DNA of 64,000 nt from Halopiger goleimassiliensis. GTDB taxonomy: Archaea > Halobacteriota > Halobacteria > Halobacteriales > Natrialbaceae. The notes below the pieces were generated by a model. The model worked only from the letters and a program-made list of their open reading frames with translations. It ran no database searches and was not told where the DNA came from. Every line of letters begins with the position of its first letter. Positions within the stretch are counted from its first letter, which is position 1. The translations under genes and the position numbers were made by a program. Below are positions 1-64,000 of the stretch, in pieces. The stretch covers positions 318,696-382,695 of the forward strand of contig NZ_HG315691.1 of NCBI RefSeq assembly GCF_000455345.1, given 5' to 3'.

Positions 1-2410
1 GCGTGAGGTCCTCCCTGAAGACGACCTCGCCGTCGCTGCTGACGAGCACCCGGACCGTTACCGTCTTCGGCAAGGTGTTCTCCACGACGACGGTCCCCTC
101 GCCGCCCAGCAACGTCCGGACGTTTCGCTTGACGGCACGTAGCCCTGCCTGGACCCGCGCGACGTAGGGCTGTAGCTGCTCGGGTACCTGGACCGAGTCG
201 GGAAGCCGGATCGCGTCCACCCGGCGCGCGACGAGGATCCCCGCCGCAGCCAGGAGGACCAGCAGGCCGACGACCAGGAGCCACGGTTGCTCGACCAGCG
301 ACAGCGACGGGAGGAGGCCGTCGTCCGCCCTCGCACCCGGGGTTGCCACCGTGTGGCTGACGGTATCGTCGCCGGTGTCGACGCCATAGATGAAGGTCCC
401 CTCCTCGTCCGGCTCGGGGAACGTCGTCGAGACCGTCCGTTCCTCGTCCGGTGCCGGCGAGATCGTCTCCGTGCCGACGGGTTCGCCGTCGAAGGAGAAG
501 GTCACCTCGCGGGACTCCGTCGCCCCGCCCGCGTTGACGATCGACGCCGTGATCGTCAGCTCCTCGTCCTCGTCTACGATCCCGTCGATCGTCGCCTCCT
601 CGATCTCGAGGATGGACTCGTTCTCGCGGACGTCGATCGTGACGCGGTCCTGTCCACCCTCGGCGGTCGCCTCGAGCGTGATCGGCGAGGGGACCTCCTC
701 GCGCAGGTCGAACGCGACCTCCTGGGTGAACGTCTCGCCCGGGTTCAACGGTGCCGACTCGTTCAACACGGCGTCGGATTCGACCGCGAAGGGGATGTCG
801 ACCGCCGTCGAGACGGTGACCAGCCCCGGCGTCTCCCCGGCGTTCTCGATGCCGACGTCGGCCGTGATTTCGCCGCCTTTGGGCACCGGATCGGTGTACT
901 CCACGAACGCGACCTCGGCCCCGGAATCGAACTTGTGGTGGGCAGTTACCTGCGGCGTCTCGACGGTCGCGTAGGCGGCCGGCGGATCGCCCGTCTCGCG
1001 ATCGTGTTCGAACGTCACCGTCTCGGTTCCCGACCCGGGGACCCTGACCGTTCGGTTGTCCGACCGATTGCCGTCGATTCCGAGGATCGCGTCGAACTCG
1101 GTCCACCCCTCAGTGACGTTGCCGGTGTACTCGAATTCGGCCGTAACCAGGAACTCGTCCTCGAGGTCGCCGACGTCAGTCTCGACGATATCGACCTCGA
1201 CGTCCTCCTGGAACCGTTCGTGGGAGACGACCGGTACCGTCGCCGAGTCGTCGTCGGTTTTACTCGCGACGCGGACGTCGACCGCATCGGGGTCGTCGTC
1301 GGTCGTCTCGTAGGTCAGCGTCCTCGTCGTTTCGCTCCCCGGCCCGAGTTCGACGTTTCTCGTCTCCACCTCGTCGCCGTCGACGAACAGCGTGATCGGA
1401 TACACCTGACTCCCCGACGGATAGTCGCCGAACCGATCGATCCGAACGTCGACCTCGAGGTCGTCGCCCGCCATCGGCGTGTTCGTCCCCTCGATATCGA
1501 CGGCCGCGCCGGACGCGCCGATGTCGATCTTCTGCGAATCGGTGTTCCCGTCGATATCGACAACGACCATGTCGGCGTGGTAGTCCTTCCAGTCCGTCTC
1601 GTACTGTAGCGTCACCGTTTCGGACTCGTTCCCGGACAGCTCGAGGGAGGTCGTATCCGCGAGGTACGGTCTGTCGTTCCACCGTTCGGAACCGACGATC
1701 GTCAAACTGAGAACCTCGGAGTGATCCACCCAGCGGTCGTGGGTGACCTCGACCTCCACCTCGAGGGTCTCCCCCTCGTCGACGTCCGTCACGTCGACGA
1801 TCTCGGGGACGTAGTTGGTCTCGTCGTACCACGGATACTCGATCGGATTCCCGTCGACTTCGACCGGGTTCCCTCCGTCGACCGTCTCGACTCGCCGGTC
1901 GCCGTGGTCGAACTCGATCCAGTCGTGGATGACCCCGCGTTCGCCCATGATGGCGAGGTCGGTTCCTTCCTCCACGGTCCGGTCGGTCCGGACGACCGGC
2001 CGCTTCTCGACCTCGCCGTCGATCTCGACCTCGACCAGCGCCTTCGTCCCGTCCTCGGTCTGGAGGGCGTCGAGTTCGGTGTCCTCGTGTTCGTCGACGA
2101 CGAGGAAGCCATCGTCAGTAGACCCGTTAACGGTCACGTACGGGCGTGGCGGTAACTCACCAGCGATCTCGGCAGTGAGGACGTGGTCGTCCTCGTAGTG
2201 AACGACGACGTGTTCGTCGTCCGGTGGCTGTTCCGCCTGCGGTGTGTTCGGTCGGTCCTGGAGAAAGACCTCCGTGTCTATGGCTGTCGTCGCGTCCCCG
2301 GTCGCGCCGCTCGCGCCGCCGACGGCGATGCCGAGACAGACGACACCGAGGACGACTGCGAGCACGCTCGCTCGGGTGACTCGTCGTGTAGGGGGTGAAC
2401 GGGGGGTCAC
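1..2410 (-). CDS. Large exported beta-sandwich membrane protein, C-terminus cut by window edge
   Basis: I translated the minus strand by hand from a GTG at 2410 and found an open frame of about 803 codons running off the left edge. The first ~35 residues form a basic then hydrophobic export signal ending near Ala-Ser-Gly-Ala. The body is Asp/Glu/Thr-rich and made of repeated beta-sandwich stretches with 'GE(T)' and 'V.NAGG' patterns, like the CARDB/COG1361 families of archaeal surface proteins. A membrane segment lies near residues 703-725, followed by a basic then soluble cytoplasmic part of at least 75 residues. A TATA-like element at 2459-2466 fits a transcript starting near 2435. Longer in-frame upstream starts are possible. 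The gene lies downstream of SLG1 and its terminator, so it is probably transcribed on its own. Function unknown; an envelope or export-associated role is inferred. Confidence 0.8.
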   Translation of the reverse strand, partial: MTPRSPPTRRVTRASVLAVVLGVVCLGIAVGGASGATGDATTAIDTEVFLQDRPNTPQAEQPPDDEHVVVHYEDDHVLTAEIAGELPPRPYVTVNGSTDDGFLVVDEHEDTELDALQTEDGTKALVEVEIDGEVEKRPVVRTDRTVEEGTDLAIMGERGVIHDWIEFDHGDRRVETVDGGNPVEVDGNPIEYPWYDETNYVPEIVDVTDVDEGETLEVEVEVTHDRWVDHSEVLSLTIVGSERWNDRPYLADTTSLELSGNESETVTLQYETDWKDYHADMVVVDIDGNTDSQKIDIGASGAAVDIEGTNTPMAGDDLEVDVRIDRFGDYPSGSQVYPITLFVDGDEVETRNVELGPGSETTRTLTYETTDDDPDAVDVRVASKTDDDSATVPVVSHERFQEDVEVDIVETDVGDLEDEFLVTAEFEYTGNVTEGWTEFDAILGIDGNRSDNRTVRVPGSGTETVTFEHDRETGDPPAAYATVETPQVTAHHKFDSGAEVAFVEYTDPVPKGGEITADVGIENAGETPGLVTVSTAVDIPFAVESDAVLNESAPLNPGETFTQEVAFDLREEVPSPITLEATAEGGQDRVTIDVRENESILEIEEATIDGIVDEDEELTITASIVNAGGATESREVTFSFDGEPVGTETISPAPDEERTVSTTFPEPDEEGTFIYGVDTGDDTVSHTVATPGARADDGLLPSLSLVEQPWLLVVGLLVLLAAAGILVARRVDAIRLPDSVQVPEQLQPYVARVQAGLRAVKRNVRTLLGGEGTVVVENTLPKTVTVRVLVSSDGEVVFREDLT

Positions 2411-2550
2411 GTGTATCGAGGCTACCGGCTGCTCCTGTCGGGTATTCGCAACAGGGCGTAATATACTCTCTGGCAGAAGAGTGTCGTACTCGAGGACAGG
2501 TCCCGGACCGCCAGCGCTGGCGCTACGCGTCGCTGGTCGGTGTGACGGCC

Positions 2551-2592
2551 GAAAGAAAAGCGGAATGCGGCAAGGGCCGGACGGACGTCCGG
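2551..2592 (-). terminator. Terminator of SLG1
   Basis: Read on the minus strand just after the SLG1 stop there is a perfect stem CCGGAC-gtcc-GTCCGG (2577-2592), followed by a pyrimidine tract CTTTTCTTTC (2551-2560). The same layout follows SLG2, SLG3 and SLG5. Confidence 0.65.
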
Positions 2593-2607
2593 TCGTTCAG
2601 TGCGAGC

Positions 2608-5448
2608 TTACTCCTGCTGGCGCAGGGCGAGCATCGCGGCGGCGATCAGCGCGAAGACGGCGACCGCGAACCCGAAGCCGGGCACGCCGTCGTCGTCATC
2701 GTCATCGTCGTCTTCGTCCTCGTCACCGGGGTCTTCGCCGGGATCTTCACCGGGGTCCTCACCGGGGTCTTCGCCGGGGTCCTCACCGGGGTCCTCACCT
2801 TCCTCTTCGACGGTGAGTTCGCCGGATTCGGCCTTGTCGATTTCAGCCGACTCGTTCTTGGCAGTGACGCCCCACTCGTAGGTGCCGGCCTCGTCGGTGT
2901 CGAGGTCGTACTCGAAGGTCTCGACTTCCTCACCCTCGAGGGCGAACGACTGCGAGGCGAGTTCCTCGCCGCCGTAGGTCGCCGTGAACTCGAACTCGGG
3001 CGAGGTCTGATCGCCGACGTTCTCGACGTCGACCGAGAGCGTGGCGTCTTCACCGACCTCGACGCTGTCAGGTGCGGTCGCGTCGAGCGAGATTTCGTAC
3101 GGCTCGGGCTGGTCAGCCGCGTAGAGCTGGCCTTCGGTCTCGTCGCTGAGACCGAAGTGGGCCTCTTCAGCGGTCAGCGTCACGTTGAGACCAGCGGACT
3201 CTTCGCTGAAGTCGAAGGTGCCCGCGAAGGTGCCGTCTTCCTCGACGACTGCGTCGGCGTTGTCGAAGAAGTGACGGTCGGCCTCGGCGTAGACCGTCAG
3301 TTCGGTGCCGGGTGCGACGTTGGTCTCACCGACGACCTCTTCGGAACTCGAGTTCGCGAGGTTCGCGTTCTCGTCCTCGTCGAGCTCGAGTTCGGCTTCG
3401 ACGGCTTCGAACGTCGTCGAGGCGTTCTCGTCGTAGTCCGTGTCAACGATCGGGTGGTTCTGGTCGAGGGTGACGTTGAGGTAGTACTCCTCGTCTTCCT
3501 CGAGGAAGTCGTCCAGGTCGTCGTTGTTCAGCGCGAAGACCGCCTGGTCTTCCGTCTGGTTAGCGACGATCACGTCGACGTCGAAGTCGTCATCGCTCGA
3601 CCAGACCGTGGGCTCGAGGTTCGGGCCGGGGTTGACCTCTTCGATCGTCACGCTGAGGTTGTTGCCAGTGAGGTCGGTCTCGGAGTCACCCTCCTCGATC
3701 AGCGCGTGGATGTGCGGGCCTTCGAGGTTGGCGATGAGGTGGTCCATCGCGTTGTCCTCGAGCAGCGCAACCTCGTCCTCGTCGGTCACGACGGTCTCGT
3801 TGTTGTGGTAGTCGTCGCTGTTGGCGAGATCGTCGTTTCCGGGCGCGATCTGGGTGCTGAGCTGATCGTCGTCGAGTTCGTCACGTTCCTGCAGGTTGTA
3901 CTGCGCGCTGTCCTGTCGGTTCGTGAGGCTCGCGTTCTTCTCGTCGGACTCGTTATCGATACCGGTGCCGACGTTCAGCGTGTAACTGCCCGGCTCGAGC
4001 GGGGCGTTTTCGATAGAGGCAACTTCGAAGGTCTCGTGGAGTTCGTCGTCGTCGTCTGCGAGCGTGTACGCACCGTCGCCCGAGGCCGTCGTGTCGTGGA
4101 CGATCGTGACGTTACCGCTGTCGTCATCGTCCTCGACCTCGAGGATCGTCTGGTAGTTCTCTTCGTCCTCGTCACCGACCTGGACGTAGACCGAACCGTC
4201 GTAGTCTTCGATGTCCACGACGATTTCGGCCTCGTTACCGAGGTGTTCGTTGACGTTGTCCTCGAACTCGATGTCCTCGTCGGGTGCCTCGTTGACTTCG
4301 ATCTCGTCGGTCGAGTCCGTCACGTGGGATTCGAGGTGTTCGACTTCGACCCAGTAGGAGCCCTGGTCTTCGTCGTCGACGTCCCAGGCGAAGCTGGCGT
4401 TACCTTCGTTGTCCAGTTCGGTCGACTTCGTGTCAAGCTCCGCCTCGTCGTCGAGGTCCTCGTCCTCGTAGACGATGGCCTCGACCTCGCTACCGGAGAG
4501 GTCCTCGGTGGTCACGTCGACCTCGAGGTCCTGGTTCGCGGTGATGTTGTTGTCGACCGCGTCGGCGTCGAGGTCCAGGGCCTTGAGTTCGATGACGAAG
4601 TAGTTCCCGTTCTCGAACTCGATGACGTACTCCTCGCCGCCCTCGAGTTCGGAGGTGTCGTAGTTGGCCGCAACACCGGGCGTCGTACCGACGCTGTCGA
4701 CGTTGCTACCAGTTTCGTAGTCGTCGTCCTCGTCGAGTTCGTGGATTTCGATGACGCTCCGTTCTTCCTCGTCTTCGAGCGTCACGTACTCGCCGTTCCA
4801 GATTTCGACGGTGTTGTTGACGGCCTCATTGATCGAACTATATGCGTCCTCGTAGGTGATGACGGTATCCTCGACGTTCAGCGCCTCGAAGGAACCGCTG
4901 ACGGAGACGCCGTCGTGGTCAGCCTCGTGGCTGAAGGTCTCTCGACCGTCGTCGGCCTCCCAGCTGGAGCCATCCTTGACAGTGAAGTCGAGGACGACCT
5001 CACCGTCTTCGATGTCTTCTTCAGGATTTTCGGTGTCGTTAGTGATCTCAACCGTCAACTCACCCTCCTCGAGGTCACTGTCGACGACCTCGGCTGTGAG
5101 GCCATCAGGGGAGCCCGTTACCTCATTGAAGTCCAGATCGTCGAAGCCGATGAGGTCGTCGAAGTCCTCGTCGAGGGTAACGGTGATCTCCTCGTCCGAG
5201 ACGTTCTGCTCGATCGTCTCGAACTCGAGGGTGATTTCGTGGTCCTGTGCGTCGACATCGTCTATCGCTTGGAGTTCGTCACTATCTGCGATCGTCTGTC
5301 CGTCCGTCACGTCGAGGTCGTCGAGAGTGGCCTCCTGGGCCACTGCACTGCCCGCGAACGCCGCGGACATCGTGAAGACGGAGACGACCATAATCGCTGC
5401 CAGGAACACTGCGCGTCCCTTTTCGCGATACGAAGTGTCGTCGTTCAT
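2608..5448 (-). CDS. S-layer-type surface glycoprotein paralog 1 (SLG1), PGF-CTERM
   Basis: This 946-residue exported protein belongs to the halobacterial major cell-surface glycoprotein family, which forms or decorates the S-layer. I chose the ATG at 5448 because it places MNDDTSYREKGRAVFLAA, the haloarchaeal surface-glycoprotein signal, at the N-terminus; cleavage is likely after Ala37. The N-terminal domain (about 38-200) closely resembles that of SLG5. The core (about 300-830) carries many N-X-S/T sequons and blocks common to all paralogs, such as GNVTIVHDT and IEEVNPGPN. The tail has six GEDP repeats, a poly-Asp run and VPGFGFAVAVFALIAAAML, a PGF-CTERM signal for archaeosortase processing. 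The Thr-rich stalk usual in this family is absent. It has its own promoter-leader (5550-5597) and terminator. Confidence 0.93.
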   Translation of the reverse strand: MNDDTSYREKGRAVFLAAIMVVSVFTMSAAFAGSAVAQEATLDDLDVTDGQTIADSDELQAIDDVDAQDHEITLEFETIEQNVSDEEITVTLDEDFDDLIGFDDLDFNEVTGSPDGLTAEVVDSDLEEGELTVEITNDTENPEEDIEDGEVVLDFTVKDGSSWEADDGRETFSHEADHDGVSVSGSFEALNVEDTVITYEDAYSSINEAVNNTVEIWNGEYVTLEDEEERSVIEIHELDEDDDYETGSNVDSVGTTPGVAANYDTSELEGGEEYVIEFENGNYFVIELKALDLDADAVDNNITANQDLEVDVTTEDLSGSEVEAIVYEDEDLDDEAELDTKSTELDNEGNASFAWDVDDEDQGSYWVEVEHLESHVTDSTDEIEVNEAPDEDIEFEDNVNEHLGNEAEIVVDIEDYDGSVYVQVGDEDEENYQTILEVEDDDDSGNVTIVHDTTASGDGAYTLADDDDELHETFEVASIENAPLEPGSYTLNVGTGIDNESDEKNASLTNRQDSAQYNLQERDELDDDQLSTQIAPGNDDLANSDDYHNNETVVTDEDEVALLEDNAMDHLIANLEGPHIHALIEEGDSETDLTGNNLSVTIEEVNPGPNLEPTVWSSDDDFDVDVIVANQTEDQAVFALNNDDLDDFLEEDEEYYLNVTLDQNHPIVDTDYDENASTTFEAVEAELELDEDENANLANSSSEEVVGETNVAPGTELTVYAEADRHFFDNADAVVEEDGTFAGTFDFSEESAGLNVTLTAEEAHFGLSDETEGQLYAADQPEPYEISLDATAPDSVEVGEDATLSVDVENVGDQTSPEFEFTATYGGEELASQSFALEGEEVETFEYDLDTDEAGTYEWGVTAKNESAEIDKAESGELTVEEEGEDPGEDPGEDPGEDPGEDPGEDPGDEDEDDDDDDDDGVPGFGFAVAVFALIAAAMLALRQQE
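2719..2810 (-). repeat. 12-bp tandem repeat coding (Gly-Glu-Asp-Pro)n
   Basis: Six near-identical 12-bp units (GGTGAGGACCCC type on the minus strand) encode the GEDP stalk of SLG1. Copy-number change would stay in frame and only alter stalk length. Confidence 0.85.
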
Positions 5449-5549
5449 TGGTGTGTCGTATTGGGTTGTTAGGGGGATCGGTTGGCGCACGATGCTGGAG
5501 GCGACCGTCGGCACGTTCGCAACGGATCGTCGAGTGCCGACCTGGCCAC

Positions 5550-5597
5550 CCGGATAGGGGTATCCGAAGAGTCGTCAACGTCCAGGCATAAGTCTTG
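5550..5597 (-). promoter_or_regulatory. SLG1 promoter and conserved leader motif
   Basis: On the minus strand the TATA-like element AAGACTTATGCC (about 5587-5598) is followed after ~32 nt by TACCCCTATCCGG (5550-5562). That motif is centred about 108 nt before the SLG1 ATG. The flanks GGATA/TATCC can pair as a short hairpin. The spacing implies a transcript start at or next to the motif and a ~105-115 nt leader. The same pairing of elements precedes all five SLG genes. Confidence 0.7.
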
Positions 5598-5598
5598 T

Positions 5599-5926
5599 GG
5601 AATTATGTGTCTTCGAATTTTGAACTTAATACGTGCAGTAGAAGCAGTCACAGCGAGTATTTTCGGAAGCATACAGGTCGGGGCTCGCGCCCCGATAGCG
5701 TGCCCGACCCCGGCCGTCGACGGAGCCGTAACGCTGAACTGGGTTGCATACTAAGTGTGATTTGGGTACGCGCGCGCCTGTACCCGCTTGGCAGTTAGGG
5801 GGCCAAGCACGGTGCCGTCACGGGGCGAACGGCCACCCGGATAGTGAACCGTTCTCTTCCTGGGGCGGCCTTTCTACGGTAGTCGAAGCGGTAGCGACGC
5901 GAACCCGGAGTCACACAGCGGCGGCG
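5599..5926. other. Spacer between SLG1 promoter and companion gene A
   Basis: No convincing gene. The left part is AT-rich upstream sequence of SLG1 (poly-T/A stretches near 5620-5665). The rest is GC-rich with no strong repeat. No clear terminator for the companion gene was recognised. Confidence 0.5.
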
Positions 5927-6580
5927 TCAACGATCGGCCGGGTCCGCTCGAGCGTCACGTTTCTCGATCGCCGGTTCGCCGTCGACCGTGATCGCCTCGC
6001 AATCGAACGGCCCCGCGGCGTAGAAGTACTCGAGGACGTACCGCGGGTCGCCGCCGACCGCCTCGTGATCGCGGAGGTCGCCGGCGAGAATGCGCTCGTC
6101 GAAGGTCTCGTAGAGCGTGTCGACCGAAATTTCGGAGCCGATCCGTGCCGCCAATCCGCTATAGGTCGAGTACCGTCGGCTGGGGAACCCCTCGAAGTGT
6201 TCGCGGTCGATCACCCACTCGAGACCGTCACGCCGGCGTTCGTAGACGACGTGCTGGTATTTCCGGAGTTCGCGCTCGCCCAGAAAGTGGAGGATCCAGT
6301 CGTAGACGCTCCGCGGGAGCGACGACTGGAGGACGTCGGGGTTCGAGAAATCGATCGCCTCGAGTTGCTCGCGGTTCTCCTCGACGAACCGTCTGGCGGC
6401 CGCCCGCTCGTCGCCCTCGAGATAGTAGACGTCGTCGAACCGGCCCCGTGACTCCGTGGCGGCGTTCCCCGAGTGGGTGACGCGCAGTACGCGCACCTCG
6501 GCACGCTCGAGGGGGGCCAGCTGCGAGCGGTTGACGTTGGTCCGGGGCCGCTCCCGGAGTCGTTCGTACAGGGTCGTCAT
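5927..6580 (-). CDS. Companion gene A, ~217-residue uncharacterised haloarchaeal protein
   Basis: The product is a soluble 217-residue protein with no signal peptide or membrane segment. It is a clear paralog of the gene at 14051-14683: both contain GDERAAARRFVE, VYDWILHFLGER, VYERRRDGLEWVIDRE and a C-terminal GPFDCEAI.VDGE block. I do not recognise a named fold or catalytic motif. It lies between SLG2 and SLG1 with the same orientation. A TATA-like stretch at 6659-6668 on the minus strand suggests its own promoter with a ~55-nt leader. Repeated pairing with SLG genes hints at a role connected with surface-protein production, but nothing in the sequence shows it. Confidence 0.85.
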   Translation of the reverse strand: MTTLYERLRERPRTNVNRSQLAPLERAEVRVLRVTHSGNAATESRGRFDDVYYLEGDERAAARRFVEENREQLEAIDFSNPDVLQSSLPRSVYDWILHFLGERELRKYQHVVYERRRDGLEWVIDREHFEGFPSRRYSTYSGLAARIGSEISVDTLYETFDERILAGDLRDHEAVGGDPRYVLEYFYAAGPFDCEAITVDGEPAIEKRDARADPADR

Positions 6581-6974
6581 TGGAGGGCGGGGGCGGTCGG
6601 CGTCCCTCGGGGCTCGAGAGCGACGCCGAGTGGGGTTCGATCCCCCGATACGACAGCTGTATTAAAATTCCTTTCGTAACTATATTCTGATAGAACAACC
6701 CGTTACGTGTAGAAACGAGCGTTGCCGCCCGGAGGCCCGCCAAAACCCGATCGACGGGATGACGGAGCGGGCCGTCCTGGCGCGCGTTCTATCGGCGTGC
6801 AGCACCGTCTCGACTGAGAGCTAGCGGGCGTGTGCGGACGTTCGCGTGGCGTTCGAACCGATCGTCTCGAGCAGGCCCACGATCGACGACCAGGTATCGC
6901 GATCGAAACGCGCTACTCGCGTCAGTCGTCGAAATCACAGGAGGTATACACCCGTCGCTGTTCGGGTAGCGGCC
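6581..6974. other. Spacer between SLG2 terminator and companion gene A
   Basis: The region holds the probable promoter of companion gene A (AATTTTAATAC on the minus strand, 6659-6668) and GC-rich sequence otherwise. I see no gene. Confidence 0.5.
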
Positions 6975-7015
6975 GAAAGAAAAACGAAATGCGGCGAAGG
7001 CCGGATAAAATCCGG
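6975..7015 (-). terminator. Terminator of SLG2
   Basis: Minus-strand stem CCGGAT-TTT-ATCCGG (7001-7015) is followed by a T-rich tract (6975-6985), in the same arrangement as after SLG1. Confidence 0.6.
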
Positions 7016-7030
7016 TGATTCAGCGAGTGC

Positions 7031-9850
7031 TTACTCCTGCTGGCGCAGGGCGAGCATCGCGGCGGCGATCAGCGCGAAGAGTGCGACCGCGAACCCGAAG
7101 CCGGGCACGCCGTCTTCTTCGTCGTCGTCATCCTCGTCTTCGTCCGAGGGTTCCTCATCCGAGGGTTCCTCGTCCGAGGGATCCTCGTCCGAGGGTTCCT
7201 CGTCCGAAGGCTCTTCCTCTTCGACGGTCAGCGTGCCGGACTCCGAGGCGTCGACGTCCTCGCCGTCGGCGGTCACGGACCAGTCGAAGGAGCCAGCCGC
7301 GCTGGTGTCGAGCTCGTACTCGAAGCTCTCAGACTCGCCGCCCTCGAGGTCGAACGACTGCGAGGCGAGTTCATCGCCGTCGTAGGTCGCCGTGAACTCG
7401 AATTCGGGCGAGGTCTGCTCGCCGACGTTCTCGACGTCGACCGAGAGCGTGGCGTCTTCACCGACCTCGACGCTGTCGGGTGCGGTCGCGTCGAGCGAGA
7501 TGCTGTGCGGTTCGGGCTGATCGGCCGCGTACAGCACCGCGTCACCTTCAGCGCTCACGCCGAAGTTGTTCTGGGATTCCTCGACGGAAAGCTCCACGTC
7601 GATGTCGGCAGGCTCTTCGCTGAAGTCGAACGTGCCCACGAAGGAGCCGTCTTCGGCGACGGTCGTCTCGTTGTCGTCGAAGAAGTAGCCGTCGGATTCG
7701 GCGAAGATCGTCAGCTCGCTACCGGGAGCGATGTTCGTCTCGCCGACGACGTCCTCGGCGCTCGAGTTCGCGAGGTTCGCGTTCTCGTCCTCGTCGAGCT
7801 CGAGTTCAGCTTCCTCGGTCTCGAACGTCGTCGAAGCGTTCTCTGCGTAGTCCGTGATGTGGTTGTCGAGGGTGACGTTGAGGTAGTACTCCTCGCCTTC
7901 CTCGAGTTCGTCTGCCAGGTCGTCGTTGTCCAGTGCGAAGACCGCCTGGCCTTCCGTCTGGTTGGCGACGAGCGTATCGACAGAGATCTTAGTACCGCCG
8001 TTCTCGTGACCATCGTCAGTCGCCCAGACGGACGGTTGCACGTTCGGACCGGGGTTGACCTCTTCGATGGTCAGGTTGAAACCGTTGGTCTCGAGCGCAT
8101 CCTCGTCGTCACCCTCGTCGAGCAGGGCGTAGATGTGCGGGTTGTCCAGCTGGACGACCAGGTTGTCCATCGCCTGCTCTTCGAGGAAGGCGACGGTGTC
8201 GTCGGCGGTCACCTTGGTGTCCTCGAGGTCGCTGCTCGAGCTGAGGGAATCAGCAACGGGCGCGACGTGCGTGCTGATCTGGTCGTCAGCGAGCTCCTCG
8301 CGGTCCTGCAGGTTGTACTGCGCGCTGTCCTGTCGGTCGTCGATGGCGGTGCTGTTACCGGTGAGACCGACGTTCAGCGTGTAGCTGCCCGCCTCGAGCG
8401 GCGGGTTGGTGACGCCGGGCGTGTTGAGGACTTCGAGCTCGTCGTCGCCAACGACCGAGTAGGCGTTCTTGTCAGCGGCCGTCGTGTCGTGGACGATCGT
8501 GACGTTGCCGCTGTCGTCCTCGTCCGTCACTTCGAGGAAGGCCGCGTAGTTCTCTTCGTCCTGGTCACCGACCTGGACGACGACGGAGCCGTCGTGATCC
8601 TCGATCTCGACGACGATCGAAGCGTTGTTACCGATGTTCTCCCGGACGTTGTCGCGGAATTCAACTTCCGTGTCAGGAGCCTCGTTGACTTCGATCTCGT
8701 CGGTCGAGGCAGTCACGTCGGACGGTTCGTGCTCGACTTCGACCCAGTAGGAGCCCTCGTTGCCTTCGGAGAGGTCCCAGGTGAAGCTAGCGTCACCGTT
8801 CGCGTCGAGTTCCTCGGTCTGGGTGTCGAAGTCGTCGGCCTCATCGTCGAGGTCCGAGTCCGTGTAGACGGTCCCGTAGACAGTGCTACCGGTGAGGTCC
8901 TCGGACGTGACGTCGACGTCGATGTCGTTGTTGGTCGTGACGTTGGTGTCGGCAGCTTCCGCGCCGAGGCTGAGCTCCTCGAGCTCGATCGCGACGTAGG
9001 TGTCGTCAGTGTCGCCTTCGAGCTCGATGATGTACTCTTCACCGCCCTCGAGGTTGGACGTGTCGTAGTTCGTCGCGACACCCGGCGTCGTACCGGTTCG
9101 GTCGACGCGGTCGCCGAGGCGGTAGTTGTTACTGTCGTCCTCGTCTGCCTCGTAGATGTTGACGGTGTCCTCGACTCGCTCGGTGTACGTCGTTACGTAG
9201 ACACCTTCCCAGACGGTGTCCTCGTCGTACGTGTTGCCAGCGGTAATGTCACTGGGAGTAGTAGCAGCCCAATCACTGGTGGTGTCGCTGCTATCGAAGA
9301 CGATATCCTGCTCGCTCAGCGCGTTGAAGGAGACCGACTCACCGTTAGTAGTGTACTGAACCGTTTCAGGACCCAGGTCGACTTCGAAGTCACCATCGAT
9401 GTTGTAGGTGACCTGAATGGTGATGGTCTCTCCTTCCGAAGCGCCATCGGTGTGCTCCCCAGCAATGCCGGAGATTACCAGTTCTTCATCAGATGCCTGA
9501 AGACTTGCACCCGTGGCGGAAATACCAGTCGATGATGTGTCGACGGTAACAGAGACGTTATCACCATCAATATCGGTGACGTCGTCAAGGTCGGAGATGT
9601 CGATCGCGATCTCCTCACTGTCAATGTTTTGACCGATATGGAACTCTACTTCAATGTCTTGCGTCTGACTATCCGCTTCGACGACCGTCCGCTCCCCAGC
9701 CGTAATGGAAGCGTCCGTAACGTCGAAGGTGTCTTCCTGCGCGGCCACCGCGCCCGTGAAGGCGGCGGACATGGCCACGACGGAGACGATCATAATCGCT
9801 GCCAGGAACACTGCGCGTCCCTTTTCACGATATGATGTGTTGTCGTTCAT
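7031..9850 (-). CDS. S-layer-type surface glycoprotein paralog 2 (SLG2), PGF-CTERM
   Basis: The product is a 939-residue exported surface glycoprotein. Its N-terminal signal is nearly identical to that of SLG3 (MNDNTSYREKGRAVFLAAIM), with likely cleavage around Ala37. The first ~200 mature residues differ strongly from SLG1. From about residue 230 the conserved core resumes, with blocks such as GTTPGVATNYDTS, NNASIVVEIEDHDGS and VVGETNIAPGSELT. The stalk is a DEEPS/DEDPS repeat followed by VPGFGFAVALFALIAAAML and the identical end LALRQQE. The N-glycosylation sequons are numerous and a Thr-rich stalk is absent. It is monocistronic by its own promoter (9952-9998) and terminator. Confidence 0.93.
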   Translation of the reverse strand: MNDNTSYREKGRAVFLAAIMIVSVVAMSAAFTGAVAAQEDTFDVTDASITAGERTVVEADSQTQDIEVEFHIGQNIDSEEIAIDISDLDDVTDIDGDNVSVTVDTSSTGISATGASLQASDEELVISGIAGEHTDGASEGETITIQVTYNIDGDFEVDLGPETVQYTTNGESVSFNALSEQDIVFDSSDTTSDWAATTPSDITAGNTYDEDTVWEGVYVTTYTERVEDTVNIYEADEDDSNNYRLGDRVDRTGTTPGVATNYDTSNLEGGEEYIIELEGDTDDTYVAIELEELSLGAEAADTNVTTNNDIDVDVTSEDLTGSTVYGTVYTDSDLDDEADDFDTQTEELDANGDASFTWDLSEGNEGSYWVEVEHEPSDVTASTDEIEVNEAPDTEVEFRDNVRENIGNNASIVVEIEDHDGSVVVQVGDQDEENYAAFLEVTDEDDSGNVTIVHDTTAADKNAYSVVGDDELEVLNTPGVTNPPLEAGSYTLNVGLTGNSTAIDDRQDSAQYNLQDREELADDQISTHVAPVADSLSSSSDLEDTKVTADDTVAFLEEQAMDNLVVQLDNPHIYALLDEGDDEDALETNGFNLTIEEVNPGPNVQPSVWATDDGHENGGTKISVDTLVANQTEGQAVFALDNDDLADELEEGEEYYLNVTLDNHITDYAENASTTFETEEAELELDEDENANLANSSAEDVVGETNIAPGSELTIFAESDGYFFDDNETTVAEDGSFVGTFDFSEEPADIDVELSVEESQNNFGVSAEGDAVLYAADQPEPHSISLDATAPDSVEVGEDATLSVDVENVGEQTSPEFEFTATYDGDELASQSFDLEGGESESFEYELDTSAAGSFDWSVTADGEDVDASESGTLTVEEEEPSDEEPSDEDPSDEEPSDEEPSDEDEDDDDEEDGVPGFGFAVALFALIAAAMLALRQQE
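7141..7215 (-). repeat. 15-bp tandem repeat coding (Ser-Asp-Glu-Glu/Asp-Pro)n
   Basis: Five tandem 15-bp units with the core TCCGAGGGTTCCTCG (plus-strand reading) encode the acidic stalk of SLG2. Units differ by single bases only. Confidence 0.8.
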
Positions 9851-9951
9851 GTTGTGTTGTATTTCGTTGTTGTCTGCGAGTTGGTTAGCGCGCGATTCGG
9901 GGAGGCGATCTTCGGCGTTCCACGACGGGTCGTCGACTCCCGACAGGCCAC

Positions 9952-9998
9952 CCGGGTAGGGGTGTTCGGACGTTCTTTCACGACCTGGTATAAGTCTT
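9952..9998 (-). promoter_or_regulatory. SLG2 promoter and conserved leader motif
   Basis: Minus-strand AAGACTTATACC (about 9987-9998) precedes ACCCCTACCCGG (9952-9963) by ~33 nt. The motif centre is ~108 nt before the SLG2 ATG. CACCC/GGGTG arms around the motif can form a small stem. The TATA region is nearly the same as that of SLG1. Confidence 0.7.
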
Positions 9999-10310
9999 GT
10001 GGAGTTATATATTTCTAAGACAGTGCCAGGAATTTGCGAAATTCAGCGCGTATAAGGCCTCTAACGGAATTTGTATCCCATCCAACCAAAGATTTGGAGC
10101 GTTCTTTGTACAGAGCATTTTTAATATAGTAGTATCTAACTCATAACACTTATAGTGAAAGAATTAACTCCCGAGAGTGGCGTATTGGGGCAGTTGCTGT
10201 CTGTTCTCGAGATCTGGTAGCGATTCGAGACTGGACACCGGTCACGACACTGGTGTGACTGGTCGATAGAAGCCGTCCAGAACCAGTACCGTCGCTGTTC
10301 GGGAAGGACG
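9999..10310. other. AT-rich spacer upstream of SLG2
   Basis: No gene was found. The segment 10070-10170 is notably AT-rich for this genome (runs such as ATTTTTAATATAG) and may bind regulators or nucleoid proteins; the remainder is ordinary spacer. Confidence 0.5.
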
Positions 10311-10353
10311 CGAAAGAAAAGCGAAATGCGGCAAGGGCCGGACGAGAGTCCGG
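10311..10353 (-). terminator. Terminator of SLG3
   Basis: Minus-strand stem CCGGAC-TCTC-GTCCGG (10338-10353) is followed by TTTTCTTTCG (10311-10320). It is very similar in sequence to the SLG1 terminator. Confidence 0.65.
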
Positions 10354-10368
10354 TCGTTCAGTGCGAGC

Positions 10369-13300
10369 TTACTCCTGCTGGCGCAGGGCGAGCATCGCGG
10401 CGGCGATCAGCGCGAAGATGGCGACCGCGAACCCGAAGCCGGGCACGCCGTCTTCTTCCTCACTGTCATCGTCGTCGGAGTCATCTTCGGGCGCGTCGTC
10501 GTCCGCGGGCTCGTCGTCGTCAGCAGGTTCGTCGTCGTCAGCCGGCTCTTCCTCTTCGACGGTCAGCGTGCCGGACTCCGAGGCGTCGACGTCCTCGCCG
10601 TCGGCGGTCACCGACCACTCGTAGGAACCAGCCGCGCTGGTGTCGAGGTCGTACGACGCCGTGAAGTCGTCACCGGCCTCGAGCTGCTTGGTGTCTTCCT
10701 CGAGCGTCTCGCCGTCGACGGTCACCGTGTAGGTGAACTCGGGCGAGTCCTGCTCGCCGAGGTTCTCGACGCTCACGTCGAGCGTGGCGTCGTCGTCGAC
10801 GGTGACGCTGTTCGGTGCGGTCGCGTCGATCGCGACGTTGTGCGGTTCGGGCTGGTCGGCCGCGTACAGCACCGCATCAGCCTCGTCGTTGAGACTGAAG
10901 TGGAAGTCGTCAGCCTGGAGGCTCACGTTGAGTCCAGCCTCGTACTCGCTGAAGTTGAACGTCCCCGCGAAGGTGCCGTCCTCGGCGACGACGGCGTCGG
11001 CGTCGTCGTAGAAGTGACCGGCCGATTCGGCGGTGACGGTCAGTTCGCTGCCGGGTGCGACGTTCGTCTCGCCGACGACGTCCTCGGCGCTCGAGTTCGC
11101 GAGGTTCGCGTTCTCGTCCTCGTCGAGCTCGAGTTCGGCCGTCTCGGTGGTGAACGTCGTCGAGGCGTTCTCGGAGTAGTCCGCGGTAACGATCGGGCTA
11201 GTCTGGTCGAGGGAGACGTTGAGGTAGTACTCCTCGCCTTCCGAGAGTTCGTTGGCCAGCTCCTCGTTGTCGAAGGCGAAGATCGCCTGGCCTTCCGTCT
11301 GGTTGGCGACGAGCACGTCGACGGAAATCTTGGAACCGTCGTTCTCGTGGCTATCGTCGGTCGCCCAGACGTCGGGTTCCGCGTTCGGACCGGGGTTGAC
11401 CTCTTCGATGGTCACGTTGAAGTCCCCGAGGGAGTCCTGGTCGTCACCAGCGTCGAGCAGCGCGTAGATGTGCGGGTTGTCGAGCTGGACGAGCAGGTGA
11501 TCCATTGCGCTCTCGTCCTCGAGAAGCGCGACGGAGTCGTCGGCGGTCACGACGGTGTTCTCGAGGTCGTCGCTGGACGCGACGGTGTCGTCACCGGGCG
11601 CGACGTGCGTGCTGAGCTGGTCGTCAGCGAGCTCCTCGCGGTCCTGCAGGTTGTACTGCGCGCTGTCCTGTCGGTCGTCGATGGCGGTGCTGTTGCCGTT
11701 GAGACCGACGTTCAGCGTGTAGCTGCCCGCCTCGAGTGCGTCGTGATCGATGGAGGCAGATTCGAGGGTGTCGTGGAGTTCGTCGTCGCTGTTAGCCAGC
11801 GTGTACGCTCCATCGCCCGACGTCGACGTGTCGTGGATGATCGTGACGTTGCCGTCCTCGCTCGTGTCCTCGACCTCGAGGATCGTCTGGTAGTTGTCCT
11901 CCTCGGAGTCACCGACCTGGACGAAGACCGAGCCGTCGTAGTCCTCGATGTCGACGACGATCGAGGCGTTGTTACCGATGTTCTCCTGGACGTTGCTGCG
12001 GAACTCGACGTTCGGGTCAGGTGCTTCACTGACTTCGATCGTCTCGGTGGTGGCGGTTACTTCGGATTCGTCGTGTTCGACTTCGACGGTGTACTCGCCC
12101 GCACCGAGGTCGTCGTGGGCAGCATCGAAGGCGAAGGTCGCGTCACCGTTCGCGTCGAGTTCGGTCGTAGCAGTGACACCGGTCGACTCGTCGTCACTGT
12201 CGAGGACCGTCGCCTGGACTTCGGTCCCGGTGAGGTCCTCGGACGTGACGTTGACTTCGATGTCGTTGTTGGTCGTGATGTTCGTATCGACAGCCGTCGC
12301 ATCGAGGTCGAGCGGCGCTACGTCGAGTAGCACGTACCACTCGTTGCTGTCGCCGTCGAATTCGACGAGGTACTCCTCGCCGCCCTCGAGGTCGGCGGTG
12401 TCGATGTTGGTCGCCTTGCCCGGCGTCGTACCGGAGCTTTCGGCGCTACTACCGAGCGTGATGTCGTCATTATCGGTTTCGAACTCGTTGATAGTGACGA
12501 TGTCACCTTCGCCGTCAGCCTCGAAGGTGACGGTCTCGCCCTGGTAAATTTCGACCGTGTTCGTGTCGTCGTAGTTGGAGTAGGTGTCCCAGTCAGTTCC
12601 GGAGTCGGCAGCGATACCGTTGCCGGCAACGACCTGGGAGGTACCGACGTTGAGCGCGCGGTAGCGCGTGTCGTCCTGGTTGCCGTCAGGATCCTGTGCA
12701 CTGTGGTAGATGTACTCGTCACCGCCGTCAGCGTCGAGGTCGGTGCCGTCGAGGGTCAGAGTAACGGGGATCTCGTACGTGTCACCGGCAGTGATACCGT
12801 TGTCACTGATGTCGAGTTGCAGGTTCGCGTCATCGGCAACGACCGCATCACTGTTGTCAGTGATAGACAGGTCGGCAACACTACCGACGGTTACGTCAGT
12901 GATGTCGATATCAGCGTCGAACGTCTCGCTAAGGTCGACGGTCACCGTCTCGTCGGAAATACCTTCGCTAGCCCAGACACTCACCGTGACGCCCTGATCA
13001 GGGGTCGGACCGACAGTGCTGACGGTTTCGTCAGTGATCGTGTTAGAACCATCATCGACGGAGATGGTTTCTAGCGAGAACTGGTTTGCCTCGACGAGGT
13101 CGAAGGAAGCAGTGTCTGCACCCTCACCAGATCCCGCAGCGATAGCGTAGTCGAGGTTGTCTGTTGTTGCGACATCCTCGGTGTTGAGGTCAAGCGTCAC
13201 GGTGATAGTAGCATCACCAGACGAACCGTCAGCACCAGATGCATCAGATGCTGTAAACGAGACCTCACCATTGGTGCTGTCGTAACTGTCACCACTGATG

Positions 13301-13608
13301 GACACTTCATTAGTGTCACTTGAGCTGACACCAGTTAGAGAAACGCCGACATCCTCATTGAGGATCTCGTTTACATCGACGACAATTTCGTCAGATGCTT
13401 CATTTGCGACTGATACGTCGAACGTTACTTCTTGCGTAGTTGAACTCTCATCAACGAGAACGTTATCTGCACCGGCGTTCTCGATAGTGTCTACAGTTGC
13501 CGCCGCAGCGCCCGCGAACGCCGCGGACATTGCGACGACTGAGACGATCATAATCGCTGCCAGGAACACCGCGCGTCCCTTTTCACGATATGATGTGTTG
13601 TCGTTCAT
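10369..13608 (-). CDS. S-layer-type surface glycoprotein paralog 3 (SLG3), extended N-terminus, PGF-CTERM
   Basis: This is the longest paralog, 1,079 residues from the ATG at 13608. Upstream in-frame codons were rejected because the start MNDNTSYREKGRAVFLAA matches SLG2. Two related beta-rich N-terminal modules follow the signal (about 38-190 and 190-350); both contain an acidic 'DE.V.VDL/V' strand pattern, which suggests an internal domain duplication. The conserved core begins near residue 370. The stalk is made of ADDDEP units, followed by VPGFGFAVAIFALIAAAML and LALRQQE. Codon and base composition of the first module is lower in GC than the core, suggesting that the N-terminal part has diversified or been exchanged. 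Own promoter (13715-13755) and terminator. Confidence 0.92.
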   Translation of the reverse strand: MNDNTSYREKGRAVFLAAIMIVSVVAMSAAFAGAAAATVDTIENAGADNVLVDESSTTQEVTFDVSVANEASDEIVVDVNEILNEDVGVSLTGVSSSDTNEVSISGDSYDSTNGEVSFTASDASGADGSSGDATITVTLDLNTEDVATTDNLDYAIAAGSGEGADTASFDLVEANQFSLETISVDDGSNTITDETVSTVGPTPDQGVTVSVWASEGISDETVTVDLSETFDADIDITDVTVGSVADLSITDNSDAVVADDANLQLDISDNGITAGDTYEIPVTLTLDGTDLDADGGDEYIYHSAQDPDGNQDDTRYRALNVGTSQVVAGNGIAADSGTDWDTYSNYDDTNTVEIYQGETVTFEADGEGDIVTINEFETDNDDITLGSSAESSGTTPGKATNIDTADLEGGEEYLVEFDGDSNEWYVLLDVAPLDLDATAVDTNITTNNDIEVNVTSEDLTGTEVQATVLDSDDESTGVTATTELDANGDATFAFDAAHDDLGAGEYTVEVEHDESEVTATTETIEVSEAPDPNVEFRSNVQENIGNNASIVVDIEDYDGSVFVQVGDSEEDNYQTILEVEDTSEDGNVTIIHDTSTSGDGAYTLANSDDELHDTLESASIDHDALEAGSYTLNVGLNGNSTAIDDRQDSAQYNLQDREELADDQLSTHVAPGDDTVASSDDLENTVVTADDSVALLEDESAMDHLLVQLDNPHIYALLDAGDDQDSLGDFNVTIEEVNPGPNAEPDVWATDDSHENDGSKISVDVLVANQTEGQAIFAFDNEELANELSEGEEYYLNVSLDQTSPIVTADYSENASTTFTTETAELELDEDENANLANSSAEDVVGETNVAPGSELTVTAESAGHFYDDADAVVAEDGTFAGTFNFSEYEAGLNVSLQADDFHFSLNDEADAVLYAADQPEPHNVAIDATAPNSVTVDDDATLDVSVENLGEQDSPEFTYTVTVDGETLEEDTKQLEAGDDFTASYDLDTSAAGSYEWSVTADGEDVDASESGTLTVEEEEPADDDEPADDDEPADDDAPEDDSDDDDSEEEDGVPGFGFAVAIFALIAAAMLALRQQE

Positions 13609-13714
13609 GTTGTGTTGTATTTCGTTGTTGTCTGCGATCGATTGGTTAGCGTGCGATTCGTGGGAGGCGGCCACCGGCGTCTCGCAACCGGTCGGCGTCG
13701 TCCGACGTGGCCAC

Positions 13715-13755
13715 CCGGGTAGGGGTATCCGGGAGACTCTCTCGATATTATATAT
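13715..13755 (-). promoter_or_regulatory. SLG3 promoter and conserved leader motif
   Basis: Minus-strand ATATATAATAT (13745-13755) lies ~31 nt before TACCCCTACCCGG (13715-13727), whose centre is ~113 nt before the ATG at 13608. The TATA sequence differs from the other paralogs while the leader motif is unchanged. Confidence 0.7.
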
Positions 13756-14050
13756 GCCTTCTGGCATTTTGTATCTATGCCAACCATTAGAGCGGGAAGG
13801 AAAACACAACCTACGGACCCACATACGCCAGAATATCCGTTCATCCGATTAGAAGTGAAATGTTCTATATACACTCCATTTTTATATTCGTAGCTGTCAG
13901 AATGGAAAACACATCGTCGAGTAATGTGATCCCAGAAATCAGTTTTCGACGACCGACTCTCGCGCGACGAGGTCTTCGTCACCGTGTCGGAGAACGAGCG
14001 TTAGGATCGATCCGAGGAGACGGCGCTCCGGGACACGCACCGAGAACGCG
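13756..14050. other. Spacer upstream of SLG3
   Basis: No gene seen. Sequence around 13850-13925 is AT-rich (for example ATTTTTATATTCG); the rest has no recognised repeat. Confidence 0.45.
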
Positions 14051-14683
14051 TCACTCCTCGAGTTTCGCGACACCAGCCTCGCCGTCTACGGAGATCGCCT
14101 CGCAGTCGAACGGCCCGGCCGCACAGAAGTACTCGAGCACGTACCGGTAGGTCCCCCAGACCGACGCGTGCTCGCGGAGGTCGCACTCGAGAATCCGATC
14201 GTCGAACGCCTCGTAGACGGCGTCAAGCGAGACGTCGGGTTCGACGCGAGCCGCGACCCCCTCCCGCGTCGTGTACCGTCGCGTGGGCGCGCGCTCGTAC
14301 CGCTCGCGGTCGATCACCCACTCGAGGCCGTCCCGGCGGCGTTCGTAGACGACCCGTCGGTACCGCCGCAGTCGGCGCTCCCCCAGGAAGTGAAGAATCC
14401 AGTCGTAGACCTCGCGGGGGACCGCCTCCTGGACCGGGTTCCGCCGGGAGAAGTCGATGCGTTCCAACAGGTCCCGGTTCGCCTCGACGAACCGCCTGGC
14501 GGCCGCGCGCTCGTCCCCTGCGAGATACGCGACCGACGTGAACTCGCCCGGCCCGGGGTTGGTCTGGCCGCTCGAGCGTCGTACCCGGAGGACCCGCACG
14601 AGGTGGCGCTCCTCGTAGCCCAGTTCGCTGCGCTGGACGTCGACCTGCGGCCGGTCGCGGAGGCGTTCGTGAAGCTCCGACAC
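14051..14683 (-). CDS. Companion gene B, ~210-residue paralog of companion gene A
   Basis: Uncharacterised soluble protein of 210 residues, co-linear with companion gene A over its full length; shared blocks include GDERAAARRFVE, VYDWILHFLGER, VYERRRDGLEWVIDRE and GPFDCEAI. I chose the GTG at 14683, giving V/M-SELHERLRDRP like the MTTLYERLRERP start of gene A. A TATA element at 14709-14715 sits 26-32 nt before it, which fits a leaderless transcript. It lies 103 bp downstream of SLG4. The hairpin and T-tract in that gap make a separate transcript more likely than an operon. No fold recognised. Confidence 0.83.
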   Translation of the reverse strand: MSELHERLRDRPQVDVQRSELGYEERHLVRVLRVRRSSGQTNPGPGEFTSVAYLAGDERAAARRFVEANRDLLERIDFSRRNPVQEAVPREVYDWILHFLGERRLRRYRRVVYERRRDGLEWVIDRERYERAPTRRYTTREGVAARVEPDVSLDAVYEAFDDRILECDLREHASVWGTYRYVLEYFCAAGPFDCEAISVDGEAGVAKLEE

Positions 14684-14767
14684 GTCGCTCGTGACCTTCT
14701 CGCGACGATATATTAGTCGTTGTGATTGTCCCGATTTCGAACCCGCGCTCACCACTGGAACCGCTCG

Positions 14768-14786
14768 AGAAAACCCGCTCAGGCGG
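14768..14786 (-). terminator. Terminator of SLG4
   Basis: Directly after the SLG4 stop the minus strand reads CCGC-ctga-GCGG followed by GTTTTCT, a short stem with a T-tract. Confidence 0.5.
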
Positions 14787-17700
14787 TCAGGGCTCCGTCC
14801 GCAGTGCCACGAGTGCCGCACCGAGCAACGCGGCGAGAGCGACGACGACGCCGAAGCCAGGCATCCCGTCGTCGGCGTCGTCGCCGGCGTCGGCGCTATC
14901 GTCAGTATCGTCGGCCGCGTTGACACCCTCTTCACCGGCGGCCAACTCCGCCTCGCTGAACGAGACCACGTCGTTCGTCTCCCGGTCGCCGGCGGTCGCC
15001 GACCACGCGACGTCACGGGGCTCGTCGGCGGTGATCTCGTGACTGGCCGACCACGTGTCGTCCGGGGCGAGCGCGAGCGTCTCGTTCTCGAGGACCGCAC
15101 CGTCGACCTCGACGCCGACGGGAACCGATTCGGCCGTCACGTTGCCGGCGTTGGTGACGGCCACCGAGAGGGTGACGGTCTCGTCGACGGCGGCCTCGTC
15201 GGGGGCGTCGGCGTCGAGTTGCAGCAACGGCGCTTCCGCTTCGGCGAGTTCGGCCTCGAGGTCGTCCTCGATATCGTAGTACGACTGCGACGCTTCGAGG
15301 AGAACCGGCGTCCCTTCCTCGAACTCGCTGAAGTCGAACGTCGTCGCGACCGTCCCGTCGGACTCGACCGGCTGATCGTCGTCGAGCCAGAAGAGACCGT
15401 CCGGCGAGTCCGCCAGGAGCGTGACCTCGGCACCGGGTGCGACGTTCGTCCGTGCGGTGACGGTGGCGTCCTCGGCGTTGGGCAAGCGTTCGTTTCCGTC
15501 CTCGAGTTCGAGTTCGGGCGCGACGAGTTCGAACGTCCCGGTGGCAGTCTCCTCGTCGTCCTCGTCGGCGACGAACGTGTTGGCCTCGGTCAGCGTAACG
15601 TTGAGGGCGTACGGCTCGCCCAGTTCGAGCGCACCCGTGTCGATCGTGAAGTCGACCCGTTCGGCCTCGCGATCGGCCTCGAGCACCTGGACGTCGTCCC
15701 CGGTGAGGTCGCCGTCGGCGATCGACCACCGCTCGGGATCGACGTTCGGGCCGGGATCGACCTCCTCGATCGAGACGTCGACGCCGCGCCGGTCGAGCGC
15801 GTCCGCGTCGTCGCCGTCCTCGATGAACGCGAAGACGTCGGACGCCGCGAGCGACCCGAGCGCGTGATCGGCCTCGACGATCGTCTCGGTCGCCGTGACG
15901 GTCGTCGCGTTCAGGTCCGTCGCGTCGGCGAGGGCGTCCTGGCCGGGTGCCGTCGCGACGGTCAGGGACTCCTCGATTCCGGACCGCTCCTGGAGCGTCA
16001 GACGCGCGGCGTCCTGTTCGACGGCGGCGTCCCAGCCGTCGGCCTCGAGCCCGACGATCAGGTGATACTGGCCCGCCTCGAGCGGCGCGTCGATCCCCAG
16101 GGGGTTCACGTCCTGGACCGTCAGGTCGTCCTCGTCGTCGGCGACGGAGAACGCGTCGGCGTCGACGCTCGTCGTGTCGTAGACGATCGTCACGTTGCCG
16201 TCCTCGTTCCCGTCCTCGACCTCGAGCAGCGCCTGGTAGTTCGACGCCTCCTCGTCGCCGACCTGAACGTAGACCGGCTCGTTCCAGTCCTCGATGTCGA
16301 CAGTGATCGAGGCGGTGTTCCCGAGCGACTCCACGACGTTGTCCCGGAAGGCGACGTCTTCGTCGGGTGCCTCGTCCACGGTGCTCTCGCCGGCCATCGT
16401 CGTCACGCCCGACGGTTCGTGTTCGATCTCGACCCAGTAGCTACCGGCTCCCTCGAGGTCGTCCTGGGGGTCGATGACGAACTGCGCCTCTCCCTCGGCG
16501 TCGAGTTCGGCCGCGTCGTCGAAGACGACCTCCTCGTGGTCCGCGTCGGCGTACACCGTGGCGGTGACCTCGCTCCCGGTGAGATCGGCGCTCGAGACGT
16601 CGATCTCGAGGTCCTCGTTCGCGGTGAGGTGGGTCGTCACCGGCGTCGCCTGCAGATCGAGGGGTTGCAGGTCGACGATCACGTACTCGTCACCCGGGAA
16701 CTCGACGGCGTAGGCCTGGCCGCCCTCGAAGTCGAACTCGGTGTTCGCCGCGAAGCCGGGCGTCGTACCGAGGCCGTCGACTTCCTCGCCGAGCGTGGGA
16801 TCCGTGACGTCCTCGAGTTCGTAGATCGTGACGACGTCGGTCGCCCCGGCGGCTTCGACGGTTACGGACTGGCCCGCCCAGATATCCTCGCGAATGGGAG
16901 CCGTGCTGAGACTGCCGGCCTCCGCGTGGGAGAGCAGTGCGTCCTGCACGTTCACGACCTCGAAGGAGGCGTCGATCATGTCCTCGTCCGCCACGACGTG
17001 CTCGAGGGCCTGGTCGCCGTCGTCGGCCTCGAGGTCCTCGCCGTCGATCTGGAGGTCGACCGCGAACGAGGCGTCGCCGGTGCTCTGGGCGTCGACGTCG
17101 ATCTCGAGCTGGCCGTCGGACAGCGAGATGTCGCCCGATCCGATGGGAGCGAGGTTCTGCTCGTCGCTGGCACCGACGACGGTCACACCGTCGAATCCGT
17201 CGGCCAGCACGTCCTCGAGTTCCGACGCGAGCGCGATCGTCACGGTCTCGTCGGCGTTCGCGTGGACGTCGAGGCTGACGTCGAGGGTCTGGCTCTGTGC
17301 GCCGGCGTCCGTGACGGCGTCGACGGCCGCAGCGTCGAAGATCGTCTGGCCGTCGGTCACCTCGAGATCGGTGACCGTAACGCCGACGAGCCCGAACGAA
17401 CTCGTCTCGGCGGTGGTGTCGCCCTGCTGGACCGTGTAGGTCAGATCGGCCGCGGGCGAAGTAGCCGTCGTATCGATACCGGTGATCGCGACGTCGAACG
17501 AACCGGCGGTGAGATCGTTCCCGTCGGCGTCGACGGTGATCTCGCTCGCATCGCGATCGAGCGATACGTCACCGTCGTCGAGACCGGTCGATCCGCCGGC
17601 TTCGACGCCGGCCGCTGCGCCGGAGAGGTCGACCTCGTCGGCCAGGGCACTCACGTCGATGACGACGTCCGTGTCGTCGTCGACGGCTATTCCTTCGATC

Positions 17701-17876
17701 GTTTGATCGGCGTCGTCGACGCCCGTGGGTACGGAACTCGGCGTACCCGCGTCGGCGACCGTCGCCGCTGCTGGGGCCGCGAACACCGCAGCCAGCGCGA
17801 CGACCGAAAAGAGCAGCATCGCGGCCAGGAACGGCGCTCGTTCCTGCTCGCGATCTGATGGTCGGTTACGTATCAT
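14787..17876 (-). CDS. S-layer-type surface glycoprotein paralog 4 (SLG4), divergent, PGF-CTERM
   Basis: The product is 1,029 residues from the ATG at 17876, which starts MIRNRPSDREQERAPFLAAM, a variant of the surface-glycoprotein signal. It is the most divergent of the five and the most GC-rich. As in SLG3, an additional beta-rich module precedes the domain beginning VTDLEVTDGQTIFD, which matches the N-terminal domain of SLG1 and SLG5. The core has the same order of motifs (GTTPGFAAN, NTASITVDIEDWNEP, GNVTIVYDTTS, IEEVDPGPN). There is no acidic tandem-repeat stalk; an Ala/Asp-rich linker leads into GMPGFGVVVALAALLGAAL, a PGF-CTERM signal with a different membrane segment and end. Probably an older paralog that has escaped homogenisation with the others. 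Confidence 0.92.
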   Translation of the reverse strand: MIRNRPSDREQERAPFLAAMLLFSVVALAAVFAAPAAATVADAGTPSSVPTGVDDADQTIEGIAVDDDTDVVIDVSALADEVDLSGAAAGVEAGGSTGLDDGDVSLDRDASEITVDADGNDLTAGSFDVAITGIDTTATSPAADLTYTVQQGDTTAETSSFGLVGVTVTDLEVTDGQTIFDAAAVDAVTDAGAQSQTLDVSLDVHANADETVTIALASELEDVLADGFDGVTVVGASDEQNLAPIGSGDISLSDGQLEIDVDAQSTGDASFAVDLQIDGEDLEADDGDQALEHVVADEDMIDASFEVVNVQDALLSHAEAGSLSTAPIREDIWAGQSVTVEAAGATDVVTIYELEDVTDPTLGEEVDGLGTTPGFAANTEFDFEGGQAYAVEFPGDEYVIVDLQPLDLQATPVTTHLTANEDLEIDVSSADLTGSEVTATVYADADHEEVVFDDAAELDAEGEAQFVIDPQDDLEGAGSYWVEIEHEPSGVTTMAGESTVDEAPDEDVAFRDNVVESLGNTASITVDIEDWNEPVYVQVGDEEASNYQALLEVEDGNEDGNVTIVYDTTSVDADAFSVADDEDDLTVQDVNPLGIDAPLEAGQYHLIVGLEADGWDAAVEQDAARLTLQERSGIEESLTVATAPGQDALADATDLNATTVTATETIVEADHALGSLAASDVFAFIEDGDDADALDRRGVDVSIEEVDPGPNVDPERWSIADGDLTGDDVQVLEADREAERVDFTIDTGALELGEPYALNVTLTEANTFVADEDDEETATGTFELVAPELELEDGNERLPNAEDATVTARTNVAPGAEVTLLADSPDGLFWLDDDQPVESDGTVATTFDFSEFEEGTPVLLEASQSYYDIEDDLEAELAEAEAPLLQLDADAPDEAAVDETVTLSVAVTNAGNVTAESVPVGVEVDGAVLENETLALAPDDTWSASHEITADEPRDVAWSATAGDRETNDVVSFSEAELAAGEEGVNAADDTDDSADAGDDADDGMPGFGVVVALAALLGAALVALRTEP

Positions 17877-17972
17877 AGTATCTGTGTGGTTGTCTCGAGC
17901 GGATAGCGTGATCCTCCGGGGGAGATCGACGCCCCGGACCGCATCTGGAGCCGGGCCGCCGTGGAGTCGCGT

Positions 17973-18020
17973 CTCGAGTAGGTGTAACTGGGCGTTTAGA
18001 GATGTGTGTAATAAACTTTC
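17973..18020 (-). promoter_or_regulatory. SLG4 promoter and degenerate leader motif
   Basis: Minus-strand GAAAGTTTATTACACA (about 18004-18019) resembles the SLG5 TATA region almost exactly. About 32 nt later comes TACACCTACTCGA (17974-17986), a 10/13 match to the leader motif, centred ~104 nt before the ATG. Confidence 0.55.
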
Positions 18021-18229
18021 TGCTGACGGTTCACGCCGCTGTATTGTTTTCGCTCGGTACCAGTCACTGTATTGATCGGACTGTCGTGCTGCCGGCCGGA
18101 GGTCGGACGGCTGTACCAGCCGGTATCCATCGGTCGATGACGGCTCAGGAGTACGGCTCGCGTTACGACGGGTACAACAGCGGTCGTGCCGTCGAGAGGT
18201 GAGAGACAGCCGTCGCTCGCGGGCGTAGT
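18021..18229. other. Spacer upstream of SLG4
   Basis: About 210 bp between the SLG4 promoter and the SLG5 terminator; nothing recognised in it. Confidence 0.4.
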
Positions 18230-18271
18230 ACCGAAAAAATGGAATCGATCCGAGGACCGGCGTGAGCCGGT
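18230..18271 (-). terminator. Terminator of SLG5
   Basis: Minus-strand stem ACCGGC-TCAC-GCCGGT (18256-18271) is followed by CCATTTTTTCGG (18230-18241). Confidence 0.65.
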
Positions 18272-18285
18272 GGTTCAACGAGTGC

Positions 18286-21093
18286 TTACTCCTGCTGGCG
18301 CAGGGCGAGCATCGCGGCGGCGATCAGCGCGAAGATGGCGACCGCGAACCCGAAGCCGGGCACGCCGTCCTCGTCGTCACCGTCGTCGTCAGGCTCTTCG
18401 CTGGGTTCTTCGCTGGGCTCTTCGCTGGGTTCCTCACCGGGTTCCTCACTGCCGGACTCCGGTTCTTCGACGGTCAGCGTGCCGGACTCCGAGGCGTCGA
18501 CGTCCTCGCCGTCGGCGGTCACCGACCACTCGTAGGAGCCAGCCGCGCTGGTGTCGAGGTCGTACGACGCCGTGAAGTCGTCACCGGCCTCGAGCTGCTT
18601 GGTGTCTTCTTCGAGCGTCTCGCCGTCGAAGACGACGTCGAAGTCGAACTCGTCCGAGGCGGTTTCGCCGGCGTTCTCGAGCGTCACGTCGAGGGTGGCG
18701 TCGTCACCTTCCTCGACTGCGTCCGGCACGGTGACGTCGAGCACGACGTTCGCCGGCTCGGCCTCGTCCGCCGAGTAGAGGACGGCGTCGCCGTCGTCCT
18801 CGAGGTCGAAGTGAGCGTCCTCAGCCGTGAGGCTCACGTCGATGTCGGCGGGCTGCTCGCTGAAGTCGAACGTGGCCGCGAAGGTGCCGTCGTCGCCGAC
18901 GGTGGTCTCGTTGTCGTCGAAGAAGTAGCCGTCGGACTGGGCGAAGACCTGGATCGCGCTACCGGGCGCGACGTTGGTCTCGCCGACGACGTCCTCGGCG
19001 CTCGCGTTCGCGAGGTTCGCGTTCGCCTCGTCGTCGAGTTCGAGTTCAGCTTCCTCGGTCTCGAACGTGACCGAAGCGACTTCTTCGTCCGCGTCCTCGT
19101 CGTCAGGGGTCAGGTCGCTGCTCTTCTCGAGCGTGACGTTGAGGTAGTACTCCGCGTCCTCGTCGAGGATGCTAGCGAGATCGTCGTTGTTCAGACCGAA
19201 GACCGCCTGGCCTTCGTCCTGGTCGGCGACGAGCGTCGTGACGCCGAAGTGTTCCTCGGCGTTCCAGACGTCGGCTTCGGCGTTCGGACCGGGGTTGACC
19301 TCTTCGATCGTCACGTTGAGGTCGTTTCCGGCGAGGTCGGTCTCGTCGTCACCCTCGTCGAGGAGGGCATAGAGGTGCGGGTTGTCCAGCTGGGCGATGA
19401 GGTGGTCCATGTTGCCGTCGAGCATGGCGACGGTGTCGTCGGCGGTCACGACGGTGTTCTCGAGGTCGTCGCTGGACCCGAGGGTGTCGTCACCAGGTGC
19501 GACGTGCGTGCTCAGCTGGTCGTCTGCGAGTTCGGTTCGCTCCTGCAGGTTGTACTGGGCGCTGTCCTGTCGCTCGTCGATGGCGCTGCTGTTACCGTCG
19601 AGGCCGACGTTCAGCGTGTAGCTGCCCGCCTCGAGCGGCGGGTTGGTGACGCCGGGCTCGTTGCGGACCGTGAGCTCGTCGTCGCCAACGACCGAGTAGG
19701 CGTTCTTGTCAGCGGCCGTCGTGTCGTGGACGATCGTGACGTTGCCGCTATCGTCTGCGTCCTCGACCTCGAGGATGGCCTGGTAGTTCTCTTCGTCCTG
19801 GTCACCGACCTGGACGAAGACCGAGCCGTCGTAGTCCTCGATGTCGACGACGATCGAGGCGTTGTTACCGATGTGTTCGTTGACGTTGTCGCGGAATTCG
19901 ACGTCCGAGTCGGGCGCTTCGTCGACGGAGACGGTGTCCGTCTCGACGGTTACGCCGGACTCGATGTGCTCGACTTCCACGTGGTAGTCGCCTTCGTCAC
20001 CCTCGTCGAGGGCGAAGTTGAACTCGGCTGCACCGCTGCTGTCGAGTTCGGTCTCGTCGCTGGCGAACTCATCGTCGTCGGAGTCGTACACCGTCGCGAC
20101 GACTTCGCTACCGGTCAGGTCGTCACTGGTGACGTTGACTTCGATGTCCTGGTTGGTCGTGATCTCGTCGTCGACGAGGTCAGCGCCGAGGCCGAGTTCG
20201 TTCAGTTCGACGATGACGTGCTGCTCGTCGGTACCGTCGCTGATCTCGAAGACGTACTCTTCCCCACCTTGGAGGGCAGAGGTGTCGTAGTTGACGGCAA
20301 CGCCGGGCGTCGTACCGACGCTGTCGACCTCGTCGCCGAGTTTGACGCCGCTGTCGTACTCGTCGTACTCGTAGACGGTGATGACGTCTCGTTCTTCATT
20401 GCTCTCGAGGGTCACCTGCTGACCCTCCCAGACGTCGCCATCATATTCGTGGTCACTTTCCGAGGACGGGCTGTCCGCCACGTCAGCGTACGAGATGACG
20501 GTATCTTCGACGTTCAGCGCTTCGAAGGAGCCGGTAACGACTTCATCGCCGTGCTCGGCGGAGTGGCTGAAGGTCTCGTGACCGTCGTCAGCCTCCCAGT
20601 CGGAGCTAGCGTTGACAGTCAGCTGGAGGGTAACCCACGTATCGGTTGCCTCGCTGGTGTCGTCGTTCGTGATTTCGAGCGTGAGCTCCCCGTCACTGGG
20701 GTCGTTATCCGTAGCAGTTGCGGTGAGGGAGACTCCGTCAGTATCCTCGACTACACCGGAATAGCCCACGTTCTCGAATCCGATGAGGTCATCGAGATCC
20801 TCATCGAGAGTGACGGTAACCGCTTCATCGGTCGCATCCGCAGCGATAGAGTCGAATTCGAGGGTCACTTCGTGAGTCTGTGCGTCTACGTCGGTGACTC
20901 CGTCGATGTCGTCGACGGAGTCGAAGATCGTCTGTCCGTCCGAGACGTCGAGGTCGGAGAGTTCGACCTGGTGTTCGTCTGCGGCGGCCGCACCCGCGAA
21001 GGCTGCGGACATCGCGACGACGGACATAACCATGATCGCGGCCAGGAACACTGCGCGTCCCTTTTCGCGAATGGAGGTTTGGGTTCGTGTCAT
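18286..21093 (-). CDS. S-layer-type surface glycoprotein paralog 5 (SLG5), PGF-CTERM
   Basis: The product is 935 residues from the ATG at 21093, beginning MTRTQTSIREKGRAVFLAA; cleavage is likely after the Ala run near residue 38. The N-terminal domain (DLDVSDGQTIFD, TVTLDEDLDDLIGFE, SWEADDG.ETFSH, GSFEALNVEDTVI) is closely related to that of SLG1, although the two genes lie at opposite ends of the array. The core matches the others (NNASIVVDIEDYDGS, GNVTIVHDTTAADKNAY as in SLG2). The stalk is EEPS repeats, then VPGFGFAVAIFALIAAAML and LALRQQE. Several blocks are shared preferentially with SLG2 or SLG3, indicating mosaic exchange between paralogs. Confidence 0.93.
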   Translation of the reverse strand: MTRTQTSIREKGRAVFLAAIMVMSVVAMSAAFAGAAAADEHQVELSDLDVSDGQTIFDSVDDIDGVTDVDAQTHEVTLEFDSIAADATDEAVTVTLDEDLDDLIGFENVGYSGVVEDTDGVSLTATATDNDPSDGELTLEITNDDTSEATDTWVTLQLTVNASSDWEADDGHETFSHSAEHGDEVVTGSFEALNVEDTVISYADVADSPSSESDHEYDGDVWEGQQVTLESNEERDVITVYEYDEYDSGVKLGDEVDSVGTTPGVAVNYDTSALQGGEEYVFEISDGTDEQHVIVELNELGLGADLVDDEITTNQDIEVNVTSDDLTGSEVVATVYDSDDDEFASDETELDSSGAAEFNFALDEGDEGDYHVEVEHIESGVTVETDTVSVDEAPDSDVEFRDNVNEHIGNNASIVVDIEDYDGSVFVQVGDQDEENYQAILEVEDADDSGNVTIVHDTTAADKNAYSVVGDDELTVRNEPGVTNPPLEAGSYTLNVGLDGNSSAIDERQDSAQYNLQERTELADDQLSTHVAPGDDTLGSSDDLENTVVTADDTVAMLDGNMDHLIAQLDNPHLYALLDEGDDETDLAGNDLNVTIEEVNPGPNAEADVWNAEEHFGVTTLVADQDEGQAVFGLNNDDLASILDEDAEYYLNVTLEKSSDLTPDDEDADEEVASVTFETEEAELELDDEANANLANASAEDVVGETNVAPGSAIQVFAQSDGYFFDDNETTVGDDGTFAATFDFSEQPADIDVSLTAEDAHFDLEDDGDAVLYSADEAEPANVVLDVTVPDAVEEGDDATLDVTLENAGETASDEFDFDVVFDGETLEEDTKQLEAGDDFTASYDLDTSAAGSYEWSVTADGEDVDASESGTLTVEEPESGSEEPGEEPSEEPSEEPSEEPDDDGDDEDGVPGFGFAVAIFALIAAAMLALRQQE
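18398..18455 (-). repeat. 12-bp tandem repeat coding (Glu-Glu-Pro-Ser)n
   Basis: Four to five 12-bp units of the GAAGAACCCAGC type (minus strand) encode the SLG5 stalk. Confidence 0.8.
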
Positions 21094-21197
21094 GTGTTGT
21101 GTTAGCTGTATGTTTCGCGTTGGTAGCGAGCGATTCACCGGGACGAGTTCGGCAGCGGGGACCGCCCGGCACGGGTGCCCTGCCGTTTACTCAGCCT

Positions 21198-21242
21198 CCG
21201 GGTAGGGGTAGCAGACTGTTGAGAGAAGTGTGTAATAAGCTT
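21198..21242 (-). promoter_or_regulatory. SLG5 promoter and conserved leader motif
   Basis: Minus-strand GAAAGCTTATTACACA (about 21229-21244) precedes TACCCCTACCCGG (21198-21210) by ~32 nt. The motif is centred ~111 nt before the ATG. The GGGTGG that follows the motif in SLG1 to SLG3 is GGAGGC here. Confidence 0.7.
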
Positions 21243-21244
21243 TC

Positions 21245-21499
21245 TTGTTGTGAGTTGTCCGAGATTACCTATTCGTAAGTAGAAGTTACCGCACGTATAC
21301 GCGGGTTGCAGACAGGCAAGTTGTCACCTATACTGGCAGTATATAGGCTTTCTCTAACTATTCATAGAGAATACACTATCGGCTGTACGGGATCGTCAGA
21401 CCGACATATAACTGACAACAGAGATACAATTGTGAGTCGTATCTCGGCAGAACTCGGTTCCTCAAACCGTTTTATTAGTAGATTCAGTACCGGTCGCAC
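21245..21499. other. AT-rich region upstream of SLG5 with palindromes
   Basis: No gene. It contains TATACTG-G-CAGTATA (21329-21343) and TTCTCTA-8nt-TAGAGAA (21350-21371), two clear inverted repeats in unusually AT-rich DNA. They may be operator sites or remnants of a mobile sequence. Confidence 0.5.
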
Positions 21500-22099
21500 T
21501 CAGTCCCGGTAGAGCCGCGTCTCGAGATAGGTCTGGAGTTCCTCGTGAACGTCGTCCAGCCATCCCGAAGAATCGGTCGTCGAACGGCGAAACAGCGTTC
21601 CCGAGAGCGTGGTGACGAGCAGCTGTGCGGCTTGCTCGGGATCGCACTCCCGAAACGTTCCGCGCTCGATACCGGATCGGATAACGTCGGCGAGATAGCC
21701 CACGAACACGTCGTCACTGCGGGTGAAGTGACTCTCGTAAGACTCGTCGTGGGGTGCCCGGGAGCGGAGTTCGATGATCGCGGAGAGGAACGCCTCCCGT
21801 TCCGGCGGCGCGTCCTCGAACCCCCACTCGACGAACGCCTCGAGACGCTCCTTCGGGTCGGTGATCTCGTCCTCGGTGAGTTGGCGTTCGTACCGATCGA
21901 GCATGTACGTGAGACAGTCGAGCACCAGTTCGTCCTTGCTGTCGTAGTGACGATAGACGAGCGACGGACTCTTCTCGAACGTCTCGCCGATCGCGCTGAT
22001 CGTCAGTTCGGCGTAGCCCCGATCACGCAGGGTGCGGTACGTCGCCGCCAGAATCTGCTCCCGCGTGTCCTCGGGGTTGCCGAACGGATCGTCGCTCAT
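21500..22099 (-). CDS. TetR/AcrR-family transcriptional regulator
   Basis: This 199-residue protein has an N-terminal TetR-type helix-turn-helix (about residues 12-58, with YAELTISAIGETFEKSPSLV and YRHYDSKDELVLDCL) and an all-alpha ligand/dimer domain. It is divergent from the exporter operon that starts at 22279/22377. A 20-bp perfect palindrome lies between the two start regions, so it most likely represses itself and the exporter and is released by a substrate of the pump. A TATA-like TTATAC at 22213-22218 on the minus strand implies an ~85-nt leader. The ligand cannot be predicted from sequence. Confidence 0.92.
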   Translation of the reverse strand: MSDDPFGNPEDTREQILAATYRTLRDRGYAELTISAIGETFEKSPSLVYRHYDSKDELVLDCLTYMLDRYERQLTEDEITDPKERLEAFVEWGFEDAPPEREAFLSAIIELRSRAPHDESYESHFTRSDDVFVGYLADVIRSGIERGTFRECDPEQAAQLLVTTLSGTLFRRSTTDSSGWLDDVHEELQTYLETRLYRD

Positions 22100-22224
22100 C
22101 TATGACCGCCCCCACTACTGCGAGACCGACGGTGCGAAGGATTCGCTGTCGTCGTCTCGGGGGATCGTCGGTAATCGCTCGTCGACTCCATATCGGAGGT
22201 CCAGCGGCCACCCGTATAAGCGGC

Positions 22225-22244
22225 GTGATTGAACGTTCAATCAC
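22225..22244. promoter_or_regulatory. Perfect 20-bp palindrome, probable TetR operator
   Basis: GTGATTGAACGTTCAATCAC is fully self-complementary. It lies between the TATA elements of the leftward regulator gene (22213-22218) and the rightward exporter operon (about 22249-22254), so a bound repressor would block both promoters. Confidence 0.85.
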
Positions 22245-22278
22245 AAGAACTATAGCCGTACCAACAAAGTAGGAAACG

Positions 22279-22380
22279 ATGACTGACACGGATCTCGAGA
22301 CGGACGGGCCGCCGGGGAGGACCCGTCCAGCGATCCCCGCCGAATCGATGCGAACTGTCGCCGGGAGGTGCCGACGATGA
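22279..22380 (+). CDS. Possible 33-residue leader ORF of the exporter operon
   Basis: An ATG at 22279 opens a 33-codon frame, MTDTDLETDGPPGRT and onward, ending in TGA at 22378-22380. That stop overlaps the ATG of the next gene as ATGA. The TATA-like element at about 22249-22254 would place the transcript start near 22277, making this ATG the first codon of a leaderless message. The peptide has no membrane segment. It could be a real small protein, a translational coupler, or an accident of the leader. Confidence 0.35.
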   Translation: MTDTDLETDGPPGRTRPAIPAESMRTVAGRCRR

Positions 22381-24023
22381 CGGGTACCGATCGGCCGATC
22401 GGCGTGTTCGTTGCACTTACGCTCGTCACTACCGTCGGGTTGGCCGTCGGCGCGACGGCAGTTGCGAGCAGCCAGGCCGGCGAACTCCCGCAGGGCGAAC
22501 CCGACATCGACGCCTATCTCACCGACTCCCAGGTCGTCCCCGGAACCGAGGATACCCTCGAGATTCTCCTCGAGAACGACGGCGACCTCCAGTCCGGAAT
22601 GGACAGACAGAATCTGCTGACTGCGCGCGCAGTGTCCGTCGAAGTGGTCGACGACGGCCCCTTCGACGTGACTTCCGGAACCACGTCCGTCGGGGCGATC
22701 CCCGACGGTCAGCGCTCCGAACCGGTGACGAAACGGCTCGAGGTCCCCGAGGACGTCGACCCCGGATCGTACGAGATCACGATCGAAGTCGACTACTCCT
22801 ACACCTACCGGATCTCCGAAACCAACCGGTACATGCAGGACCGAAGTACGACCGAGGAGATCGATCTCACGGTCGAAGTCCCCGACGAACCGCGGTTCGA
22901 GATCGGCGACGTGACGACCGACGTCGAAGCCGGCGGCGACGGCCCCGCGACGTTCGAGATCGAGAACGTCGGGACCGAACCCGCTAACCAGACCACGGCG
23001 ACGATCTCCGGTAACGGGGACGTCACCGTCAACCCGGCCTCCGGTACCGCCGCGCAGGGATCGACGGGCGGCACCAGCGAGATCTTCCTCGGCGATCTGG
23101 ACGTCGGCGAGTCCGAATCCGTCACCGTCGAGGTCGCGATTTCGGAGACCGCCACGACTGGTGCCACGCCCCTCGAGGTGCTGTTCGAGTACGAGGACGG
23201 GTCGGGTATCGACGGGACGGCGACCAGCGAGATCGCGAGTCTCACGCCGGCCCCCGAGCAGCGCTTCGCTATCGACTCCCTCGAGGACACCCTGGCGGTC
23301 GGCTACGACGGCGACATCGTCGGCGAGATCACGAACGAGGGGCCACGGCCGGTCGACGACGCCGTGTTGACGATCGAGCCGATGTCCGAATCGCTGTTCG
23401 TCGAGGACACGCGGTACGCGCTGCCGGAACTCGAGCCCGGCGAGACGGCGTCGTTCCGGTATCCGACCGACGTCAGCGGGCAGGCCGACGCGGGGCCGCG
23501 ACAGGTCAGGTTCACCGTCGAGTACACGAACGGCGACGGGACGACGCTCCAGGACGGGCCGATCTCCGAGCGCGTCGAGGTCGACCCACAGACCGACGAG
23601 TTCGCCCTCGCGGGCGACGTCTCGGTCGAGCAGGGCGAGCGAACGGAGTTCGTCCTCGAGATCACCAACCAGCGCGCGGAGACGTTGTCGAACGTCGACG
23701 CGAAACTCTACACGGACGACCCGCTCGAGACCGGAAACGACGAAGCGTTCGTCGCCGAACTCGCCCCGGGCGAGACCGCCGAGTTGCCGTTCGACGTGAA
23801 AGCCGACGACGACGCGGCGACGGAGACCCACCCGATCGAACTCGACTTCGAGTACGACACCGAGCGCGGCGAGACGGTGCTCTCGGACGTCTACCAGCAT
23901 CCGGTCGAGGTCACGCCCGGCGAGGACGACGGCGGCTCCGGGATCATCGGATCGCTGCTTCCGTGGATGGCCGTCCTGACGGCCAGCGGCCTCGGGGCGA
24001 CCATCTGGTGGCGGAGCCGGTGA
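22377..24023 (+). CDS. Exported beta-sandwich (COG1361/CARDB-type) partner of RND exporter
   Basis: The product is 548 residues from the ATG at 22377 (a GTG nine bases upstream is an alternative); GGGAGGTG at 22362-22369 is a well-placed ribosome binding site. A signal/anchor lies at about residues 8-30, the body has four or so CARDB/NPCBM-like beta-sandwich repeats (ITVEVDYSY, VEVAISETA, VRFTVEYTNGDGT), and the C-terminus has one membrane span followed by WWRSR. It faces the cell exterior. The RND permease gene begins 9 bp after its stop, so the two are co-expressed. In haloarchaea such proteins regularly accompany MMPL/RND permeases and may replace the bacterial periplasmic adaptor; that role is inferred. 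Confidence 0.85.
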   Translation: MTGTDRPIGVFVALTLVTTVGLAVGATAVASSQAGELPQGEPDIDAYLTDSQVVPGTEDTLEILLENDGDLQSGMDRQNLLTARAVSVEVVDDGPFDVTSGTTSVGAIPDGQRSEPVTKRLEVPEDVDPGSYEITIEVDYSYTYRISETNRYMQDRSTTEEIDLTVEVPDEPRFEIGDVTTDVEAGGDGPATFEIENVGTEPANQTTATISGNGDVTVNPASGTAAQGSTGGTSEIFLGDLDVGESESVTVEVAISETATTGATPLEVLFEYEDGSGIDGTATSEIASLTPAPEQRFAIDSLEDTLAVGYDGDIVGEITNEGPRPVDDAVLTIEPMSESLFVEDTRYALPELEPGETASFRYPTDVSGQADAGPRQVRFTVEYTNGDGTTLQDGPISERVEVDPQTDEFALAGDVSVEQGERTEFVLEITNQRAETLSNVDAKLYTDDPLETGNDEAFVAELAPGETAELPFDVKADDDAATETHPIELDFEYDTERGETVLSDVYQHPVEVTPGEDDGGSGIIGSLLPWMAVLTASGLGATIWWRSR

Positions 24024-24032
24024 CCACGACCG

Positions 24033-26576
24033 ATGACCGACCCTGATCGCACACCCCGCGAGGAGTCGATCGACCGCGACTCGAGCGACGCCAGCGGGGA
24101 AGCGGCCGGCGGTGACGATCCGTTTACCCGGCGGATCAACCCGCTGATCACGAACCGACCCTGGACGGTCGTGTTCGTCTTCCTGCTCGTGACGGCGGTG
24201 TTTTTCGTCGGCGCGGGGATGGGCGGCGGCCAACAGGCGGCCGGTGCCGACCAGTACACCGACGACTCGCCGGCCCAGGAGGCCTTCGAGGACGTTCAAC
24301 GGAACTTCGAACGGAGCGGGCGCGACGCCGGCGGGACGACCGGCCAGGTGATGATCGAGGACGACCGCAACGTCCTCTCCGAACGGAACCTGCTGTCGAT
24401 GCTCGAGTTCCAGGAGCGCCTCGAGACGACCGACGACCTCCGCGTCGCGTCGACGACGAGTCCGGCCTCGCTGGTCGGCCATCAACTCGACCCGTCGGCG
24501 ACGACTGCGGAGGAACAGTACCGGGCCGTCGAACGGGCTTCGCAACGCCAGCTCGAGGCGGCGATCGCCGAAGCCGACGAGGCCGCCGGCCTCCCGGTCA
24601 GTACCGATTTCACGCGGGAGTCGGCGCGCGCGAGCGTCGCGCAGGTGGCGATCACCTACGACACGCCGTCGATGGCGGACACGAACGACCACGCGGACCT
24701 GTTGTACGAGACGCGGGCGATCGCGGACGCGATCGACGGCTTCGATACGGAGGACAACGTCGTGGTCTTCGGCGACGCGATCCTCGAACAGGAGACGCTC
24801 CAGCTGCTGGGCGATACTGCGATCGTCGTCTTCCCCGCGGCGATGCTGTTGATCCTCTTTTTCCTGCTTGTGTCCTACCGGGATCCGATCGACCTGGGAC
24901 TCGGCCTCGTCGCGCTGGTGATGACGCTGATCTGGACGTTCGGCTTCATGGGCTTCGCTGGGATCCCGTTCTCGGACTCGCTGATCACCGTCTTCCCGCT
25001 GTTGCTGGCCGTCGGCATCGACTTCGGGATCCACACCATCAACCGGTATCGCGAGGAACGGTCCACGGGTGCGTCGATCGGCGACGCCATGGGAATTACG
25101 ACGAAACAGCTGACGACGGCGTTTCTGATCGTCACGCTGACGACCGTCTTCAGCTTCGTCGCGAACCTCGTCAGTTCGATGGAACAGCTGCGTCACTTCG
25201 GGATCGTCGCCGCGTTCGGGATGGCCTTTACCTTCCTCATCTTCGGGGTCTTCCTCCCGGCCGGCAAGGTCGGCTTCGACCGGCTGCGCGAGGGGACGCG
25301 GTTCCCCGACTTCGGCACGACGCCCCTGGGGAGCGAGGGATCGATGCTCGGACGGATTCTTCCGGTCGGCGTCCGGATCGCGTCGGTCGCGCCCGTGCTC
25401 TTTCTCGTCGCGATCCTCGTGGGCTCGCTCGGCACGGCGGCCTACGGCACCGGCGTCGACACCGAATTCGACGACGAGGCCTTCTTCCCCGAGGAAGACC
25501 GGATCGAACAGTACGAGTCGCTCCCCGGCCCGCTCGCGCCCGGCGACTACTCGTTCATGCGGTTTCTGGACCACCTCGAGGAGGACTTCGAGCAAGGGTT
25601 CGAGGGGAGCGTCACGATATACGTCGAGGACAGGGACTTACGATCCGACCGCGGCTTGACGGAACTCGATCGCGCCCTCGACGACCCCGCCGACGTCTTC
25701 GAATCGACCGACCGGCGGGCCGACGCGAACTCGATCCTCGACGTGATCGAGACCCAGGCCGCGACCGACCCCGCGTTCGGGGCGACCGTCGCCCGCTACG
25801 ACTCGAGCGGCGACGGGGTGCCCGACCGGAACGTCGACGCCGTCTACGACGAACTCTTCGCCGTCGCGGGCGACGAGGCGGCCGATCGGATGACGAGCGA
25901 TCGGACCGCGACCCGGCTGGACGTCCCCATCGTGGTCGGCACCGACCAGGACGAGGCCGTCGCCGCCGCCGAACGACTGGCCGCCGAGATGGACCTCGAC
26001 GCGACCCCGACCGGCCAACTCGTCATCTTCGAGTCCATCATCGCCGATACGCTCGACTCGGCGGTCACCAGCCTCGTCGTCGCCTTCGTGCTGACGACGG
26101 CGTTCCTGGTGTTTTCCTACTGGTGGCTCGAGGGACGGGCGGCCTACGGCGTGATCAACATCATCCCCGTGCTGGTGACCGTGGCCATGCTCGCCGGCTC
26201 GATGCGGTACTTCGACATCCCCCTGAGCCCGATCAACGCGCCGATCCTCTCGGTGTCGATCGGCCTCGGCGTCGACTACACCGTCCACTTCATCCACCGG
26301 TTCGTCGACGAGTTCGAGACCGGTATGGGCGTCGAGGAGGCGCTGCTCGTGACCGTGCGGGGGACCGGCGGCGCGCTCACCGGGAGCATGCTCACCACCG
26401 TCTGCGGGCTGGGCGTGCTCTACGTCGCGCTCATTCCGCTGATCATGGAGTTCGGGATTCTGCTGGCGCTGGGGGTCTTCTACGCCTGGCTCACCTCGCT
26501 CCTCGTCGTTCCCTCGACGGTGGTCGTCTGGACCCGTCTCGGCGACCGGATACCGGGCTTCCCCGCGCTTCACTGA
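24033..26576 (+). CDS. RND/MMPL-family exporter permease
   Basis: The product is an 847-residue membrane transporter. A first span at about residues 46-68 is followed by a large external loop (to about 255). Then come five clustered spans with LLAVGIDFGIHTINRY, the sterol-sensing-like transmembrane motif of RND/MMPL proteins, a second external loop (about 465-675) and a second helix bundle with VSIGLGVDYTVHFIHR. The repeated GID/GVD...H motifs carry the Asp used for proton or cation coupling in the family. The two-halves layout matches archaeal single-chain RND pumps. It is encoded with the exported partner and under the adjacent TetR regulator. Likely exports a lipid or hydrophobic compound; the substrate is unknown. 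Confidence 0.92.
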   Translation: MTDPDRTPREESIDRDSSDASGEAAGGDDPFTRRINPLITNRPWTVVFVFLLVTAVFFVGAGMGGGQQAAGADQYTDDSPAQEAFEDVQRNFERSGRDAGGTTGQVMIEDDRNVLSERNLLSMLEFQERLETTDDLRVASTTSPASLVGHQLDPSATTAEEQYRAVERASQRQLEAAIAEADEAAGLPVSTDFTRESARASVAQVAITYDTPSMADTNDHADLLYETRAIADAIDGFDTEDNVVVFGDAILEQETLQLLGDTAIVVFPAAMLLILFFLLVSYRDPIDLGLGLVALVMTLIWTFGFMGFAGIPFSDSLITVFPLLLAVGIDFGIHTINRYREERSTGASIGDAMGITTKQLTTAFLIVTLTTVFSFVANLVSSMEQLRHFGIVAAFGMAFTFLIFGVFLPAGKVGFDRLREGTRFPDFGTTPLGSEGSMLGRILPVGVRIASVAPVLFLVAILVGSLGTAAYGTGVDTEFDDEAFFPEEDRIEQYESLPGPLAPGDYSFMRFLDHLEEDFEQGFEGSVTIYVEDRDLRSDRGLTELDRALDDPADVFESTDRRADANSILDVIETQAATDPAFGATVARYDSSGDGVPDRNVDAVYDELFAVAGDEAADRMTSDRTATRLDVPIVVGTDQDEAVAAAERLAAEMDLDATPTGQLVIFESIIADTLDSAVTSLVVAFVLTTAFLVFSYWWLEGRAAYGVINIIPVLVTVAMLAGSMRYFDIPLSPINAPILSVSIGLGVDYTVHFIHRFVDEFETGMGVEEALLVTVRGTGGALTGSMLTTVCGLGVLYVALIPLIMEFGILLALGVFYAWLTSLLVVPSTVVVWTRLGDRIPGFPALH

Positions 26577-26760
26577 GGCCTCGAGCGCTCCGATACCGCC
26601 CCTGACCCACGAACGCTTTCGACCCGAGTCGACCCGGGCGGTCGAACGCCTGCGACGCTCGAGGCAGCGCCATTGCCGTCCGCGATCTCGCTTCGGATGA
26701 ACAGTGGTGGTGTGTCACACTGGGGCAACCTTATTGGCGTGGGCCGACGTACGCCCCTCC

Positions 26761-27462
26761 ATGCGGTTCGTAATTATCGGGGCTGGCCGGGTTGGACTGC
26801 GTACCGCCCGCGTCCTCCGGGAAGAAGGCCACGACGTGACCCTCGTCGAGCGCGACGAGGCGATGGTCCGCCGGGCCCGCAACGAGGAGTTCACCGTCGT
26901 CGACGGCGACGGCTCCCGCGAGTCCGTCCTCGAGGAAGCCGGCATCAGCGAGGCCGACGCCGTCGGGGCGCTGACGAGCGACCTGAACGTCAACTTCACC
27001 GCCTGCATGATCGCCAACCACTACGGCTGTCGGACGATCATGCGCATCGACGAGGCCTACCGCGAGGGGATCTACCGCAAGTACGCCGACGAGGTCGACG
27101 AAGTGATCTATCCCGAGCGTCTCGGCGCGATCGGCGCGAAAAACGCCCTGCTCGGCGGCACGATCCGCGCGATCGCGGACGTCGCGCCCCACCTGCAGAT
27201 CGTCGAACTCACGATCACCGACGACGCGCCCGTCGACGGCTACACGATGGACGAACTCGAGTTGCCCGCCGACGCCCGGGTGTTGGCCCACGGCAAGCGC
27301 GACGGGGCGCTCGAGATTCCCTCGCCGGACGAGTCGATCGAGGACGGCGATCGGCTGGTCGTCCTCGCCGATTTCGACGTGTTGAGCGAGGTGCGACAGC
27401 TACTGGTCGGGGAGACAGCGACGCAAGCCGCCGCGAGAGCGGGCGCAGGAGGTGTCAACTGA
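26761..27462 (+). CDS. TrkA-type NAD-binding K+ transport regulatory protein
   Basis: The 233-residue product begins MRFVIIGAGRVGLRTARVL, an N-terminal Rossmann (TrkA-N/RCK) domain with the GAGRVG dinucleotide loop at residues 7-12 and the acidic VERD after strand 2. A TrkA-C domain follows (about 142-220). I chose the ATG at 26761 because it starts the Rossmann strand and lies ~30 nt after the TATA-like CCTTATTGG, giving a leaderless message. The family gates Trk/Ktr potassium channels in response to NAD(H) or ATP. No channel subunit is encoded nearby. It overlaps the next gene by one base. Confidence 0.93.
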   Translation: MRFVIIGAGRVGLRTARVLREEGHDVTLVERDEAMVRRARNEEFTVVDGDGSRESVLEEAGISEADAVGALTSDLNVNFTACMIANHYGCRTIMRIDEAYREGIYRKYADEVDEVIYPERLGAIGAKNALLGGTIRAIADVAPHLQIVELTITDDAPVDGYTMDELELPADARVLAHGKRDGALEIPSPDESIEDGDRLVVLADFDVLSEVRQLLVGETATQAAARAGAGGVN

Positions 27463-27692
27463 TGGTTACGGCGTTCGTCATGATCAAAGCGAACACGGGC
27501 GAGGCGGATCGGCTCAGAGACAGCATCGAATCGATCGGGGGCGTCGAGTCGGCCCACATCGTCGCCGGCGACGTCGACATCATCGCGAAGGCCCGCGTCG
27601 ACTCCCCCGCCGCCGTCAAGGAGATCGCGGCCACGCAGATCCAGGGCATCGAGGGCGTCGAGGACACGCAGACGTACATCGCGATGGACTAA
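27462..27692 (+). CDS. Stand-alone Lrp/AsnC ligand-binding (RAM) domain protein
   Basis: The 76-residue protein is only the alpha-beta RAM domain of Lrp/AsnC regulators (VTAFVMIKANTG, IESIGGVESAHIVAGDVDIIAK, GIEGVEDTQTYIAM) and has no helix-turn-helix. Its ATG overlaps the stop of the trkA-type gene (TGATG), so translation is coupled. In halobacteria this pairing is common; the domain probably binds a small ligand and modulates the TrkA protein. That interaction is inferred from gene order. Confidence 0.9.
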   Translation: MVTAFVMIKANTGEADRLRDSIESIGGVESAHIVAGDVDIIAKARVDSPAAVKEIAATQIQGIEGVEDTQTYIAMD

Positions 27693-27698
27693 GACCCA

Positions 27699-27769
27699 CC
27701 TTTTACGCTGCGGTCTACCCCGCTGGTGGCAGTTTTTCTGCCACCAGCGGGGTGTCCCTCGGTAAAAGC
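27699..27769. repeat. Strong nested inverted repeat, probable bidirectional terminator
   Basis: CCCCGCTGGTGGCAG (27718-27732), TTTTT loop and CTGCCACCAGCGGGG (27738-27752) form a perfect 15-bp hairpin. An outer pair CTTTTAC/GTAAAAG (27700-27706, 27762-27768) brackets it. It lies just after the AsnC-domain gene in a convergent spacer. Confidence 0.75.
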
Positions 27770-27777
27770 TGGACCAA

Positions 27778-28112
27778 AAGCACTCCTCCCTCCGTTCCGG
27801 CCCCTCGGGGCCTCCACATCGGTCGTCGGCCCGCTCGCTCCTTTCAGTCGCTCGCGGTCGGTAACGGGTGACAGCCTGCCCTCCCCCGGATCGTGCGACT
27901 CTCGCGTCTGCTCGAGTCGCGCTCCCGGCCAGCTTCGTAATTCGGGATGCCCGCTCGAACGATCAGGATGAAGCCCGGTGACCATTCACCGGTGCAGCAT
28001 CAGCGAGCGAGCGGTTCAACGAACCCGAGCGAAGCTGTTCACCGAGCGCTTCGCGCTCGGGCCGACGACTGACGTGGAACGAACGAAGTGAGTGGAACGG
28101 AAGGAGGAGTGT
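27778..28112. repeat. Long imperfect inverted repeat element in convergent spacer
   Basis: Left arm CACTCCTCCCTCCGTTCC (from about 27780) pairs with GGAACGGAAGGAGGAGTG (about 28095-28112) with one mismatch. A second matching pair (TCGGTCGTCGGCCCGCTCG on the left, its 17/19 complement near 28055) lies at the same offset, so arms of ~55 bp face each other across ~220 bp. No protein frame is credible. It looks like a non-coding halophile intergenic repeat. Confidence 0.6.
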
Positions 28113-28186
28113 CTTCGTGAGCGAAGCGAACGAAGGCTCGGAAGGCCCGGAGCGTCTTCCGGTGCTTTTAATCGAATTTTTGCCGA

Positions 28187-28207
28187 GGGTGCGCCTGCGG
28201 CGCACCC
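28187..28207. repeat. Perfect 9-bp hairpin near the end of the DUF5813-like gene
   Basis: GGGTGCGCC-tgc-GGCGCACCC, 19 bp downstream of the minus-strand gene end at 28226. T-rich stretches lie on both sides; possible terminator. Confidence 0.5.
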
Positions 28208-28225
28208 GCAGCGCAAAACTTCGGT

Positions 28226-28774
28226 TTACATCGGCATGCCGCCTCCATCGGGGCCGCTGCTTCCTCCGTCGCCGTCGGCGGCCTCCTGGCCGCGTTGCTG
28301 GGCGTTCTCGAGCAAGGTTGCGGCCGGGCCTCGGTAGTCGTAGCCGGGGATGATCCCTTCGGCGAAGGTGCCCTCGACGAATTCGACGAGCGCCTTGGCG
28401 TCCGCGACGCCCTCGGCGGCGTTCCAGGCCGTGTACTCGAGAGTGACGCGGACCGTCTCGTCCTCGCGGGAGACGGAGGGGTCGTCGTGCGTACTCGTGT
28501 GCGCGACGCGGAAGACGTCCTGGAGGCGTCGCTCGAGGGTTTCGAACCAGTCGTCCTCGACGACCTGGGCGACGGTCTCGCCGGCGACCGCGGCGTCGAG
28601 CGTCGGCAGCGAGACGGTGACCGTGAACTCGCCGTCGCGTTTGCCCTCCCCCGCGTCGGCGGTGACGGTCGCGTCGAAGACGGTCGTCGTGAGTTCGTAG
28701 CCCTCGGCGGCCGGCTCGAACGCCTCGTGAGCCTCGAGTTCGCGTTCGACCGGGTCGGGTAGCGTCGTGGTCAT
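28226..28774 (-). CDS. Haloarchaeal DUF5813-like protein
   Basis: The 182-residue soluble acidic protein starts MTTTLPDPVERELEAHEAFE and has a central alpha-beta region (DGEFTVTVSLPTLDAAV, DDWFETLERRLQDVFR, VRVTLEYTAWNAAEG) and a low-complexity Gly/Asp/Pro tail GGSSGPDGGGMPM. I believe it is the halobacterial family catalogued as DUF5813, from memory of the N-terminal pattern; this needs a profile search. A T-rich TATA-like stretch at 28798-28803 sits 24-29 nt before the ATG, fitting a leaderless start. No function known. Confidence 0.8.
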   Translation of the reverse strand: MTTTLPDPVERELEAHEAFEPAAEGYELTTTVFDATVTADAGEGKRDGEFTVTVSLPTLDAAVAGETVAQVVEDDWFETLERRLQDVFRVAHTSTHDDPSVSREDETVRVTLEYTAWNAAEGVADAKALVEFVEGTFAEGIIPGYDYRGPAATLLENAQQRGQEAADGDGGSSGPDGGGMPM

Positions 28775-28913
28775 TACGGGGAGGGAGGGGCGTCGCGAAA
28801 AAGGGTGTTACGCCCTCGGTCCTGCGAGCGGCAACCGTTTCACGACGGTAGTCGATCGTTTCCAGCGGAAACGCCGTCCATTACTACAACCGATATTCTC
28901 GTTGCTCGTCGGC

Positions 28914-29144
28914 ATGTGTCTCGACAAACACGCCGCCGAACGTCGCCGATTCGCACGCCTGCTCGGGACCGACGGCGAACTCGGCTGTGGGCTCCCGATC
29001 GGTTCCGATGCGAGCGACGGACGTGGCGCGGGTGATAGCCGTCGCGACGACGCCTCCTCCCATCACGACGACACCGATCCGAGCGACACCCCCGGCTCGA
29101 CCCCGGATCTCGACTCGACGCGCGAAACGAACACCGCCGACTGA
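28914..29144 (+). CDS. Possible small acidic protein, 76 residues
   Basis: From the ATG at 28914 the product starts MCLDKHAAERRRFARLLGTD and ends in a disordered Ser/Asp/Thr-rich tail. A weak AT-rich stretch (28879-28890) lies at the promoter distance. Composition fits a halophile protein, but no domain is recognised and it may be spurious. A longer frame from a GTG at 28767 would overlap the divergent gene and is less likely. Confidence 0.35.
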   Translation: MCLDKHAAERRRFARLLGTDGELGCGLPIGSDASDGRGAGDSRRDDASSHHDDTDPSDTPGSTPDLDSTRETNTAD

Positions 29145-29167
29145 GACCCGCCGCTGTAGGCTACCGG

Positions 29168-29557
29168 CTACTCGAGCGATCGCTCCTCGAGGAAGGCGTT
29201 GATCGCCGTCGCGACTTCTTCGAAGTCCTTGACCGTGAGGCCGTCCGTGGTGACGAAGACGCCGTCGCTGTCGCTGGTCACGCGGACCAGGAAGCCGTTG
29301 TCGAAGACCCGGATGGTGTAGTTGTAATCGCCGAGTTCGGAACCCTGGTAGGCGGTCCGGGCGGTCTTGAACCCGCGCCACTCGTGGCCGATGAACGTCG
29401 AGAGGTCCGCATCGCGCTCTAAGTCCTCCCGGAGATACACCTGCTCGTAGTCGTCGCGCGTGAAGTAGGTGACCGACCGGAGACTGTCGCCGATCGCCGT
29501 CCGGCAGGTCGTGACGATCCGTTCGGCCGCCTCCTCGGTAAGTAACCCTGTGCCCAT
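29168..29557 (-). CDS. Conserved-looking haloarchaeal protein, 129 residues
   Basis: I chose the ATG at 29557 (MGTGLLTEEAAERIVTTCRT); a TATA-like TTAAGGAG stretch at 29578-29587 on the minus strand sits ~25-30 nt upstream, so the transcript would be leaderless. The soluble product has an N-terminal helix pair, a DDYEQVYLREDLERD segment and strands YNYTIRVFDNGFLVRVTSDSDGVFV, then a C-terminal helix. This pattern is typical of small halobacterial alpha-beta proteins that occur as single genes. I do not recognise a function. Confidence 0.78.
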   Translation of the reverse strand: MGTGLLTEEAAERIVTTCRTAIGDSLRSVTYFTRDDYEQVYLREDLERDADLSTFIGHEWRGFKTARTAYQGSELGDYNYTIRVFDNGFLVRVTSDSDGVFVTTDGLTVKDFEEVATAINAFLEERSLE

Positions 29558-29871
29558 AGTCGACGGGTCGAAGGCCGACTCCTTAACCGCGGGGGCTGTT
29601 GTCCACCGCTGAAAACCAGCACAACGTGTTCTTCCCCGGCACGGATCAGTAGCGGCCACGATTCCGTGCGTAGCTGTTCTCCATTTCCCGGTGACACCTG
29701 ACGTCGTCGGTGAGCGGTCTCGAGCAGTCGGCGGTGTGTGACCGACGACGACCGATCGAGCGACGGACGGACGAGTAGCCGGACGGGCAATCGACCGCAC
29801 TCGCGCGGGTTCTTCGTACCCCTGTAGAGTGACACCCTTCTCAGGGAGGTGTGAGCGATCCGGGGACGGCG
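29558..29871. other. Spacer at the left border of the accessory island
   Basis: No gene recognised. A small inverted repeat CCCT-tctc-AGGG sits at 29832-29843 beyond the end of the island operon. No direct repeat or tRNA that could serve as an attachment site was found. Confidence 0.4.
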
Positions 29872-30768
29872 TCAGCCGTCGACGTCACCTGTCCCCGGAT
29901 TCGTCCGGTCAGTCGCTCCTGTTCCATCACCAGGGATATCCGCGTCCTCCATCAGGCGGACGTACCGCTCTGTGTACTCGAGGCCGTTCTTGCGCTGTCG
30001 TTTCCGTTCGATCGCGAGACGGTTCCCCGAGAGTTCGAGCAGGGCGTCGATGGTTCTCGAGACGAGTTTTTTCGCGTAGTCGTCGCTGATTCCCTGTTCT
30101 TGGCGACGAATCCAGTGTTTCATGTCGCTGGCCGTGACGTACTCACGGACGCCTGCAGTGCCGTTCTTCCAGGGATTGTCGCCGACGCTCGGATCGGTTC
30201 GTGCCGTCCAGAGTTTGGCGGCGAGACGCGTAGGCAGCGAGGACGTGGTTGCATGGAGCATGTCGTCGTCCAGCCTCGCGAGTTGCTGGATCGGCAGGAG
30301 ATCGCCGTGGGCGAGCGCGACCTCGCCGCCGCGCTCGAGCGGGTCGTCGCTCTCGGGGAGCCGGTAGTACTGTCTGCCGTCGTCTTTCCTGATGCGCTCG
30401 AGGCGGCCATCGGGAACGTCGATCTCGCGTTCGTCGACGTGCTCCGCGCGGAGGTGTGCGCCTTTCTCGAGTTCGCGGGCCTGGAGTTCGCCGACGCGAT
30501 CTTTGTTCGCGTTGAGTTTCTTCTCGTGGGCGTCCAATCGGGCCTCGATCGGTGTCTGTGCGTGCTCGAGCTCGTCGATCCGTGCCTCGAGGCGGTCGTT
30601 TTCCGCACGTTCTCGCTCGAGTTCGGCTTCCAGCTCCTCGAGCCGGTCGTCTTTCCGTTCGAGGGCGGCTTCGAGTCGGTCGATCCGGTCGCGAAGCGAC
30701 TCGAGTTCGGTGGTGAGCGTCTGGATGATCGATGCGTTCGGTCCGGATGGCTCGGTATTCGTACTCAT
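29872..30768 (-). CDS. Coiled-coil plus winged-helix protein of the TnpB-like operon
   Basis: The 298-residue product is read from the ATG at 30768 (MSTNTEPSGPNASIIQ). Residues ~20-115 are a nearly continuous heptad coiled coil (LRDRIDRLEAALERKDDRLE and beyond). A middle region (about 120-210) has QYYRLPESDDPLERGG, and a C-terminal winged-helix-like part (about 215-280) contains YVTASDMKHWIRR, AKKLVSRTIDALLEL and LEYTERYVRLMED. The layout suggests a dimeric DNA-binding protein. It is the last gene of a minus-strand series 32039 to 29872, 170 bp after the TnpB-like gene. It could be a partition or repressor protein of a mobile element; function not shown. Confidence 0.82.
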   Translation of the reverse strand: MSTNTEPSGPNASIIQTLTTELESLRDRIDRLEAALERKDDRLEELEAELERERAENDRLEARIDELEHAQTPIEARLDAHEKKLNANKDRVGELQARELEKGAHLRAEHVDEREIDVPDGRLERIRKDDGRQYYRLPESDDPLERGGEVALAHGDLLPIQQLARLDDDMLHATTSSLPTRLAAKLWTARTDPSVGDNPWKNGTAGVREYVTASDMKHWIRRQEQGISDDYAKKLVSRTIDALLELSGNRLAIERKRQRKNGLEYTERYVRLMEDADIPGDGTGATDRTNPGTGDVDG

Positions 30769-30938
30769 GGCTTCGGGTCCGTGGATGGATGGTTGAGAAG
30801 GCGATACAGCTGCCGCGCAGCGGTCACGCGGGCGGCGTCGGCACACGGAGGGTGTGACCGGTCGAATGCGTGGACGCTACAGCGGCGACTCGAGGCGGTC
30901 CGTTCTCGACGCGACCGTCGCCTCGGGGTTGGCGGGGG

Positions 30939-31649
30939 TTAGGCATCGTCCGGTTGCGGCTGTGGTGGGCCGCCGTCGGCGACGAGTGCTGGACGCTCGC
31001 CTGGCGTGACCGGGGGCGGGGAACGGTATGTACACCGCTGGCCGGGGTGGTACCGCTGGGCGAGGACCTTCGCGGCATTGTAATCCGCGTGGACCCGGTC
31101 GACGCGACAGTCGGGGTTGGGACAGCGGAGCGTCTTGTCCTGCGGTCGGTCACCGATGACGCCGCAGCGGTGACACTCCTGCGAGGAGTGCGTCTCGGGC
31201 ACCGTCGCGACCTCGACGGCGTACTCGGCGGCGACCGCTCGAAGCCGCAGGTGGGCCATCGCGAGGAGCCACGCCGTCCCGCGATGGGCGTCGGGATCGG
31301 TGAGCCAGGCCCACAGGTCCGGCTCGTAGTGGTTGTCCTCGGTGACGAGCACGGGACGGTCGTACGCGCTCGCGTACTCGCAGAGCGCTCGTGCTGCGCC
31401 GTCGAGAGTCTCGAGCAACTCGGCGCGACGTTGTCTCACGTACGCGACGACCGTGTCGCGATCCGAGTCGCTGGCGAGCAGTACGGCGACTCGTTCGCGG
31501 AGGTCGTCCAGGTGAGCGCAAATCTCGTCGCCGGAGATCCTGTAGGCCCCCGTCCAGTCCGGCATCGTGGCTGGACAGGCGGTGTAGAGGTTGTACTCGC
31601 CGAGGTCGACGCCGATCGGGGTGCGGTCGGGGTTATCCATCGCGATCAC
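30939..31649 (-). CDS. Minimal TnpB-like RuvC nuclease-domain protein, 236 residues
   Basis: The product is a TnpB/IS605-OrfB relative that consists almost only of the RuvC nuclease. Using the GTG at 31649 (an ATG at 31640 is equally possible), RuvC-I is IGVDLG (Asp15), RuvC-II is LVTEDN (Glu105), the zinc ribbon uses CHRC (159, 162) and CPNPDC (176, 181), and RuvC-III is HADYNAAKVLA (Asp189). The D-E-D catalytic set is therefore intact. Canonical TnpB has ~200 more N-terminal residues for guide-RNA and target recognition; these are absent, yet the start overlaps the preceding small gene as in an intact operon, so this is not obviously a decayed fragment. No transposon ends or TnpA partner were seen. 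It may be a domesticated nuclease. Confidence 0.85.
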   Translation of the reverse strand: MIAMDNPDRTPIGVDLGEYNLYTACPATMPDWTGAYRISGDEICAHLDDLRERVAVLLASDSDRDTVVAYVRQRRAELLETLDGAARALCEYASAYDRPVLVTEDNHYEPDLWAWLTDPDAHRGTAWLLAMAHLRLRAVAAEYAVEVATVPETHSSQECHRCGVIGDRPQDKTLRCPNPDCRVDRVHADYNAAKVLAQRYHPGQRCTYRSPPPVTPGERPALVADGGPPQPQPDDA

Positions 31650-31782
31650 CTGGCGAGCTTTCGTCGGCAGTGGAGGGGGTGTCGGGTTCAGCGGCGTTCT
31701 GGGACTCGAGCGTTCGGTAGCGGTTGGAGGGGCGGTTGGTCGTGGTTTGGTGTCGGTGGTGTGTGTAGCCGCCGCGAGTCAT
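31633..31782 (-). CDS. Small basic/His-rich protein, 49 residues, second gene of TnpB-like operon
   Basis: Found by hand: ATG at 31782, stop TAA at 31633-31635. The start overlaps the stop of the preceding gene as ATGA, and its stop overlaps the start of the TnpB-like gene. GGAGGT lies 7 nt before the ATG. The peptide begins MTRGGYTHHRHQTTTNRPSN and ends in an acidic Ser/Asp tail. No domain recognised; the double overlap and the ribosome binding site are the reasons to believe it. Confidence 0.6.
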   Translation of the reverse strand: MTRGGYTHHRHQTTTNRPSNRYRTLESQNAAEPDTPSTADESSPGDRDG

Positions 31783-32039
31783 CGGCGGTTACCTCCTGTG
31801 GCTTCGAAGAGGATTGCATCGTCGCCTGTGACGAGGAGTTCGTCGTACTGCGTAGTGGTGTGGCGTGTCGGTGTCGCTGCGGGAAACTGGACGGATGCAG
31901 GGGGTGTACTATTGTTCGTCCGTGTCGTGGTGTGATGCGGGGCCGTTTTCTGGGTGGTGTTTTCGTGGCCTGCCGATTGGCCGGCTGTACCATCGTCTAT
32001 TGGGCAATATTCATTGCCCCTCGAGCGTTCGTTTCGCAT
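31779..32039 (-). CDS. Small Thr-rich protein, 86 residues, first gene of TnpB-like operon
   Basis: The ATG at 32039 begins MRNERSRGNEYCPIDDG; a GTG at 32090 would add 17 residues. The middle is Thr/Pro/His-rich and probably disordered, and the end (QYDELLVTGDDAILFEATGG) is more ordered. The stop overlaps the next start (ATGA). A GTTAAGGG stretch ~47 nt upstream may be promoter. No homolog recognised. Confidence 0.5.
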   Translation of the reverse strand: MRNERSRGNEYCPIDDGTAGQSAGHENTTQKTAPHHTTTRTNNSTPPASVQFPAATPTRHTTTQYDELLVTGDDAILFEATGGNRR

Positions 32040-32236
32040 GGTCGGAAACCTCGTGCAGAGGGTGACCCGACCCCGGCGTGCCCTTAACACGTCGGCCTTC
32101 TAGCCGAAAGGGGCGGGTCGTTCACCGTGTTTCGTCTCTACCCACAAGTAATTTACTGACGATCGTTAATCGCTAGGTTTCGGGTATTGCATGAATAATT
32201 AATATCCGTATTTAGACCCTTTACATCGGTGAATCT

Positions 32237-32533
32237 ATGAACATAGCCGTTACAGGAATGGACGACATGCGGGAATCTGCCGACTGGATGGTGCCATCTG
32301 ACGATCGAATCCTCGAGTTGATCCGTGAGCACGGCAACCTGACGCCAAAGGCAATCGAGGCTTTCGGCGGACCAGTTCGGCAGCACGCAAGCCGACGATG
32401 CGCAGAGCTTGCAAAGTACGGCCTTCTCGAACGAGTCTACCGAGGGCTGTACGGAATCACCGACAAGGGGGAGGCATATCTCGACGAAGAGCTCGACGCG
32501 AGTGAGCTTGAGCCAATCCAGGATTCTAAGTAA
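32237..32533 (+). CDS. PhiH1-repressor-like winged-helix regulator
   Basis: The 98-residue product contains the halophile winged-helix pattern MRESADWMVPSDDRILELI, GNLTPKAIEAFGG, HASRRCAELAKYGLLERV and YRGLYGITDKGEAYLDEEL, typical of the family named for the repressor of halophage PhiH. An ATG at 32237 sits 23-28 nt after the TATA-like TATTTA (32209-32214), fitting a leaderless start; family members often begin at the internal MRESADW (32267). It is divergent from the TnpB-like operon across a 200-bp promoter region and probably controls it. Confidence 0.85.
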   Translation: MNIAVTGMDDMRESADWMVPSDDRILELIREHGNLTPKAIEAFGGPVRQHASRRCAELAKYGLLERVYRGLYGITDKGEAYLDEELDASELEPIQDSK

Positions 32534-32812
32534 GCTTTCCACTCTGGCTGGAATCACTCGGTGATGGACACAGACTCTGCGTTTCGTGCGTTCTAGCATC
32601 GGAATCGAATAGGTGTCTGTAGGAAAATCGTCTGAGAAGTCGTTGACAGTATCAAAACCGCGAGTTTTGATTATGGACACAAATTCGGGCCAGTTGTGTT
32701 CATATTGGTGGAGTCAGATTCCTCAATGTGGACCTTAAGGATCAATAGAGTTAGAAATAATAATTTAGTGCTGTCCCCTAACTTTTTTTATATCCTCTCC
32801 AATAGATAGCTA

Positions 32813-33877
32813 ATGACTTCTGAAGGGGTAATTGCATCAGATGCGACGAAGAACGATTTTCATGACCAACATCCACATGGATTTAGTGCGATCTCTGTAG
32901 CGATTGCTATAGAGGATCAGTCTAAGTTCAATCAGGAATACTTCGATATAATTTCGGATAAGATTGACAAATATGGGATGAAAACTCCAACACCAATAAT
33001 TAAAGATAAATACATAAATAGATACGTTCCATTATGGCAGCAAGAGGAAGCAAGAATAGACATTGTATTAGAACTCTTATCAATTGATGTTTTAGATACG
33101 ATTTATGTGACAGAAACATACTTCCAGCCATTTTGGATAGAACTTTATGGAGAAGAAGATGGTAAATACCGACGTGAAATATCACATGATTTTGTCGAAG
33201 ATGTACTTTTCCAATACTACGATATAATCTCAATATGGAAATATCTTGATAGATATAACAACGGAGGATCTGCATACACTAATGTGATGACTGACGACTT
33301 TTCAGGCAATGTTTCGAAAGCATATGAAGAGATTGGAGAGTACTGTGATAGATTTGATGCAATTCCTTATGGAGATATCACATATCCTGCCCTCTCAATG
33401 GCGGATTTAGTAACCGGTCTACTAAAGCAAGAAGTATATCCACTTCGAAGAGAAGAGATTCAGGAATTTATTCAGGATGATACACCTGCATATGTAGAAA
33501 CTGAAAGAGTTCACAAAGACGATCTAAACAAAATTGTACCACATAAGACCGAAAATGTCCGGACAGATTTACTAAGGCCAGATCCTACAATCCATATTCA
33601 CAAAGGAAATATGGAGAAAAAGCGTCTATTTACATTAGACGTTTTCAAATTTGCTTGCGCATATGCTCAACAAAATGGCGGATGTGTGAAGTTGTTTGAC
33701 GAGTCTAATGACCGTCATCACCTATCGGGAAGAGACCTAATAATTTGTCTTAATAACACCTCCGATGACTTTATTGACTATGAAGAATTGAACTCAAAGT
33801 ATTCTGCAAAAGTTCTTGATCGATCTGAGACACTTAATTTCCTTACTGATAACATAGATCCTCAATTGATCTTATAG
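32813..33877 (+). CDS. AT-rich orphan gene, 354 residues, possibly DUF3800-like
   Basis: The gene is strikingly AT-rich (visibly below 45% G+C) with Lys/Ile/Asn/Tyr-rich coding, unlike every neighbour. TTTTTTATAT at 32784-32793 lies 20-29 nt before the ATG, so expression from a leaderless transcript is plausible. The product has no signal or membrane span. Segments such as NQEYFDIISDKIDKY and YGDITYPALSMADLVTGLLKQ recall the Asp-containing motifs of DUF3800 (RNase H-like) proteins, but this is a weak visual match. The C-terminal part (HHLSGRDLIICLNNTSDDFID) is unfamiliar. Signs point to horizontal transfer; island position suggests a defence or element-borne role, unproven. Confidence 0.85.
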   Translation: MTSEGVIASDATKNDFHDQHPHGFSAISVAIAIEDQSKFNQEYFDIISDKIDKYGMKTPTPIIKDKYINRYVPLWQQEEARIDIVLELLSIDVLDTIYVTETYFQPFWIELYGEEDGKYRREISHDFVEDVLFQYYDIISIWKYLDRYNNGGSAYTNVMTDDFSGNVSKAYEEIGEYCDRFDAIPYGDITYPALSMADLVTGLLKQEVYPLRREEIQEFIQDDTPAYVETERVHKDDLNKIVPHKTENVRTDLLRPDPTIHIHKGNMEKKRLFTLDVFKFACAYAQQNGGCVKLFDESNDRHHLSGRDLIICLNNTSDDFIDYEELNSKYSAKVLDRSETLNFLTDNIDPQLIL

Positions 33878-33910
33878 ATGCTATAAGCACTATTCAATGA
33901 GTAGTAATTA

Positions 33911-33948
33911 GGTCTCCGGCGGGAGACCTTAGGAATCAGTCTTTTCTC
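33911..33948 (+). terminator. Terminator of the AT-rich gene
   Basis: GGTCTCC-ggcg-GGAGACC (33911-33928) followed by CTTTTCTC (33941-33948), 33 bp after the stop. Confidence 0.65.
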
Positions 33949-34238
33949 AAAGACTCCAGTAGCAGTTACTGGTCCGATAAATATAGTCCTTTGGTTTCAT
34001 TCTCACCTGAACTTCGCTCCCTTCATCGCTCGTTCATATTCAAGGTTGCCGAACGCGAGGCGCGATCTTCCCGCAAACAAGGAGTCCGTCGAACACGTGA
34101 TCTGGGAAGTCGAAGCCGAACCACAAACTGAGGTCGTCGTGAAACCGCCACGGACGCGAGTACAGCGCCGGCTAGACTCAGAGTCCACCAATAGCGAAGA
34201 AACCGGCAACTCTCACATAGCACCGTCCACAAAAGACG
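33949..34238. other. Spacer between AT-rich gene and PIN gene, possible gene remnant
   Basis: Normal halophile base composition returns here. A plus-strand frame (about 34043-34210; VIWEVEAEPQTEVVVKPP) has halophile-like residues but no credible start region or domain. I treat it as a possible decayed coding remnant. Confidence 0.25.
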
Positions 34239-34808
34239 TCACTCGAGGCGCTCCCGAAACTTCCCAACGTACAGACTGTCACCCCAACTGCAGTGAGCAC
34301 CGATCGTTGTCAACAGCGTTCGGGCTGCACCAACATTCAGATGACCGTTCCGAGCGTAATCGCAGATGAGCCGCGGCGTCGGGACGATGCGCGGGCCCTG
34401 TAACACGGCGTGGATCACCGCAAAGTTCGTCCCGCCGAACTCGTCGGTCAGGAACCCGTCGGCCTCGAGCGCGTTCGCGAGGACGATCCCGTCGGTCTCA
34501 CCGTCGTCGAGCCCGAAGGTGGGTCGCGAGTCCGGCGTCTCGGTCCGTTCGTAGGGGTCTTCGACCGTGTAGTGCTCTCGAGCGGCGAGGACGTTCGTCG
34601 CTGCAGCGCCGTGGATGTCCTGGTACTGCGTGAGGTCACGGAGTTCGTCGACGACCTCGGGCGGGACAGACACCTCACACGAGGTGAGCAGATACTGGAA
34701 GGGGTCTGGCCCAGCGTCAGTATCGTACGTCGCGTCGGCACGGGGAACAGCCAGACTCACCAGTGCGCTCGTGTCGGCGACAACAGTCCGGAGTCGTGGC
34801 TCGCTCAT
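34239..34808 (-). CDS. PIN-domain protein, probable VapC-like toxin
   Basis: The 189-residue protein carries the PIN nuclease acidic set: Asp12 in VVADTSALVSLA, Glu55 in PPEVVDEL, Glu104/Asp106 in LDDGETDGIVLANAL, and Asp122 in FLTDEFGG. PIN toxins cleave RNA and are held in check by the adjacent antitoxin. Its ATG overlaps the stop of the upstream ribbon-helix-helix gene (ATGA), so the pair is translated together. It is longer than bacterial VapC (~130), with an insertion around residues 70-100. Members of this archaeal group are also found without toxicity, so toxin activity is inferred. Confidence 0.85.
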   Translation of the reverse strand: MSEPRLRTVVADTSALVSLAVPRADATYDTDAGPDPFQYLLTSCEVSVPPEVVDELRDLTQYQDIHGAAATNVLAAREHYTVEDPYERTETPDSRPTFGLDDGETDGIVLANALEADGFLTDEFGGTNFAVIHAVLQGPRIVPTPRLICDYARNGHLNVGAARTLLTTIGAHCSWGDSLYVGKFRERLE

Positions 34809-35173
34809 CGCTCGGCAGCATCGTCCGGGTCGACCGCGACCGCGTCGTCACCGTAGACGTCGACGTCGCTAGGTGCGTCGAGGTCGAGCGGTTCGTCGTC
34901 TAAATCCGCCTTGAGCAGTCGGAGTCGCTGGGCGGTTTCAGCGCCCACCAGTTGTGTGACCGTCTCGAACTCGAGTTGATCGTCGTAGTACTTCCTCGCG
35001 ACCAGCTCCTGGAACGTGTCGCTGTCGGTGGTCTCCTCGAGGTAGTCGCGAATCGCCTCGACGAGCAAATCAGTCCGATCCGTGTCGAACAGTTCGGCGA
35101 CTGCATCGAGACGCTCGACGAGGTACTCGGGCGACTGGAAGTGTACTCGCCGAGGGTCGTCGCTTGCGCTCAT
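34805..35173 (-). CDS. Ribbon-helix-helix DNA-binding protein, probable antitoxin
   Basis: The 122-residue product from the ATG at 35173 has an N-terminal CopG/RHH fold (RVHFQSPEYLVERLDAVAEL, then FDTDRTDLLVEAIRDYLEE), a middle helical part and an acidic C-terminal tail (DAPSDVDVYGDDAVAVDPDD) that could cap the PIN protein. An inverted repeat directly upstream (35175-35197) is the likely site of autoregulation. Confidence 0.85.
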   Translation of the reverse strand: MSASDDPRRVHFQSPEYLVERLDAVAELFDTDRTDLLVEAIRDYLEETTDSDTFQELVARKYYDDQLEFETVTQLVGAETAQRLRLLKADLDDEPLDLDAPSDVDVYGDDAVAVDPDDAAER

Positions 35174-35174
35174 G

Positions 35175-35197
35175 CCATGTGCACGTTCTGCACATGG
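35175..35197. promoter_or_regulatory. Operator-like inverted repeat of the RHH/PIN operon
   Basis: CCATGTGCA (35175-35183), 5-nt spacer, TGCACATGG (35189-35197). It lies between the TATA-like GGTTATC (about 35201-35207, minus strand) and the antitoxin ATG at 35173, where bound RHH protein would block initiation. Confidence 0.7.
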
Positions 35198-35271
35198 GCA
35201 GATAACCGTTTCGCCGAGCATAGCCCCCGTTAGGGGCACCGGTATTCCAGAAAACGGGATTACCGATCCGA

Positions 35272-36558
35272 TCAGGCCTGCTCGATCGCTCGATCGAGGT
35301 CCGCGATGATGTCGTCGACGTCCTCGATGCCGACCGAGATGCGGATCAGGTCGTCGGTGACGCCGCTTGCCAGTTTCTCCTCCTCGGTGAGTTGCTGGTG
35401 GGTCGTGCTGGCGGGATGGATGATCAGGGACTTCGCGTCGCCGACGTTGGCCAGCAGGCTGAACAGTTCGACCTCGTTGCAGACGGTCTCGGCCGCGTCG
35501 TAGCCGCCCTCGAGGCCGAAGGTGATCATGCCGCCATAGCCGCCCTCGAGGTACTCGCTGGCGTTGTCGTGGGTCTCGTGGCTCTCGAGGCCGGGGTAGG
35601 TGACCCAGTCGACGTCGGGGTGGTCCTCGAGGTACTCCGCGACGGCCATCGCGTTCTCGCTGTGTTTCTCCATGCGCAGCGGCAGCGACTCGAGTTTCTG
35701 CAGCGTGACCCAGGCGTCGAACGGCGACTGCTGGTTGCCGAGGTCGCGCAGCCCGCGGGTGCGGGCCACGACCGAGAAGGCCGCCTCGCCGAAGGTCTCG
35801 TAGAAGTTGACGCCGTGGTAGGCCGGGTTCGGCTCGGTGATCTCGGGATAGTCACCCTCCGGCCAGGGGAACGAGCCGCCGTCGACCAGCACCCCGCCGA
35901 CTGTCGATCCGGCACCGTGGATCCACTTGGTCGTCGAGTTCCAGACCAGGTCCGCGCCGTGCTCGAGCGGTCGGCAGAGGTAGGGCGTGGCGAACGTGTT
36001 GTCGACGAACAGCGGGACGTCGTGGTCGTGGGCGATGTCGGCGAGTCGCTCGATGTCGGGCGTCACCAGTGCGGGGTTGCCGATCGTCTCGCAGTGCACG
36101 AACGCGGTGTCGTCGTCGATCGCTTCCTCGTAGGCCTCGTAGTCGAGCGTGTCGACGAACTTCGTCTCGATGCCCCGCTTCTCGACGGTGTGGGTGAGGT
36201 AGGTGTAGGTCCCGCCGTACAGCGACGAGGCGCTCACGATGTTGTCGCCGGCGTCCGCGAGGATGAACGTCGCGAGGTCGAACGCGGCCATCCCCGACGA
36301 CGTCGCCAGCGCCCCGACGCCGCCCTCGAGCGTCGCGATGCGTTCCTCGAGCATCGCGTTCGTCGGGTTCATGATCCGCGAGTAGATGTTTCCGGCCTCC
36401 TCGAGGCCGAACAGTGCCGCAGCGTGGTCGGTGTCCTCGAACTGGTAGGAGGTCGTCTGGTAGATCGGCGGCGCGCGTGCGCCCGTCGTCGGATCGGGTT
36501 CCTGTCCGGCGTGGATGCTGTCGGTGGCGAACTCGTGTTCGTCGCTGTCGTCGCTCAT
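35272..36558 (-). CDS. metY: O-acetylhomoserine aminocarboxypropyltransferase (sulfhydrylase)
   Basis: The 428-residue PLP enzyme of the Cys/Met metabolism family condenses O-acetylhomoserine with sulfide (or methanethiol) in methionine synthesis. Visible motifs: YSRIMNPTN near residues 59-67 (PLP phosphate of the partner subunit), SSGMAA (88-92), Asp186 in FVDNTFATP, and the PLP lysine Lys211 in NSTTKWIHG. Length and the segment PNPAYHGVNFYETFGEAAF favour MetY over the shorter MetB (~385). Single gene with no methionine partners beside it. Specificity between acetyl- and succinyl-homoserine cannot be read directly. Confidence 0.9.
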   Translation of the reverse strand: MSDDSDEHEFATDSIHAGQEPDPTTGARAPPIYQTTSYQFEDTDHAAALFGLEEAGNIYSRIMNPTNAMLEERIATLEGGVGALATSSGMAAFDLATFILADAGDNIVSASSLYGGTYTYLTHTVEKRGIETKFVDTLDYEAYEEAIDDDTAFVHCETIGNPALVTPDIERLADIAHDHDVPLFVDNTFATPYLCRPLEHGADLVWNSTTKWIHGAGSTVGGVLVDGGSFPWPEGDYPEITEPNPAYHGVNFYETFGEAAFSVVARTRGLRDLGNQQSPFDAWVTLQKLESLPLRMEKHSENAMAVAEYLEDHPDVDWVTYPGLESHETHDNASEYLEGGYGGMITFGLEGGYDAAETVCNEVELFSLLANVGDAKSLIIHPASTTHQQLTEEEKLASGVTDDLIRISVGIEDVDDIIADLDRAIEQA

Positions 36559-36667
36559 ACGTCCGAATCGTCGGAGCGAGCGACCGTAAAACCGACAGTT
36601 GTCGCAAAACGGTCCGCGGTCGATGACGCGTGGGGCGTGACGATTGCGGGTCCGAAGGGTCGACCGA

Positions 36668-36844
36668 TCAGACGACCGGTGCGAGCATCGAGAACAGCGC
36701 GGCGAACGGGTCGCTGAACAGGATCAACAGCAGGCCCGCGAAGACGACGAGGGCGATCCAGGCGATCAGGATCTTCATCGTGCGAACGATCTCTTCCTCC
36801 CGGTCACTGTCCTCGACCGGCTCCGTCGAGTTCTCGTTACTCAT
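36668..36844 (-). CDS. Small membrane protein, 58 residues
   Basis: From the ATG at 36844 the product has a charged N-terminus (MSNENSTEPVEDSDREEEIV) and one strong membrane span (ILIAWIALVVFAGLLLILF) followed by a second hydrophobic stretch at the C-terminus. Small halophile membrane proteins of this shape are common; function unknown. Confidence 0.7.
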   Translation of the reverse strand: MSNENSTEPVEDSDREEEIVRTMKILIAWIALVVFAGLLLILFSDPFAALFSMLAPVV

Positions 36845-36911
36845 TGGAGACACTTCCGCCGCGACAGTGATAATACTACTCCTCTTTCCATTACGGACGA
36901 CCCCGGCGGGG

Positions 36912-37607
36912 TCAACGGGGCCGGAGCCGACCGGCAGCGAGGAGTGAAGCGACGACGAGGGCGGCGAGGGTCGTCCCGACGGCGAACCCCGGAATCGAGT
37001 CGGTCGCGTCCGACTCGTCGGCAGCGTCACTTGCCTCGTCAGCCGGACCGGAATCGCCGTCAGCGTCGTCGACCGAATCGGCGTCGCCGTCGACGGTGCC
37101 GACCGTGAGCGTTCCCGGGTCGACCGTCGGATCGACGGGACTGCCGTCGTCGGCGTCGACCTGTGACGCCGTCACTCGAAGCTCCGTCTCGCCGGCCGCG
37201 ACGCCGGTCACGTCGATCCACGCCAGCGTGACGTCCGTCTCGCCGGTCGTGATCTCGTCGTCGAGGTCGACCGCTTCGACGGTGATCGACCGCTCGTCGG
37301 CCGTCACGACGGGATCGGTCGTCGGGCCGAAGTGGTCGGGGTAGGCCGCGTCGGCGACGGTCGCGACCTCGCCGTCGACCTCGAGCGTGAGTTCGAAGCC
37401 GGCCAGCCCCTCGGGCGCGTCGGTCAGCGCGACGCGGTGGCGTTGGGTGTCGTCGACCGCGACCGATTCGTCGGCGACGACGACGGCCGGACCGGCCTCT
37501 TGGCCCGCGTCGGCAGGGGATCCGACACCGGCGGCGACCGGGCCGGCGGCGACCAGGGCGAGCGCGACGGACAGGAGCGCCACCGCCACGACGTATCGAT
37601 CGGTCAT
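36912..37607 (-). CDS. Cohesin-like domain protein with PGF-CTERM anchor
   Basis: The 231-residue product has a signal peptide (MTDRYVVAVALLSVALALVA), a single beta-sandwich of about 130 residues with cohesin-type signatures (LAGFELTLEVDGEVATVADA, VTLAWIDVTGVAAGETEL), an Asp/Ser-rich linker and the tail SIPGFAVGTTLAALVVASLL, a PGF-CTERM signal. It would therefore be anchored at the cell surface. It begins 5 bp after the stop of the PhoX-dockerin gene, so the two form an operon. A dockerin-like partner encoded next door makes surface display by cohesin-dockerin pairing a natural hypothesis. Confidence 0.82.
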   Translation of the reverse strand: MTDRYVVAVALLSVALALVAAGPVAAGVGSPADAGQEAGPAVVVADESVAVDDTQRHRVALTDAPEGLAGFELTLEVDGEVATVADAAYPDHFGPTTDPVVTADERSITVEAVDLDDEITTGETDVTLAWIDVTGVAAGETELRVTASQVDADDGSPVDPTVDPGTLTVGTVDGDADSVDDADGDSGPADEASDAADESDATDSIPGFAVGTTLAALVVASLLAAGRLRPR

Positions 37608-37612
37608 GGAGG

Positions 37613-40261
37613 TCACTGCATCTCGTACAGCGCGACGGGGTCGTCGTAGTCGATCCGCCCGTTCTCGTTGAAGTCGAACGCGTCCTCGTTGAGCGTGACC
37701 GACTCGTCCTCGATGTGCTCGAAGAGGGTGACCACGTCGTCGTAATCGAACCGGCCGTTCCCGTTGACGTCCTCGAACTTCCCGTCGCCGTCGAGGTCCT
37801 GGGGCGGCGAGCCGCCGGGACCGCCGCCGATCGGCGGCGGCCCGGTGACGACGATGCCGGGACGGGGGTCCGGCTCGATCGACGCGCCCGTATCGTCGTC
37901 GAGCGCGTGGACGTCGATCGAGAGGTCGGTCGTTCCCGTCTCGACGCCCTCGAGTTCGATCGTCGCGAGCGTCACCTGTCGGCCGGTGCCGATCTCGTCC
38001 TCGATGTCGGCAAAGCGGAACTCGACGCTCGAGCCGTCGCCGATCGACGGATCCGACGTGAGTTCGAGCCCGTCGTGGTAGTCGGCGTCGACGATCCGGG
38101 CGACGCCGGGATGGTCGACGGAGACGGAGACCCGACCGCCGGCGAGGCCGTCGGGCAGCGACGAGAGCGTCAGGTCGACCTCGCCGGTGCCGTCGTAGCT
38201 GACCGCCAGCGAGTCGACGTGGATCGTCGTCGGCGGCTCGTAGACCCACAGTGCGTCGTTGGGATACGAGCGGCCGAAGCTGTCTTTGTCCTCACAGAGG
38301 AGGACGCGACCGTCGTCCATGACCATCACGTTGTCGACGTTGATGAGCGACTCGTCGAGAACCGACTCGGGATCGCTCTCGTTCGGGCCGACGACGACCG
38401 GTTCGAGTCGGCTGACGTCGTACTCCGCCTCGAGTTCGGCGCGATAGAGTACGCCGGTCTGGACCTCGTCGAACCGGAGGTCGCCGTGCTCGTCGGCCAT
38501 GGAGCCGCCGAGCGAGGAGATGCCGAAGTAGATGAAGTCGCCGGGTTCGGCCTCGTCGTGGGCGTCGATCCCCTCGGCCTTGTTGAACTCGATGCTCGCC
38601 CCGATCTCCTTGGCGGCCGCGCGGGTCTCGAGGAACGGGACGCGGCGCAGTTCCTCGTCGACGCCGTCGGGGCCGTACTCCTCGTACTGTTCGGCCCACT
38701 CGACGATCTCCTCGTCGGTGATGTAATCCTGGTTGCCGTCGATCGCGACCGCCTCGTCGGCCTCCTGCAGCGCCTGCTCGAGGTCCTCGGTCCAGTCGGT
38801 TTCGGCGTGGGTCTCGAGGTAATCGACCTGCGTGACGTCGTCGTAGTCGCTGATCCAGGACTCGACTTCGGCGTTGCTCGCCGTTCCGAGGGGGAGCCAC
38901 TCGATATCGAGGTCGGTCTCGGCGACCGGCCCCTCGCCGATCTCGGTGGCCTTCATGGCGTAGAGGGTGCCGCGGACGTCCATCCGGTCGTCGTACTCCG
39001 GAATCGGCTCCTCGGCGACGAACTTGTAGATGCCCTTCGCGCCGCCGTCAGAGGCGAGATAGACCGTCTTCTCGTCGGGCAGCACTTCGGGACACTCCCA
39101 GGCGGCGCGACCGAAGACGTGGTGTTTGACGGGGGTCGGCACCTCGGCGGTCGGCTCGGTGATCTCGACGATCTTCCCGTAGCGATAGCGGTTCGGGAAC
39201 GCCTCGTCGCCGATGGGATGGGGCGTGTTTACGGTTCTGGTCCCGTCCTCGTCCTCGACGTCCTCCTGATCGACCGGCTCAACGCCGAGGTGGTAGGCCA
39301 TCTTCTCGGTGTTCCGGTTGTTGTGCAGCCCCATCGGGTACGCATGCTCGTCGCCGAACAGTTCCTCGAGCGCGTCGTCGACCTCGAGGATGTTGGGCCG
39401 GTTCCAGAACTCGCTACCGCCGCGGAGGCCGACGCCGCTACCCCGTTCGACGATGTCGCCGACCGTCGCGAGCCCGTTGACCCGCGGGTGGCCGTACTCC
39501 TCTTCGGCCGACAGCGGCGTCTCCCACGGACTGAGGTCGCCGTAACAGTTGATCTTCGTCCCGCCGATCTCGCGGAACGGCTCGGTGTTCTCGAGTTCCA
39601 TCGCGTTCTCGAGGTCGGCCTGCCAGTAGCCGTCTTCGTCGCGGTAGAGGGGGGTTCGCGTGATCGCGCCCGGCCGGATCTCGTTGTTGGTGAAGAGATA
39701 ACCCTCCGTACCCTCCTCGTTCGTCGGGACGAAGAAGTTCATGTCGGCCTGCTCGCCGATCCCCTCGTACTCGTCTTCGCAGATCTCGACGAGTTCGGTC
39801 CCGTCCGGCGTCTGCGGGTGGCCGAACCGCTCGGTACCGCCGTTGATCTCGTCGCCCGTCTGCACGAGGAGTCGGTACTCGCCGGCCGCCGCGAGGACCT
39901 GCTGTTCCTCGAGATCCGTCTGCGGCGGCTCGAGTTCCTCGAACTCGTCGTTCGCCCCGTTGAACGTAAACTGGAAGTCGTCGAACACGCCGACGCCGCC
40001 CGTGTCGAACGGTTCGACGTTGCCGTCGTGGGGTCCCTGCAGACTGTAGAGGAGTTCCCCGGTGTCGAAGACGAACGGCCCCGTTACTTCGGCCCCGAAC
40101 GCCGTCGTGGAAAACCGATCGATGTTGCCCTCGACGTAGGGAGCCTCGAGCGTGTCGTGTTCCTCGGGATCGTCTGTCGCTCCCGCGAGGCCGACCGTCC
40201 CCGCACCGACTGCCGCTGCCACTGACGATGCCATCAGCGTCCGCCTGGTGAATTCGACCAT
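37613..40261 (-). CDS. PhoX-family (DUF839) exported protein with cohesin-like and dockerin-like C-terminal domains
   Basis: The 882-residue product starts with a twin-arginine signal (FTRRTLMASSVAAAVGAG). Residues ~40-660 match the PhoX/DUF839 beta-propeller family of secreted, calcium/iron-dependent alkaline phosphatases (for example HHVFGRAAWECPEVLPDEKT and FGISSLGGSMADEHGDLRF). A ~130-residue cohesin-like sandwich follows (about 672-800). The final 60 residues contain two EF-hand-like dockerin repeats, VNGNGRFDYDDVVTLFEHI and FNENGRIDYDDPVALYEMQ. No membrane anchor. Attachment through a dockerin to the neighbouring cohesin-like surface protein is inferred. Substrate may be phosphomonoesters. 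Confidence 0.85.
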   Translation of the reverse strand: MVEFTRRTLMASSVAAAVGAGTVGLAGATDDPEEHDTLEAPYVEGNIDRFSTTAFGAEVTGPFVFDTGELLYSLQGPHDGNVEPFDTGGVGVFDDFQFTFNGANDEFEELEPPQTDLEEQQVLAAAGEYRLLVQTGDEINGGTERFGHPQTPDGTELVEICEDEYEGIGEQADMNFFVPTNEEGTEGYLFTNNEIRPGAITRTPLYRDEDGYWQADLENAMELENTEPFREIGGTKINCYGDLSPWETPLSAEEEYGHPRVNGLATVGDIVERGSGVGLRGGSEFWNRPNILEVDDALEELFGDEHAYPMGLHNNRNTEKMAYHLGVEPVDQEDVEDEDGTRTVNTPHPIGDEAFPNRYRYGKIVEITEPTAEVPTPVKHHVFGRAAWECPEVLPDEKTVYLASDGGAKGIYKFVAEEPIPEYDDRMDVRGTLYAMKATEIGEGPVAETDLDIEWLPLGTASNAEVESWISDYDDVTQVDYLETHAETDWTEDLEQALQEADEAVAIDGNQDYITDEEIVEWAEQYEEYGPDGVDEELRRVPFLETRAAAKEIGASIEFNKAEGIDAHDEAEPGDFIYFGISSLGGSMADEHGDLRFDEVQTGVLYRAELEAEYDVSRLEPVVVGPNESDPESVLDESLINVDNVMVMDDGRVLLCEDKDSFGRSYPNDALWVYEPPTTIHVDSLAVSYDGTGEVDLTLSSLPDGLAGGRVSVSVDHPGVARIVDADYHDGLELTSDPSIGDGSSVEFRFADIEDEIGTGRQVTLATIELEGVETGTTDLSIDVHALDDDTGASIEPDPRPGIVVTGPPPIGGGPGGSPPQDLDGDGKFEDVNGNGRFDYDDVVTLFEHIEDESVTLNEDAFDFNENGRIDYDDPVALYEMQ

Positions 40262-40636
40262 GCAGCCGGACCGACCTTCGATTACCTGAAGAGCGTTTAT
40301 AATATTTAGCTATAAATCAATGTATGAAATATAGCACCGGGTGGAAAAATGTGCAGGCAATAGCACTCTGACAGCTATTGAGCGATATCCAGTCAGATAG
40401 AGTACCGACTGGCGACTGATTCCGACTGGCCGGAGTTCGACCGACTGGCGACTAACACGACTTGACCGACCGGCGACTAACACGACTTGACCGACCGGCG
40501 ACTCGTGACACGTCGAGTGATACGGCGGTTCGAACGACCGCGGAAGCGGCGACGAAACGACGATCGAACGATGTGACGACGAAAACGGTGACCGATCGAC
40601 TCGAGGACCCGAAGGCGTCCCCGGCCGATACGTGCG
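40262..40636. other. Promoter region of PhoX gene and tandem-repeat spacer
   Basis: The minus strand has an AT-rich promoter for the PhoX operon (TTTATAGCTAAATATTATAA, about 40294-40320). Further on is the 25-bp tandem repeat at 40439-40503. No gene. Confidence 0.6.
40439..40503. repeat. 25-bp tandem repeat, 2.6 copies
   Basis: GACCGACYGGCGACTAACAC plus GACTT occurs at 40439-40463 and 40464-40488, with a partial third copy to 40503. A diverged piece (ACCGACTGGCGACT) lies at 40404-40417. Confidence 0.85.
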
Positions 40637-41062
40637 TTAATCCAGTCCGCGAGCCTTCGCTTCGGACCGAACCTCCTCGGCGCGGCTGCGGACCCACGTG
40701 AGGTAGCGATCGAGTTCGGTCGGCGTCGAACCGTAGAAGGACGTGACCCAGTCGCGGTCGGCCCACGGGAACGTGAGCAGATACGCTGCGAGGGTATCCT
40801 TCCCCGCCTGCACGACTTCCGGGGGCACCCCGCGCTCGCCGGTCCCTTCCTCGACGAAGCCGTTCACGTCGAAGTAGACGTCGGCGTACAGCCTGGCGTC
40901 CTCGAGGGAGTCGAACGTGATCTCGGTGTGTTCGGGAGCTTCGAATCGATAGCGTTCGTCGGGACCGTCGGTCTCGAGGATGCGGACGCCGAGGACGTAC
41001 TCCTCGACGACCGACCCGTCACCGTCGGTGGCGCTGTCGGACGTTGACATGAGCGTCTCCAT
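40637..41062 (-). CDS. Uncharacterised haloarchaeal protein, ~141 residues
   Basis: The start is ATG 41062 or, four codons on, 41050 (MSTSDSATDGDGSVV). The soluble acidic product has strands EEYVLGVRILETDG and ITFDSLEDARLYADVYFDVNGF, then helices with DTLAAYLLTFPWADRDWVTSFYG and RYLTWVRSRAEEVRSEAKARG. No catalytic motif or known family recognised. It stands alone between the PhoX operon promoter region and gpmI. Confidence 0.8.
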   Translation of the reverse strand: METLMSTSDSATDGDGSVVEEYVLGVRILETDGPDERYRFEAPEHTEITFDSLEDARLYADVYFDVNGFVEEGTGERGVPPEVVQAGKDTLAAYLLTFPWADRDWVTSFYGSTPTELDRYLTWVRSRAEEVRSEAKARGLD

Positions 41063-41261
41063 CCGTATCCGCCTCGAGCCGAGTAATGAACGTGTATATT
41101 ACCACTATATTTTACTCCCGAGGCGTCCGTAGGATTCCGTTCGTGACTCGCCTGTCACTAGTGGCGGCCTCCGGACCGTCGAGTGTCAAGAGCGACCTCG
41201 ACAGTCAAGCGATCCGTCCGAGACGCCGGTCGGGCCGGGAGAGACGCGAGGGTGCAGGAAC

Positions 41262-42836
41262 CTACTCGAGCAGCGACTCGCCCGTCATCTCCGGCGGCCG
41301 GTCGACGCCGATCAACTCGAGTAGCGTGGGGGCGATGTCGGCGAGCGTGCCGCCCTCGCGGACCATTCGACCGTCGTCCGTCCCGTCGGCTGCGAGGTAA
41401 ACGAGCGGGACGTCGTTGTACGTGTGCGCGGTGTGGGGATCGGCTTCGGTCCCCATGTCGTCGGCGTTGCCGTGATCCGCCGTCACGAGGACGTGCGCGC
41501 CGTAGGCCTCGAGCGTCTCGACGAGTCGTCCCAGTTGTTCGTCGACGGCCTCGACGGCCGCGATGGCGGCCTCGTAGTCGCCGGTGTGGCCGACCATGTC
41601 GGGGTTGGCGTAGTTGAGTACGAGCGCGTCGGGATCCTTGCTCTCGATGGTCTCGATCGCGATATCGGTCACTTCGGGTGCACTCATCTCCGGCTGAAGG
41701 TCGTACGTGGGGACGTCCGGGCTCTCGACGATTTCGCGGATCTCGCCGTCGAACTCGACCTCGCGACCGCCGTTCAGGAAGTAGGTGACGTGGGCGTACT
41801 TCTCGGATTCGGCGATCCGCAACTGGGTCTTGCCGGCGTCGGCCAGCACCTCGCCCAGCACGTTCTCGGGCTGGGTCGGTGAGTAGGCCACGGGAAGGTC
41901 GAACGTCTCGTCGTACTGGGTCATCATCACGACCTCCGCCTCCGGCGGGTCGATCTCGAACTGGTCGGCCCAGTCCTCCGGGCGGATGTCCGCGAGCATC
42001 CGCGTCAACTGGCGGGCCCGATCCGACCGGAAGTTGAACCAGACGACCGAATCGCCGTCCTCGAGCGCCGGCCCGCCCTGCTCACGGCTTCGCCGTTCGC
42101 TCTCCGAGCCGCGTAGCGCCTCGCTCTCCACGAGCGTCGGCTCGACGAACTCGTCGGTCACGTCCCGCTCGTAGGATTTCTCGACCGCTTCGACTGCCGA
42201 CGCCGCTTCGTACTCGGCCTCGCGCTCGACGATGGCGTCGTAGGCGCGTTTCGTCCGCTCCCAGTTCTGGTCGCGGTCCATCGCGTAGTACCGCCCCGAG
42301 ACGGTGGCGACGTGGCCGGTGCCGTGCTCGTCGATCACGTCCTCGAGCGTCGCGAGGTACTCCCGCCCGCCGGTGGGCGAGGTGTCCCGGCCGTCCGTGA
42401 TGGCGTGGGTGACCGCCTCGACGTCGCGGTCGCCGGCGAGTTCGATCAGCGCGTGGAGGTGCTCGTGGTCGGAGTGGACCCCGCCGTCGCTGACCAGCCC
42501 GACGAAGTGAATCGTGCCGTCGTTCGCGAGCGCCTCGTCGAAGGCCGCGTTGATCGCGTCGTTCTCCCGGAAGGAGCCGTCGGCGATCGAATCCGAGATC
42601 CGGGTGTACTCCTGGTAGACGACCCGGCCGGCCCCGATGTTGAGGTGGCCGACCTCGCTGTTGCCCATCTGTCCCTCCGGCAGGCCGACCCGTCGGCCCG
42701 CGACCTCGAGCGTCCCGTACGCGCCGGTCTCGGCCAGCCGGTCGAACGTCGGGGTGTCGGCGGCCGCGACGGCGTCCCGGCCGCCCGCGTCCGTCCCGAG
42801 ACCCCAGCCGTCGAGAACGATTACGGCTCCGTCCAT
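41262..42836 (-). CDS. gpmI: 2,3-bisphosphoglycerate-independent phosphoglycerate mutase
   Basis: The 524-residue enzyme interconverts 3- and 2-phosphoglycerate using two Mn2+ and a phosphoserine. Visible: Asp9 in VLDGWG, the nucleophile Ser60 in GNSEVGHLNIGAGR, substrate residues HSDHEHLHALIE, RDxxP-like DGRDTSPTGG, WFNFRSDRARQ, VLNYANPDMVGHTGDY and the C-terminal TADHGNADDM metal site. Length is near the family norm, but the segment between PTLV and EDGDSVVW is about 12 residues longer than usual and coded by palindromic DNA (see 42079-42130). Monocistronic. Confidence 0.96.
   Translation of the reverse strand: MDGAVIVLDGWGLGTDAGGRDAVAAADTPTFDRLAETGAYGTLEVAGRRVGLPEGQMGNSEVGHLNIGAGRVVYQEYTRISDSIADGSFRENDAINAAFDEALANDGTIHFVGLVSDGGVHSDHEHLHALIELAGDRDVEAVTHAITDGRDTSPTGGREYLATLEDVIDEHGTGHVATVSGRYYAMDRDQNWERTKRAYDAIVEREAEYEAASAVEAVEKSYERDVTDEFVEPTLVESEALRGSESERRSREQGGPALEDGDSVVWFNFRSDRARQLTRMLADIRPEDWADQFEIDPPEAEVVMMTQYDETFDLPVAYSPTQPENVLGEVLADAGKTQLRIAESEKYAHVTYFLNGGREVEFDGEIREIVESPDVPTYDLQPEMSAPEVTDIAIETIESKDPDALVLNYANPDMVGHTGDYEAAIAAVEAVDEQLGRLVETLEAYGAHVLVTADHGNADDMGTEADPHTAHTYNDVPLVYLAADGTDDGRMVREGGTLADIAPTLLELIGVDRPPEMTGESLLE
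42079..42130. repeat. Palindromic insert inside gpmI coding region
   Basis: The insert contains ACGGC-ttc-GCCGT (42084-42096) and short repeats of GCTCTCC/CGCTCTCC (42098-42129). It codes the extra residues SEALRGSESERRSREQGG. It resembles the palindromic repeats of halophile spacers rather than normal coding DNA. Confidence 0.5.
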
Positions 42837-43131
42837 GTGCGACGGGACTCGAGCCGGGCGTAACTAGCTGTCGGAACCGACAGATCGGCTCCCGTCGGCG
42901 GATTCGGGGGATTTGCTCGCGTCGTCGGACTCGAGGAGTCGCTCAGTAGGAGAAACCCGCGGTCGGGGCGGGTTGTGAACGTATCAGTGGCTGCCTACTG
43001 TGCGGTGGCGCGCGCTGTCGGCCAGTCGAACGAATGTGAGGCTGGCCGACGAAGCCGCGCGAGGGATGAACGAGCGACCGACGGGAGCGAGTGAATCGGC
43101 TGGGGAGGGCGTGGCCACTCCTCGTGTCCAC
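42837..43131. other. Spacer with short inverted repeats between gpmI and zinc-ribbon gene
   Basis: No gene. Contains CGTGG/CCACG arms (about 43110-43132) and AGCGAGTG..-type sequence like other non-coding halophile spacer repeats. Confidence 0.4.
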
Positions 43132-43220
43132 GATAGCAGGACGCTTCGGCTCGATATTCTCCATTCGATCCGACGATAGCAGATAGCAGGACGCTTCGGC
43201 TCGATATTCTCCGTTCGATC
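43132..43220. repeat. 39-bp direct repeat, period 50
   Basis: GATAGCAGGACGCTTCGGCT and the following 19 bases occur at 43132-43170 and again at 43182-43220 with one difference (CCATTC versus CCGTTC). Confidence 0.85.
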
Positions 43221-43312
43221 GCGCTATTCTGTACGCATATCCACAGTAGGTTCAACAATCAAAACGACCAGACCCGAACCGGGCTCGTATCGGCAGAAAA
43301 ATCGAACCGACA

Positions 43313-43567
43313 CTACCGGTCGTGATCGAACGTCGCCCCGCAGTCGCCACAGACCGACCCGTTGCCGGGCGCGCTCCGCTGGGCGAAGACGGCCCCGCAG
43401 TCGGGGCAGATCATGTAGAGTCGATGTTCCGGCGGGACGCCCGCCTCGAACTCGAGTCGGATCCAGGCGTCGGGGTTCGCTTCGTCGTACACCGTGACCG
43501 CGGAACCGGACTGTCGCCAGTTGATCGCCGCCGCGTCGGCGTCGCCGGTCGTCCGTCGGGATGCCAT
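43313..43567 (-). CDS. Small zinc-ribbon protein, 84 residues
   Basis: The soluble product has a zinc ribbon: CPDC (about 53-56) and CGDCGATF (about 73-80), with an N-terminal region AAAINWRQSGSAVTVYDEANPDAWI. The ATG at 43567 is 26-35 nt after the TATA-like GTATATATGG, so the start is well supported. Likely a metal-bound structural or nucleic-acid-binding protein; a halophile-specific family. Confidence 0.82.
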   Translation of the reverse strand: MASRRTTGDADAAAINWRQSGSAVTVYDEANPDAWIRLEFEAGVPPEHRLYMICPDCGAVFAQRSAPGNGSVCGDCGATFDHDR

Positions 43568-43809
43568 CTGGATGTCCGGATACTCCGCGCCACCATATAT
43601 ACGTTTTCTGATAATTGTTTATTCGCCCTCGAGTTAACGCCTCGCCCGGGAGCGGATCGCGGAGCCCGCCCCGATCGGGTTCACCGGTTCCGACGACCTG
43701 CCGATCGTCTTGACGGCCTCACGAGTACGTCGACTGACACGACGAGCGGGCGCACACCCGAAGTGCAGCGACCACTGGATATTTGGGGGTGGGCTGGGAG
43801 CGAACGGGC

Positions 43810-45084
43810 ATGACCCTGGATCCGGTCCACTACGACGGTATCGCAGCACTCGCGGCGCGGATCGATCCCGGTGCCGACGACCGCGACCGGCGCTCGCTCG
43901 CGGAGACGGTCTGGGCGGAGTTTCTCGACCCACTGGAGGCCGACGGAACGGCGATCCTCGAGCCGGTTGACGAGCAGGCCCGCCGGCTGGTCGACTGCGA
44001 GGCCGTCGCCCTGCGCGACCGGGAGTTCCCGACCGTCCACGGGCTCGACGCGGGGACGATCAACCCGACCACCTTCAAGAACGGACTGGTCATCGACGTC
44101 GCGCAGGCCGCGATGAGCGCCACGCCGAGCGACCTCGACCTGCACCGGTCCCGGACGGTCGTGATGACGGTCCACTCGGACGACGAGACCGCCCACGTGC
44201 AGGACGACGGCTGGGGGAAGTTCGACCGCGGGAAGAGCCGGCGGCGGGCCATCGAGGTCGGCGACGTCGACCGGTTCGCCGAGGGCGTCGTCCACGCGCT
44301 CGCGCTCTATCTCGCCGAGAGCGAACACGCCCTCGAGCACGCCGAGCGGGTCGAGGACCTGCTGGTGCTGGACGGCCCCCTCTATCCCCGCGGGCTGTTG
44401 CGCTGGGCCGACCTCCATCCCGACCTCGCCGACTTCCTGCTCGAGGACCCGCGGCCGACGACGGTGCTGGAGAACTACGTACGGCTCGTCGAGCGGTTCG
44501 TCGAGCGGGACGTGCCGCTGCTTGGCTTCGTGAAGAACCCCGCAACGCGGCTGCTCACCCGGACGCTGAAGGGGAACCGGGACGTCGACGTGGGCGTCCC
44601 CTGGGGCGACGACGCCGCCTTCTTCACCCGGCTGCTCGAGCGCGGCGAGTACGTCGACGACGTGGAAGGAACCCGCTGGGAGCGGGAGACCTCGGCGCTG
44701 ACGTACACGAACTGGTTCCACTCGCGCGGCGGCGTCGACGAACCGCTCTCGGCCGCGGGCGACGCGCTCGGCGTCGAGCGACGGCTCCCGCTCGAGAACT
44801 ACGAGGTGACCTTCTTCGTGATCTACGATCCGCGCGACGACCTGCTCTACCGCGTCGAGGCCCCCTACGCGTTCACCCGCGATCCGGAGCGTCGCGAGCG
44901 ACTCGCGATGCAGGTGTTACAGGAGGTCGCCGTCGCCCACGGGCCGCCGACCATCGTCGAGAAAGCCGACGAACTCGCCCGGATCAGCCGCTCCGAGAAG
45001 GCGTCGCTGCGCGAACGCCTCGAGACGCAGTTCGAGACGACCCGGAAACGGACCTACGACGGACTGCGCTGGGACCGGGAGTAG
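43810..45084 (+). CDS. nurA: NurA-domain 5'-3' nuclease
   Basis: The 424-residue product belongs to the NurA family, which works with the HerA ATPase in DNA end resection. The first metal-binding strand is VHGLDAGTINP with Asp80; the family's later strands appear as VVMTVHSDDE, VLDGPLYPRGLL (second acidic site) and VTFFVIYDPRDDLLYRVEAP near the C-terminus. I chose the ATG at 43810 rather than an upstream one; GATATTTGG about 30-38 nt before it is a reasonable TATA. The HerA-type gene is 7 kb away on the same strand, not adjacent as in many archaea. Confidence 0.85.
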   Translation: MTLDPVHYDGIAALAARIDPGADDRDRRSLAETVWAEFLDPLEADGTAILEPVDEQARRLVDCEAVALRDREFPTVHGLDAGTINPTTFKNGLVIDVAQAAMSATPSDLDLHRSRTVVMTVHSDDETAHVQDDGWGKFDRGKSRRRAIEVGDVDRFAEGVVHALALYLAESEHALEHAERVEDLLVLDGPLYPRGLLRWADLHPDLADFLLEDPRPTTVLENYVRLVERFVERDVPLLGFVKNPATRLLTRTLKGNRDVDVGVPWGDDAAFFTRLLERGEYVDDVEGTRWERETSALTYTNWFHSRGGVDEPLSAAGDALGVERRLPLENYEVTFFVIYDPRDDLLYRVEAPYAFTRDPERRERLAMQVLQEVAVAHGPPTIVEKADELARISRSEKASLRERLETQFETTRKRTYDGLRWDRE

Positions 45085-45217
45085 CGACTGACTGCGAAGG
45101 GACCAAGCGTAGCAGCGGCGGTCGAGGGCGGTCGATCCCCAGGCAGTCCTGTGAAATACATTGACAATCGTTCAGGAAATCGTAACAGTATTAGCCTTCA
45201 TTTCACGGGACGTAGGT

Positions 45218-47434
45218 ATGGGTTGGGAGTTCACGGCTGGTGACCAGTCCGAAACGAACGATGTCGAGACAGACGACTACAGCGCGAGTCGCCGGCGGTT
45301 CCTGGCCGGGACTGCCGGCCTCTCGGCCGCGGCGGTGCTCCCGGCGTCGGCCAGCAGCGTCGCCGCGAGCGACGGCGAGACCGTCACGCTCGTCCACGAC
45401 ACGCACTTCCACGGGCGCTTTCGCGACGCCGAGGCCGACGAGTTGAACCTCGCTCGCTACTACACAGTCGTCGAGGACGTCCTCGCCGACGCGGAGAACG
45501 GCCTGTTCGTCGGCAACGGCGACGACCTCGCGCCGTCGCTGCTCGGCCTCGAGTACGAGGGCGAACACATGATCGAGGCGATGAACTACATGGATCTGGA
45601 CGTCGTCGGCGTCGGCAACCACGAGTACGACTTCGGGGCGGACGTCGCGACCGAACGCTTCGAGGAGAGCGAGTTCCCCTGGGTCGTCGCGAACCTGCTC
45701 GACGACGAGGGCGAGGCCGTCCCCGGCACGGAACGCTGGACGACGCTCGAGGCGGGCGACCTGACCGTCGGCGTCTTCGGCCTGGTCTCGGAGAACTTCC
45801 ACTCGCTGACGGATTACCCCGAGGAGTGGGAAGTGCTCGGCTACGTGGAGGCCTCCCAGGAGGCGGTCGACGCGCTCCGCGAGGCGGGTGCCGACGTCGT
45901 CGTGCTCGCCTCCCACGTCGAGTCGGGCGTCCACTACCGTCTCGCCGAGGCGGTCGACGGACTCGACGCCATCGTCGGCTCTCACTCCGGGATCACCTTC
46001 GACGAACCCGAACTGGTCGACGGGACGATCATCAGCGAGTTCGGCGACGAGTTCGACCACGTCGGCGCGATCACGCTCGACGCCGACGGCCAACTGGTCG
46101 ACTGGCAGCGGACCGACCTCCTGTTGCCCGACTGGGACCCGCTGCCGGCCGTCGAGGAGTACGACGCGATCTCCGCGCGGTACACCGACGCGATCGAGGA
46201 AGACGAGTTCCTCGCCGACCTCACCGAGGAGTGGACCGCGGAACTCGAGGAGCGACTCGGGCAGCCGGCCTTCGAGAGCGAAGTCGAACTCGACGCGACC
46301 TACGACAACTACGCGATCGAGACCAACTGGGGCAACCTCATGACCGACGCGATGCGGACCGTCGGCGACGTCGAGGTCGACATCGCCGCCAACAACGCCG
46401 GCGGTATCCGTAGCGACTCGACGTACGGCCCCGGCGAGATCACCGGCGCGGACGTGATGAACGTCCTGCCGTTCCCCAACGAGATCGAGGTCGTCGAACT
46501 GACCGGCGAGGAGGTCGTCGCCTACCTCGAGGAGGAGATCCGGCCGCTGCCGGACGAACAGTACGGTGCCCAGCCGGCGATCCAGGTGTCGGGCGTCTCC
46601 TACGAGTGGACCGGCCACGAGGGGGAGAGCCGGGTCGAGAACGTCTTCGTCGGCGGCGAACCGATCGATCCCGACGAGACCTACCGCTTCGCGCACAACG
46701 ACTACACCATCGGCAACTCCGAGGTGCTCTCGGAGGCCGAGGTCGTCCTCCGATCGGGACAGTTCCAGGGGCCGTACGTACTCGACGTCTTAGCGGAGCG
46801 AGACGTCGTCGCGCCCGAACGGGAGAACCGCATGATCCGCGTCGACGAACGCGTCGGCGACGCGACGGTCTCCCAGGACGGCGACGAAATCACGCTCACC
46901 GTTCCCGTCCCCGACGGTGCCGAGGGGATCGTCGACGACTCGTTCCGTGCCGTGATCCGGACCGGCGACGACGTCGCGGCCGACTCCGCGACCGTCGACG
47001 ACGACGAGATCGCGGTGACGTTCGACGCGGACGCACTCGAGGAGCTCGCAGACGTCGACGACCCCGTCCTCCGGCTGTTCGGCGGCTACGAGCCGGACCA
47101 GGAGTACTGGCCGTACGAGTTCGACGTGCCGACCTCGAGCGGCTACGACTACTTCAAGCTCCGCGCCGACGTCGACGCGAGCGCCGTCCTCGACGAATCG
47201 GGGTCCGGCGAGACCGAAAGCGAGACGGAGGGCGACGACGACGGAACGACCGAGACCGAAAGCGAGACGGAGAGCACTGACGAAGAACCGGACGAGACCG
47301 ATGCGGACGATGGGGACGACGGAATCCCCGGATTCGGACCGTTCGCGGCGCTGGCCGGCGGTGCCGGCGGCACCTACCTCTACGCGCGCCGGCAGACCGA
47401 CGACGCTACCGACGAACCCGAAGGCGACGCCTGA
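45218..47434 (+). CDS. Exported 5'-nucleotidase/UshA-family phosphoesterase, surface anchored
   Basis: The 738-residue product starts at the ATG at 45218, 24-31 nt after the TATA-like AGTATTAG. A twin-arginine signal (SRRRFLAGTAGLSAAAVL, residues 24-41) is followed by a metallophosphoesterase domain: DTHFHGR (61-67), GNGDD (99-103), GNHEYD (133-138), SHVESGVHY and GSHSG. Next is the 5'-nucleotidase C-terminal domain (ETNWGNLMTDAMR near 367; NNAGGIRSD near 392), then an Ig-like part, an acidic Thr/Ser-rich linker and IPGFGPFAALAGG, a PGF-CTERM-like tail. It would dephosphorylate external nucleotides at the cell surface. A cohesin-like surface gene follows. Confidence 0.92.
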   Translation: MGWEFTAGDQSETNDVETDDYSASRRRFLAGTAGLSAAAVLPASASSVAASDGETVTLVHDTHFHGRFRDAEADELNLARYYTVVEDVLADAENGLFVGNGDDLAPSLLGLEYEGEHMIEAMNYMDLDVVGVGNHEYDFGADVATERFEESEFPWVVANLLDDEGEAVPGTERWTTLEAGDLTVGVFGLVSENFHSLTDYPEEWEVLGYVEASQEAVDALREAGADVVVLASHVESGVHYRLAEAVDGLDAIVGSHSGITFDEPELVDGTIISEFGDEFDHVGAITLDADGQLVDWQRTDLLLPDWDPLPAVEEYDAISARYTDAIEEDEFLADLTEEWTAELEERLGQPAFESEVELDATYDNYAIETNWGNLMTDAMRTVGDVEVDIAANNAGGIRSDSTYGPGEITGADVMNVLPFPNEIEVVELTGEEVVAYLEEEIRPLPDEQYGAQPAIQVSGVSYEWTGHEGESRVENVFVGGEPIDPDETYRFAHNDYTIGNSEVLSEAEVVLRSGQFQGPYVLDVLAERDVVAPERENRMIRVDERVGDATVSQDGDEITLTVPVPDGAEGIVDDSFRAVIRTGDDVAADSATVDDDEIAVTFDADALEELADVDDPVLRLFGGYEPDQEYWPYEFDVPTSSGYDYFKLRADVDASAVLDESGSGETESETEGDDDGTTETESETESTDEEPDETDADDGDDGIPGFGPFAALAGGAGGTYLYARRQTDDATDEPEGDA

Positions 47435-47497
47435 TCGGTCCCGACACCGGCGATTTCGGCGGCCCGCGGCATCGACTCGAACGCACGAGAGAAACCC

Positions 47498-48319
47498 ATG
47501 ACCCGACCGACCGATCCGACGCGAGATTCGACCGCCGCTGACTCCTCGACCGGTACGACCAGCCGCCGATCGACGCTGCTGACGGCCGTTCTCGTGGCGC
47601 TCGTCGTCGCGAGCGCCGGGCTCGCGGCGGGCTCGGCGCTCGCCGGCGATCAGGTAGCCGTCATCACGCTCTCACCGTACACCGTCGACGCGGAGCCCGG
47701 CGAGGAGTTCGACGTCGACGTCGAACTGATGAGTGATGGGGGCCACGACGGCGAGGGCGTCGAACGCGTGACGCTCGTCGCCCAGTACCACCCCGACTAC
47801 CTCGAGATCACCGACGTCGACCCCGGCCCGTGGCTCGAGCAGGGCGAGGAAACCGAGGTCCACGCCGCGGAGACGATCGCCCACGACGAGGGGACGGTCG
47901 TCCTCGAGCAGTGGCGCGATCCGGTCGCCGACGGGGCTACCGGCTCCGACCGACTCGCGACGCTGACGGTCGAAGTGGCCGAGGACGCCGACCCTGCGGA
48001 GGCGGCGATCACGTTCGAGGAGACCAGCGTGGACCTGGTCCGCGACTGGCCGCTGCCGGTTCACGACCAGCCCGTCGACGTCACCATCGCCGGCGGGGAC
48101 GAGGCGGTCGCGTTCGACCATCCCGACCCCGATTCCCTCGACGCCGACCCCGAGCCGACCGAGACCGGCGACGAATCGGGCGACGACTCGAACGCCGACG
48201 GAACCGCGACAGCCGACGCCAGCGAGGACGGTACCGATTCGATTCCCGGGGTAGGTCCCCTGCTCGCGGCGGCCGCAGTCGTCGCCGCGCTCGCGATGGG
48301 TCGGCGACGGAATCGATAA
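47498..48319 (+). CDS. Cohesin-like domain surface protein with PGF-type tail
   Basis: The 273-residue product has a basic N-terminus and an export signal (LLTAVLVALVVASAGLAAGS, about 26-45), a cohesin-like beta-sandwich (about 52-205; VERVTLVAQYHPDYLEITDV, SDRLATLTVEVAEDADPAEA), an acidic linker and SIPGVGPLLAAAAVVAALAM, a PGF-CTERM-like tail in which Phe is replaced by Val. It lies 63 bp after the 5'-nucleotidase gene. It is similar in layout to the cohesin-like protein beside PhoX (36912-37607). Whether it binds the nucleotidase is unknown; that enzyme lacks an obvious dockerin. Confidence 0.8.
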   Translation: MTRPTDPTRDSTAADSSTGTTSRRSTLLTAVLVALVVASAGLAAGSALAGDQVAVITLSPYTVDAEPGEEFDVDVELMSDGGHDGEGVERVTLVAQYHPDYLEITDVDPGPWLEQGEETEVHAAETIAHDEGTVVLEQWRDPVADGATGSDRLATLTVEVAEDADPAEAAITFEETSVDLVRDWPLPVHDQPVDVTIAGGDEAVAFDHPDPDSLDADPEPTETGDESGDDSNADGTATADASEDGTDSIPGVGPLLAAAAVVAALAMGRRRNR

Positions 48320-48371
48320 CTGGCCAGGAGAGCAGAATCGGCCGAGCGGTTCGTCGAGGAGGCGTCGAGCG

Positions 48372-48716
48372 TTACCGTTCGGGGGCGACGTCGGTGCGCT
48401 CGACCTCGAGTTCGACGTCGTCGGGATCGACGCCGATGCGGGCGAACTGCGTGCGAACGTGTTCCTTGGCCCCCTCGAGGGCCTGTTCACGGGTGTCGAA
48501 CCCCCGCGGCATCGGGGACTCGAAGGCGACGTTGACCTCGCGGCCGTCGATGCGCTGGACCGTCCCACCGCTGTCGACCTCGTAGAACTCGTCACAGACC
48601 CAGACGTAGGCGGCGTCCTCGTCTGGGGCACCCTGGAAGGAAGGCGCTCGCTCACCGCGTTCGTACAGCGTCCCGGTGAGTTCGGTCCCCCCTGCGCGAC
48701 CGCGGACCATGAGCAT
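48372..48716 (-). CDS. Haloarchaeal protein of ~114 residues (DUF7113-like)
   Basis: Small soluble protein MLMVRGRAGGTELTGTLYERG, with AYVWVCDEFYEVDSGGTVQ and a C-terminal helix-strand unit (FDTREQALEGAKEHVRTQFA, VELEVERTDV). I associate it from memory with halobacterial DUF7113, which needs a profile search. ATG at 48716 or 48710. Convergent with the cohesin-like gene. Confidence 0.75.
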   Translation of the reverse strand: MLMVRGRAGGTELTGTLYERGERAPSFQGAPDEDAAYVWVCDEFYEVDSGGTVQRIDGREVNVAFESPMPRGFDTREQALEGAKEHVRTQFARIGVDPDDVELEVERTDVAPER

Positions 48717-48956
48717 GTCCCGAGATTACGTCGCGTAGACGCAAAAAGCCGAGGGCTGACCCGTCCGCCGGTACCGGACGGCGGTGTCGTCGCTCCCGCT
48801 CGAGGCGTTCCAGCGGATCGGTCGACCGTCGGTCCCGAAGCCCCCATGCCGGCAGGCGTGTCGTCCGTGCGCGTCGAACCCGGATAAAACATCATTTCAC
48901 TAACCCAAATCGTTTTGGAAACGCGCTTAACCCGGTTGCACCGGTGACTACAGGTG

Positions 48957-49571
48957 ATGAGTTCGGACGCTCACCTCGGCGGGATCGGCGACACGTCCCC
49001 ACTGACCGACGTCCCGGCCGACCGATACGACGTCTTCCGTCATCCGCGCCGGATCCGACTGCTCGAGATCCTCGAGCGCGATCGTCGCCGGTCGCTCGCC
49101 GAGGTGACGACCGAACTGCTCGAACGCGAGGGCGAGGACGTCGCCGACGGCAAGCGCCGACACGAGGTCCGGATCGACCTCGTCCACAACCACCTGCCCC
49201 GACTCGCCGATCACGACCTGCTCGAGTGGGACGCCGACGTCGGCGTGCGACTCACCGGCGAACCGCCGGTGCCGCCCGCCGCCTTCCGCTCCCTGCTCGA
49301 GCGCGACTGCGACGTGACGGACGTGCTCGCCGACGTCGTCGACCCCGTCCGACTCCGCATCCTCGAGGAACTCGGCGACCACGGCCAGCCGTTCCCGCTC
49401 GAGAACCTCGCTGCGACCCTCGCGGCGACCGAACCCGCCGCACCGGTCGACGAGGACCGCGTCGCGATCCAACTGCACCACTCGCACGTCCCCGCCCTCG
49501 AGAACGCCGGTCTCGTAACCTACGATCCCGACTCCGGTCTCCTCGAGGCCACCTGCGACGACGAGGACTGA
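48957..49571 (+). CDS. Tandem winged-helix (DUF7344-type) regulator
   Basis: The 204-residue protein contains two copies of the halophile DUF7344 winged helix: YDVFRHPRRIRLLEILERDR through RHEVRIDLVHNHLPRLADHDLLEWD, and DVVDPVRLRILEELGDHGQP through VAIQLHHSHVPALENAGLVTYD. The double arrangement probably gives a pseudo-dimer. Start ATG 48957 with CGCTTAAC some 30 nt upstream as TATA-like element. Targets unknown. Confidence 0.82.
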   Translation: MSSDAHLGGIGDTSPLTDVPADRYDVFRHPRRIRLLEILERDRRRSLAEVTTELLEREGEDVADGKRRHEVRIDLVHNHLPRLADHDLLEWDADVGVRLTGEPPVPPAAFRSLLERDCDVTDVLADVVDPVRLRILEELGDHGQPFPLENLAATLAATEPAAPVDEDRVAIQLHHSHVPALENAGLVTYDPDSGLLEATCDDED

Positions 49572-49657
49572 TTCTGCTCGAGCGTCCGACAGCCGTATTC
49601 GATAGCACTGGTAGACCGTGCAAAAAACACTTGTCGGCTCACCTGAATGCGTGCGAC

Positions 49658-50227
49658 GTGAAACGCCGCAAACTCGTCGCCACGACAGGATGCGCCCTCT
49701 CGTTCCACCTCGCTGGGTGTCTCGGTTCTGGTCCCGGAGCGGGGGAACGCTCGGAGCCGGTCGAGGAGTGGGAGTATGACGTGTCCGAGAGTACACCGTC
49801 GCTTACGTTCGACGAGGTCGGTCGCGATGACCACTCACTCGCTGTCCACGTCACGTCCGCCGAGGAAGCCGAAGCGGCGTTCGCCTACGAGAGTTCCTCG
49901 GGCGATGCACAACACGGGGTAGCAACGTTTATCGAGGAGACCGACTTCGAGACGGCGATGCTCTTCTACGTCGAGACTCGAGCCCCGAATGGGTGTCACG
50001 GTCTCCGCGTGCAGTCGCTCGAGATATCGGACGATAATATTCTCATCGGGAGCGTGGAATCACGAGAGCCGTCTGGTGACGGCGAATGTCCTGCGGTCGT
50101 AACGACACCGTCTCGGTTAGTGCGAGTCACAGCAGCGCCCGGACTCCCGTCCCACGCCAGCCTCGACGTGACCGACGGCTGGGGAGCTACCGAGCAAGTG
50201 ACGAGTAGCGGCGTGGACGCGGATTGA
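49658..50227 (+). CDS. Putative Tat lipoprotein, 189 residues
   Basis: A GTG at 49658 starts VKRRKLVATTGCALSFHLAGC, a short twin-arginine-like signal with lipobox LAGC, so Cys21 would be lipidated and the protein anchored outside the cell. The mature part is acidic, with beta-type segments (LAVHVTSAEEAEAAFAYESS, FYVETRAPNGCHGLRVQSLE). No in-frame ATG exists nearby. No family recognised; similar lipoproteins occur singly across halobacteria. Confidence 0.75.
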   Translation: MKRRKLVATTGCALSFHLAGCLGSGPGAGERSEPVEEWEYDVSESTPSLTFDEVGRDDHSLAVHVTSAEEAEAAFAYESSSGDAQHGVATFIEETDFETAMLFYVETRAPNGCHGLRVQSLEISDDNILIGSVESREPSGDGECPAVVTTPSRLVRVTAAPGLPSHASLDVTDGWGATEQVTSSGVDAD

Positions 50228-50502
50228 TCGTTGATGGTCGTTTCTCGCTTACCGGTACACGGCGTCACCGGACGTACGAATCGGCGGGGAGCACCCGAAT
50301 CAGTGTTCGAGAACTCGTCGCTGACGGCCGTATCGCTCATCCGAGCATCGGACGGTAGTCAGCAGCGCCGAACATCCTCGAGGGGGTCGACGACGCGGAG
50401 TGTTGAGTTCGGCAGCCTCGGGCGTCCGACCGTTCCACGTGACTGTTTTGCGGTAGACCGTTCGTCCGCGATCGATCGTCCACCGTCCGATCGGCGTCCG
50501 GG

Positions 50503-51753
50503 TTAGTCGTCCAGCAGCGACCCCGTCAGGGTGTTCGCCTCGTCGGTATCACGCACGAGTCGCTCCGTCCCGTCGTAGGCGGTGAGGTCGCCGGCCTCGA
50601 GGCCGGCGTTGACGCGCTCGATCGTCTCCGGCGGGACCTTCTCGGTCACGTCGAAGGACTCGACCGGGCTGACGAACCCCCAGAGCGCGCCGATTGCGTG
50701 GGCCGTGACGGCTACCGGGGTCACCAGCAGTAGCACCGGCCAGGCGAGCAGGCGTTTGCGGTAGGCGACCAGCCCCGCGAACGTGTAGACGAACAGGATG
50801 TCCGTCAGCGCGACCGAGAGGCCGCCGTACACGTACAGCGACGGCACGGCGTCGGGTGCCAGGACGGACGCGATCGCCACCGCCGGAAGCAACGGGGAGA
50901 ACGCCCACGCGACGATCCGCGTGTAGTACAGCGGCCGATACCGGAGCGGCAGGAGGTGGCCGTCGGCGCGCGTCCCGGAGATCCACCGCCGCCGCTGGCG
51001 GATCATGGTCCACACCGACGGGGGTGCCTGGTTGCGAAACCGGGCGTCGACGATCGCAAACGAAATGTCGCGCTCCGAAGCGGCCCGCCAGACGAAGTTC
51101 GTGTCCTCGGTGACCGTCTCGGCGTCCCACGTAATCGCCCCCTCGAGCGACGAACGGATCGCGATCCCGCCGCCCCACGCGTAGAGCGGGTACCGGAGAC
51201 GGTGGAAGCCGAACTGCTCGTACTGGTAGCCGATCCGGAACACCTCACAGCAGTACGCGAGCCACGACCCGGTGTAGAGCGGTTTCTCAGTGAACTGGAC
51301 GACGTCGGCGTCGGGCAACCCCGAGAACCCGGTTACGATCGTGTCCTCGTCGAGGTAGCAGACGTACTCCCGGTCGCAGGGGACGTTCCGGCGCGCCCAC
51401 TCCACGGCGCGTCCCTTGGCGGTCGCCTCGCAGTCGAACTCGTCGGAAACGACGTGGACCGTCGCGCCGTCGATCGCGAGGTCCGACTCGGCGATCACGT
51501 GGACGTCCTCGATCGCATCGGGCACCGCGTCGACCGTCGCCTGGACGACGGCCTCGGCGTCGATCGTGAGGATCCGAACCTGCACGTCCTCGAGTCCCCA
51601 CTCGTAGGCGTCGGGATCGGTCCGCCAGCCCCGGGCGAGCACGACGGTTTCGAAGAGCCACCACAGCGCCGATCCCGCGTACAGACAGAGGACGAGCCAG
51701 GACGCAACCAGCAGAGCCCCCGCCAGCGGGTTCTCGAGGACGAAACCGATCAT
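50503..51753 (-). CDS. Membrane-bound family 2 glycosyltransferase
   Basis: The 416-residue protein has an N-terminal membrane helix (about 10-35), a cytoplasmic GT2-type catalytic domain with DED (135-137, the DxD metal site), TED (215-217, base) and QRRRW (253-257, the QxxRW motif of processive synthases), and three or so C-terminal membrane spans. I chose the ATG at 51753 (MIGFVLENPLAG) over a longer N-terminus. It may make an extracellular polysaccharide or transfer sugar to a lipid; no partner genes are nearby. Confidence 0.85.
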   Translation of the reverse strand: MIGFVLENPLAGALLVASWLVLCLYAGSALWWLFETVVLARGWRTDPDAYEWGLEDVQVRILTIDAEAVVQATVDAVPDAIEDVHVIAESDLAIDGATVHVVSDEFDCEATAKGRAVEWARRNVPCDREYVCYLDEDTIVTGFSGLPDADVVQFTEKPLYTGSWLAYCCEVFRIGYQYEQFGFHRLRYPLYAWGGGIAIRSSLEGAITWDAETVTEDTNFVWRAASERDISFAIVDARFRNQAPPSVWTMIRQRRRWISGTRADGHLLPLRYRPLYYTRIVAWAFSPLLPAVAIASVLAPDAVPSLYVYGGLSVALTDILFVYTFAGLVAYRKRLLAWPVLLLVTPVAVTAHAIGALWGFVSPVESFDVTEKVPPETIERVNAGLEAGDLTAYDGTERLVRDTDEANTLTGSLLDD

Positions 51754-51965
51754 CGACCACGAGTTTCCAGCCGACTGTCCTAATCCTGTCGACCGATTCC
51801 GTCCGGTCCGCCAGCGGTCGGACCCGACCGGAGAACTACCGGTCACTGCGACCGAGGCGGCGGCCGTATCACTCTAGCGGACGTCCGTCAAGGCGATACC
51901 GTCGCGATCGGCTGACACTCGCGCGGAGGGAAACGTGTTTGTGGACCCGCCCTGTTGGACAGGAC

Positions 51966-53828
51966 ATGAGCGATCTGGGCGACTTCACCGACTTCGACGC
52001 CGACTCGTCGGGACGCGAGGCGGACGCGTCGACGTCCGGTGGCGACGCTGGGGACGGCGCGAGTGCCGCGACGGCCGACTCGAGCGCGAACGCAACGGAC
52101 GACGGGCCGGCGACCGACGACGCGTTCGAGACCACGAGCGTCGAACCGCGCGGCGAGGACGTCGGCATCGGCGCGCTCTGTGTCTCCCAGGGGCTGCGCG
52201 TCGCCGAGGACGGCGACGAGACGACGCTGAAAGCCTACGTCACACAGGGCAACCGCTCGTCGGTCCGCATCGGCAGCTACCTGCTCGCCCCCTATCCCGA
52301 CGGTGAGACGCTGTTCTGCCGCATCACGGGACTCGAGTACGCCCAGCAGTACCACGCCGACGACGCGACCGAGATCCACGCCCGCCGGGCGATGCGGTCG
52401 GACGGCATCGAGGAGGCCGACTACAAGTTCGTCGCCGAACTCGAGCCCGTCGCCGTCCTCTACCGAGAAGACGGGGAACTCAAGCGGCGAATGACCGACC
52501 GGGTCCCGAAACCCCAGACAGTGATCCGGGCGGCCGACGACACCGAGCAGATCAAGACCGGGCTGAAGATGCCCGAGGAGGGCGTCTTCCTCGGTCACCT
52601 CTCGGTCGGCGGCGAGAAGGTGAAGACGGCGGCCTCGCCGCCGACGATCGACTACCGGCTGAAAGACGACTACGAGGCCGGCGATCCCCTCGTGTTCCGC
52701 CACACGCTGATCGCCGGCGGCACGGGATCGGGGAAGACCCACGGCGCGAAGAACATCCTCCGGCAGTATCTCGCCGAGGAACGCACGTATCCCATGGCTG
52801 ACGGCCGCGAAGTCCAGCCCGCCGTCGTCCAGTTCGACCCGCAGGACGAGTACGCCCAGATGCACGACGACAACCCCGACCTCGACGGCGACTTTGCCCG
52901 CCGGCTCGAGCGCGAGGGAGTCGCCTACGGCGGCGTCGGCGATACGACGGCGTTCGTCCCGAAAGTAGGTGATGCCAGCTACGCGGCCGACCACCACCGC
53001 GCCGAGCAGGTCGAGTTCACCATCCCGTTCGCGATGGTCCACGAGAACCCGTGGCTGGTCGCGGGCAGTGGCCTGAACGACAACCAGTACGGCGCGCTGG
53101 TCAGCGTTCTCCTGCCGCGGTTTCGCAAGCAGTACGGCGCGGACGCGACCTACGACGAGTTCACGACGTTTCTCGACGACCCCGCGCTGCGGGAGGAACT
53201 CGACGAGTCCGGCCGCGTTCACGAGGCGACCTTCGACGCCGTCCGTCGGCGCGTGCTCGGCTTCGGCCACGTCTTCGACCAGGACGCCCGGCCGATCACC
53301 GACCTGATCCACGAGTTCGTCCGCCCCGGCGGGCTGACGGTCGTCCCGACCTACCACATCACCGACACCCGGGCGACCGAAACCGTCGTCCTCGCGCTCT
53401 CCTCGCTGTTGATCGACCAGAAGCTCTCGAACGATCCCACCTACGACCGGATCAAGGAGACGCCGCTCGTGCTGGGGATGGACGAGGCCCACAACTTCCT
53501 CACCGACGCCGACAGCGTGCAGGCGGGGAAGGTCATCAAAAAGTTCACCGAGGCCGCCAAGCAAGGCCGCAAGGAGCGCCTCGGTCTGTTCCTCATCACG
53601 CAGGACCCACAGGACATCGACGACGCCGTCTTCAAGCAGATCAACACCACCGTCGTCCTCAACCTCGGCGACGAGGACGCCATCAAGAGCGTCAACATCC
53701 CCAGCAACCTCGAGTCGAAAGTGCCCTACATGGAGAAGGGCCAGATGGTCGTCTACTCGCCCGATAATTCGGAGCCGGTCGAGTTGATCGGGCTCTCGAA
53801 GTGTCTTACCCGCCACGGACGGGACTAA
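51966..53828 (+). CDS. herA: HerA-type DNA translocase/ATPase
   Basis: The 620-residue product has an acidic disordered N-terminus (1-60), a HAS-barrel-like region (about 62-200) and a RecA-fold ATPase with Walker A GGTGSGKT (251-258), FDPQDEYAQM and Walker B LVLGMDEAH near 500-508, then a sensor region SRKERLGLFLITQDPQDI-like and NTTVVLNLGDEDA. HerA hexamers translocate DNA and, with NurA, process double-strand breaks. The nurA gene is on the same strand 7 kb to the left. Halobacteria may carry several HerA paralogs, so the exact partner is inferred. Confidence 0.85.
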   Translation: MSDLGDFTDFDADSSGREADASTSGGDAGDGASAATADSSANATDDGPATDDAFETTSVEPRGEDVGIGALCVSQGLRVAEDGDETTLKAYVTQGNRSSVRIGSYLLAPYPDGETLFCRITGLEYAQQYHADDATEIHARRAMRSDGIEEADYKFVAELEPVAVLYREDGELKRRMTDRVPKPQTVIRAADDTEQIKTGLKMPEEGVFLGHLSVGGEKVKTAASPPTIDYRLKDDYEAGDPLVFRHTLIAGGTGSGKTHGAKNILRQYLAEERTYPMADGREVQPAVVQFDPQDEYAQMHDDNPDLDGDFARRLEREGVAYGGVGDTTAFVPKVGDASYAADHHRAEQVEFTIPFAMVHENPWLVAGSGLNDNQYGALVSVLLPRFRKQYGADATYDEFTTFLDDPALREELDESGRVHEATFDAVRRRVLGFGHVFDQDARPITDLIHEFVRPGGLTVVPTYHITDTRATETVVLALSSLLIDQKLSNDPTYDRIKETPLVLGMDEAHNFLTDADSVQAGKVIKKFTEAAKQGRKERLGLFLITQDPQDIDDAVFKQINTTVVLNLGDEDAIKSVNIPSNLESKVPYMEKGQMVVYSPDNSEPVELIGLSKCLTRHGRD

Positions 53829-53956
53829 GCGTTTCGCAACGCGATCAACCAGGTACGAGCCGACCGTCGCGTTCCGTCCGAACTCGACCGTTCGAGACGC
53901 CGGCGTGAATATGACACATCAGAAAACACTTGCAGCGTAAACCGACACGACGACCT

Positions 53957-54226
53957 ATGTACTCATCCGGCCGTTCTGAACTGCGTCTCGGTCTCTGCAC
54001 GGTGCTGCTCAGTGGTATCGCTACGGTTCTCGTCGACGCCATTCCGATGCGGGCACTGTTCGATCCGCGGTTTCTCGTCGATAGCTTCGTCGGCGCGCTC
54101 TTTCTCGTCAGGTACGGCGGCGTTGAAGCCCTCCCCTGGGTTGGCGTTCCCGTCCTGTTTCTCCTCTATTACGTCAGCATCGCCGTCATCGCCGTGAGTG
54201 TGGTGTCTATCGTCCGTGAGCGGTGA
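53957..54226 (+). CDS. Small membrane protein, 89 residues
   Basis: From the ATG at 53957 (MYSSGRSELRLGLCTVLLSG) the product has three probable membrane spans: about 9-30, 42-60 and 62-84. No motif recognised. It stands alone between the HerA and peroxiredoxin genes. Confidence 0.65.
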   Translation: MYSSGRSELRLGLCTVLLSGIATVLVDAIPMRALFDPRFLVDSFVGALFLVRYGGVEALPWVGVPVLFLLYYVSIAVIAVSVVSIVRER

Positions 54227-54419
54227 CGATCCGACACTCCGTTCCGACCGGATTCGGGAGCTACTCACAGCTAGCGGAGTGCTGGACCGAACGACCACGT
54301 TCCTGACGAGGTCGGTTAGACCACGGCCGCCGCTGGTGCGGTGACATCGCGGACAAGTGGCCGGGAACTCGAGCGTTCGGGACGGCGTTTATGCTGCCAG
54401 TCGTCCAACACGACCACGT

Positions 54420-54893
54420 ATGCCAACACCCGGTGATACTGCACCGACGTTCACGGCGACGATCGGCACCAGCGACCACGAACCGTTCGATCTCGACGAC
54501 TACTTCGGGGGCGGACCGATCGTCCTCGCCTTTTTCCCCGGTGCGTTCACGCCGCCCTGTACCAACGAGATGGTCGCCCTGCAGGACCGACTGGCCGAGT
54601 TCGAGGACGCCGGAGCGACCGTACTGGGCGTGAGCGCGGACTCGCCGTTCTCGCAGGGAGCGTTCCGCGAGGAACACGGGATCGAGTTCGACCTCGTCAG
54701 CGACATGGCCCGCGAGGCGATCAGCGCCTACGACGTCGAGACCGACATTCCGGACCTCGGCCTCCACGGCATCGCGAACCGGGCGGTGTTCGTCCTCGAC
54801 GACGAGGGTACCGTCGCGTACCGGTGGGTCGCCGACGATCCGACGAACGAACCGCCGTACGACGACCTGCTCGAGGCCGTCGAGTCGGCCTAG
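54420..54893 (+). CDS. Peroxiredoxin (AhpC/TSA, Bcp-like)
   Basis: The 157-residue thioredoxin-fold peroxidase has the peroxidatic Cys47 in FFPGAFTPPCTNEM and the supporting Arg within GIANRAVFVLDDEG. No other cysteine is present, so it works as a 1-Cys enzyme with an external thiol. Start ATG 54420 (MPTPGDTAPTFTATIG). It reduces hydroperoxides in the cytoplasm. Confidence 0.93.
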   Translation: MPTPGDTAPTFTATIGTSDHEPFDLDDYFGGGPIVLAFFPGAFTPPCTNEMVALQDRLAEFEDAGATVLGVSADSPFSQGAFREEHGIEFDLVSDMAREAISAYDVETDIPDLGLHGIANRAVFVLDDEGTVAYRWVADDPTNEPPYDDLLEAVESA

Positions 54894-54971
54894 CGAGTGA
54901 GCGAACACCGTGCGCTCGAGTCGGAATAGCAGGCGATTCCGTCGGCGTCGGAGCCGCCGTCGATCGAGGAC

Positions 54972-55271
54972 TTACGCCTCGATCAGTTCGGTCGTAACGT
55001 AGTACGGGTCGTCCCACTCCCGCACCCACGTCGGAGCCGCCGGATGATCCTGCAGCAGGTTCGCCTCGTACGATTCGTCCGCGTAGACGGTCCCCGTCTC
55101 GTCGGTCCCGTCCTCGAGCGGAACGACGTAGGTCACCGGCTCGCGTTCCGGGGCGGGAACCAACTGCTTTCTGTTCCACTCGTGAGACTGTGCCGAGGTG
55201 TCGGTCCACTCCTGAGGGTGGAAGGTCACGGCGACGCCGGTCTCGGAGTCGCCGCCGGTACGTTCGGTCAT
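54972..55271 (-). CDS. Small uncharacterised acidic protein, 99 residues, downstream of DUF2249 gene
   Basis: The product starts MTERTGGDSETGVAVTFHPQ and has VTYVVPLEDGTDETGTVYAD and a C-terminal WVREWDDPYYVTTELIEA. Its ATG lies two bases after the stop of the DUF2249 gene, so they are one operon. Halophile proteins of this type often accompany DUF2249 genes in nitrogen-oxide clusters; function unknown. Confidence 0.8.
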   Translation of the reverse strand: MTERTGGDSETGVAVTFHPQEWTDTSAQSHEWNRKQLVPAPEREPVTYVVPLEDGTDETGTVYADESYEANLLQDHPAAPTWVREWDDPYYVTTELIEA

Positions 55272-55273
55272 GC

Positions 55274-56332
55274 TCAGAACGGGGCGTCCGCGGCGTCGCG
55301 TTCGTCCGACGCGGCGGCCGCCGTCTCGGTTTTCCCGATCAGGACGCGGAACTCACCCGGCTCCTGCGTCCGGTACTCCCACCGGAACTCCGGACCCGCT
55401 TCGGCGTCGAACTGGTGGTACAGCGGCTTGGGATCGTGGTCGTTCACCAGGACGAACCCCTCGCCGCCGGTGAGGTCAGCGTACGCGTCGAAGATCTTCT
55501 CGTGGCGCTGGGCCGGCGGCAGGTCGCGGACGTCGAGTTCCTCGGTGATCTCGAGCGCATCCGATCCGTCGTCGCCGCCGTCGGCGTCGGACTCGGCTGC
55601 GTTCGCGTCCGTCCCGGCGTCGCTCCGCTTCGTAACGTGGACGCGACACCGTCCCGGCTCCTGCTCGACGATTTCCCACTCGAAAGCGTCGCCGTAGCGC
55701 TGGTGGAACTCCTGGCGGAGCGGCCGCGGTTCGTGTGGCGCGATAATCTCCATCGTCCCGCCCTCGGGGATCATCCCGTACCGGTGGTGAATCGTCGGGT
55801 GGCGCTCCGGTTTCGGGATCTCGCGAACGTCGTAGCTGGTGACGACGTCGCCGTCGGCCGCCGCCGACGCGCCCGTCTTCTCGATCGCGACGCGCCACTC
55901 GCCATCGTCCTCGCGTTCGTACTCCCAGCCGACGACGTCGCCGTGCATCGACCGGAGTTCGTGGTACAGCGGCTTGGGATCGTGGTCGTTCACCAGGACG
56001 AACCCCTCGCCGGCGTCCAGCTCGTCGAATATCTCGAGGAGGACGCCGTGGCGGCGCTGGGGTTTCAGATCGCGAACGTCGATCGTGGCGCGCTCGCCCT
56101 CGAGCGGGTCACCGACCGTCAGTTCGAGGTTCCGCGGTTCCCGATCGGGGTGGTCGTACGCCCACTCGAGGGCGCGGTCGTGCTCGAGCTGGTACCGGAC
56201 GAGGTGGGGATCGAGGTCCTCGTCGGCGACGATCTCGAAGCGGTCGCCGGGGTCGGCCGCCGTCAGCGCCTCGAAAAGCGGGGTTCGATACTCGTCTGCA
56301 GGTCGGTCCCGGAGGTCTAGTTCGGTCGTCAT
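55274..56332 (-). CDS. DUF2249 protein with four tandem domains
   Basis: The 352-residue soluble protein consists of four DUF2249 units (about 1-76, 84-152, 164-232, 262-336), each opening with a LDVRDL-like strand and ending in a strand such as WEY..DDGEWRVAIEK. Units 2 and 4 share the exact stretch FVLVNDHDPKPLYH. Most members have one to three units. The family is linked by gene context to denitrification and other nitric-oxide/iron-sulfur chemistry; molecular function is not established. Two domains (2 and 4) keep the conserved His-Asp-Pro, while 1 and 3 have variant loops. Confidence 0.9.
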   Translation of the reverse strand: MTTELDLRDRPADEYRTPLFEALTAADPGDRFEIVADEDLDPHLVRYQLEHDRALEWAYDHPDREPRNLELTVGDPLEGERATIDVRDLKPQRRHGVLLEIFDELDAGEGFVLVNDHDPKPLYHELRSMHGDVVGWEYEREDDGEWRVAIEKTGASAAADGDVVTSYDVREIPKPERHPTIHHRYGMIPEGGTMEIIAPHEPRPLRQEFHQRYGDAFEWEIVEQEPGRCRVHVTKRSDAGTDANAAESDADGGDDGSDALEITEELDVRDLPPAQRHEKIFDAYADLTGGEGFVLVNDHDPKPLYHQFDAEAGPEFRWEYRTQEPGEFRVLIGKTETAAAASDERDAADAPF

Positions 56333-56470
56333 CGCGAAGCTACCGGGGATACTCAGGCGGGAACGATGGCCCCTGTGCCGAAGCGATTCGGCTCGCGGCT
56401 CGAGTGGCCGCCGACGCCCTCGCCGATCGGACCCGGTGTACCCACGAGCCGCGACCGAAAAGAGGGTCGA

Positions 56471-56845
56471 TCAGCGATCCGGTTCGAACTCGTCGTTTTG
56501 CAGCCCGCGACGCACCGGGTCGTGTTCGGCGTCCGTCGGCGGCGGCGCGGTCACGAGCACGGCCTCGAGCCGCTCGCCCTCGGCGCGAACGCCCCGATCC
56601 TGGCCGGCCGGGATCGTGACGACTGTTCCCGGTGACACCTCGTGTTCCTCGTCCCCGTCGCGGACGAGTCCCGTCCCCGACCGGACGACGATCGTGACGT
56701 CGCTGTCGGGCGCGTGGACGGGAATGAACTGTCCCGGCTCGAAGTAGCCGCAGACGGTCTTCGATCGCTCGGTGCGGAAGACCTCGCGGGCGGAGAATCG
56801 GTCGTCGTCGTACTCGCGCTCGTCGTCGACGCTCGTTGCCGGCAT
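56471..56845 (-). CDS. Cupin-domain protein, 124 residues
   Basis: From the ATG at 56845 (MPATSVDDEREYDDDRFSAR) the product is a single small beta-barrel: FEPGQFIPVHAPDSDVTIVV with the His of the first motif, then GTGLVRDGDEEHEVSPGTVV and IPAGQDRGVRAEGERLEAVL. The second motif His is replaced, so metal ligation is incomplete to the eye. Longer frames starting further right were rejected as unlike any protein. It may act as a sensor or small isomerase; unknown. Confidence 0.83.
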   Translation of the reverse strand: MPATSVDDEREYDDDRFSAREVFRTERSKTVCGYFEPGQFIPVHAPDSDVTIVVRSGTGLVRDGDEEHEVSPGTVVTIPAGQDRGVRAEGERLEAVLVTAPPPTDAEHDPVRRGLQNDEFEPDR

Positions 56846-56982
56846 ACGCGTCGGTTTCGCGCCGCCGGTTTCCCGTCTTTCGCCGAATATCTTCACAGGC
56901 GACGGTCCGGTGGGAGTCGGTTCGGGCACGACCGACGACCCCGTCCTGCAGTCGCCCCGGAACGTCGGTACCGGAGTCCGTC

Positions 56983-57993
56983 TCAGGCGGTCTCCCGGAG
57001 GCGTCGAAACGCCTCCCACGCCGGATCGGTTCGCGGCGGCGACGCCGGCTCCCCGTCGATCGACACCCCGTCACCCGACCGGACGGTCCCGAGTTCGGTC
57101 ACCGGCGTCCCCCGACGCTCGAGAGCCTCACCGACGGCCTCGACGCCGCGTTCGGGGACGGTCAACAGCAACGTTCCCCGCGAGGAGACCGTCCACGGGT
57201 CGATGTCGACCGCCTCACAGATCGCGTCGACGGCCGGCTGGTCGGGGACCCCCTCGGTGGTCACCTCGAGCCGGACGCCGGCGGCCGCCGCCATCTCGAC
57301 GAGCGCCCCCCGGACGCCACACTCGGTCACGTCGTGCATCGCGGAGACGGGACCGGCGGCCGCCGCCGTCGTCGCGTCTTCGACGACGGTCGTCTCCTCG
57401 AGGTGTGCTTGCGCTCGCTCGAGGAGGGCGGAGTCGACGTCGAACGCGTCCGGGAACAGCGTCGCGAACAGGCCAGCGACCTCCCGGGCCGGCCCCGTCG
57501 TGAGCAGGATGCTGTCGCCGGGCCGCGCGCCGTCGGGACGGACGATCTCCGCTCCCGGGCCGAGTCCCAGCGCCACCGCGCCGCCGATCTCGGGGTACGT
57601 CGCCCCGGTCCAGCCGGTGTGACCGGCGACGATATCGACGCCGAGGCGATCGCACTCGTCGGTGATCGCGCCCCACAGCGACGCGAACTCCTCGGCGGCC
57701 ATCGACGCCGGAAGGGTGAAGTTCACCGTCAGATGCGTCGGCGGGATACCGCTCACGGCGACGTCGGAGAGGACGCTGTGGAGGGCGAGCCGACCCGCCC
57801 GTTCGAAGCCGAGCGCGGGATAGACGTAGAGGGGATCGGCCGCGACGACCAGCCGTTCCGAACCCGGATCGATGACGCCGAAGTCGACCCCGTACGCGGG
57901 CCCGAGAGCGGTCGACTCGCGGGTCGTTCCCAGCTCCGACCCGACGTACGTTTCAAAGAACTCCCGATCGACTTTGCCTGTATCGTCGCACAT
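56983..57993 (-). CDS. AIR synthase-related (PurM/HypE-like) protein
   Basis: The 336-residue product has the two-domain AIR-synthase layout: an N-terminal ATP-binding half (ERLVVAADPLYVYPALGFER, LALHSVLSDVAVSGIPPTHL, VDIVAGHTGWTGATYPEIGG) and a C-terminal half (HDVTECGVRGALVEMAAAAG, VSSRGTLLLTVPERGVEAVG). Family members include HypE (hydrogenase cyanide ligand), ThiL and SelD. No hypF-type partner or hydrogenase is nearby, and the HypE C-terminal PRIC-type cysteine is missing. A kinase- or dehydratase-like reaction is likely, the substrate unknown. Confidence 0.87.
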   Translation of the reverse strand: MCDDTGKVDREFFETYVGSELGTTRESTALGPAYGVDFGVIDPGSERLVVAADPLYVYPALGFERAGRLALHSVLSDVAVSGIPPTHLTVNFTLPASMAAEEFASLWGAITDECDRLGVDIVAGHTGWTGATYPEIGGAVALGLGPGAEIVRPDGARPGDSILLTTGPAREVAGLFATLFPDAFDVDSALLERAQAHLEETTVVEDATTAAAAGPVSAMHDVTECGVRGALVEMAAAAGVRLEVTTEGVPDQPAVDAICEAVDIDPWTVSSRGTLLLTVPERGVEAVGEALERRGTPVTELGTVRSGDGVSIDGEPASPPRTDPAWEAFRRLRETA

Positions 57994-58372
57994 TCGTTGC
58001 GTTCGACTATCGTGTCATTGAACCAAGAATGTATGCAGGCGAAGCTGGAGTAGAACATCGGACGCAGGTCGTAGCGCGGACGGTCGGGCCGCCGTTTGCC
58101 TGCGTGATCTCGGCGCGGCCCTAACTGCGCCAACCGGGAAGCCGCCGTCGACGAGCGACTCGAGGACGCGGTCGTAGCGTTCGGACGAGGAACCGCCGGT
58201 ATCGTGGCGTTGCGTCGTCGGTCGAGGTAGCCGTCTGGAGACGATAACCAGCCGTTCCGAACGTATTCCGCCGCGTTCCCAGGGGTCGTTTCCCGCCCGA
58301 ACATATTCTTCCGGTTCCCACGGGGCAAGAATCCGGCGACCCGCTATTTGCACCGGCTTCATATACCCGGAT
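57994..58372. other. Divergent promoter region of the PurM-like gene and multicopper oxidase
   Basis: No gene is seen. Near the right end lie CGAACATATTCT (58298-58309), a semi-palindrome, and CGCTATTTG (58342-58350), a TATA-like element 23-31 nt before the oxidase ATG. The rest is unremarkable. Confidence 0.6.
58298..58309. promoter_or_regulatory. CGAA-N4-TTC(G) semi-palindrome upstream of multicopper oxidase
   Basis: CGAACATATTCT lies about 35-45 bp upstream of the TATA-like element of the oxidase. It resembles half-palindromic sites used by haloarchaeal redox-responsive regulators (NarO-type, recalled consensus CGAAC..GTTCG), and similar sites precede the DUF2249 gene, a cupin and the bat-type regulator. 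Confidence 0.35.
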
Positions 58373-60286
58373 ATGACCGACCGCACCAGTCGAACGGGAA
58401 CGTACCTCTCTCGGCGGACGCTCCTGCTGTCCTCGGGCGTCGCGGGCCTCTCGGCCGTCGCGGGCTGTACGACGGACGACGTCCCCTCGAACACCGACGG
58501 AACGCCGTCCGACGACGAGGCGGAGCCGCGGACCGTCGCGGATCACTCCTCGCCCGATCTCGAGAAGTGGGTCGACGAGGTGCCCCGGCCGGGCGTCGCG
58601 GAGCCGGCCGGGACGAAGGACGGCCAGCCCTATTACGAACTCGAGATGAACGAGTTCGAGCAGCGACTCCACAGCGACCTGCCGCCGACCACCGTCTGGG
58701 GGTACGACGGCCAGTTCCCCGGCCCGACGATCGAGGCCGAGCAGGGCGAACCGATCTACGTCCGGTGGCAGAACGACCTGCCGGACGAGCACCTCCTGCC
58801 CGTCGATACGACGGTTCACGAGGAGATGATCCCGTACGACATCGACGGCGTGCGGACCGTCACGCACCTCCACGGCGGGAACGTCGAAGCCGCGAGCGAC
58901 GGCAAAGCGCAAGGATGGTTCACTCGCGACTTCGAAGCGACCGGTCCCAAGTTCGAGCAGAAGGACTACTACTACGTCAACGACCAGCCGGCGGCGACCC
59001 TGTGGTATCACGACCACGCGGTCGGCATCACGCGGCTGAACGTCTACGCCGGCCTCGCCGGGTTCTACCTCCTCCGGAGCGACCACGAGCGGGGACTCGA
59101 CCTGCCCGACGGCGAGGACGAGATTCCGCTCGTGATCCAGGACCGGAGCCTCGACGAGGACGGCTCGCTGTTCTACCCGTCGGCCGTCTCGGAAGCCCGG
59201 GGTGGCGACGAGTCGTATCCCGAGACGAGCATCGTCCCAGAGTTCTACGGGGACGTCCCCGTCGTCAACGGGAAGGCCTGGCCGCGGCTCTCGGTCGACC
59301 CCGAGACGTACCGGTTCCGGCTGCTCAACGGCTCCAACAGCCGCTTCTACGATCTCGAGCTGCTCGAGTACGACGAGACCGCCGGCGAGACGGGCGACGC
59401 GGGGCCGTCGTTCGTCCAGATCGGCAACGACGGCGGCCTCCTCTCGGAGCCGGTCGAGATCGACGGCCGCCTCGAGATGGGGGCGGGACAGCGGGCCGAC
59501 GTCGTCGTCGACTTCTCGGCGTACGCCGGCGAGACGCTGTTGCTTCACAACGACGCCCCGTCGCTGTACCGCGGCTCGGACGACAAAAACGAGGAGACGA
59601 AGCCGCTGCCGGAGATCATGCTGATCGACGTAGCGGACGCATCCGCCGACGGCGGGGAAAGCGGGGGCGAGACCGACGCCGGGACCGACGACGATGGCGG
59701 AACTACCGGCACGGTTCCCGACGAGTTGGCGACCGTACCGGACCTCCCCGTCGACGCCGCCGAGCAACACCGGCATCTCACGCTCGCCGCGGGAAGCGAC
59801 GAGTACGGTCGGATGAAACACTTCCTCGGCAACCGAGAACAGCCCTCCGGGTACGCGCTGGACGATCCAGTCACCGAGGAGCCGGAACTCGGGACGACCG
59901 AAATCTGGAGCATCGCCAACAACACCGGGATGTCCCACCCGATGCACCTCCACCTCGTTCACTTCCAGGTGCTGGGTCGGGAGTCGCTGAGCGACTACGA
60001 CCGGGAGACCGACGGCGTCGACGTCGACTCGCTCGAGTCGCCCGAGCCGTACGAACTGGGGTGGAACGACGTCGTCACCGTCGACCCCGCGGAGGTCGTC
60101 CACCTCGTCGTCCACTTCGGCGAGTACGAGGGGCTGTTCAACGATCAGACGGGCGAGTACATGTGGCACTGCCACATGGTCGAACACGAGGACTACGACA
60201 TGATGCGTCCCTTCCGGGTGCGTCCGAGCGACGACGCGGAGGCCCACGACAGCGAGGGCGACAACTCGGCGACGGACAGCGAGTGA
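58373..60286 (+). CDS. Exported multicopper oxidase (CotA/laccase-like lipoprotein)
   Basis: The 637-residue product starts with a Tat signal (SRRTLLLSSGVAGLSAVAGC) with a lipobox at Cys32. Three cupredoxin domains carry the copper sites: HLHGG (about 165), WYHDHAVG (about 211), HPMHLHLVHF (about 522) and HCHMVEHEDYDMM (about 599), which supply the trinuclear cluster and the type 1 site with Met as axial ligand. A Gly/Thr/Asp-rich insert lies near residues 423-450. It oxidises metal ions or phenolics at the cell surface with oxygen as acceptor. Divergent from the PurM-like gene. Confidence 0.93.
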   Translation: MTDRTSRTGTYLSRRTLLLSSGVAGLSAVAGCTTDDVPSNTDGTPSDDEAEPRTVADHSSPDLEKWVDEVPRPGVAEPAGTKDGQPYYELEMNEFEQRLHSDLPPTTVWGYDGQFPGPTIEAEQGEPIYVRWQNDLPDEHLLPVDTTVHEEMIPYDIDGVRTVTHLHGGNVEAASDGKAQGWFTRDFEATGPKFEQKDYYYVNDQPAATLWYHDHAVGITRLNVYAGLAGFYLLRSDHERGLDLPDGEDEIPLVIQDRSLDEDGSLFYPSAVSEARGGDESYPETSIVPEFYGDVPVVNGKAWPRLSVDPETYRFRLLNGSNSRFYDLELLEYDETAGETGDAGPSFVQIGNDGGLLSEPVEIDGRLEMGAGQRADVVVDFSAYAGETLLLHNDAPSLYRGSDDKNEETKPLPEIMLIDVADASADGGESGGETDAGTDDDGGTTGTVPDELATVPDLPVDAAEQHRHLTLAAGSDEYGRMKHFLGNREQPSGYALDDPVTEEPELGTTEIWSIANNTGMSHPMHLHLVHFQVLGRESLSDYDRETDGVDVDSLESPEPYELGWNDVVTVDPAEVVHLVVHFGEYEGLFNDQTGEYMWHCHMVEHEDYDMMRPFRVRPSDDAEAHDSEGDNSATDSE

Positions 60287-60473
60287 GAACGGCCTTCGAG
60301 GGAGTCCCTCGAGACGGGCGACGAGCCCCTATCAGTGTTCGGACAAACGGATTCGACACCTCGTTTTTGGGCGGTGAACGCGTACCGATTCGTGATCGGA
60401 CGCCGGGGACGTGGACCGTCTCGACGAGTCCCGTCGCGACGGCACGCGTGCTCGGCGACGAGGTGACTCACGA

Positions 60474-60803
60474 ATGCCAACGATTCGATCCCTGTCGGAG
60501 TTGGAGAGTACCCCACACGCAAACGTCTTTCCGGACGAAGAGCCGAAAACGATCCGGCTGGAACTCGACGACGGCGAGAGCGTAGCGCCGCATTCGCATC
60601 CGGGACGGGAGATCGTCTTCCACCTGCTCGAGGGGGCGATCGAACTGGACCTCGACGACGACACCTACGAGGTAACCGCGGGCGACGTCGCCCGGTTCGA
60701 CGGCGAGCAGGACATCGCACCCCAGGCGGTCGAACCGAGTACGGCGCTCATCGTGCTGGCACGGGAGGAGTCGGCGGCCCGTTCCGACGACTCGGCTCCG
60801 TGA
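60474..60803 (+). CDS. Cupin-domain protein, 109 residues
   Basis: The small single-barrel cupin starts at the ATG at 60474 (MPTIRSLSELESTPHANVFP). Motif 1 is APHSHPGREIVFHLLEG with two His and a Glu, and motif 2 is VTAGDVARFDGEQDIAPQAV, in which the usual His is absent. It follows the multicopper oxidase by 187 bp. Function unknown; sensor or metal-binding role possible. Confidence 0.85.
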   Translation: MPTIRSLSELESTPHANVFPDEEPKTIRLELDDGESVAPHSHPGREIVFHLLEGAIELDLDDDTYEVTAGDVARFDGEQDIAPQAVEPSTALIVLAREESAARSDDSAP

Positions 60804-60877
60804 GACGGTCGTCGAGACCGACGTGGTAGTTCCGCGCCGTCCGTCCCGTCGTTCGAGGGTCGTTTATCCGTCCGAGC

Positions 60878-60889
60878 CGAATATGTCCG
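60878..60889. promoter_or_regulatory. CGAA-N4-TCCG semi-palindrome upstream of bat-type regulator
   Basis: CGAATATGTCCG matches the motif upstream of the multicopper oxidase (reverse complement AGAATATGTTCG) at most positions. A second inverted repeat TTAGG-gcgg-CCTAA (60903-60916) follows, close to the likely TATA region. Confidence 0.35.
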
Positions 60890-60980
60890 CGCCAACCTAT
60901 TCTTAGGGCGGCCTAAAACGAACGGATAGACGCGATCCGATCGGCGACGACCGGCGATCGGGTTCGTTCACCGCTCGACC

Positions 60981-61643
60981 ATGCCCTACGTCGAACTCAC
61001 TATCACGATTCCGACGGACGCGTGGCTCGGCCGACTGCCCCACGACCGATTCGACGCCCGGTTCCGGGTCCTCGCGGCGACCGTGACCGACGGGGTCGGC
61101 ACCGTCCGCCTCGAGATCATCGGGGCCGACGCCGCCGACGTCTGCGAGGAGTTGCGATCGCTCGAGTCCGTGCCGACGCTGACGGTCCAGGAGTCGGCCT
61201 GTCACCGCCGACGAGTACAACTCGAGACGACGACGCCCATCGTGTTGAGCGCGATCCAGCGGGCCGGCGTCCCGCTGAGTATGCCCTTCGAGGTCGCCGA
61301 CGGCCGGATGACCCTCGAGACGACGCTCCCGCAACACCAGCTTTCGGACCTCGGGGAGCGCCTCGAGGAAGCCGGCGTCCGGTACCGGATCGATCGGATC
61401 CAGCCCGAGGCCGAGTCGGACGCGTTGCTGACGGACCGTCAGCGGTGGCTCCTCCACGAGGCGATCGACCGGGGCTACTACGACACCCCGCGCCGGATCA
61501 CGCTGGTCGACCTCGCGGACGAACTCGACCTCGCGAAATCGACGTGTAGCGAAACCCTCCACCGCGTCGAGGAGCGAGTGCTGAAACAGTTCGTCAGCGG
61601 CGACTGCGAACACCAGCCCGACGTCTCCATCCGCGCCGACTGA
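60981..61643 (+). CDS. Bacterio-opsin activator-type (HTH-10) regulator
   Basis: The 220-residue protein has an N-terminal alpha-beta domain (1-140) and the C-terminal bat-type helix-turn-helix: LTDRQRWLLHEAIDRGYYDT, RRITLVDLADELDLAKSTCS and ETLHRVEERVLKQFV. Related halophile proteins (Bat, DmsR, NarO) activate genes for phototrophy or anaerobic respiration. It contains Cys residues near 50 and 74 and a final EHQ, but not an obvious N-terminal Cys cluster like NarO. It could control the cupin/oxidase/DUF2249 genes around it. Confidence 0.88.
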   Translation: MPYVELTITIPTDAWLGRLPHDRFDARFRVLAATVTDGVGTVRLEIIGADAADVCEELRSLESVPTLTVQESACHRRRVQLETTTPIVLSAIQRAGVPLSMPFEVADGRMTLETTLPQHQLSDLGERLEEAGVRYRIDRIQPEAESDALLTDRQRWLLHEAIDRGYYDTPRRITLVDLADELDLAKSTCSETLHRVEERVLKQFVSGDCEHQPDVSIRAD

Positions 61644-61833
61644 CCACGATACCGCCGTCTCCACCTCGGAGGGGACTCGTAGTGGCCGCGCTCGCGCTCG
61701 AAGGCGAACGCCTCCCGGAGTCGGACGGAGAGCGTCTCGACGCCGCGACGGACCCCGGCACCGCTCGAGCCGGCGGACCGATCCGCTCGAAGTCGATATC
61801 CGCGTCGTAGGCCGCCTCGAGCGCCGCAGAGAG

Positions 61834-63069
61834 TCAGTCGAATCGGTAGCTGGAAAACCGAACGAGCAACAGGCCGCCGAGCGCGACGGCGACGGCCGCG
61901 ATGCCCGCGAACGCGAGGAAAAACGTCGTCTGCGTCCCGTAGGTCAGCACGATTCCGGCGAGCGACGCGCCGACCGCGCCGACGCCGTAGACGCCGAGGT
62001 AGAAGTAGCCGAACGAGAGGCCGTGGACGTCCGGCGGGGAGTACTCGGCCAGCAGCGCCTGCCGGATCGGTGCCGACATGTAGATCGTGATCCCGAGGAC
62101 GGCACAGACGGCGAGGATCGCCCAGAGACCGGTTCTCGCGGCGGGGACGAACGCGAGCGAGGCGAGCACGACGACCGAGTACGTACCGATCAGCGCGTAC
62201 TCGGTTCGCGTCCGGTCGGTCCACTTCCCGCCGACGTACTGGCCGATGCCGCCGAGCAGGAGCAGGCCGGCGTAGACGTACTGGCTCGGTTCGAACGATT
62301 CGCCGCCGATCGCGACGGGATCGAACAGCGGCAGGTCGGAAAGGATCTCCGGCAGGAACGACAGCACCCCGCGAGCGTACAGCCCGTGGGTCATCACGAG
62401 CAGGAAGACGACGACGAAGCCGGCCGTAAAGAGCGCCCGGGACTGCCTGAAGAAGCCGACGACGCCGGTCAGCCCAGTCTCGGTCGCGGGCGACGCCGTC
62501 CCGCCGTCGGTCCCCGCCGTCTCGTCGAACTCGAACCGAAACGCCAGCGCCACGGCGACGACGGCAGGTAGCGCGAGCACCGCGGCGACGGTCCGCCAGG
62601 GCAGCCCCGTCAGCAGGATCGCCGCCGCGAACGGGCCGAGCGCCGTCCCGACGTTCCCGGCCGCGCCGTGGTACGCGAGCGCCGTCCCCCGCTCGGCCGC
62701 CCCACGGGTCAGCAGCGACAGCGCCGCCGGGTGATAGAGGCTCGAGGCGGCCCCCCAGACGAGCAGGCCGACCGCCAGCACCTCGAGCGTCGGCGCGGCA
62801 CTGAGCAGGACGAAAGAACTGCCCATCCCCAGGATCGAGACCGTGACGAGGGTCTTCGAGCCGTACTCGTCGGCGAGCACGCCGCTGACGACGGCACCGA
62901 GGCCGATCAGCGCGAGGCCGACGCCGACGAGCGTCCCGAGGACGGCCGGCGAGGTGTCGAAGGCGGGCAGCCAGACGACGATAAACAGCGGGATCGCGAG
63001 TTCGTAGAGGTGAAACATCGCGTGACCGATCGTCGTGAAGCCGACGATCTGTCGATCGTTGCGGTTCAT
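61834..63069 (-). CDS. MFS transporter
   Basis: The 411-residue product from the ATG at 63069 (MNRNDRQIVGFTTIGHAMFH) has about 12 membrane spans. Loop 2-3 carries GVLADEYGSKT, the family's G-x-x-(S)-D-R/K-x-G-R/K-like motif A, and the second half has QYVGGKWTDRTRTEY in the equivalent place. A charged loop (FEFDETAGTDGGTASPATET) joins the halves. The N-terminal GHAMFHLYELAIPLFIVVWL resembles fosmidomycin-resistance-type (Fsr) exporters. Substrate not predictable. Confidence 0.9.
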   Translation of the reverse strand: MNRNDRQIVGFTTIGHAMFHLYELAIPLFIVVWLPAFDTSPAVLGTLVGVGLALIGLGAVVSGVLADEYGSKTLVTVSILGMGSSFVLLSAAPTLEVLAVGLLVWGAASSLYHPAALSLLTRGAAERGTALAYHGAAGNVGTALGPFAAAILLTGLPWRTVAAVLALPAVVAVALAFRFEFDETAGTDGGTASPATETGLTGVVGFFRQSRALFTAGFVVVFLLVMTHGLYARGVLSFLPEILSDLPLFDPVAIGGESFEPSQYVYAGLLLLGGIGQYVGGKWTDRTRTEYALIGTYSVVVLASLAFVPAARTGLWAILAVCAVLGITIYMSAPIRQALLAEYSPPDVHGLSFGYFYLGVYGVGAVGASLAGIVLTYGTQTTFFLAFAGIAAVAVALGGLLLVRFSSYRFD

Positions 63070-63244
63070 GTCGGTATCCGGGGCGGCGCGACCGTATCGC
63101 ACCCCCCTAGCATGCGTGGGCGTCGACTTCGCGTCCCGATCCGTCTCGTCGAGCCGACGGGAGCCGAACGTGGCTCTCGCACGGGTGCTCGAGCGGATGG
63201 CAGGCGGGATTCCGTAGCCCCGGTTCGTCGCTCGCGCACCGTCG

Positions 63245-63979
63245 TCACCCCCGGGAAGACGACTCGAGCGCACCGTCGTAGTGCAGCGCGAGGCTGTACA
63301 TCGATCCCACCTCGCGGGAGCCGATCTCGTCCACGAGACGATCCGCACGGGAAACGAGGGGGGCCGCGAGTGCTGGCGGGAGGTCCGCAACCTGCTCGCG
63401 GACGACGTCCGCGTGAGCCTCGAGCAGGTCGGCGGTCCAGGGCACCGGCTCGAGGATCGTCTCGGTGCGATCGTGGCCCCAGCCGTGGCCGGCGAACAGC
63501 CGCCGGAGGGCGTCGGCGGGGTAGAACGTGAGCGCCGGGCGGCCGTCGGCGAGTTCCGTGGCCGCGTTCTCGACGGCGAACAGTTCTCGAACCGGTTCGG
63601 CGTCGGAAAGCGGCGCGTAGTCGTCGATCACGAGCGTCCCACCGGAGGCGACGACCCGGGTCAGTTCCGCAGCGATCGCCGCAGCCGTCGCCGGTGGAAC
63701 GACGTTGAACAGCGCGTGGGCGGTGATCACGTCGACGCTGTCGTCTGGCAACGGGATCGACCGGAGGTCGGCGTACAGGACCGCCGCTCGATCGTCCTCG
63801 ATCCGCTCCCGAACCTCGAGCGCGTGGTCGGCGTCGTTCGTCACGGCGTAGACCGCGGCGGGGTCGGCCTCGAGGAGGCCGGCCGTCGCGTTGCCGACGC
63901 CGGCCCCGGCCTCGAGGCAAACCCGGCCCACGATCGATCGGTCGGCGAGCGCTCGCCGAATCGTCTTCGGAACGGCCAT
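63245..63979 (-). CDS. Class I SAM-dependent methyltransferase
   Basis: The 244-residue product has the SAM-binding glycine loop LEAGAGVGNATAGLL (22-36), acidic motif YAVTNDADHA after strand 2 and VLYADLRSIPLPDDSVDVIT (motif II). A Rossmann domain is followed by a helical cap (ALFNVVPPATAAAIAAELTR; LVIDDYAPLSDAEP). Substrate unknown; single gene near the right edge. Confidence 0.9.
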   Translation of the reverse strand: MAVPKTIRRALADRSIVGRVCLEAGAGVGNATAGLLEADPAAVYAVTNDADHALEVRERIEDDRAAVLYADLRSIPLPDDSVDVITAHALFNVVPPATAAAIAAELTRVVASGGTLVIDDYAPLSDAEPVRELFAVENAATELADGRPALTFYPADALRRLFAGHGWGHDRTETILEPVPWTADLLEAHADVVREQVADLPPALAAPLVSRADRLVDEIGSREVGSMYSLALHYDGALESSSRG

Positions 63980-64000
63980 ACCACCTGTCTCGACGCCGAC

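Follow-up and report, generated by a model that had tools for sequence, protein, structure and literature searches.

The S-layer is the wall of haloarchaea and also a receptor for their viruses. In Haloferax volcanii it is built from HVO_2072, a glycoprotein that combines a signal peptide, a string of Ig-like domains, a BGTF domain, an acidic spacer and a PGF-CTERM tail for ArtA. A different arrangement is found in the sap-type switch of Campylobacter, where one promoter serves a set of promoterless, invertible cassettes. Halorubrum lacusprofundi has two S-layer genes, Hlac_2976 and Hlac_0412, that are 41% identical (PMC10544981); one S-layer protein of this species is a viral receptor, escape mutants alter the receptor protein, and possession of two genes has been proposed to be an advantage against viruses that use one of the products as receptor (PMC10544981). 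The S-layer genes of Haloferax recombine between strains (PMC5867893), and those in genomic island 1 of Haloquadratum recombine as well, with no gene duplications found in the islands (PMC4535781).

The window analyzed here, a stretch of 64,000 nucleotides from Halopiger goleimassiliensis, contains between positions 2608 and 21093 of its minus strand five S-layer glycoprotein ORFs, none of which is interrupted. The intact reading frames and the NCBIfam domains bear out the proposal of an earlier note on this DNA that these are five same-strand S-layer paralogs. The genes and their neighbors are as follows.

2608 to 5448, minus strand: SLG1, S-layer glycoprotein of 946 aa with signal peptide, BGTF domain, CARDB and PGF-CTERM; 16 N-glycosylation sequons
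5927 to 6580, minus strand: small S-layer-linked ORF 1, 217 aa, with no Pfam or NCBIfam family
7031 to 9850, minus strand: SLG2, S-layer glycoprotein of 939 aa with DUF7827, BGTF, CARDB and PGF-CTERM; 12 sequons
10369 to 13608, minus strand: SLG3, S-layer glycoprotein of 1079 aa with an extended N-terminal region; 13 sequons
14051 to 14674, minus strand: small S-layer-linked ORF 2, 207 aa, 62% identical to ORF 1 at the amino acid level
14787 to 17876, minus strand: SLG4, divergent S-layer glycoprotein of 1029 aa on a long branch, with degenerate signal peptide and leader; 5 sequons
18286 to 21093, minus strand: SLG5, S-layer glycoprotein of 935 aa with a predicted string of Ig-like beta domains (about residues 270 to 880) and a C-terminal TM helix
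21500 to 22099, minus strand: TetR-family regulator, part of the syntenic flank of the S-layer locus, probably belonging with the divergent CARDB/MMPL pair
22368 to 26576, plus strand: CARDB-domain protein and MMPL-family transporter, a flank of the S-layer locus that is syntenic across the family

The SLG proteins resemble HVO_2072 (NF041335; 7ptp/7ptr) in having a signal peptide, an Ig-like string, a BGTF domain, an acidic spacer and a PGF-CTERM tail, and the locus differs in holding five genes and in the acidic D/E/P/G repeats of the spacers. They are relatives of the Haloferax csg equivalog NF041335 rather than members of it, scoring 97 to 159 bits against a cut-off of 1100. Among NCBIfam models, PGF_CTERM matches all five proteins, as the earlier note had predicted for the tail, and the BGTF surface domain NF045517 matches all five at 50 to 66 bits with a cut-off of 40. 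CARDB is likewise matched in all five, slightly below cut-off in SLG4, and DUF7827 in SLG2 and SLG4. The common export signal that had been proposed holds for SLG1, SLG2, SLG3 and SLG5, which exceed the cut-off of the S-layer signal peptide model TIGR04207; NCBIfam did not report TIGR04207 for SLG4, where the alignment shows a degenerate relative of the signal. The proposed conserved core similarly stands for GNVTIV(H/Y)DT and IEEV(N/D)PGPN, which occur in all five proteins together with TN(V/I)APG, but not for VVGETN, whose position is taken by TARTN in SLG4. Protein identity is 56 to 61% among SLG1, SLG2, SLG3 and SLG5 and about 40% between SLG4 and all others, and the number of sequons ranges from 5 in SLG4 to 16 in SLG1.

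In the case of SLG5, the one paralog examined in this respect, a structure model built with 24 sequences has the string of Ig-like domains known from haloarchaeal S-layer glycoproteins, with confidently predicted beta domains between about residues 270 and 880 (block means mostly 80 to 97), a variable N-terminal part of low confidence and a helix at the C-terminus. A Foldseek search with this model retrieved Ig-rich proteins that include the Haloferax S-layer structure 7ptp (E 8e-15, with a low whole-chain TM-score of 0.24), and a profile search matched the C-terminal end to 7ptp.

The genome comprises 3.9 Mb in three contigs, and genome-wide searches gave four matches to TIGR04207 and five good matches to NF045517, all of them genes of the array, with a sixth NF045517 match below cut-off. 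Because both searches find only array genes, the array represents the whole recognizable S-layer complement of the cell. The genome also encodes one archaeosortase A homolog above cut-off, and thus combines PGF-CTERM proteins with an archaeosortase A.

We surveyed about 357 genomes, 125 from Natrialbaceae and 232 from other families, using TIGR04207, a probe that could miss arrays whose signal peptides have decayed. Within Natrialbaceae, TIGR04207 genes number 0 in 8 genomes, 1 in 48, 2 in 32, 3 in 24, 4 in 9 and 5 in 4. The earlier note's view that few S-layer genes are typical therefore stands to the extent that 88 of the 125 family genomes have two or fewer; arrays of two to four recur, however, and the present one is not unique in kind. 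Tandem run lengths were taken from genomes with at least four TIGR04207 matches whose positions were inspected, and among these the longest other run is one of four genes in G124, which has an additional S-layer copy elsewhere in its genome. Three-gene runs are present in G028, G085, G254, G238 and G174, and tandem pairs in many genomes, for example G019, G013, G072, G111 and G087. The five-gene array is the longest found in the survey, and since runs of two to four recur across several genera and families, it is the extreme of a trend and not a singular case. The arrays of other haloarchaea are similarly same-strand runs of S-layer paralogs, with conserved signal regions and tails and divergent middles in those compared, and they differ in having fewer copies. 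Like Halorubrum lacusprofundi, the organism has more than one S-layer gene per genome, though here there are five, in tandem and mosaic. No mosaic array of five S-layer genes was described in the literature searched, which lay outside subscription papers. The named relatives of the SLG proteins are nearly all from Natrialbaceae; the 60 relatives drawn included no genome of the same genus, and an initial contig scan with a five-protein profile returned no relatives.

A tree calculated from 43 S-layer proteins unites the five SLGs in one clade (SH-aLRT 99), in which SLG4 sits on a long branch and the branching of SLG1, SLG2, SLG3 and SLG5 is not resolved; other arrays likewise group by genome or genus. 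Since concerted evolution can look in a tree like expansion within a single lineage, the clade does not date the duplications. The TetR/CARDB/MMPL group that adjoins SLG5 also adjoins S-layer genes in many other genomes, where such sites hold one to three S-layer genes, and from this synteny the array is judged to have grown in place at a locus shared across Natrialbaceae. The TetR protein is less likely to be a regulator of the S-layer, since it adjoins the divergent CARDB/MMPL pair and is conserved together with it. The family of about 210 aa to which the small ORFs belong occurs in 17 of the 125 family genomes, mostly adjoining S-layer genes and often with stops or frameshifts, and a three-sequence structure model (pLDDT 65) gave no fold match. 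Directly downstream of SLG1, positions 2 to 2410 of the minus strand encode a large CARDB-containing surface-type protein that has a single weak relative in the loci retrieved.

The earlier note had also held that the N-terminal domains differ, with those of SLG1 and SLG5 closest, that SLG5 shares internal blocks with SLG2 or SLG3, and that mosaic exchange had taken place. In a codon alignment the N-termini (columns 170 to 460) are 38 to 49% identical at the nucleotide level between pairs, and 63% identical between SLG1 and SLG5. Informative sites, defined as those that split SLG1, SLG2, SLG3 and SLG5 two versus two, are given below in the order 12|35 : 13|25 : 15|23, and three pairs of blocks stand out.

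2932 to 3093, minus strand: SLG1 block nearly identical to SLG2 7340 to 7501 (columns 1050 to 1106, 94% nt identity; sites 29:0:0 for SLG1 with SLG2)
7340 to 7501, minus strand: SLG2 block common to SLG1, partner of 2932 to 3093
18460 to 18630, minus strand: SLG5 block nearly identical to SLG3 10549 to 10719 (columns 1092 to 1150, 96% nt identity; sites 28:0:0)
10549 to 10719, minus strand: SLG3 block common to SLG5, partner of 18460 to 18630
19624 to 19917, minus strand: SLG5 block common to SLG2 8387 to 8680 (columns 640 to 740, 89% nt identity; sites 1:27:5 for SLG2 with SLG5)
8387 to 8680, minus strand: SLG2 block common to SLG5, partner of 19624 to 19917

Shared blocks exist between SLG2 and SLG3 too, and columns 740 to 985 give counts of 5:12:21. 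Because opposite topologies win in different segments, a single gene tree is inadequate, and simple ancient divergence with no exchange is ruled out. Exact shared runs reach 78 nt between SLG genes that are otherwise only about 70% identical. A permutation test on all polymorphic sites gave p of about 0.001 for five of the six pairs, and a pairwise silent-codon test gave p of 0.001 to 0.0025 for SLG2/SLG5, SLG1/SLG3 and SLG3/SLG5; the four-gene silent-site test was not significant, having only 116 sites, which is too few. The segment counts and permutation tests together uphold the proposal of mosaic exchange, and the conflicting paralog topologies identify the array, at the level of sequence, as a gene-conversion family. 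SLG4 is a deep outlier with little recent exchange. In the nearest relative, G019, a tandem pair (L028 9783-12361 and 13441-16006) is about 60% identical over much of the 5' half and 98 to 100% identical over some 700 nt at the 3' end, falling to 31% just beyond the genes, a profile that we read as recent gene conversion. In the three-gene arrays of G028 and G085 (L124, L125), the outer pair (copies a and c) tends to group by genome and copy b is orthologous across genomes, which hints at concerted evolution with position-dependent conversion. Homologous recombination makes S-layer genes mosaic here as it does in Haloferax and Haloquadratum, with the difference that the exchange there is between strains and here between paralogs of one genome.

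Upstream of each gene lies a leader element placed as follows.

5550 to 5562, minus strand: SLG1 leader element TACCCCTATCCGG, predicted +1, 27 nt from the TATA-box center
9952 to 9964, minus strand: SLG2 leader element CACCCCTACCCGG, predicted +1
13715 to 13727, minus strand: SLG3 leader element TACCCCTACCCGG, predicted +1
17974 to 17986, minus strand: SLG4 degenerate leader element TACACCTACTCGA, with 3 mismatches
21198 to 21210, minus strand: SLG5 leader element TACCCCTACCCGG, predicted +1, promoter class A (AGAAAGCTTATTAC)

Allowing up to three mismatches, TACCCCTACCCGG is found 83 to 146 nt upstream of the start codon in 54 of 55 Natrialbaceae S-layer genes, while shuffled upstream regions mostly need four to six mismatches. 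The leader starts 26 to 27 nt past the TATA-box center in 50 of the 54, a spacing that places it at the predicted transcription start. In other haloarchaeal families, too, TACCCCTACCC or a sequence much like it occupies this position ahead of S-layer genes. There are two promoter classes, CACAAGACTTAT in SLG1 and SLG2 and AGAAAGCTTATTAC in SLG5, and SLG3 has a variant, CATATAT, that continues with GGGTGGCC as in SLG1 and SLG2. On its own the short motif YACCCCTAYCC lacks specificity, with 11 matches in this genome against 10 for a reversed control; only those matches that follow a correctly spaced TATA box are S-layer leaders. RNAalifold found no secondary structure in the S-layer leaders, the alignment being gappy, and Rfam returned only sub-threshold miRNA look-alikes on the array. 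A leader-like TACCCCTACCCGG site at G023:C2:59177 on the minus strand (L095 1501) is not at a listed S-layer gene and may mark another gene.

We consider it probable that the array arose by lineage-specific tandem expansion, in place, of an ancestral Natrialbaceae S-layer locus, and that it is subject to gene conversion and supplies alternative or mixed lattices. Intragenic gene conversion would hold the copies similar in leader, signal peptide, membrane-proximal half and C-terminal tail as the N-terminal ends diverge, so that one anchoring and export system (ArtA) could display alternative outer domains, which the cell would use as alternative or mixed lattices; the earlier note had suggested condition-dependent or mixed S-layers. 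By analogy, selection would most likely come from viruses for which the S-layer is the receptor, and SLG4 may be turning into a separately controlled variant. That SLG1, SLG2, SLG3 and SLG5 each have their own intact TATA box and leader at the same spacing fits independent use of the genes. The array also departs from a phase-variable switch of the sap type in that a separate TATA-like box and leader, degenerate in SLG4, precede every SLG gene, and all five genes lie on one strand. The same promoters weigh against a scheme of archival antigenic variation, in which one S-layer gene is expressed and the other four, silent or expressed at a low level, supply it with segments by gene conversion; mosaic blocks among all of SLG1, SLG2, SLG3 and SLG5 and the degenerate leader and signal peptide of SLG4 would suit such a store of donor copies, but typical donor cassettes are cut short or lack a promoter, which is true of no SLG gene, and the array contains no recombinase-like ORF. 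We regard this scheme as unlikely.

Head-to-tail copies with shared promoters and conserved cores might alternatively be redundant, kept for dosage of the most abundant protein of the cell with gene conversion as a by-product, yet near-identical copies would then be expected, whereas the N-terminal ends (38 to 63% nt identity), lengths and sequon numbers (5 to 16) differ strongly, which makes this reading improbable. It is also rather doubtful that the five are different S-layer-associated components, one forming the lattice and the others being accessory glycoproteins (cap or anchor variants, for instance): the long branch and few sequons of SLG4 and the extra N-terminal region of SLG3 point that way, but length class, domain order and C-terminal anchor are common to all five, and the TIGR04207 and NF045517 searches found no lattice-forming homolog elsewhere in the genome. 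Expansion in place with gene conversion and alternative or mixed lattice use remains our preferred reading.

The unexpected part of the analysis, which we offer as a lead and hold more tentatively, concerns the leader. The only other exact TACCCCTAYCCGG site in this genome lies on the strand opposite to a conserved RNA, and this second site recurs in most genomes examined. The RNA (G000:C1:24377-24460, minus strand; L096 1456-1539) follows a TATA box and forms a predicted hairpin with apical loop GGGTAGGGGTA. A covariance model built from 18 Natrialbaceae members matched 193 of 295 genomes of the order, once each, including 63 of 63 in Natrialbaceae. On 55 distinct sequences, 94.8% of the cells of the structure are paired, compared with 38 to 50% in slid versions, and two-sided changes affect 14 pairs against 7.6 ± 1.2 in shuffles, of which 0 of 500 reach 14. 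The RNA lies upstream of, and co-directional with, a homolog of the mptE-like gene (Pfam MptE-like) in 62 of 62 loci (L189-L258), and the loop contains GGGTAGGGGTA in all 62, the model having been built from sequences chosen for that motif. It may be a leader of the mptE-like gene, a separate small RNA or both. Rfam gave no match over the gathering score at four loci, and the literature searched held no description of this RNA.

The leader sequence TACCCCTACCC is the perfect reverse complement of the hairpin loop GGGUAGGGGUA, and full 11-nt pairing with the loop is possible for 65 of 84 S-layer leaders. Among the deviations, 21 internal ones keep the pairing by wobble and 10 break it, and 12 more affect the first base only. 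Covariation between leader and loop is impossible, because the 11-nt core of the RNA is invariant. Position 12 agrees in most Natrialbaceae and in family f12 and mismatches in f4 and f5. The match of the SLG3 leader extends to about 18 of 19 nt, and SLG4 has lost most of the match. Whole-leader duplex energies were set aside, being inflated by GC content. Two independently conserved elements are unlikely to match by chance, and the complementarity suggests that a shared antisense or leader RNA may control S-layer mRNAs. That the RNA acts in trans on these mRNAs, or vice versa, and coordinates all array paralogs except SLG4 is a possibility that we rate below an even chance; SLG4 would stand outside because its complementarity has decayed. 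Instead of pairing, leader and RNA may share the motif as the binding site of one protein. Haloarchaeal vesicles contain fragments of S-layer mRNA, which rank with the transcripts most enriched there (PMC10927574), an enrichment that may or may not be linked to the complementary RNA.

The array is genuine, and a tandem S-layer family of extreme size that undergoes gene conversion explains it well, with functional use as the inferred part. It is also a natural system for asking if archaea vary their coat in the way that pathogens vary their antigens. The leader and its complementary RNA loop provide a concrete genome-wide hypothesis for the control of the most abundant surface protein; if it is true, an RNA would regulate the archaeal cell coat throughout the order.

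What the first reader, a model, noticed from the sequence alone, without database searches (positions are those of the whole stretch)
29872..32039. Four-gene operon with a minimal TnpB-like RuvC protein
A 236-residue protein has the RuvC D-E-D residues (Asp15, Glu105, Asp189) and the zinc ribbon of TnpB but lacks the ~200-residue N-terminal guide/target-recognition part. Its start overlaps a 49-residue gene that overlaps an 86-residue gene, and a coiled-coil/winged-helix gene follows. The tight overlaps argue for a functioning unit rather than a decayed transposon. Missing domains could be supplied in trans by the partners. A phage-repressor-like regulator is divergent.
Basis: partly seen in the sequence, partly recalled or inferred. 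Interest (0 to 1): 0.7.

Follow-up and report, generated by a model that had tools for sequence, protein, structure and literature searches.

The report
RNA-switch cassette carrying trimmed TnpB nuclease
A salt-loving archaeon carries a cut-down but apparently intact relative of CRISPR-type nucleases, and the more surprising part is what controls it: a previously uncatalogued folded RNA leader next to a matched repressor gene, a control module that haloarchaea use in many copies in front of very different genes.

Summary
The 236-aa protein is a TnpB-type RuvC plus zinc-ribbon core; Asp15, Glu104 (not 105), Asp189 and four Cys are invariant. About 33 close orthologs in Natrialbaceae form one clade under purifying selection (median dN/dS 0.29). 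It is not a decayed transposon. The "missing domains supplied by partners" idea is not supported. The coiled-coil/winged-helix protein (ccWH) is a widespread multicopy family usually found without RuvC, and a gas-vesicle-linked RuvC branch lacks it. The 49-aa ORF is a degenerate zinc-finger start. The 5' end of the 86-aa ORF is part of a structured leader (window 32002-32119, minus strand). This leader is the main finding. It is a three-way junction plus two mutually exclusive helices, the second ending at the start codon, then a hairpin just inside the ORF. The fold recurs with different sequences and compensatory changes, behind a TATA-like box, beside a divergent winged-helix gene. One model finds it in 102 of 125 Natrialbaceae genomes and 119 of 293 across the order, with no Rfam match, before RuvC, PadR-integrase or other cargo. 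Repressor and leader are exchanged as a matched pair. Best reading: a mobile-element control cassette gating a domesticated TnpB-derived nuclease. Switching mechanism and nuclease substrate are inferred.

The parts
32237..32533 (+). divergent winged-helix (PhiH1-repressor-like) regulator gene; its start lies ~200 nt from the operon's first ATG in nearly all homologous loci
   Evidence: phrog_2440 E 2.6e-35; spacing 184-210 nt in nearly all of the 36 loci; travels with the leader
32144..32158 (-). AT-rich TATA-like stretch ~30 nt upstream of S1 (weak here; a clear TTTAWW box in most relatives)
   Evidence: TATA-like box at -30 to -33 of S1 in about 44 of 48 B-type leaders
32002..32119 (-). structured leader: three-way junction (P1 enclosing P2 and P3), alternative S2:S3 hairpin ending at the ATG, then P5 hairpin inside the first ORF
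   Evidence: model R2 scores it 150 bits, E 1.9e-38 (it is one of the seed sequences)
32110..32119 (-). S1, 5' arm of P1 (GACCCGCCCC)
32092..32109 (-). P2 hairpin
32077..32091 (-). P3 hairpin (CGTG..CACG)
32064..32074 (-). S2 (GGGGTCGGGTC), pairs with S1 or with S3
   Evidence: three-way covariation in B-type
32040..32045 (-). S3 (CCGACC), directly upstream of the ATG at 32037-32039
   Evidence: S3 abuts the ATG (0-1 nt) in most of 58 leaders tested
32002..32019 (-). P5 hairpin GGGCAAT-GAAT-ATTGCCC inside the 86-aa ORF
   Evidence: different sequence, same hairpin in other groups
31779..32039 (-). 86-aa ORF: 5' part lies in the structured leader; C-terminal part conserved in a subset of loci (variable cargo)
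31633..31782 (-). 49-aa ORF, degenerate counterpart of the start of a zinc-finger cargo gene (L035, 251 aa)
30939..31649 (-). 236-aa RuvC + TNB zinc-ribbon protein, TnpB-derived, catalytic residues intact, no guide-binding lobe
29872..30768 (-). ccWH, 298-aa coiled coil + C-terminal winged-helix-like domain; widespread haloarchaeal family

Best explanation
The locus is one copy of a modular haloarchaeal mobile-element control cassette. SHOWN BY COMPARISON: a divergent winged-helix regulator sits next to a ~110-nt leader that begins just downstream of a TATA-like box. It folds into a three-way junction whose 3' strand (S2) can pair either with the 5' end (S1) or with the segment directly before the start codon (S3), and a further hairpin lies just inside the ORF. 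Regulator and leader are inherited and exchanged together as a matched specificity pair; what follows is exchangeable cargo. Here the cargo is a domesticated TnpB remnant, RuvC plus zinc ribbon only with intact catalytic residues, followed by ccWH. INFERRED: the regulator represses transcription; the leader switches translation of the first ORF between an open (S1:S2) and a closed (S2:S3) state in response to an unknown signal; translation is coupled through the overlapping ORFs; and the RuvC protein acts as a nuclease on DNA or RNA without a TnpB-style guide, its target being set by ccWH or by nucleic-acid structure. Rough odds: anatomy and modular cassette 0.9; mRNA leader rather than DNA element 0.75; switch acting on translation 0.5; RuvC an active, non-guided nuclease 0.4.
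For: One clade of RuvC (99/99), purifying selection, invariant D/E/D and four Cys. Fold of Cas12f/TnpB RuvC-TNB. Leader in 36 of 38 RuvC loci. Covariation: B-type, 16 RuvC loci: 96% paired, against at most 43% when slid; window type: 94% against at most 49%; 48-member set, most not in the seed: 94-95%, 42-47 double-change cells against 14-16 shuffled, 0/500. Three-way covariation S1/S2/S3: G-C-G in 31, C-G-C in 16 of 48. Junction region mean folding z -3.8 on the sense strand; RuvC coding control -0.2. TATA-like box at -30 to -33 of S1 in about 44 of 48. S3 abuts the ATG in most leaders. Matched exchange: wHTH-leader r 0.85 against RuvC-leader 0.42; window and L040 share 93% RuvC but only 60% wHTH and 51% leader; L050 and L062 the reverse (72, 91, 88%). 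Same leader before other cargo: ccWH operons without RuvC, PadR + integrase operons, 102 of 125 family genomes, 119 of 293 order genomes. No Rfam match.
Against: No transcript, probing or biochemical data. In B-type leaders S1 and S3 resemble each other with A.C mismatches to S2 (16 A.C against 2 G.U in P1), and the S2-S3 segment folds better in antisense, which a DNA-repeat reading would also explain. P5 overlaps codons, so part of its conservation could be coding. Per-leader tests of S1/S2/S3 are individually modest (32 of 58 at p <= 0.05), and the compact leaders of the MSVQPRTHE-cargo loci mostly fail it. The signal, the regulator's target and the nuclease substrate are unknown. One homolog (DC36 plasmid, 735-aa fusion, L038/L068) has no leader detected. 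E-values come from shortly calibrated models; many hits are related copies, so cell counts are not independent events.
Confidence: 0.6

Rival explanations
1. The structured element is functional as DNA, not RNA: S1, S2 and S3 are half-sites of an operator for the divergent wHTH repressor, possibly extruding hairpins, giving a phage-type immunity region.
For: wHTH and leader are inherited as a matched pair (r 0.85); S1 and S3 are near-identical direct repeats and S2 their near-inverse; S2-S3 folds better in antisense; located between divergent genes.
Against: P2, P3 and P5 are covarying hairpins with changing sequence; G-U outnumber A-C pairs in the window-type and RuvC B-type helices (24 v 6; 21 v 7); the TATA-like box places the start at S1 and S3 ends at the ATG.
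Confidence: 0.22
2. The RuvC protein works as a minimal RNA-guided nuclease, with the leader RNA as its guide or scaffold and ccWH or small ORFs replacing the missing lobe.
For: TnpB ancestry, intact active site and TNB; a structured RNA lies next to the gene in 36 of 38 loci.
Against: The same RNA precedes many operons with no RuvC; RuvC and leader type are only weakly correlated (0.42); no guide-like variable segment, and no leader match longer than 14 nt elsewhere in its own locus, no more than controls; about 10 residues before RuvC-I against 181-231; ccWH absent in nine or ten RuvC loci.
Confidence: 0.1
3. The cassette is a defence or plasmid-competition system: the repressor-leader pair senses an invader or sister plasmid and releases a nuclease effector.
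For: Rapid exchange of the control pair over conserved effectors, megaplasmid location, a nuclease as cargo and multiple copies per genome.
Against: Other cargo includes integrases and PadR, not obvious effectors; PADLOC gives only TNB/Cas12 domain and coiled-coil matches; a branch sits beside gas-vesicle genes.
Confidence: 0.2
4. Decayed transposon fragment with chance neighbours.
For: Some copies are broken (L070-L072).
Against: About 33 orthologs, dN/dS 0.29, invariant catalytic residues, conserved leader and neighbours.
Confidence: 0.02

Closest known systems
TnpB of IS200/IS605 and IS607 elements (OMEGA nucleases), Cas12f
   Same: RuvC-I/II/III residues, TNB zinc ribbon, fold
   Different: no WED/REC lobe, no 3' omegaRNA-like structure, no TnpA seen in the loci read; leader RNA is 5' and shared with unrelated genes
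TldR, phage-encoded TnpB-derived RNA-guided transcription factors (abstract of PMC13418256)
   Same: a TnpB exapted next to regulated genes, outside a transposon
   Different: TldR is nuclease-dead and guided (established knowledge); here the catalytic residues are all kept and the guide lobe is lost
Translational riboswitches and structured attenuation leaders
   Same: mutually exclusive helices, one ending at the start codon
   Different: no known ligand, no Rfam match; found in haloarchaea, where structured leaders are described as not typical (PMC4983044)
PhiH1-type repressor regions of haloviruses and lambdoid immunity regions
   Same: divergent repressor gene beside a control region, exchanged as a specificity unit
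   Different: here the control region is a folded leader, and the downstream genes are exchangeable cargo on plasmids and chromosomes

Membership tests
TnpB RNA-guided nuclease | RuvC D-E-D catalytic residues | tested here: met
   D15, E104, D189 invariant in 31 homologs
TnpB RNA-guided nuclease | C-terminal zinc ribbon (TNB) | tested here: met
   PF07282 E 1.5e-10; four Cys invariant
TnpB RNA-guided nuclease | N-terminal WED/REC guide and target lobe (~200 aa) | tested here: not met
   ~10 residues upstream of RuvC-I against 181-231 in haloarchaeal TnpBs
TnpB RNA-guided nuclease | omegaRNA overlapping the 3' end of the gene | tested here: not met
   no excess structure at the RuvC 3' end (z -0.22); spacing to ccWH 46-394 nt
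TnpB RNA-guided nuclease | RNA-guided DNA cleavage | not testable with these tools
   needs biochemistry
TldR | inactivated RuvC site | tested here: not met
   catalytic residues invariant
Type V CRISPR (Cas12f) | adjacent CRISPR array | not tested
   no array finder was run; none annotated in the plasmid loci read
cis-regulatory structured RNA | conserved secondary structure with compensatory changes | tested here: met
cis-regulatory structured RNA | alternative helices that include the region before the start codon | tested here: met
   S1:S2 against S2:S3, S3 abuts the ATG
cis-regulatory structured RNA | transcribed on this strand from just upstream of S1 | tested here: inconclusive
   TATA-like box at -30 to -33 in about 44 of 48 leaders; no RNA data; antisense folding comparable for part
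cis-regulatory structured RNA | ligand or effector that flips it | not testable with these tools
   unknown
any Rfam family | match above gathering score, or E <= 10 in a local scan | tested here: not met
PhiH1-type repressor | divergent small winged-helix gene of that family | tested here: met
   phrog_2440; the homologous gene in L098 is annotated PhiH1 repressor

The most novel reading that the evidence does not exclude
A new, widespread class of archaeal switch RNA, paired with its own winged-helix repressor and swapped as a specificity unit, forms a general control module for mobile-element cargo in haloarchaea. One cargo is a new type of enzyme: a TnpB-derived nuclease that has dropped RNA guidance altogether.
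Probability: 0.4. Interest if true: 0.9.

Novelty: new variant of a known kind. Interest (0 to 1): 0.76.

Why it matters
Haloarchaea mostly use leaderless mRNAs, and a transcriptome study of Haloferax volcanii concluded that control by structured leaders is not typical of them (PMC4983044). A conserved switch-like leader present in most Natrialbaceae genomes, up to 12 copies each, would contradict that for mobile genes and offers a ready experimental system. It also shows a TnpB exaptation opposite to TldR: the guide lobe is lost and the nuclease site kept, which makes testable what a lone RuvC-TNB core can do.

Tried and rejected
Rfam scans of the whole window and, permissively, of the locus: nothing. 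IMG/VR scan for the RuvC protein: no relative. Phage records: only ordinary ISH12 TnpB for RuvC, none for ccWH. RNA between RuvC and ccWH: rejected. Split-TnpB by partners: rejected on distribution. Guide-like matches of the leader elsewhere in its locus: none beyond controls. MAFFT of all leaders together misaligned the subtypes, so RNAalifold found little there; separate subtype alignments and covariance models were used instead. Model R1 (B-type) does not detect the window's A-type leader above noise, so two models were needed. Foldseek for ccWH: no significant match. Paper searches found no description of this RNA or of a lone RuvC-TNB haloarchaeal family.

Full report
WHAT WAS CHECKED. 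The four ORFs and the divergent regulator exist as described on the minus strand of a 0.88-Mb contig. The 236-aa protein carries the Cas12f1-like TNB domain (E 1.5e-10). Its AlphaFold2 model (core pLDDT mostly 80-98) matches the RuvC/TNB parts of Cas12f, TnpB and Fanzor (best E 2e-9). Asp15, Glu104, Asp189 and Cys159/162/176/181 are invariant in 31 homologs.

DISTRIBUTION. A search of 125 Natrialbaceae genomes gives about 33 close orthologs (55-90% identity) clearly apart from full-length TnpBs at 30-38%. At a stringent cut-off in 392 genomes of the order, only this family and one weak hit elsewhere (G406, 230-aa frame, 38%) appear. The clade has one origin (99/99), and median pairwise dN/dS is 0.29. 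TnpBs have 181-231 residues before RuvC-I, this protein about ten. A second lone RuvC-TNB family (L073-L075, and 210 aa on H. gibbonsii pHG4, L168) is a separate branch with its own 104-aa overlapping partner.

NEIGHBOURS. Around the RuvC genes the constants are the divergent wHTH and an upstream leader. ccWH follows in 26 loci but is missing in a branch of which 8 of 9 members lie beside gas-vesicle genes (GvpO, GvpA, GvpF/L and GvpG confirmed by Pfam in L058), and also in L069. Between leader and RuvC the content varies: a PadR regulator, a zinc-finger protein (L035), the 86-aa type, or nothing, with the leader ORF fused straight into RuvC (L036, L046, L047, L050, L059, L063). The window's 49-aa ORF resembles the start of the L035 zinc-finger protein with its zinc-knuckle cysteines replaced. 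ccWH itself occurs in 102 of 392 genomes, often several times, and on 46 plasmid records, usually after other cargo. Partners therefore do not stand in for a missing TnpB lobe.

THE LEADER. In 36 of 38 RuvC loci a region ending at a conserved CCATG, in nearly all cases 184-210 nt from the wHTH start, folds into P1 enclosing P2 and P3. The 3' strand of P1 (S2) can alternatively pair with the segment just before the ATG (S3), and a further hairpin, P5, lies just inside the ORF. Four sequence types, largely unalignable with each other, keep this plan. Within types, slid-register and shuffle controls support pairing (B-type 96% of cells paired against 32-43% slid; window type 94% against 33-49%). 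In a 48-member model-fitted set, 94-95% of cells pair, with 42-47 double changes against 14-16 after shuffling. S1, S2 and S3 covary three ways (G-C-G 31, C-G-C 16 of 48). The junction region folds far better than shuffles (mean z -3.8; a coding control -0.2). A TATA-like box at -30 to -33 of S1 in about 44 of 48 members predicts a transcript beginning at S1; that archaeal TATA boxes centre about 26 nt upstream of the start is established knowledge. The strand is thus inferred, not shown: S2:S3 and some P1 mismatches would also suit DNA repeats or the other strand.

BEYOND RuvC. The same leader is present in ccWH operons lacking RuvC. With model R1 it occurs in 102 of 125 Natrialbaceae genomes, up to 12 copies each, and in 119 of 293 genomes of the order, 45 of 87 genera. 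Model R2 (window type) hits 41 of 125. Most of the 20 strongest sites without RuvC or ccWH that were read have a divergent wHTH and a downstream PadR-type gene, small ORFs and a tyrosine integrase. The peptide encoded across P5 (MYDDxSRGLESPD-like) is fused to unrelated proteins (RuvC, PadR, others), consistent with constraint on the RNA. The window's own genome holds the window-type copy and three B-type copies. Rfam has no match.

MATCHED EXCHANGE. Pairwise identity of wHTH and leader correlates strongly (r 0.85), RuvC and leader weakly (0.42). The window and L040 have 93% identical RuvC but 60% wHTH and 51% leader; L050 and L062 show the reverse (72, 91 and 88%). The pair behaves like a repressor-operator specificity unit.

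INTERPRETATION. Best reading: a mobile-element control cassette (regulator plus switch-like leader) driving exchangeable cargo, here a domesticated TnpB-derived nuclease core plus ccWH. Anatomy and distribution are shown by comparison; RNA nature, switching, repression and nuclease role are inferred. A DNA-operator reading of S1-S3 is the main rival. Structured leaders are described as not typical of haloarchaea in a transcriptome study (PMC4983044), which is why the leader, rather than the RuvC gene, is the surprising part.

LIMITS. No expression or biochemical data. Covariance models were calibrated briefly, alignments fitted to a model lean towards it, and counts over related copies are not independent. 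The genomes searched are a sample. No CRISPR-array search was run.

Noticed in passing
L073-L075 (5642-6612, oriented) and L168:1639-2582: A second, unrelated-by-clade lone RuvC-TNB family (210-219 aa) whose start overlaps a conserved 104-aa ORF, present on Natrialbaceae chromosomes and Haloferax gibbonsii pHG4.
   Followed up: partly
L058, L059, L061, L063-L065, L070, L071: A RuvC branch with its leader and wHTH sits convergent to gvpO at a gas-vesicle gene cluster in eight genomes, beside a CHY zinc-finger gene in several.
   Followed up: partly
L038:7051-10202 (Natrinema sp. DC36, 58-kb plasmid): RuvC fused to ~500 extra residues of unknown function, preceded by a zinc-finger/HTH protein in a phage-like gene string; no leader detected.
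   Followed up: partly
L148-L167: Conserved chromosomal unit: HicAB-like genes, wHTH, structured leader, PadR, small coiled-coil ORFs, XerC/D-like tyrosine integrase; up to 12 leader copies per genome.
   Followed up: partly
L137 (G040:C32:24500-36000) and G021:C4:28902-64164: Several ccWH copies, some broken, clustered within 10-35 kb, suggesting repeated insertion or recombination at one site.
   Followed up: no
L103, L106, L108-L113, L115 (leaders upstream of MSVQPRTHE... ORF): A compact version of the leader (same three-way-junction plan, ~80 nt) before a 101-aa + 210-aa cargo pair that is nearly identical in many plasmids.
   Followed up: partly
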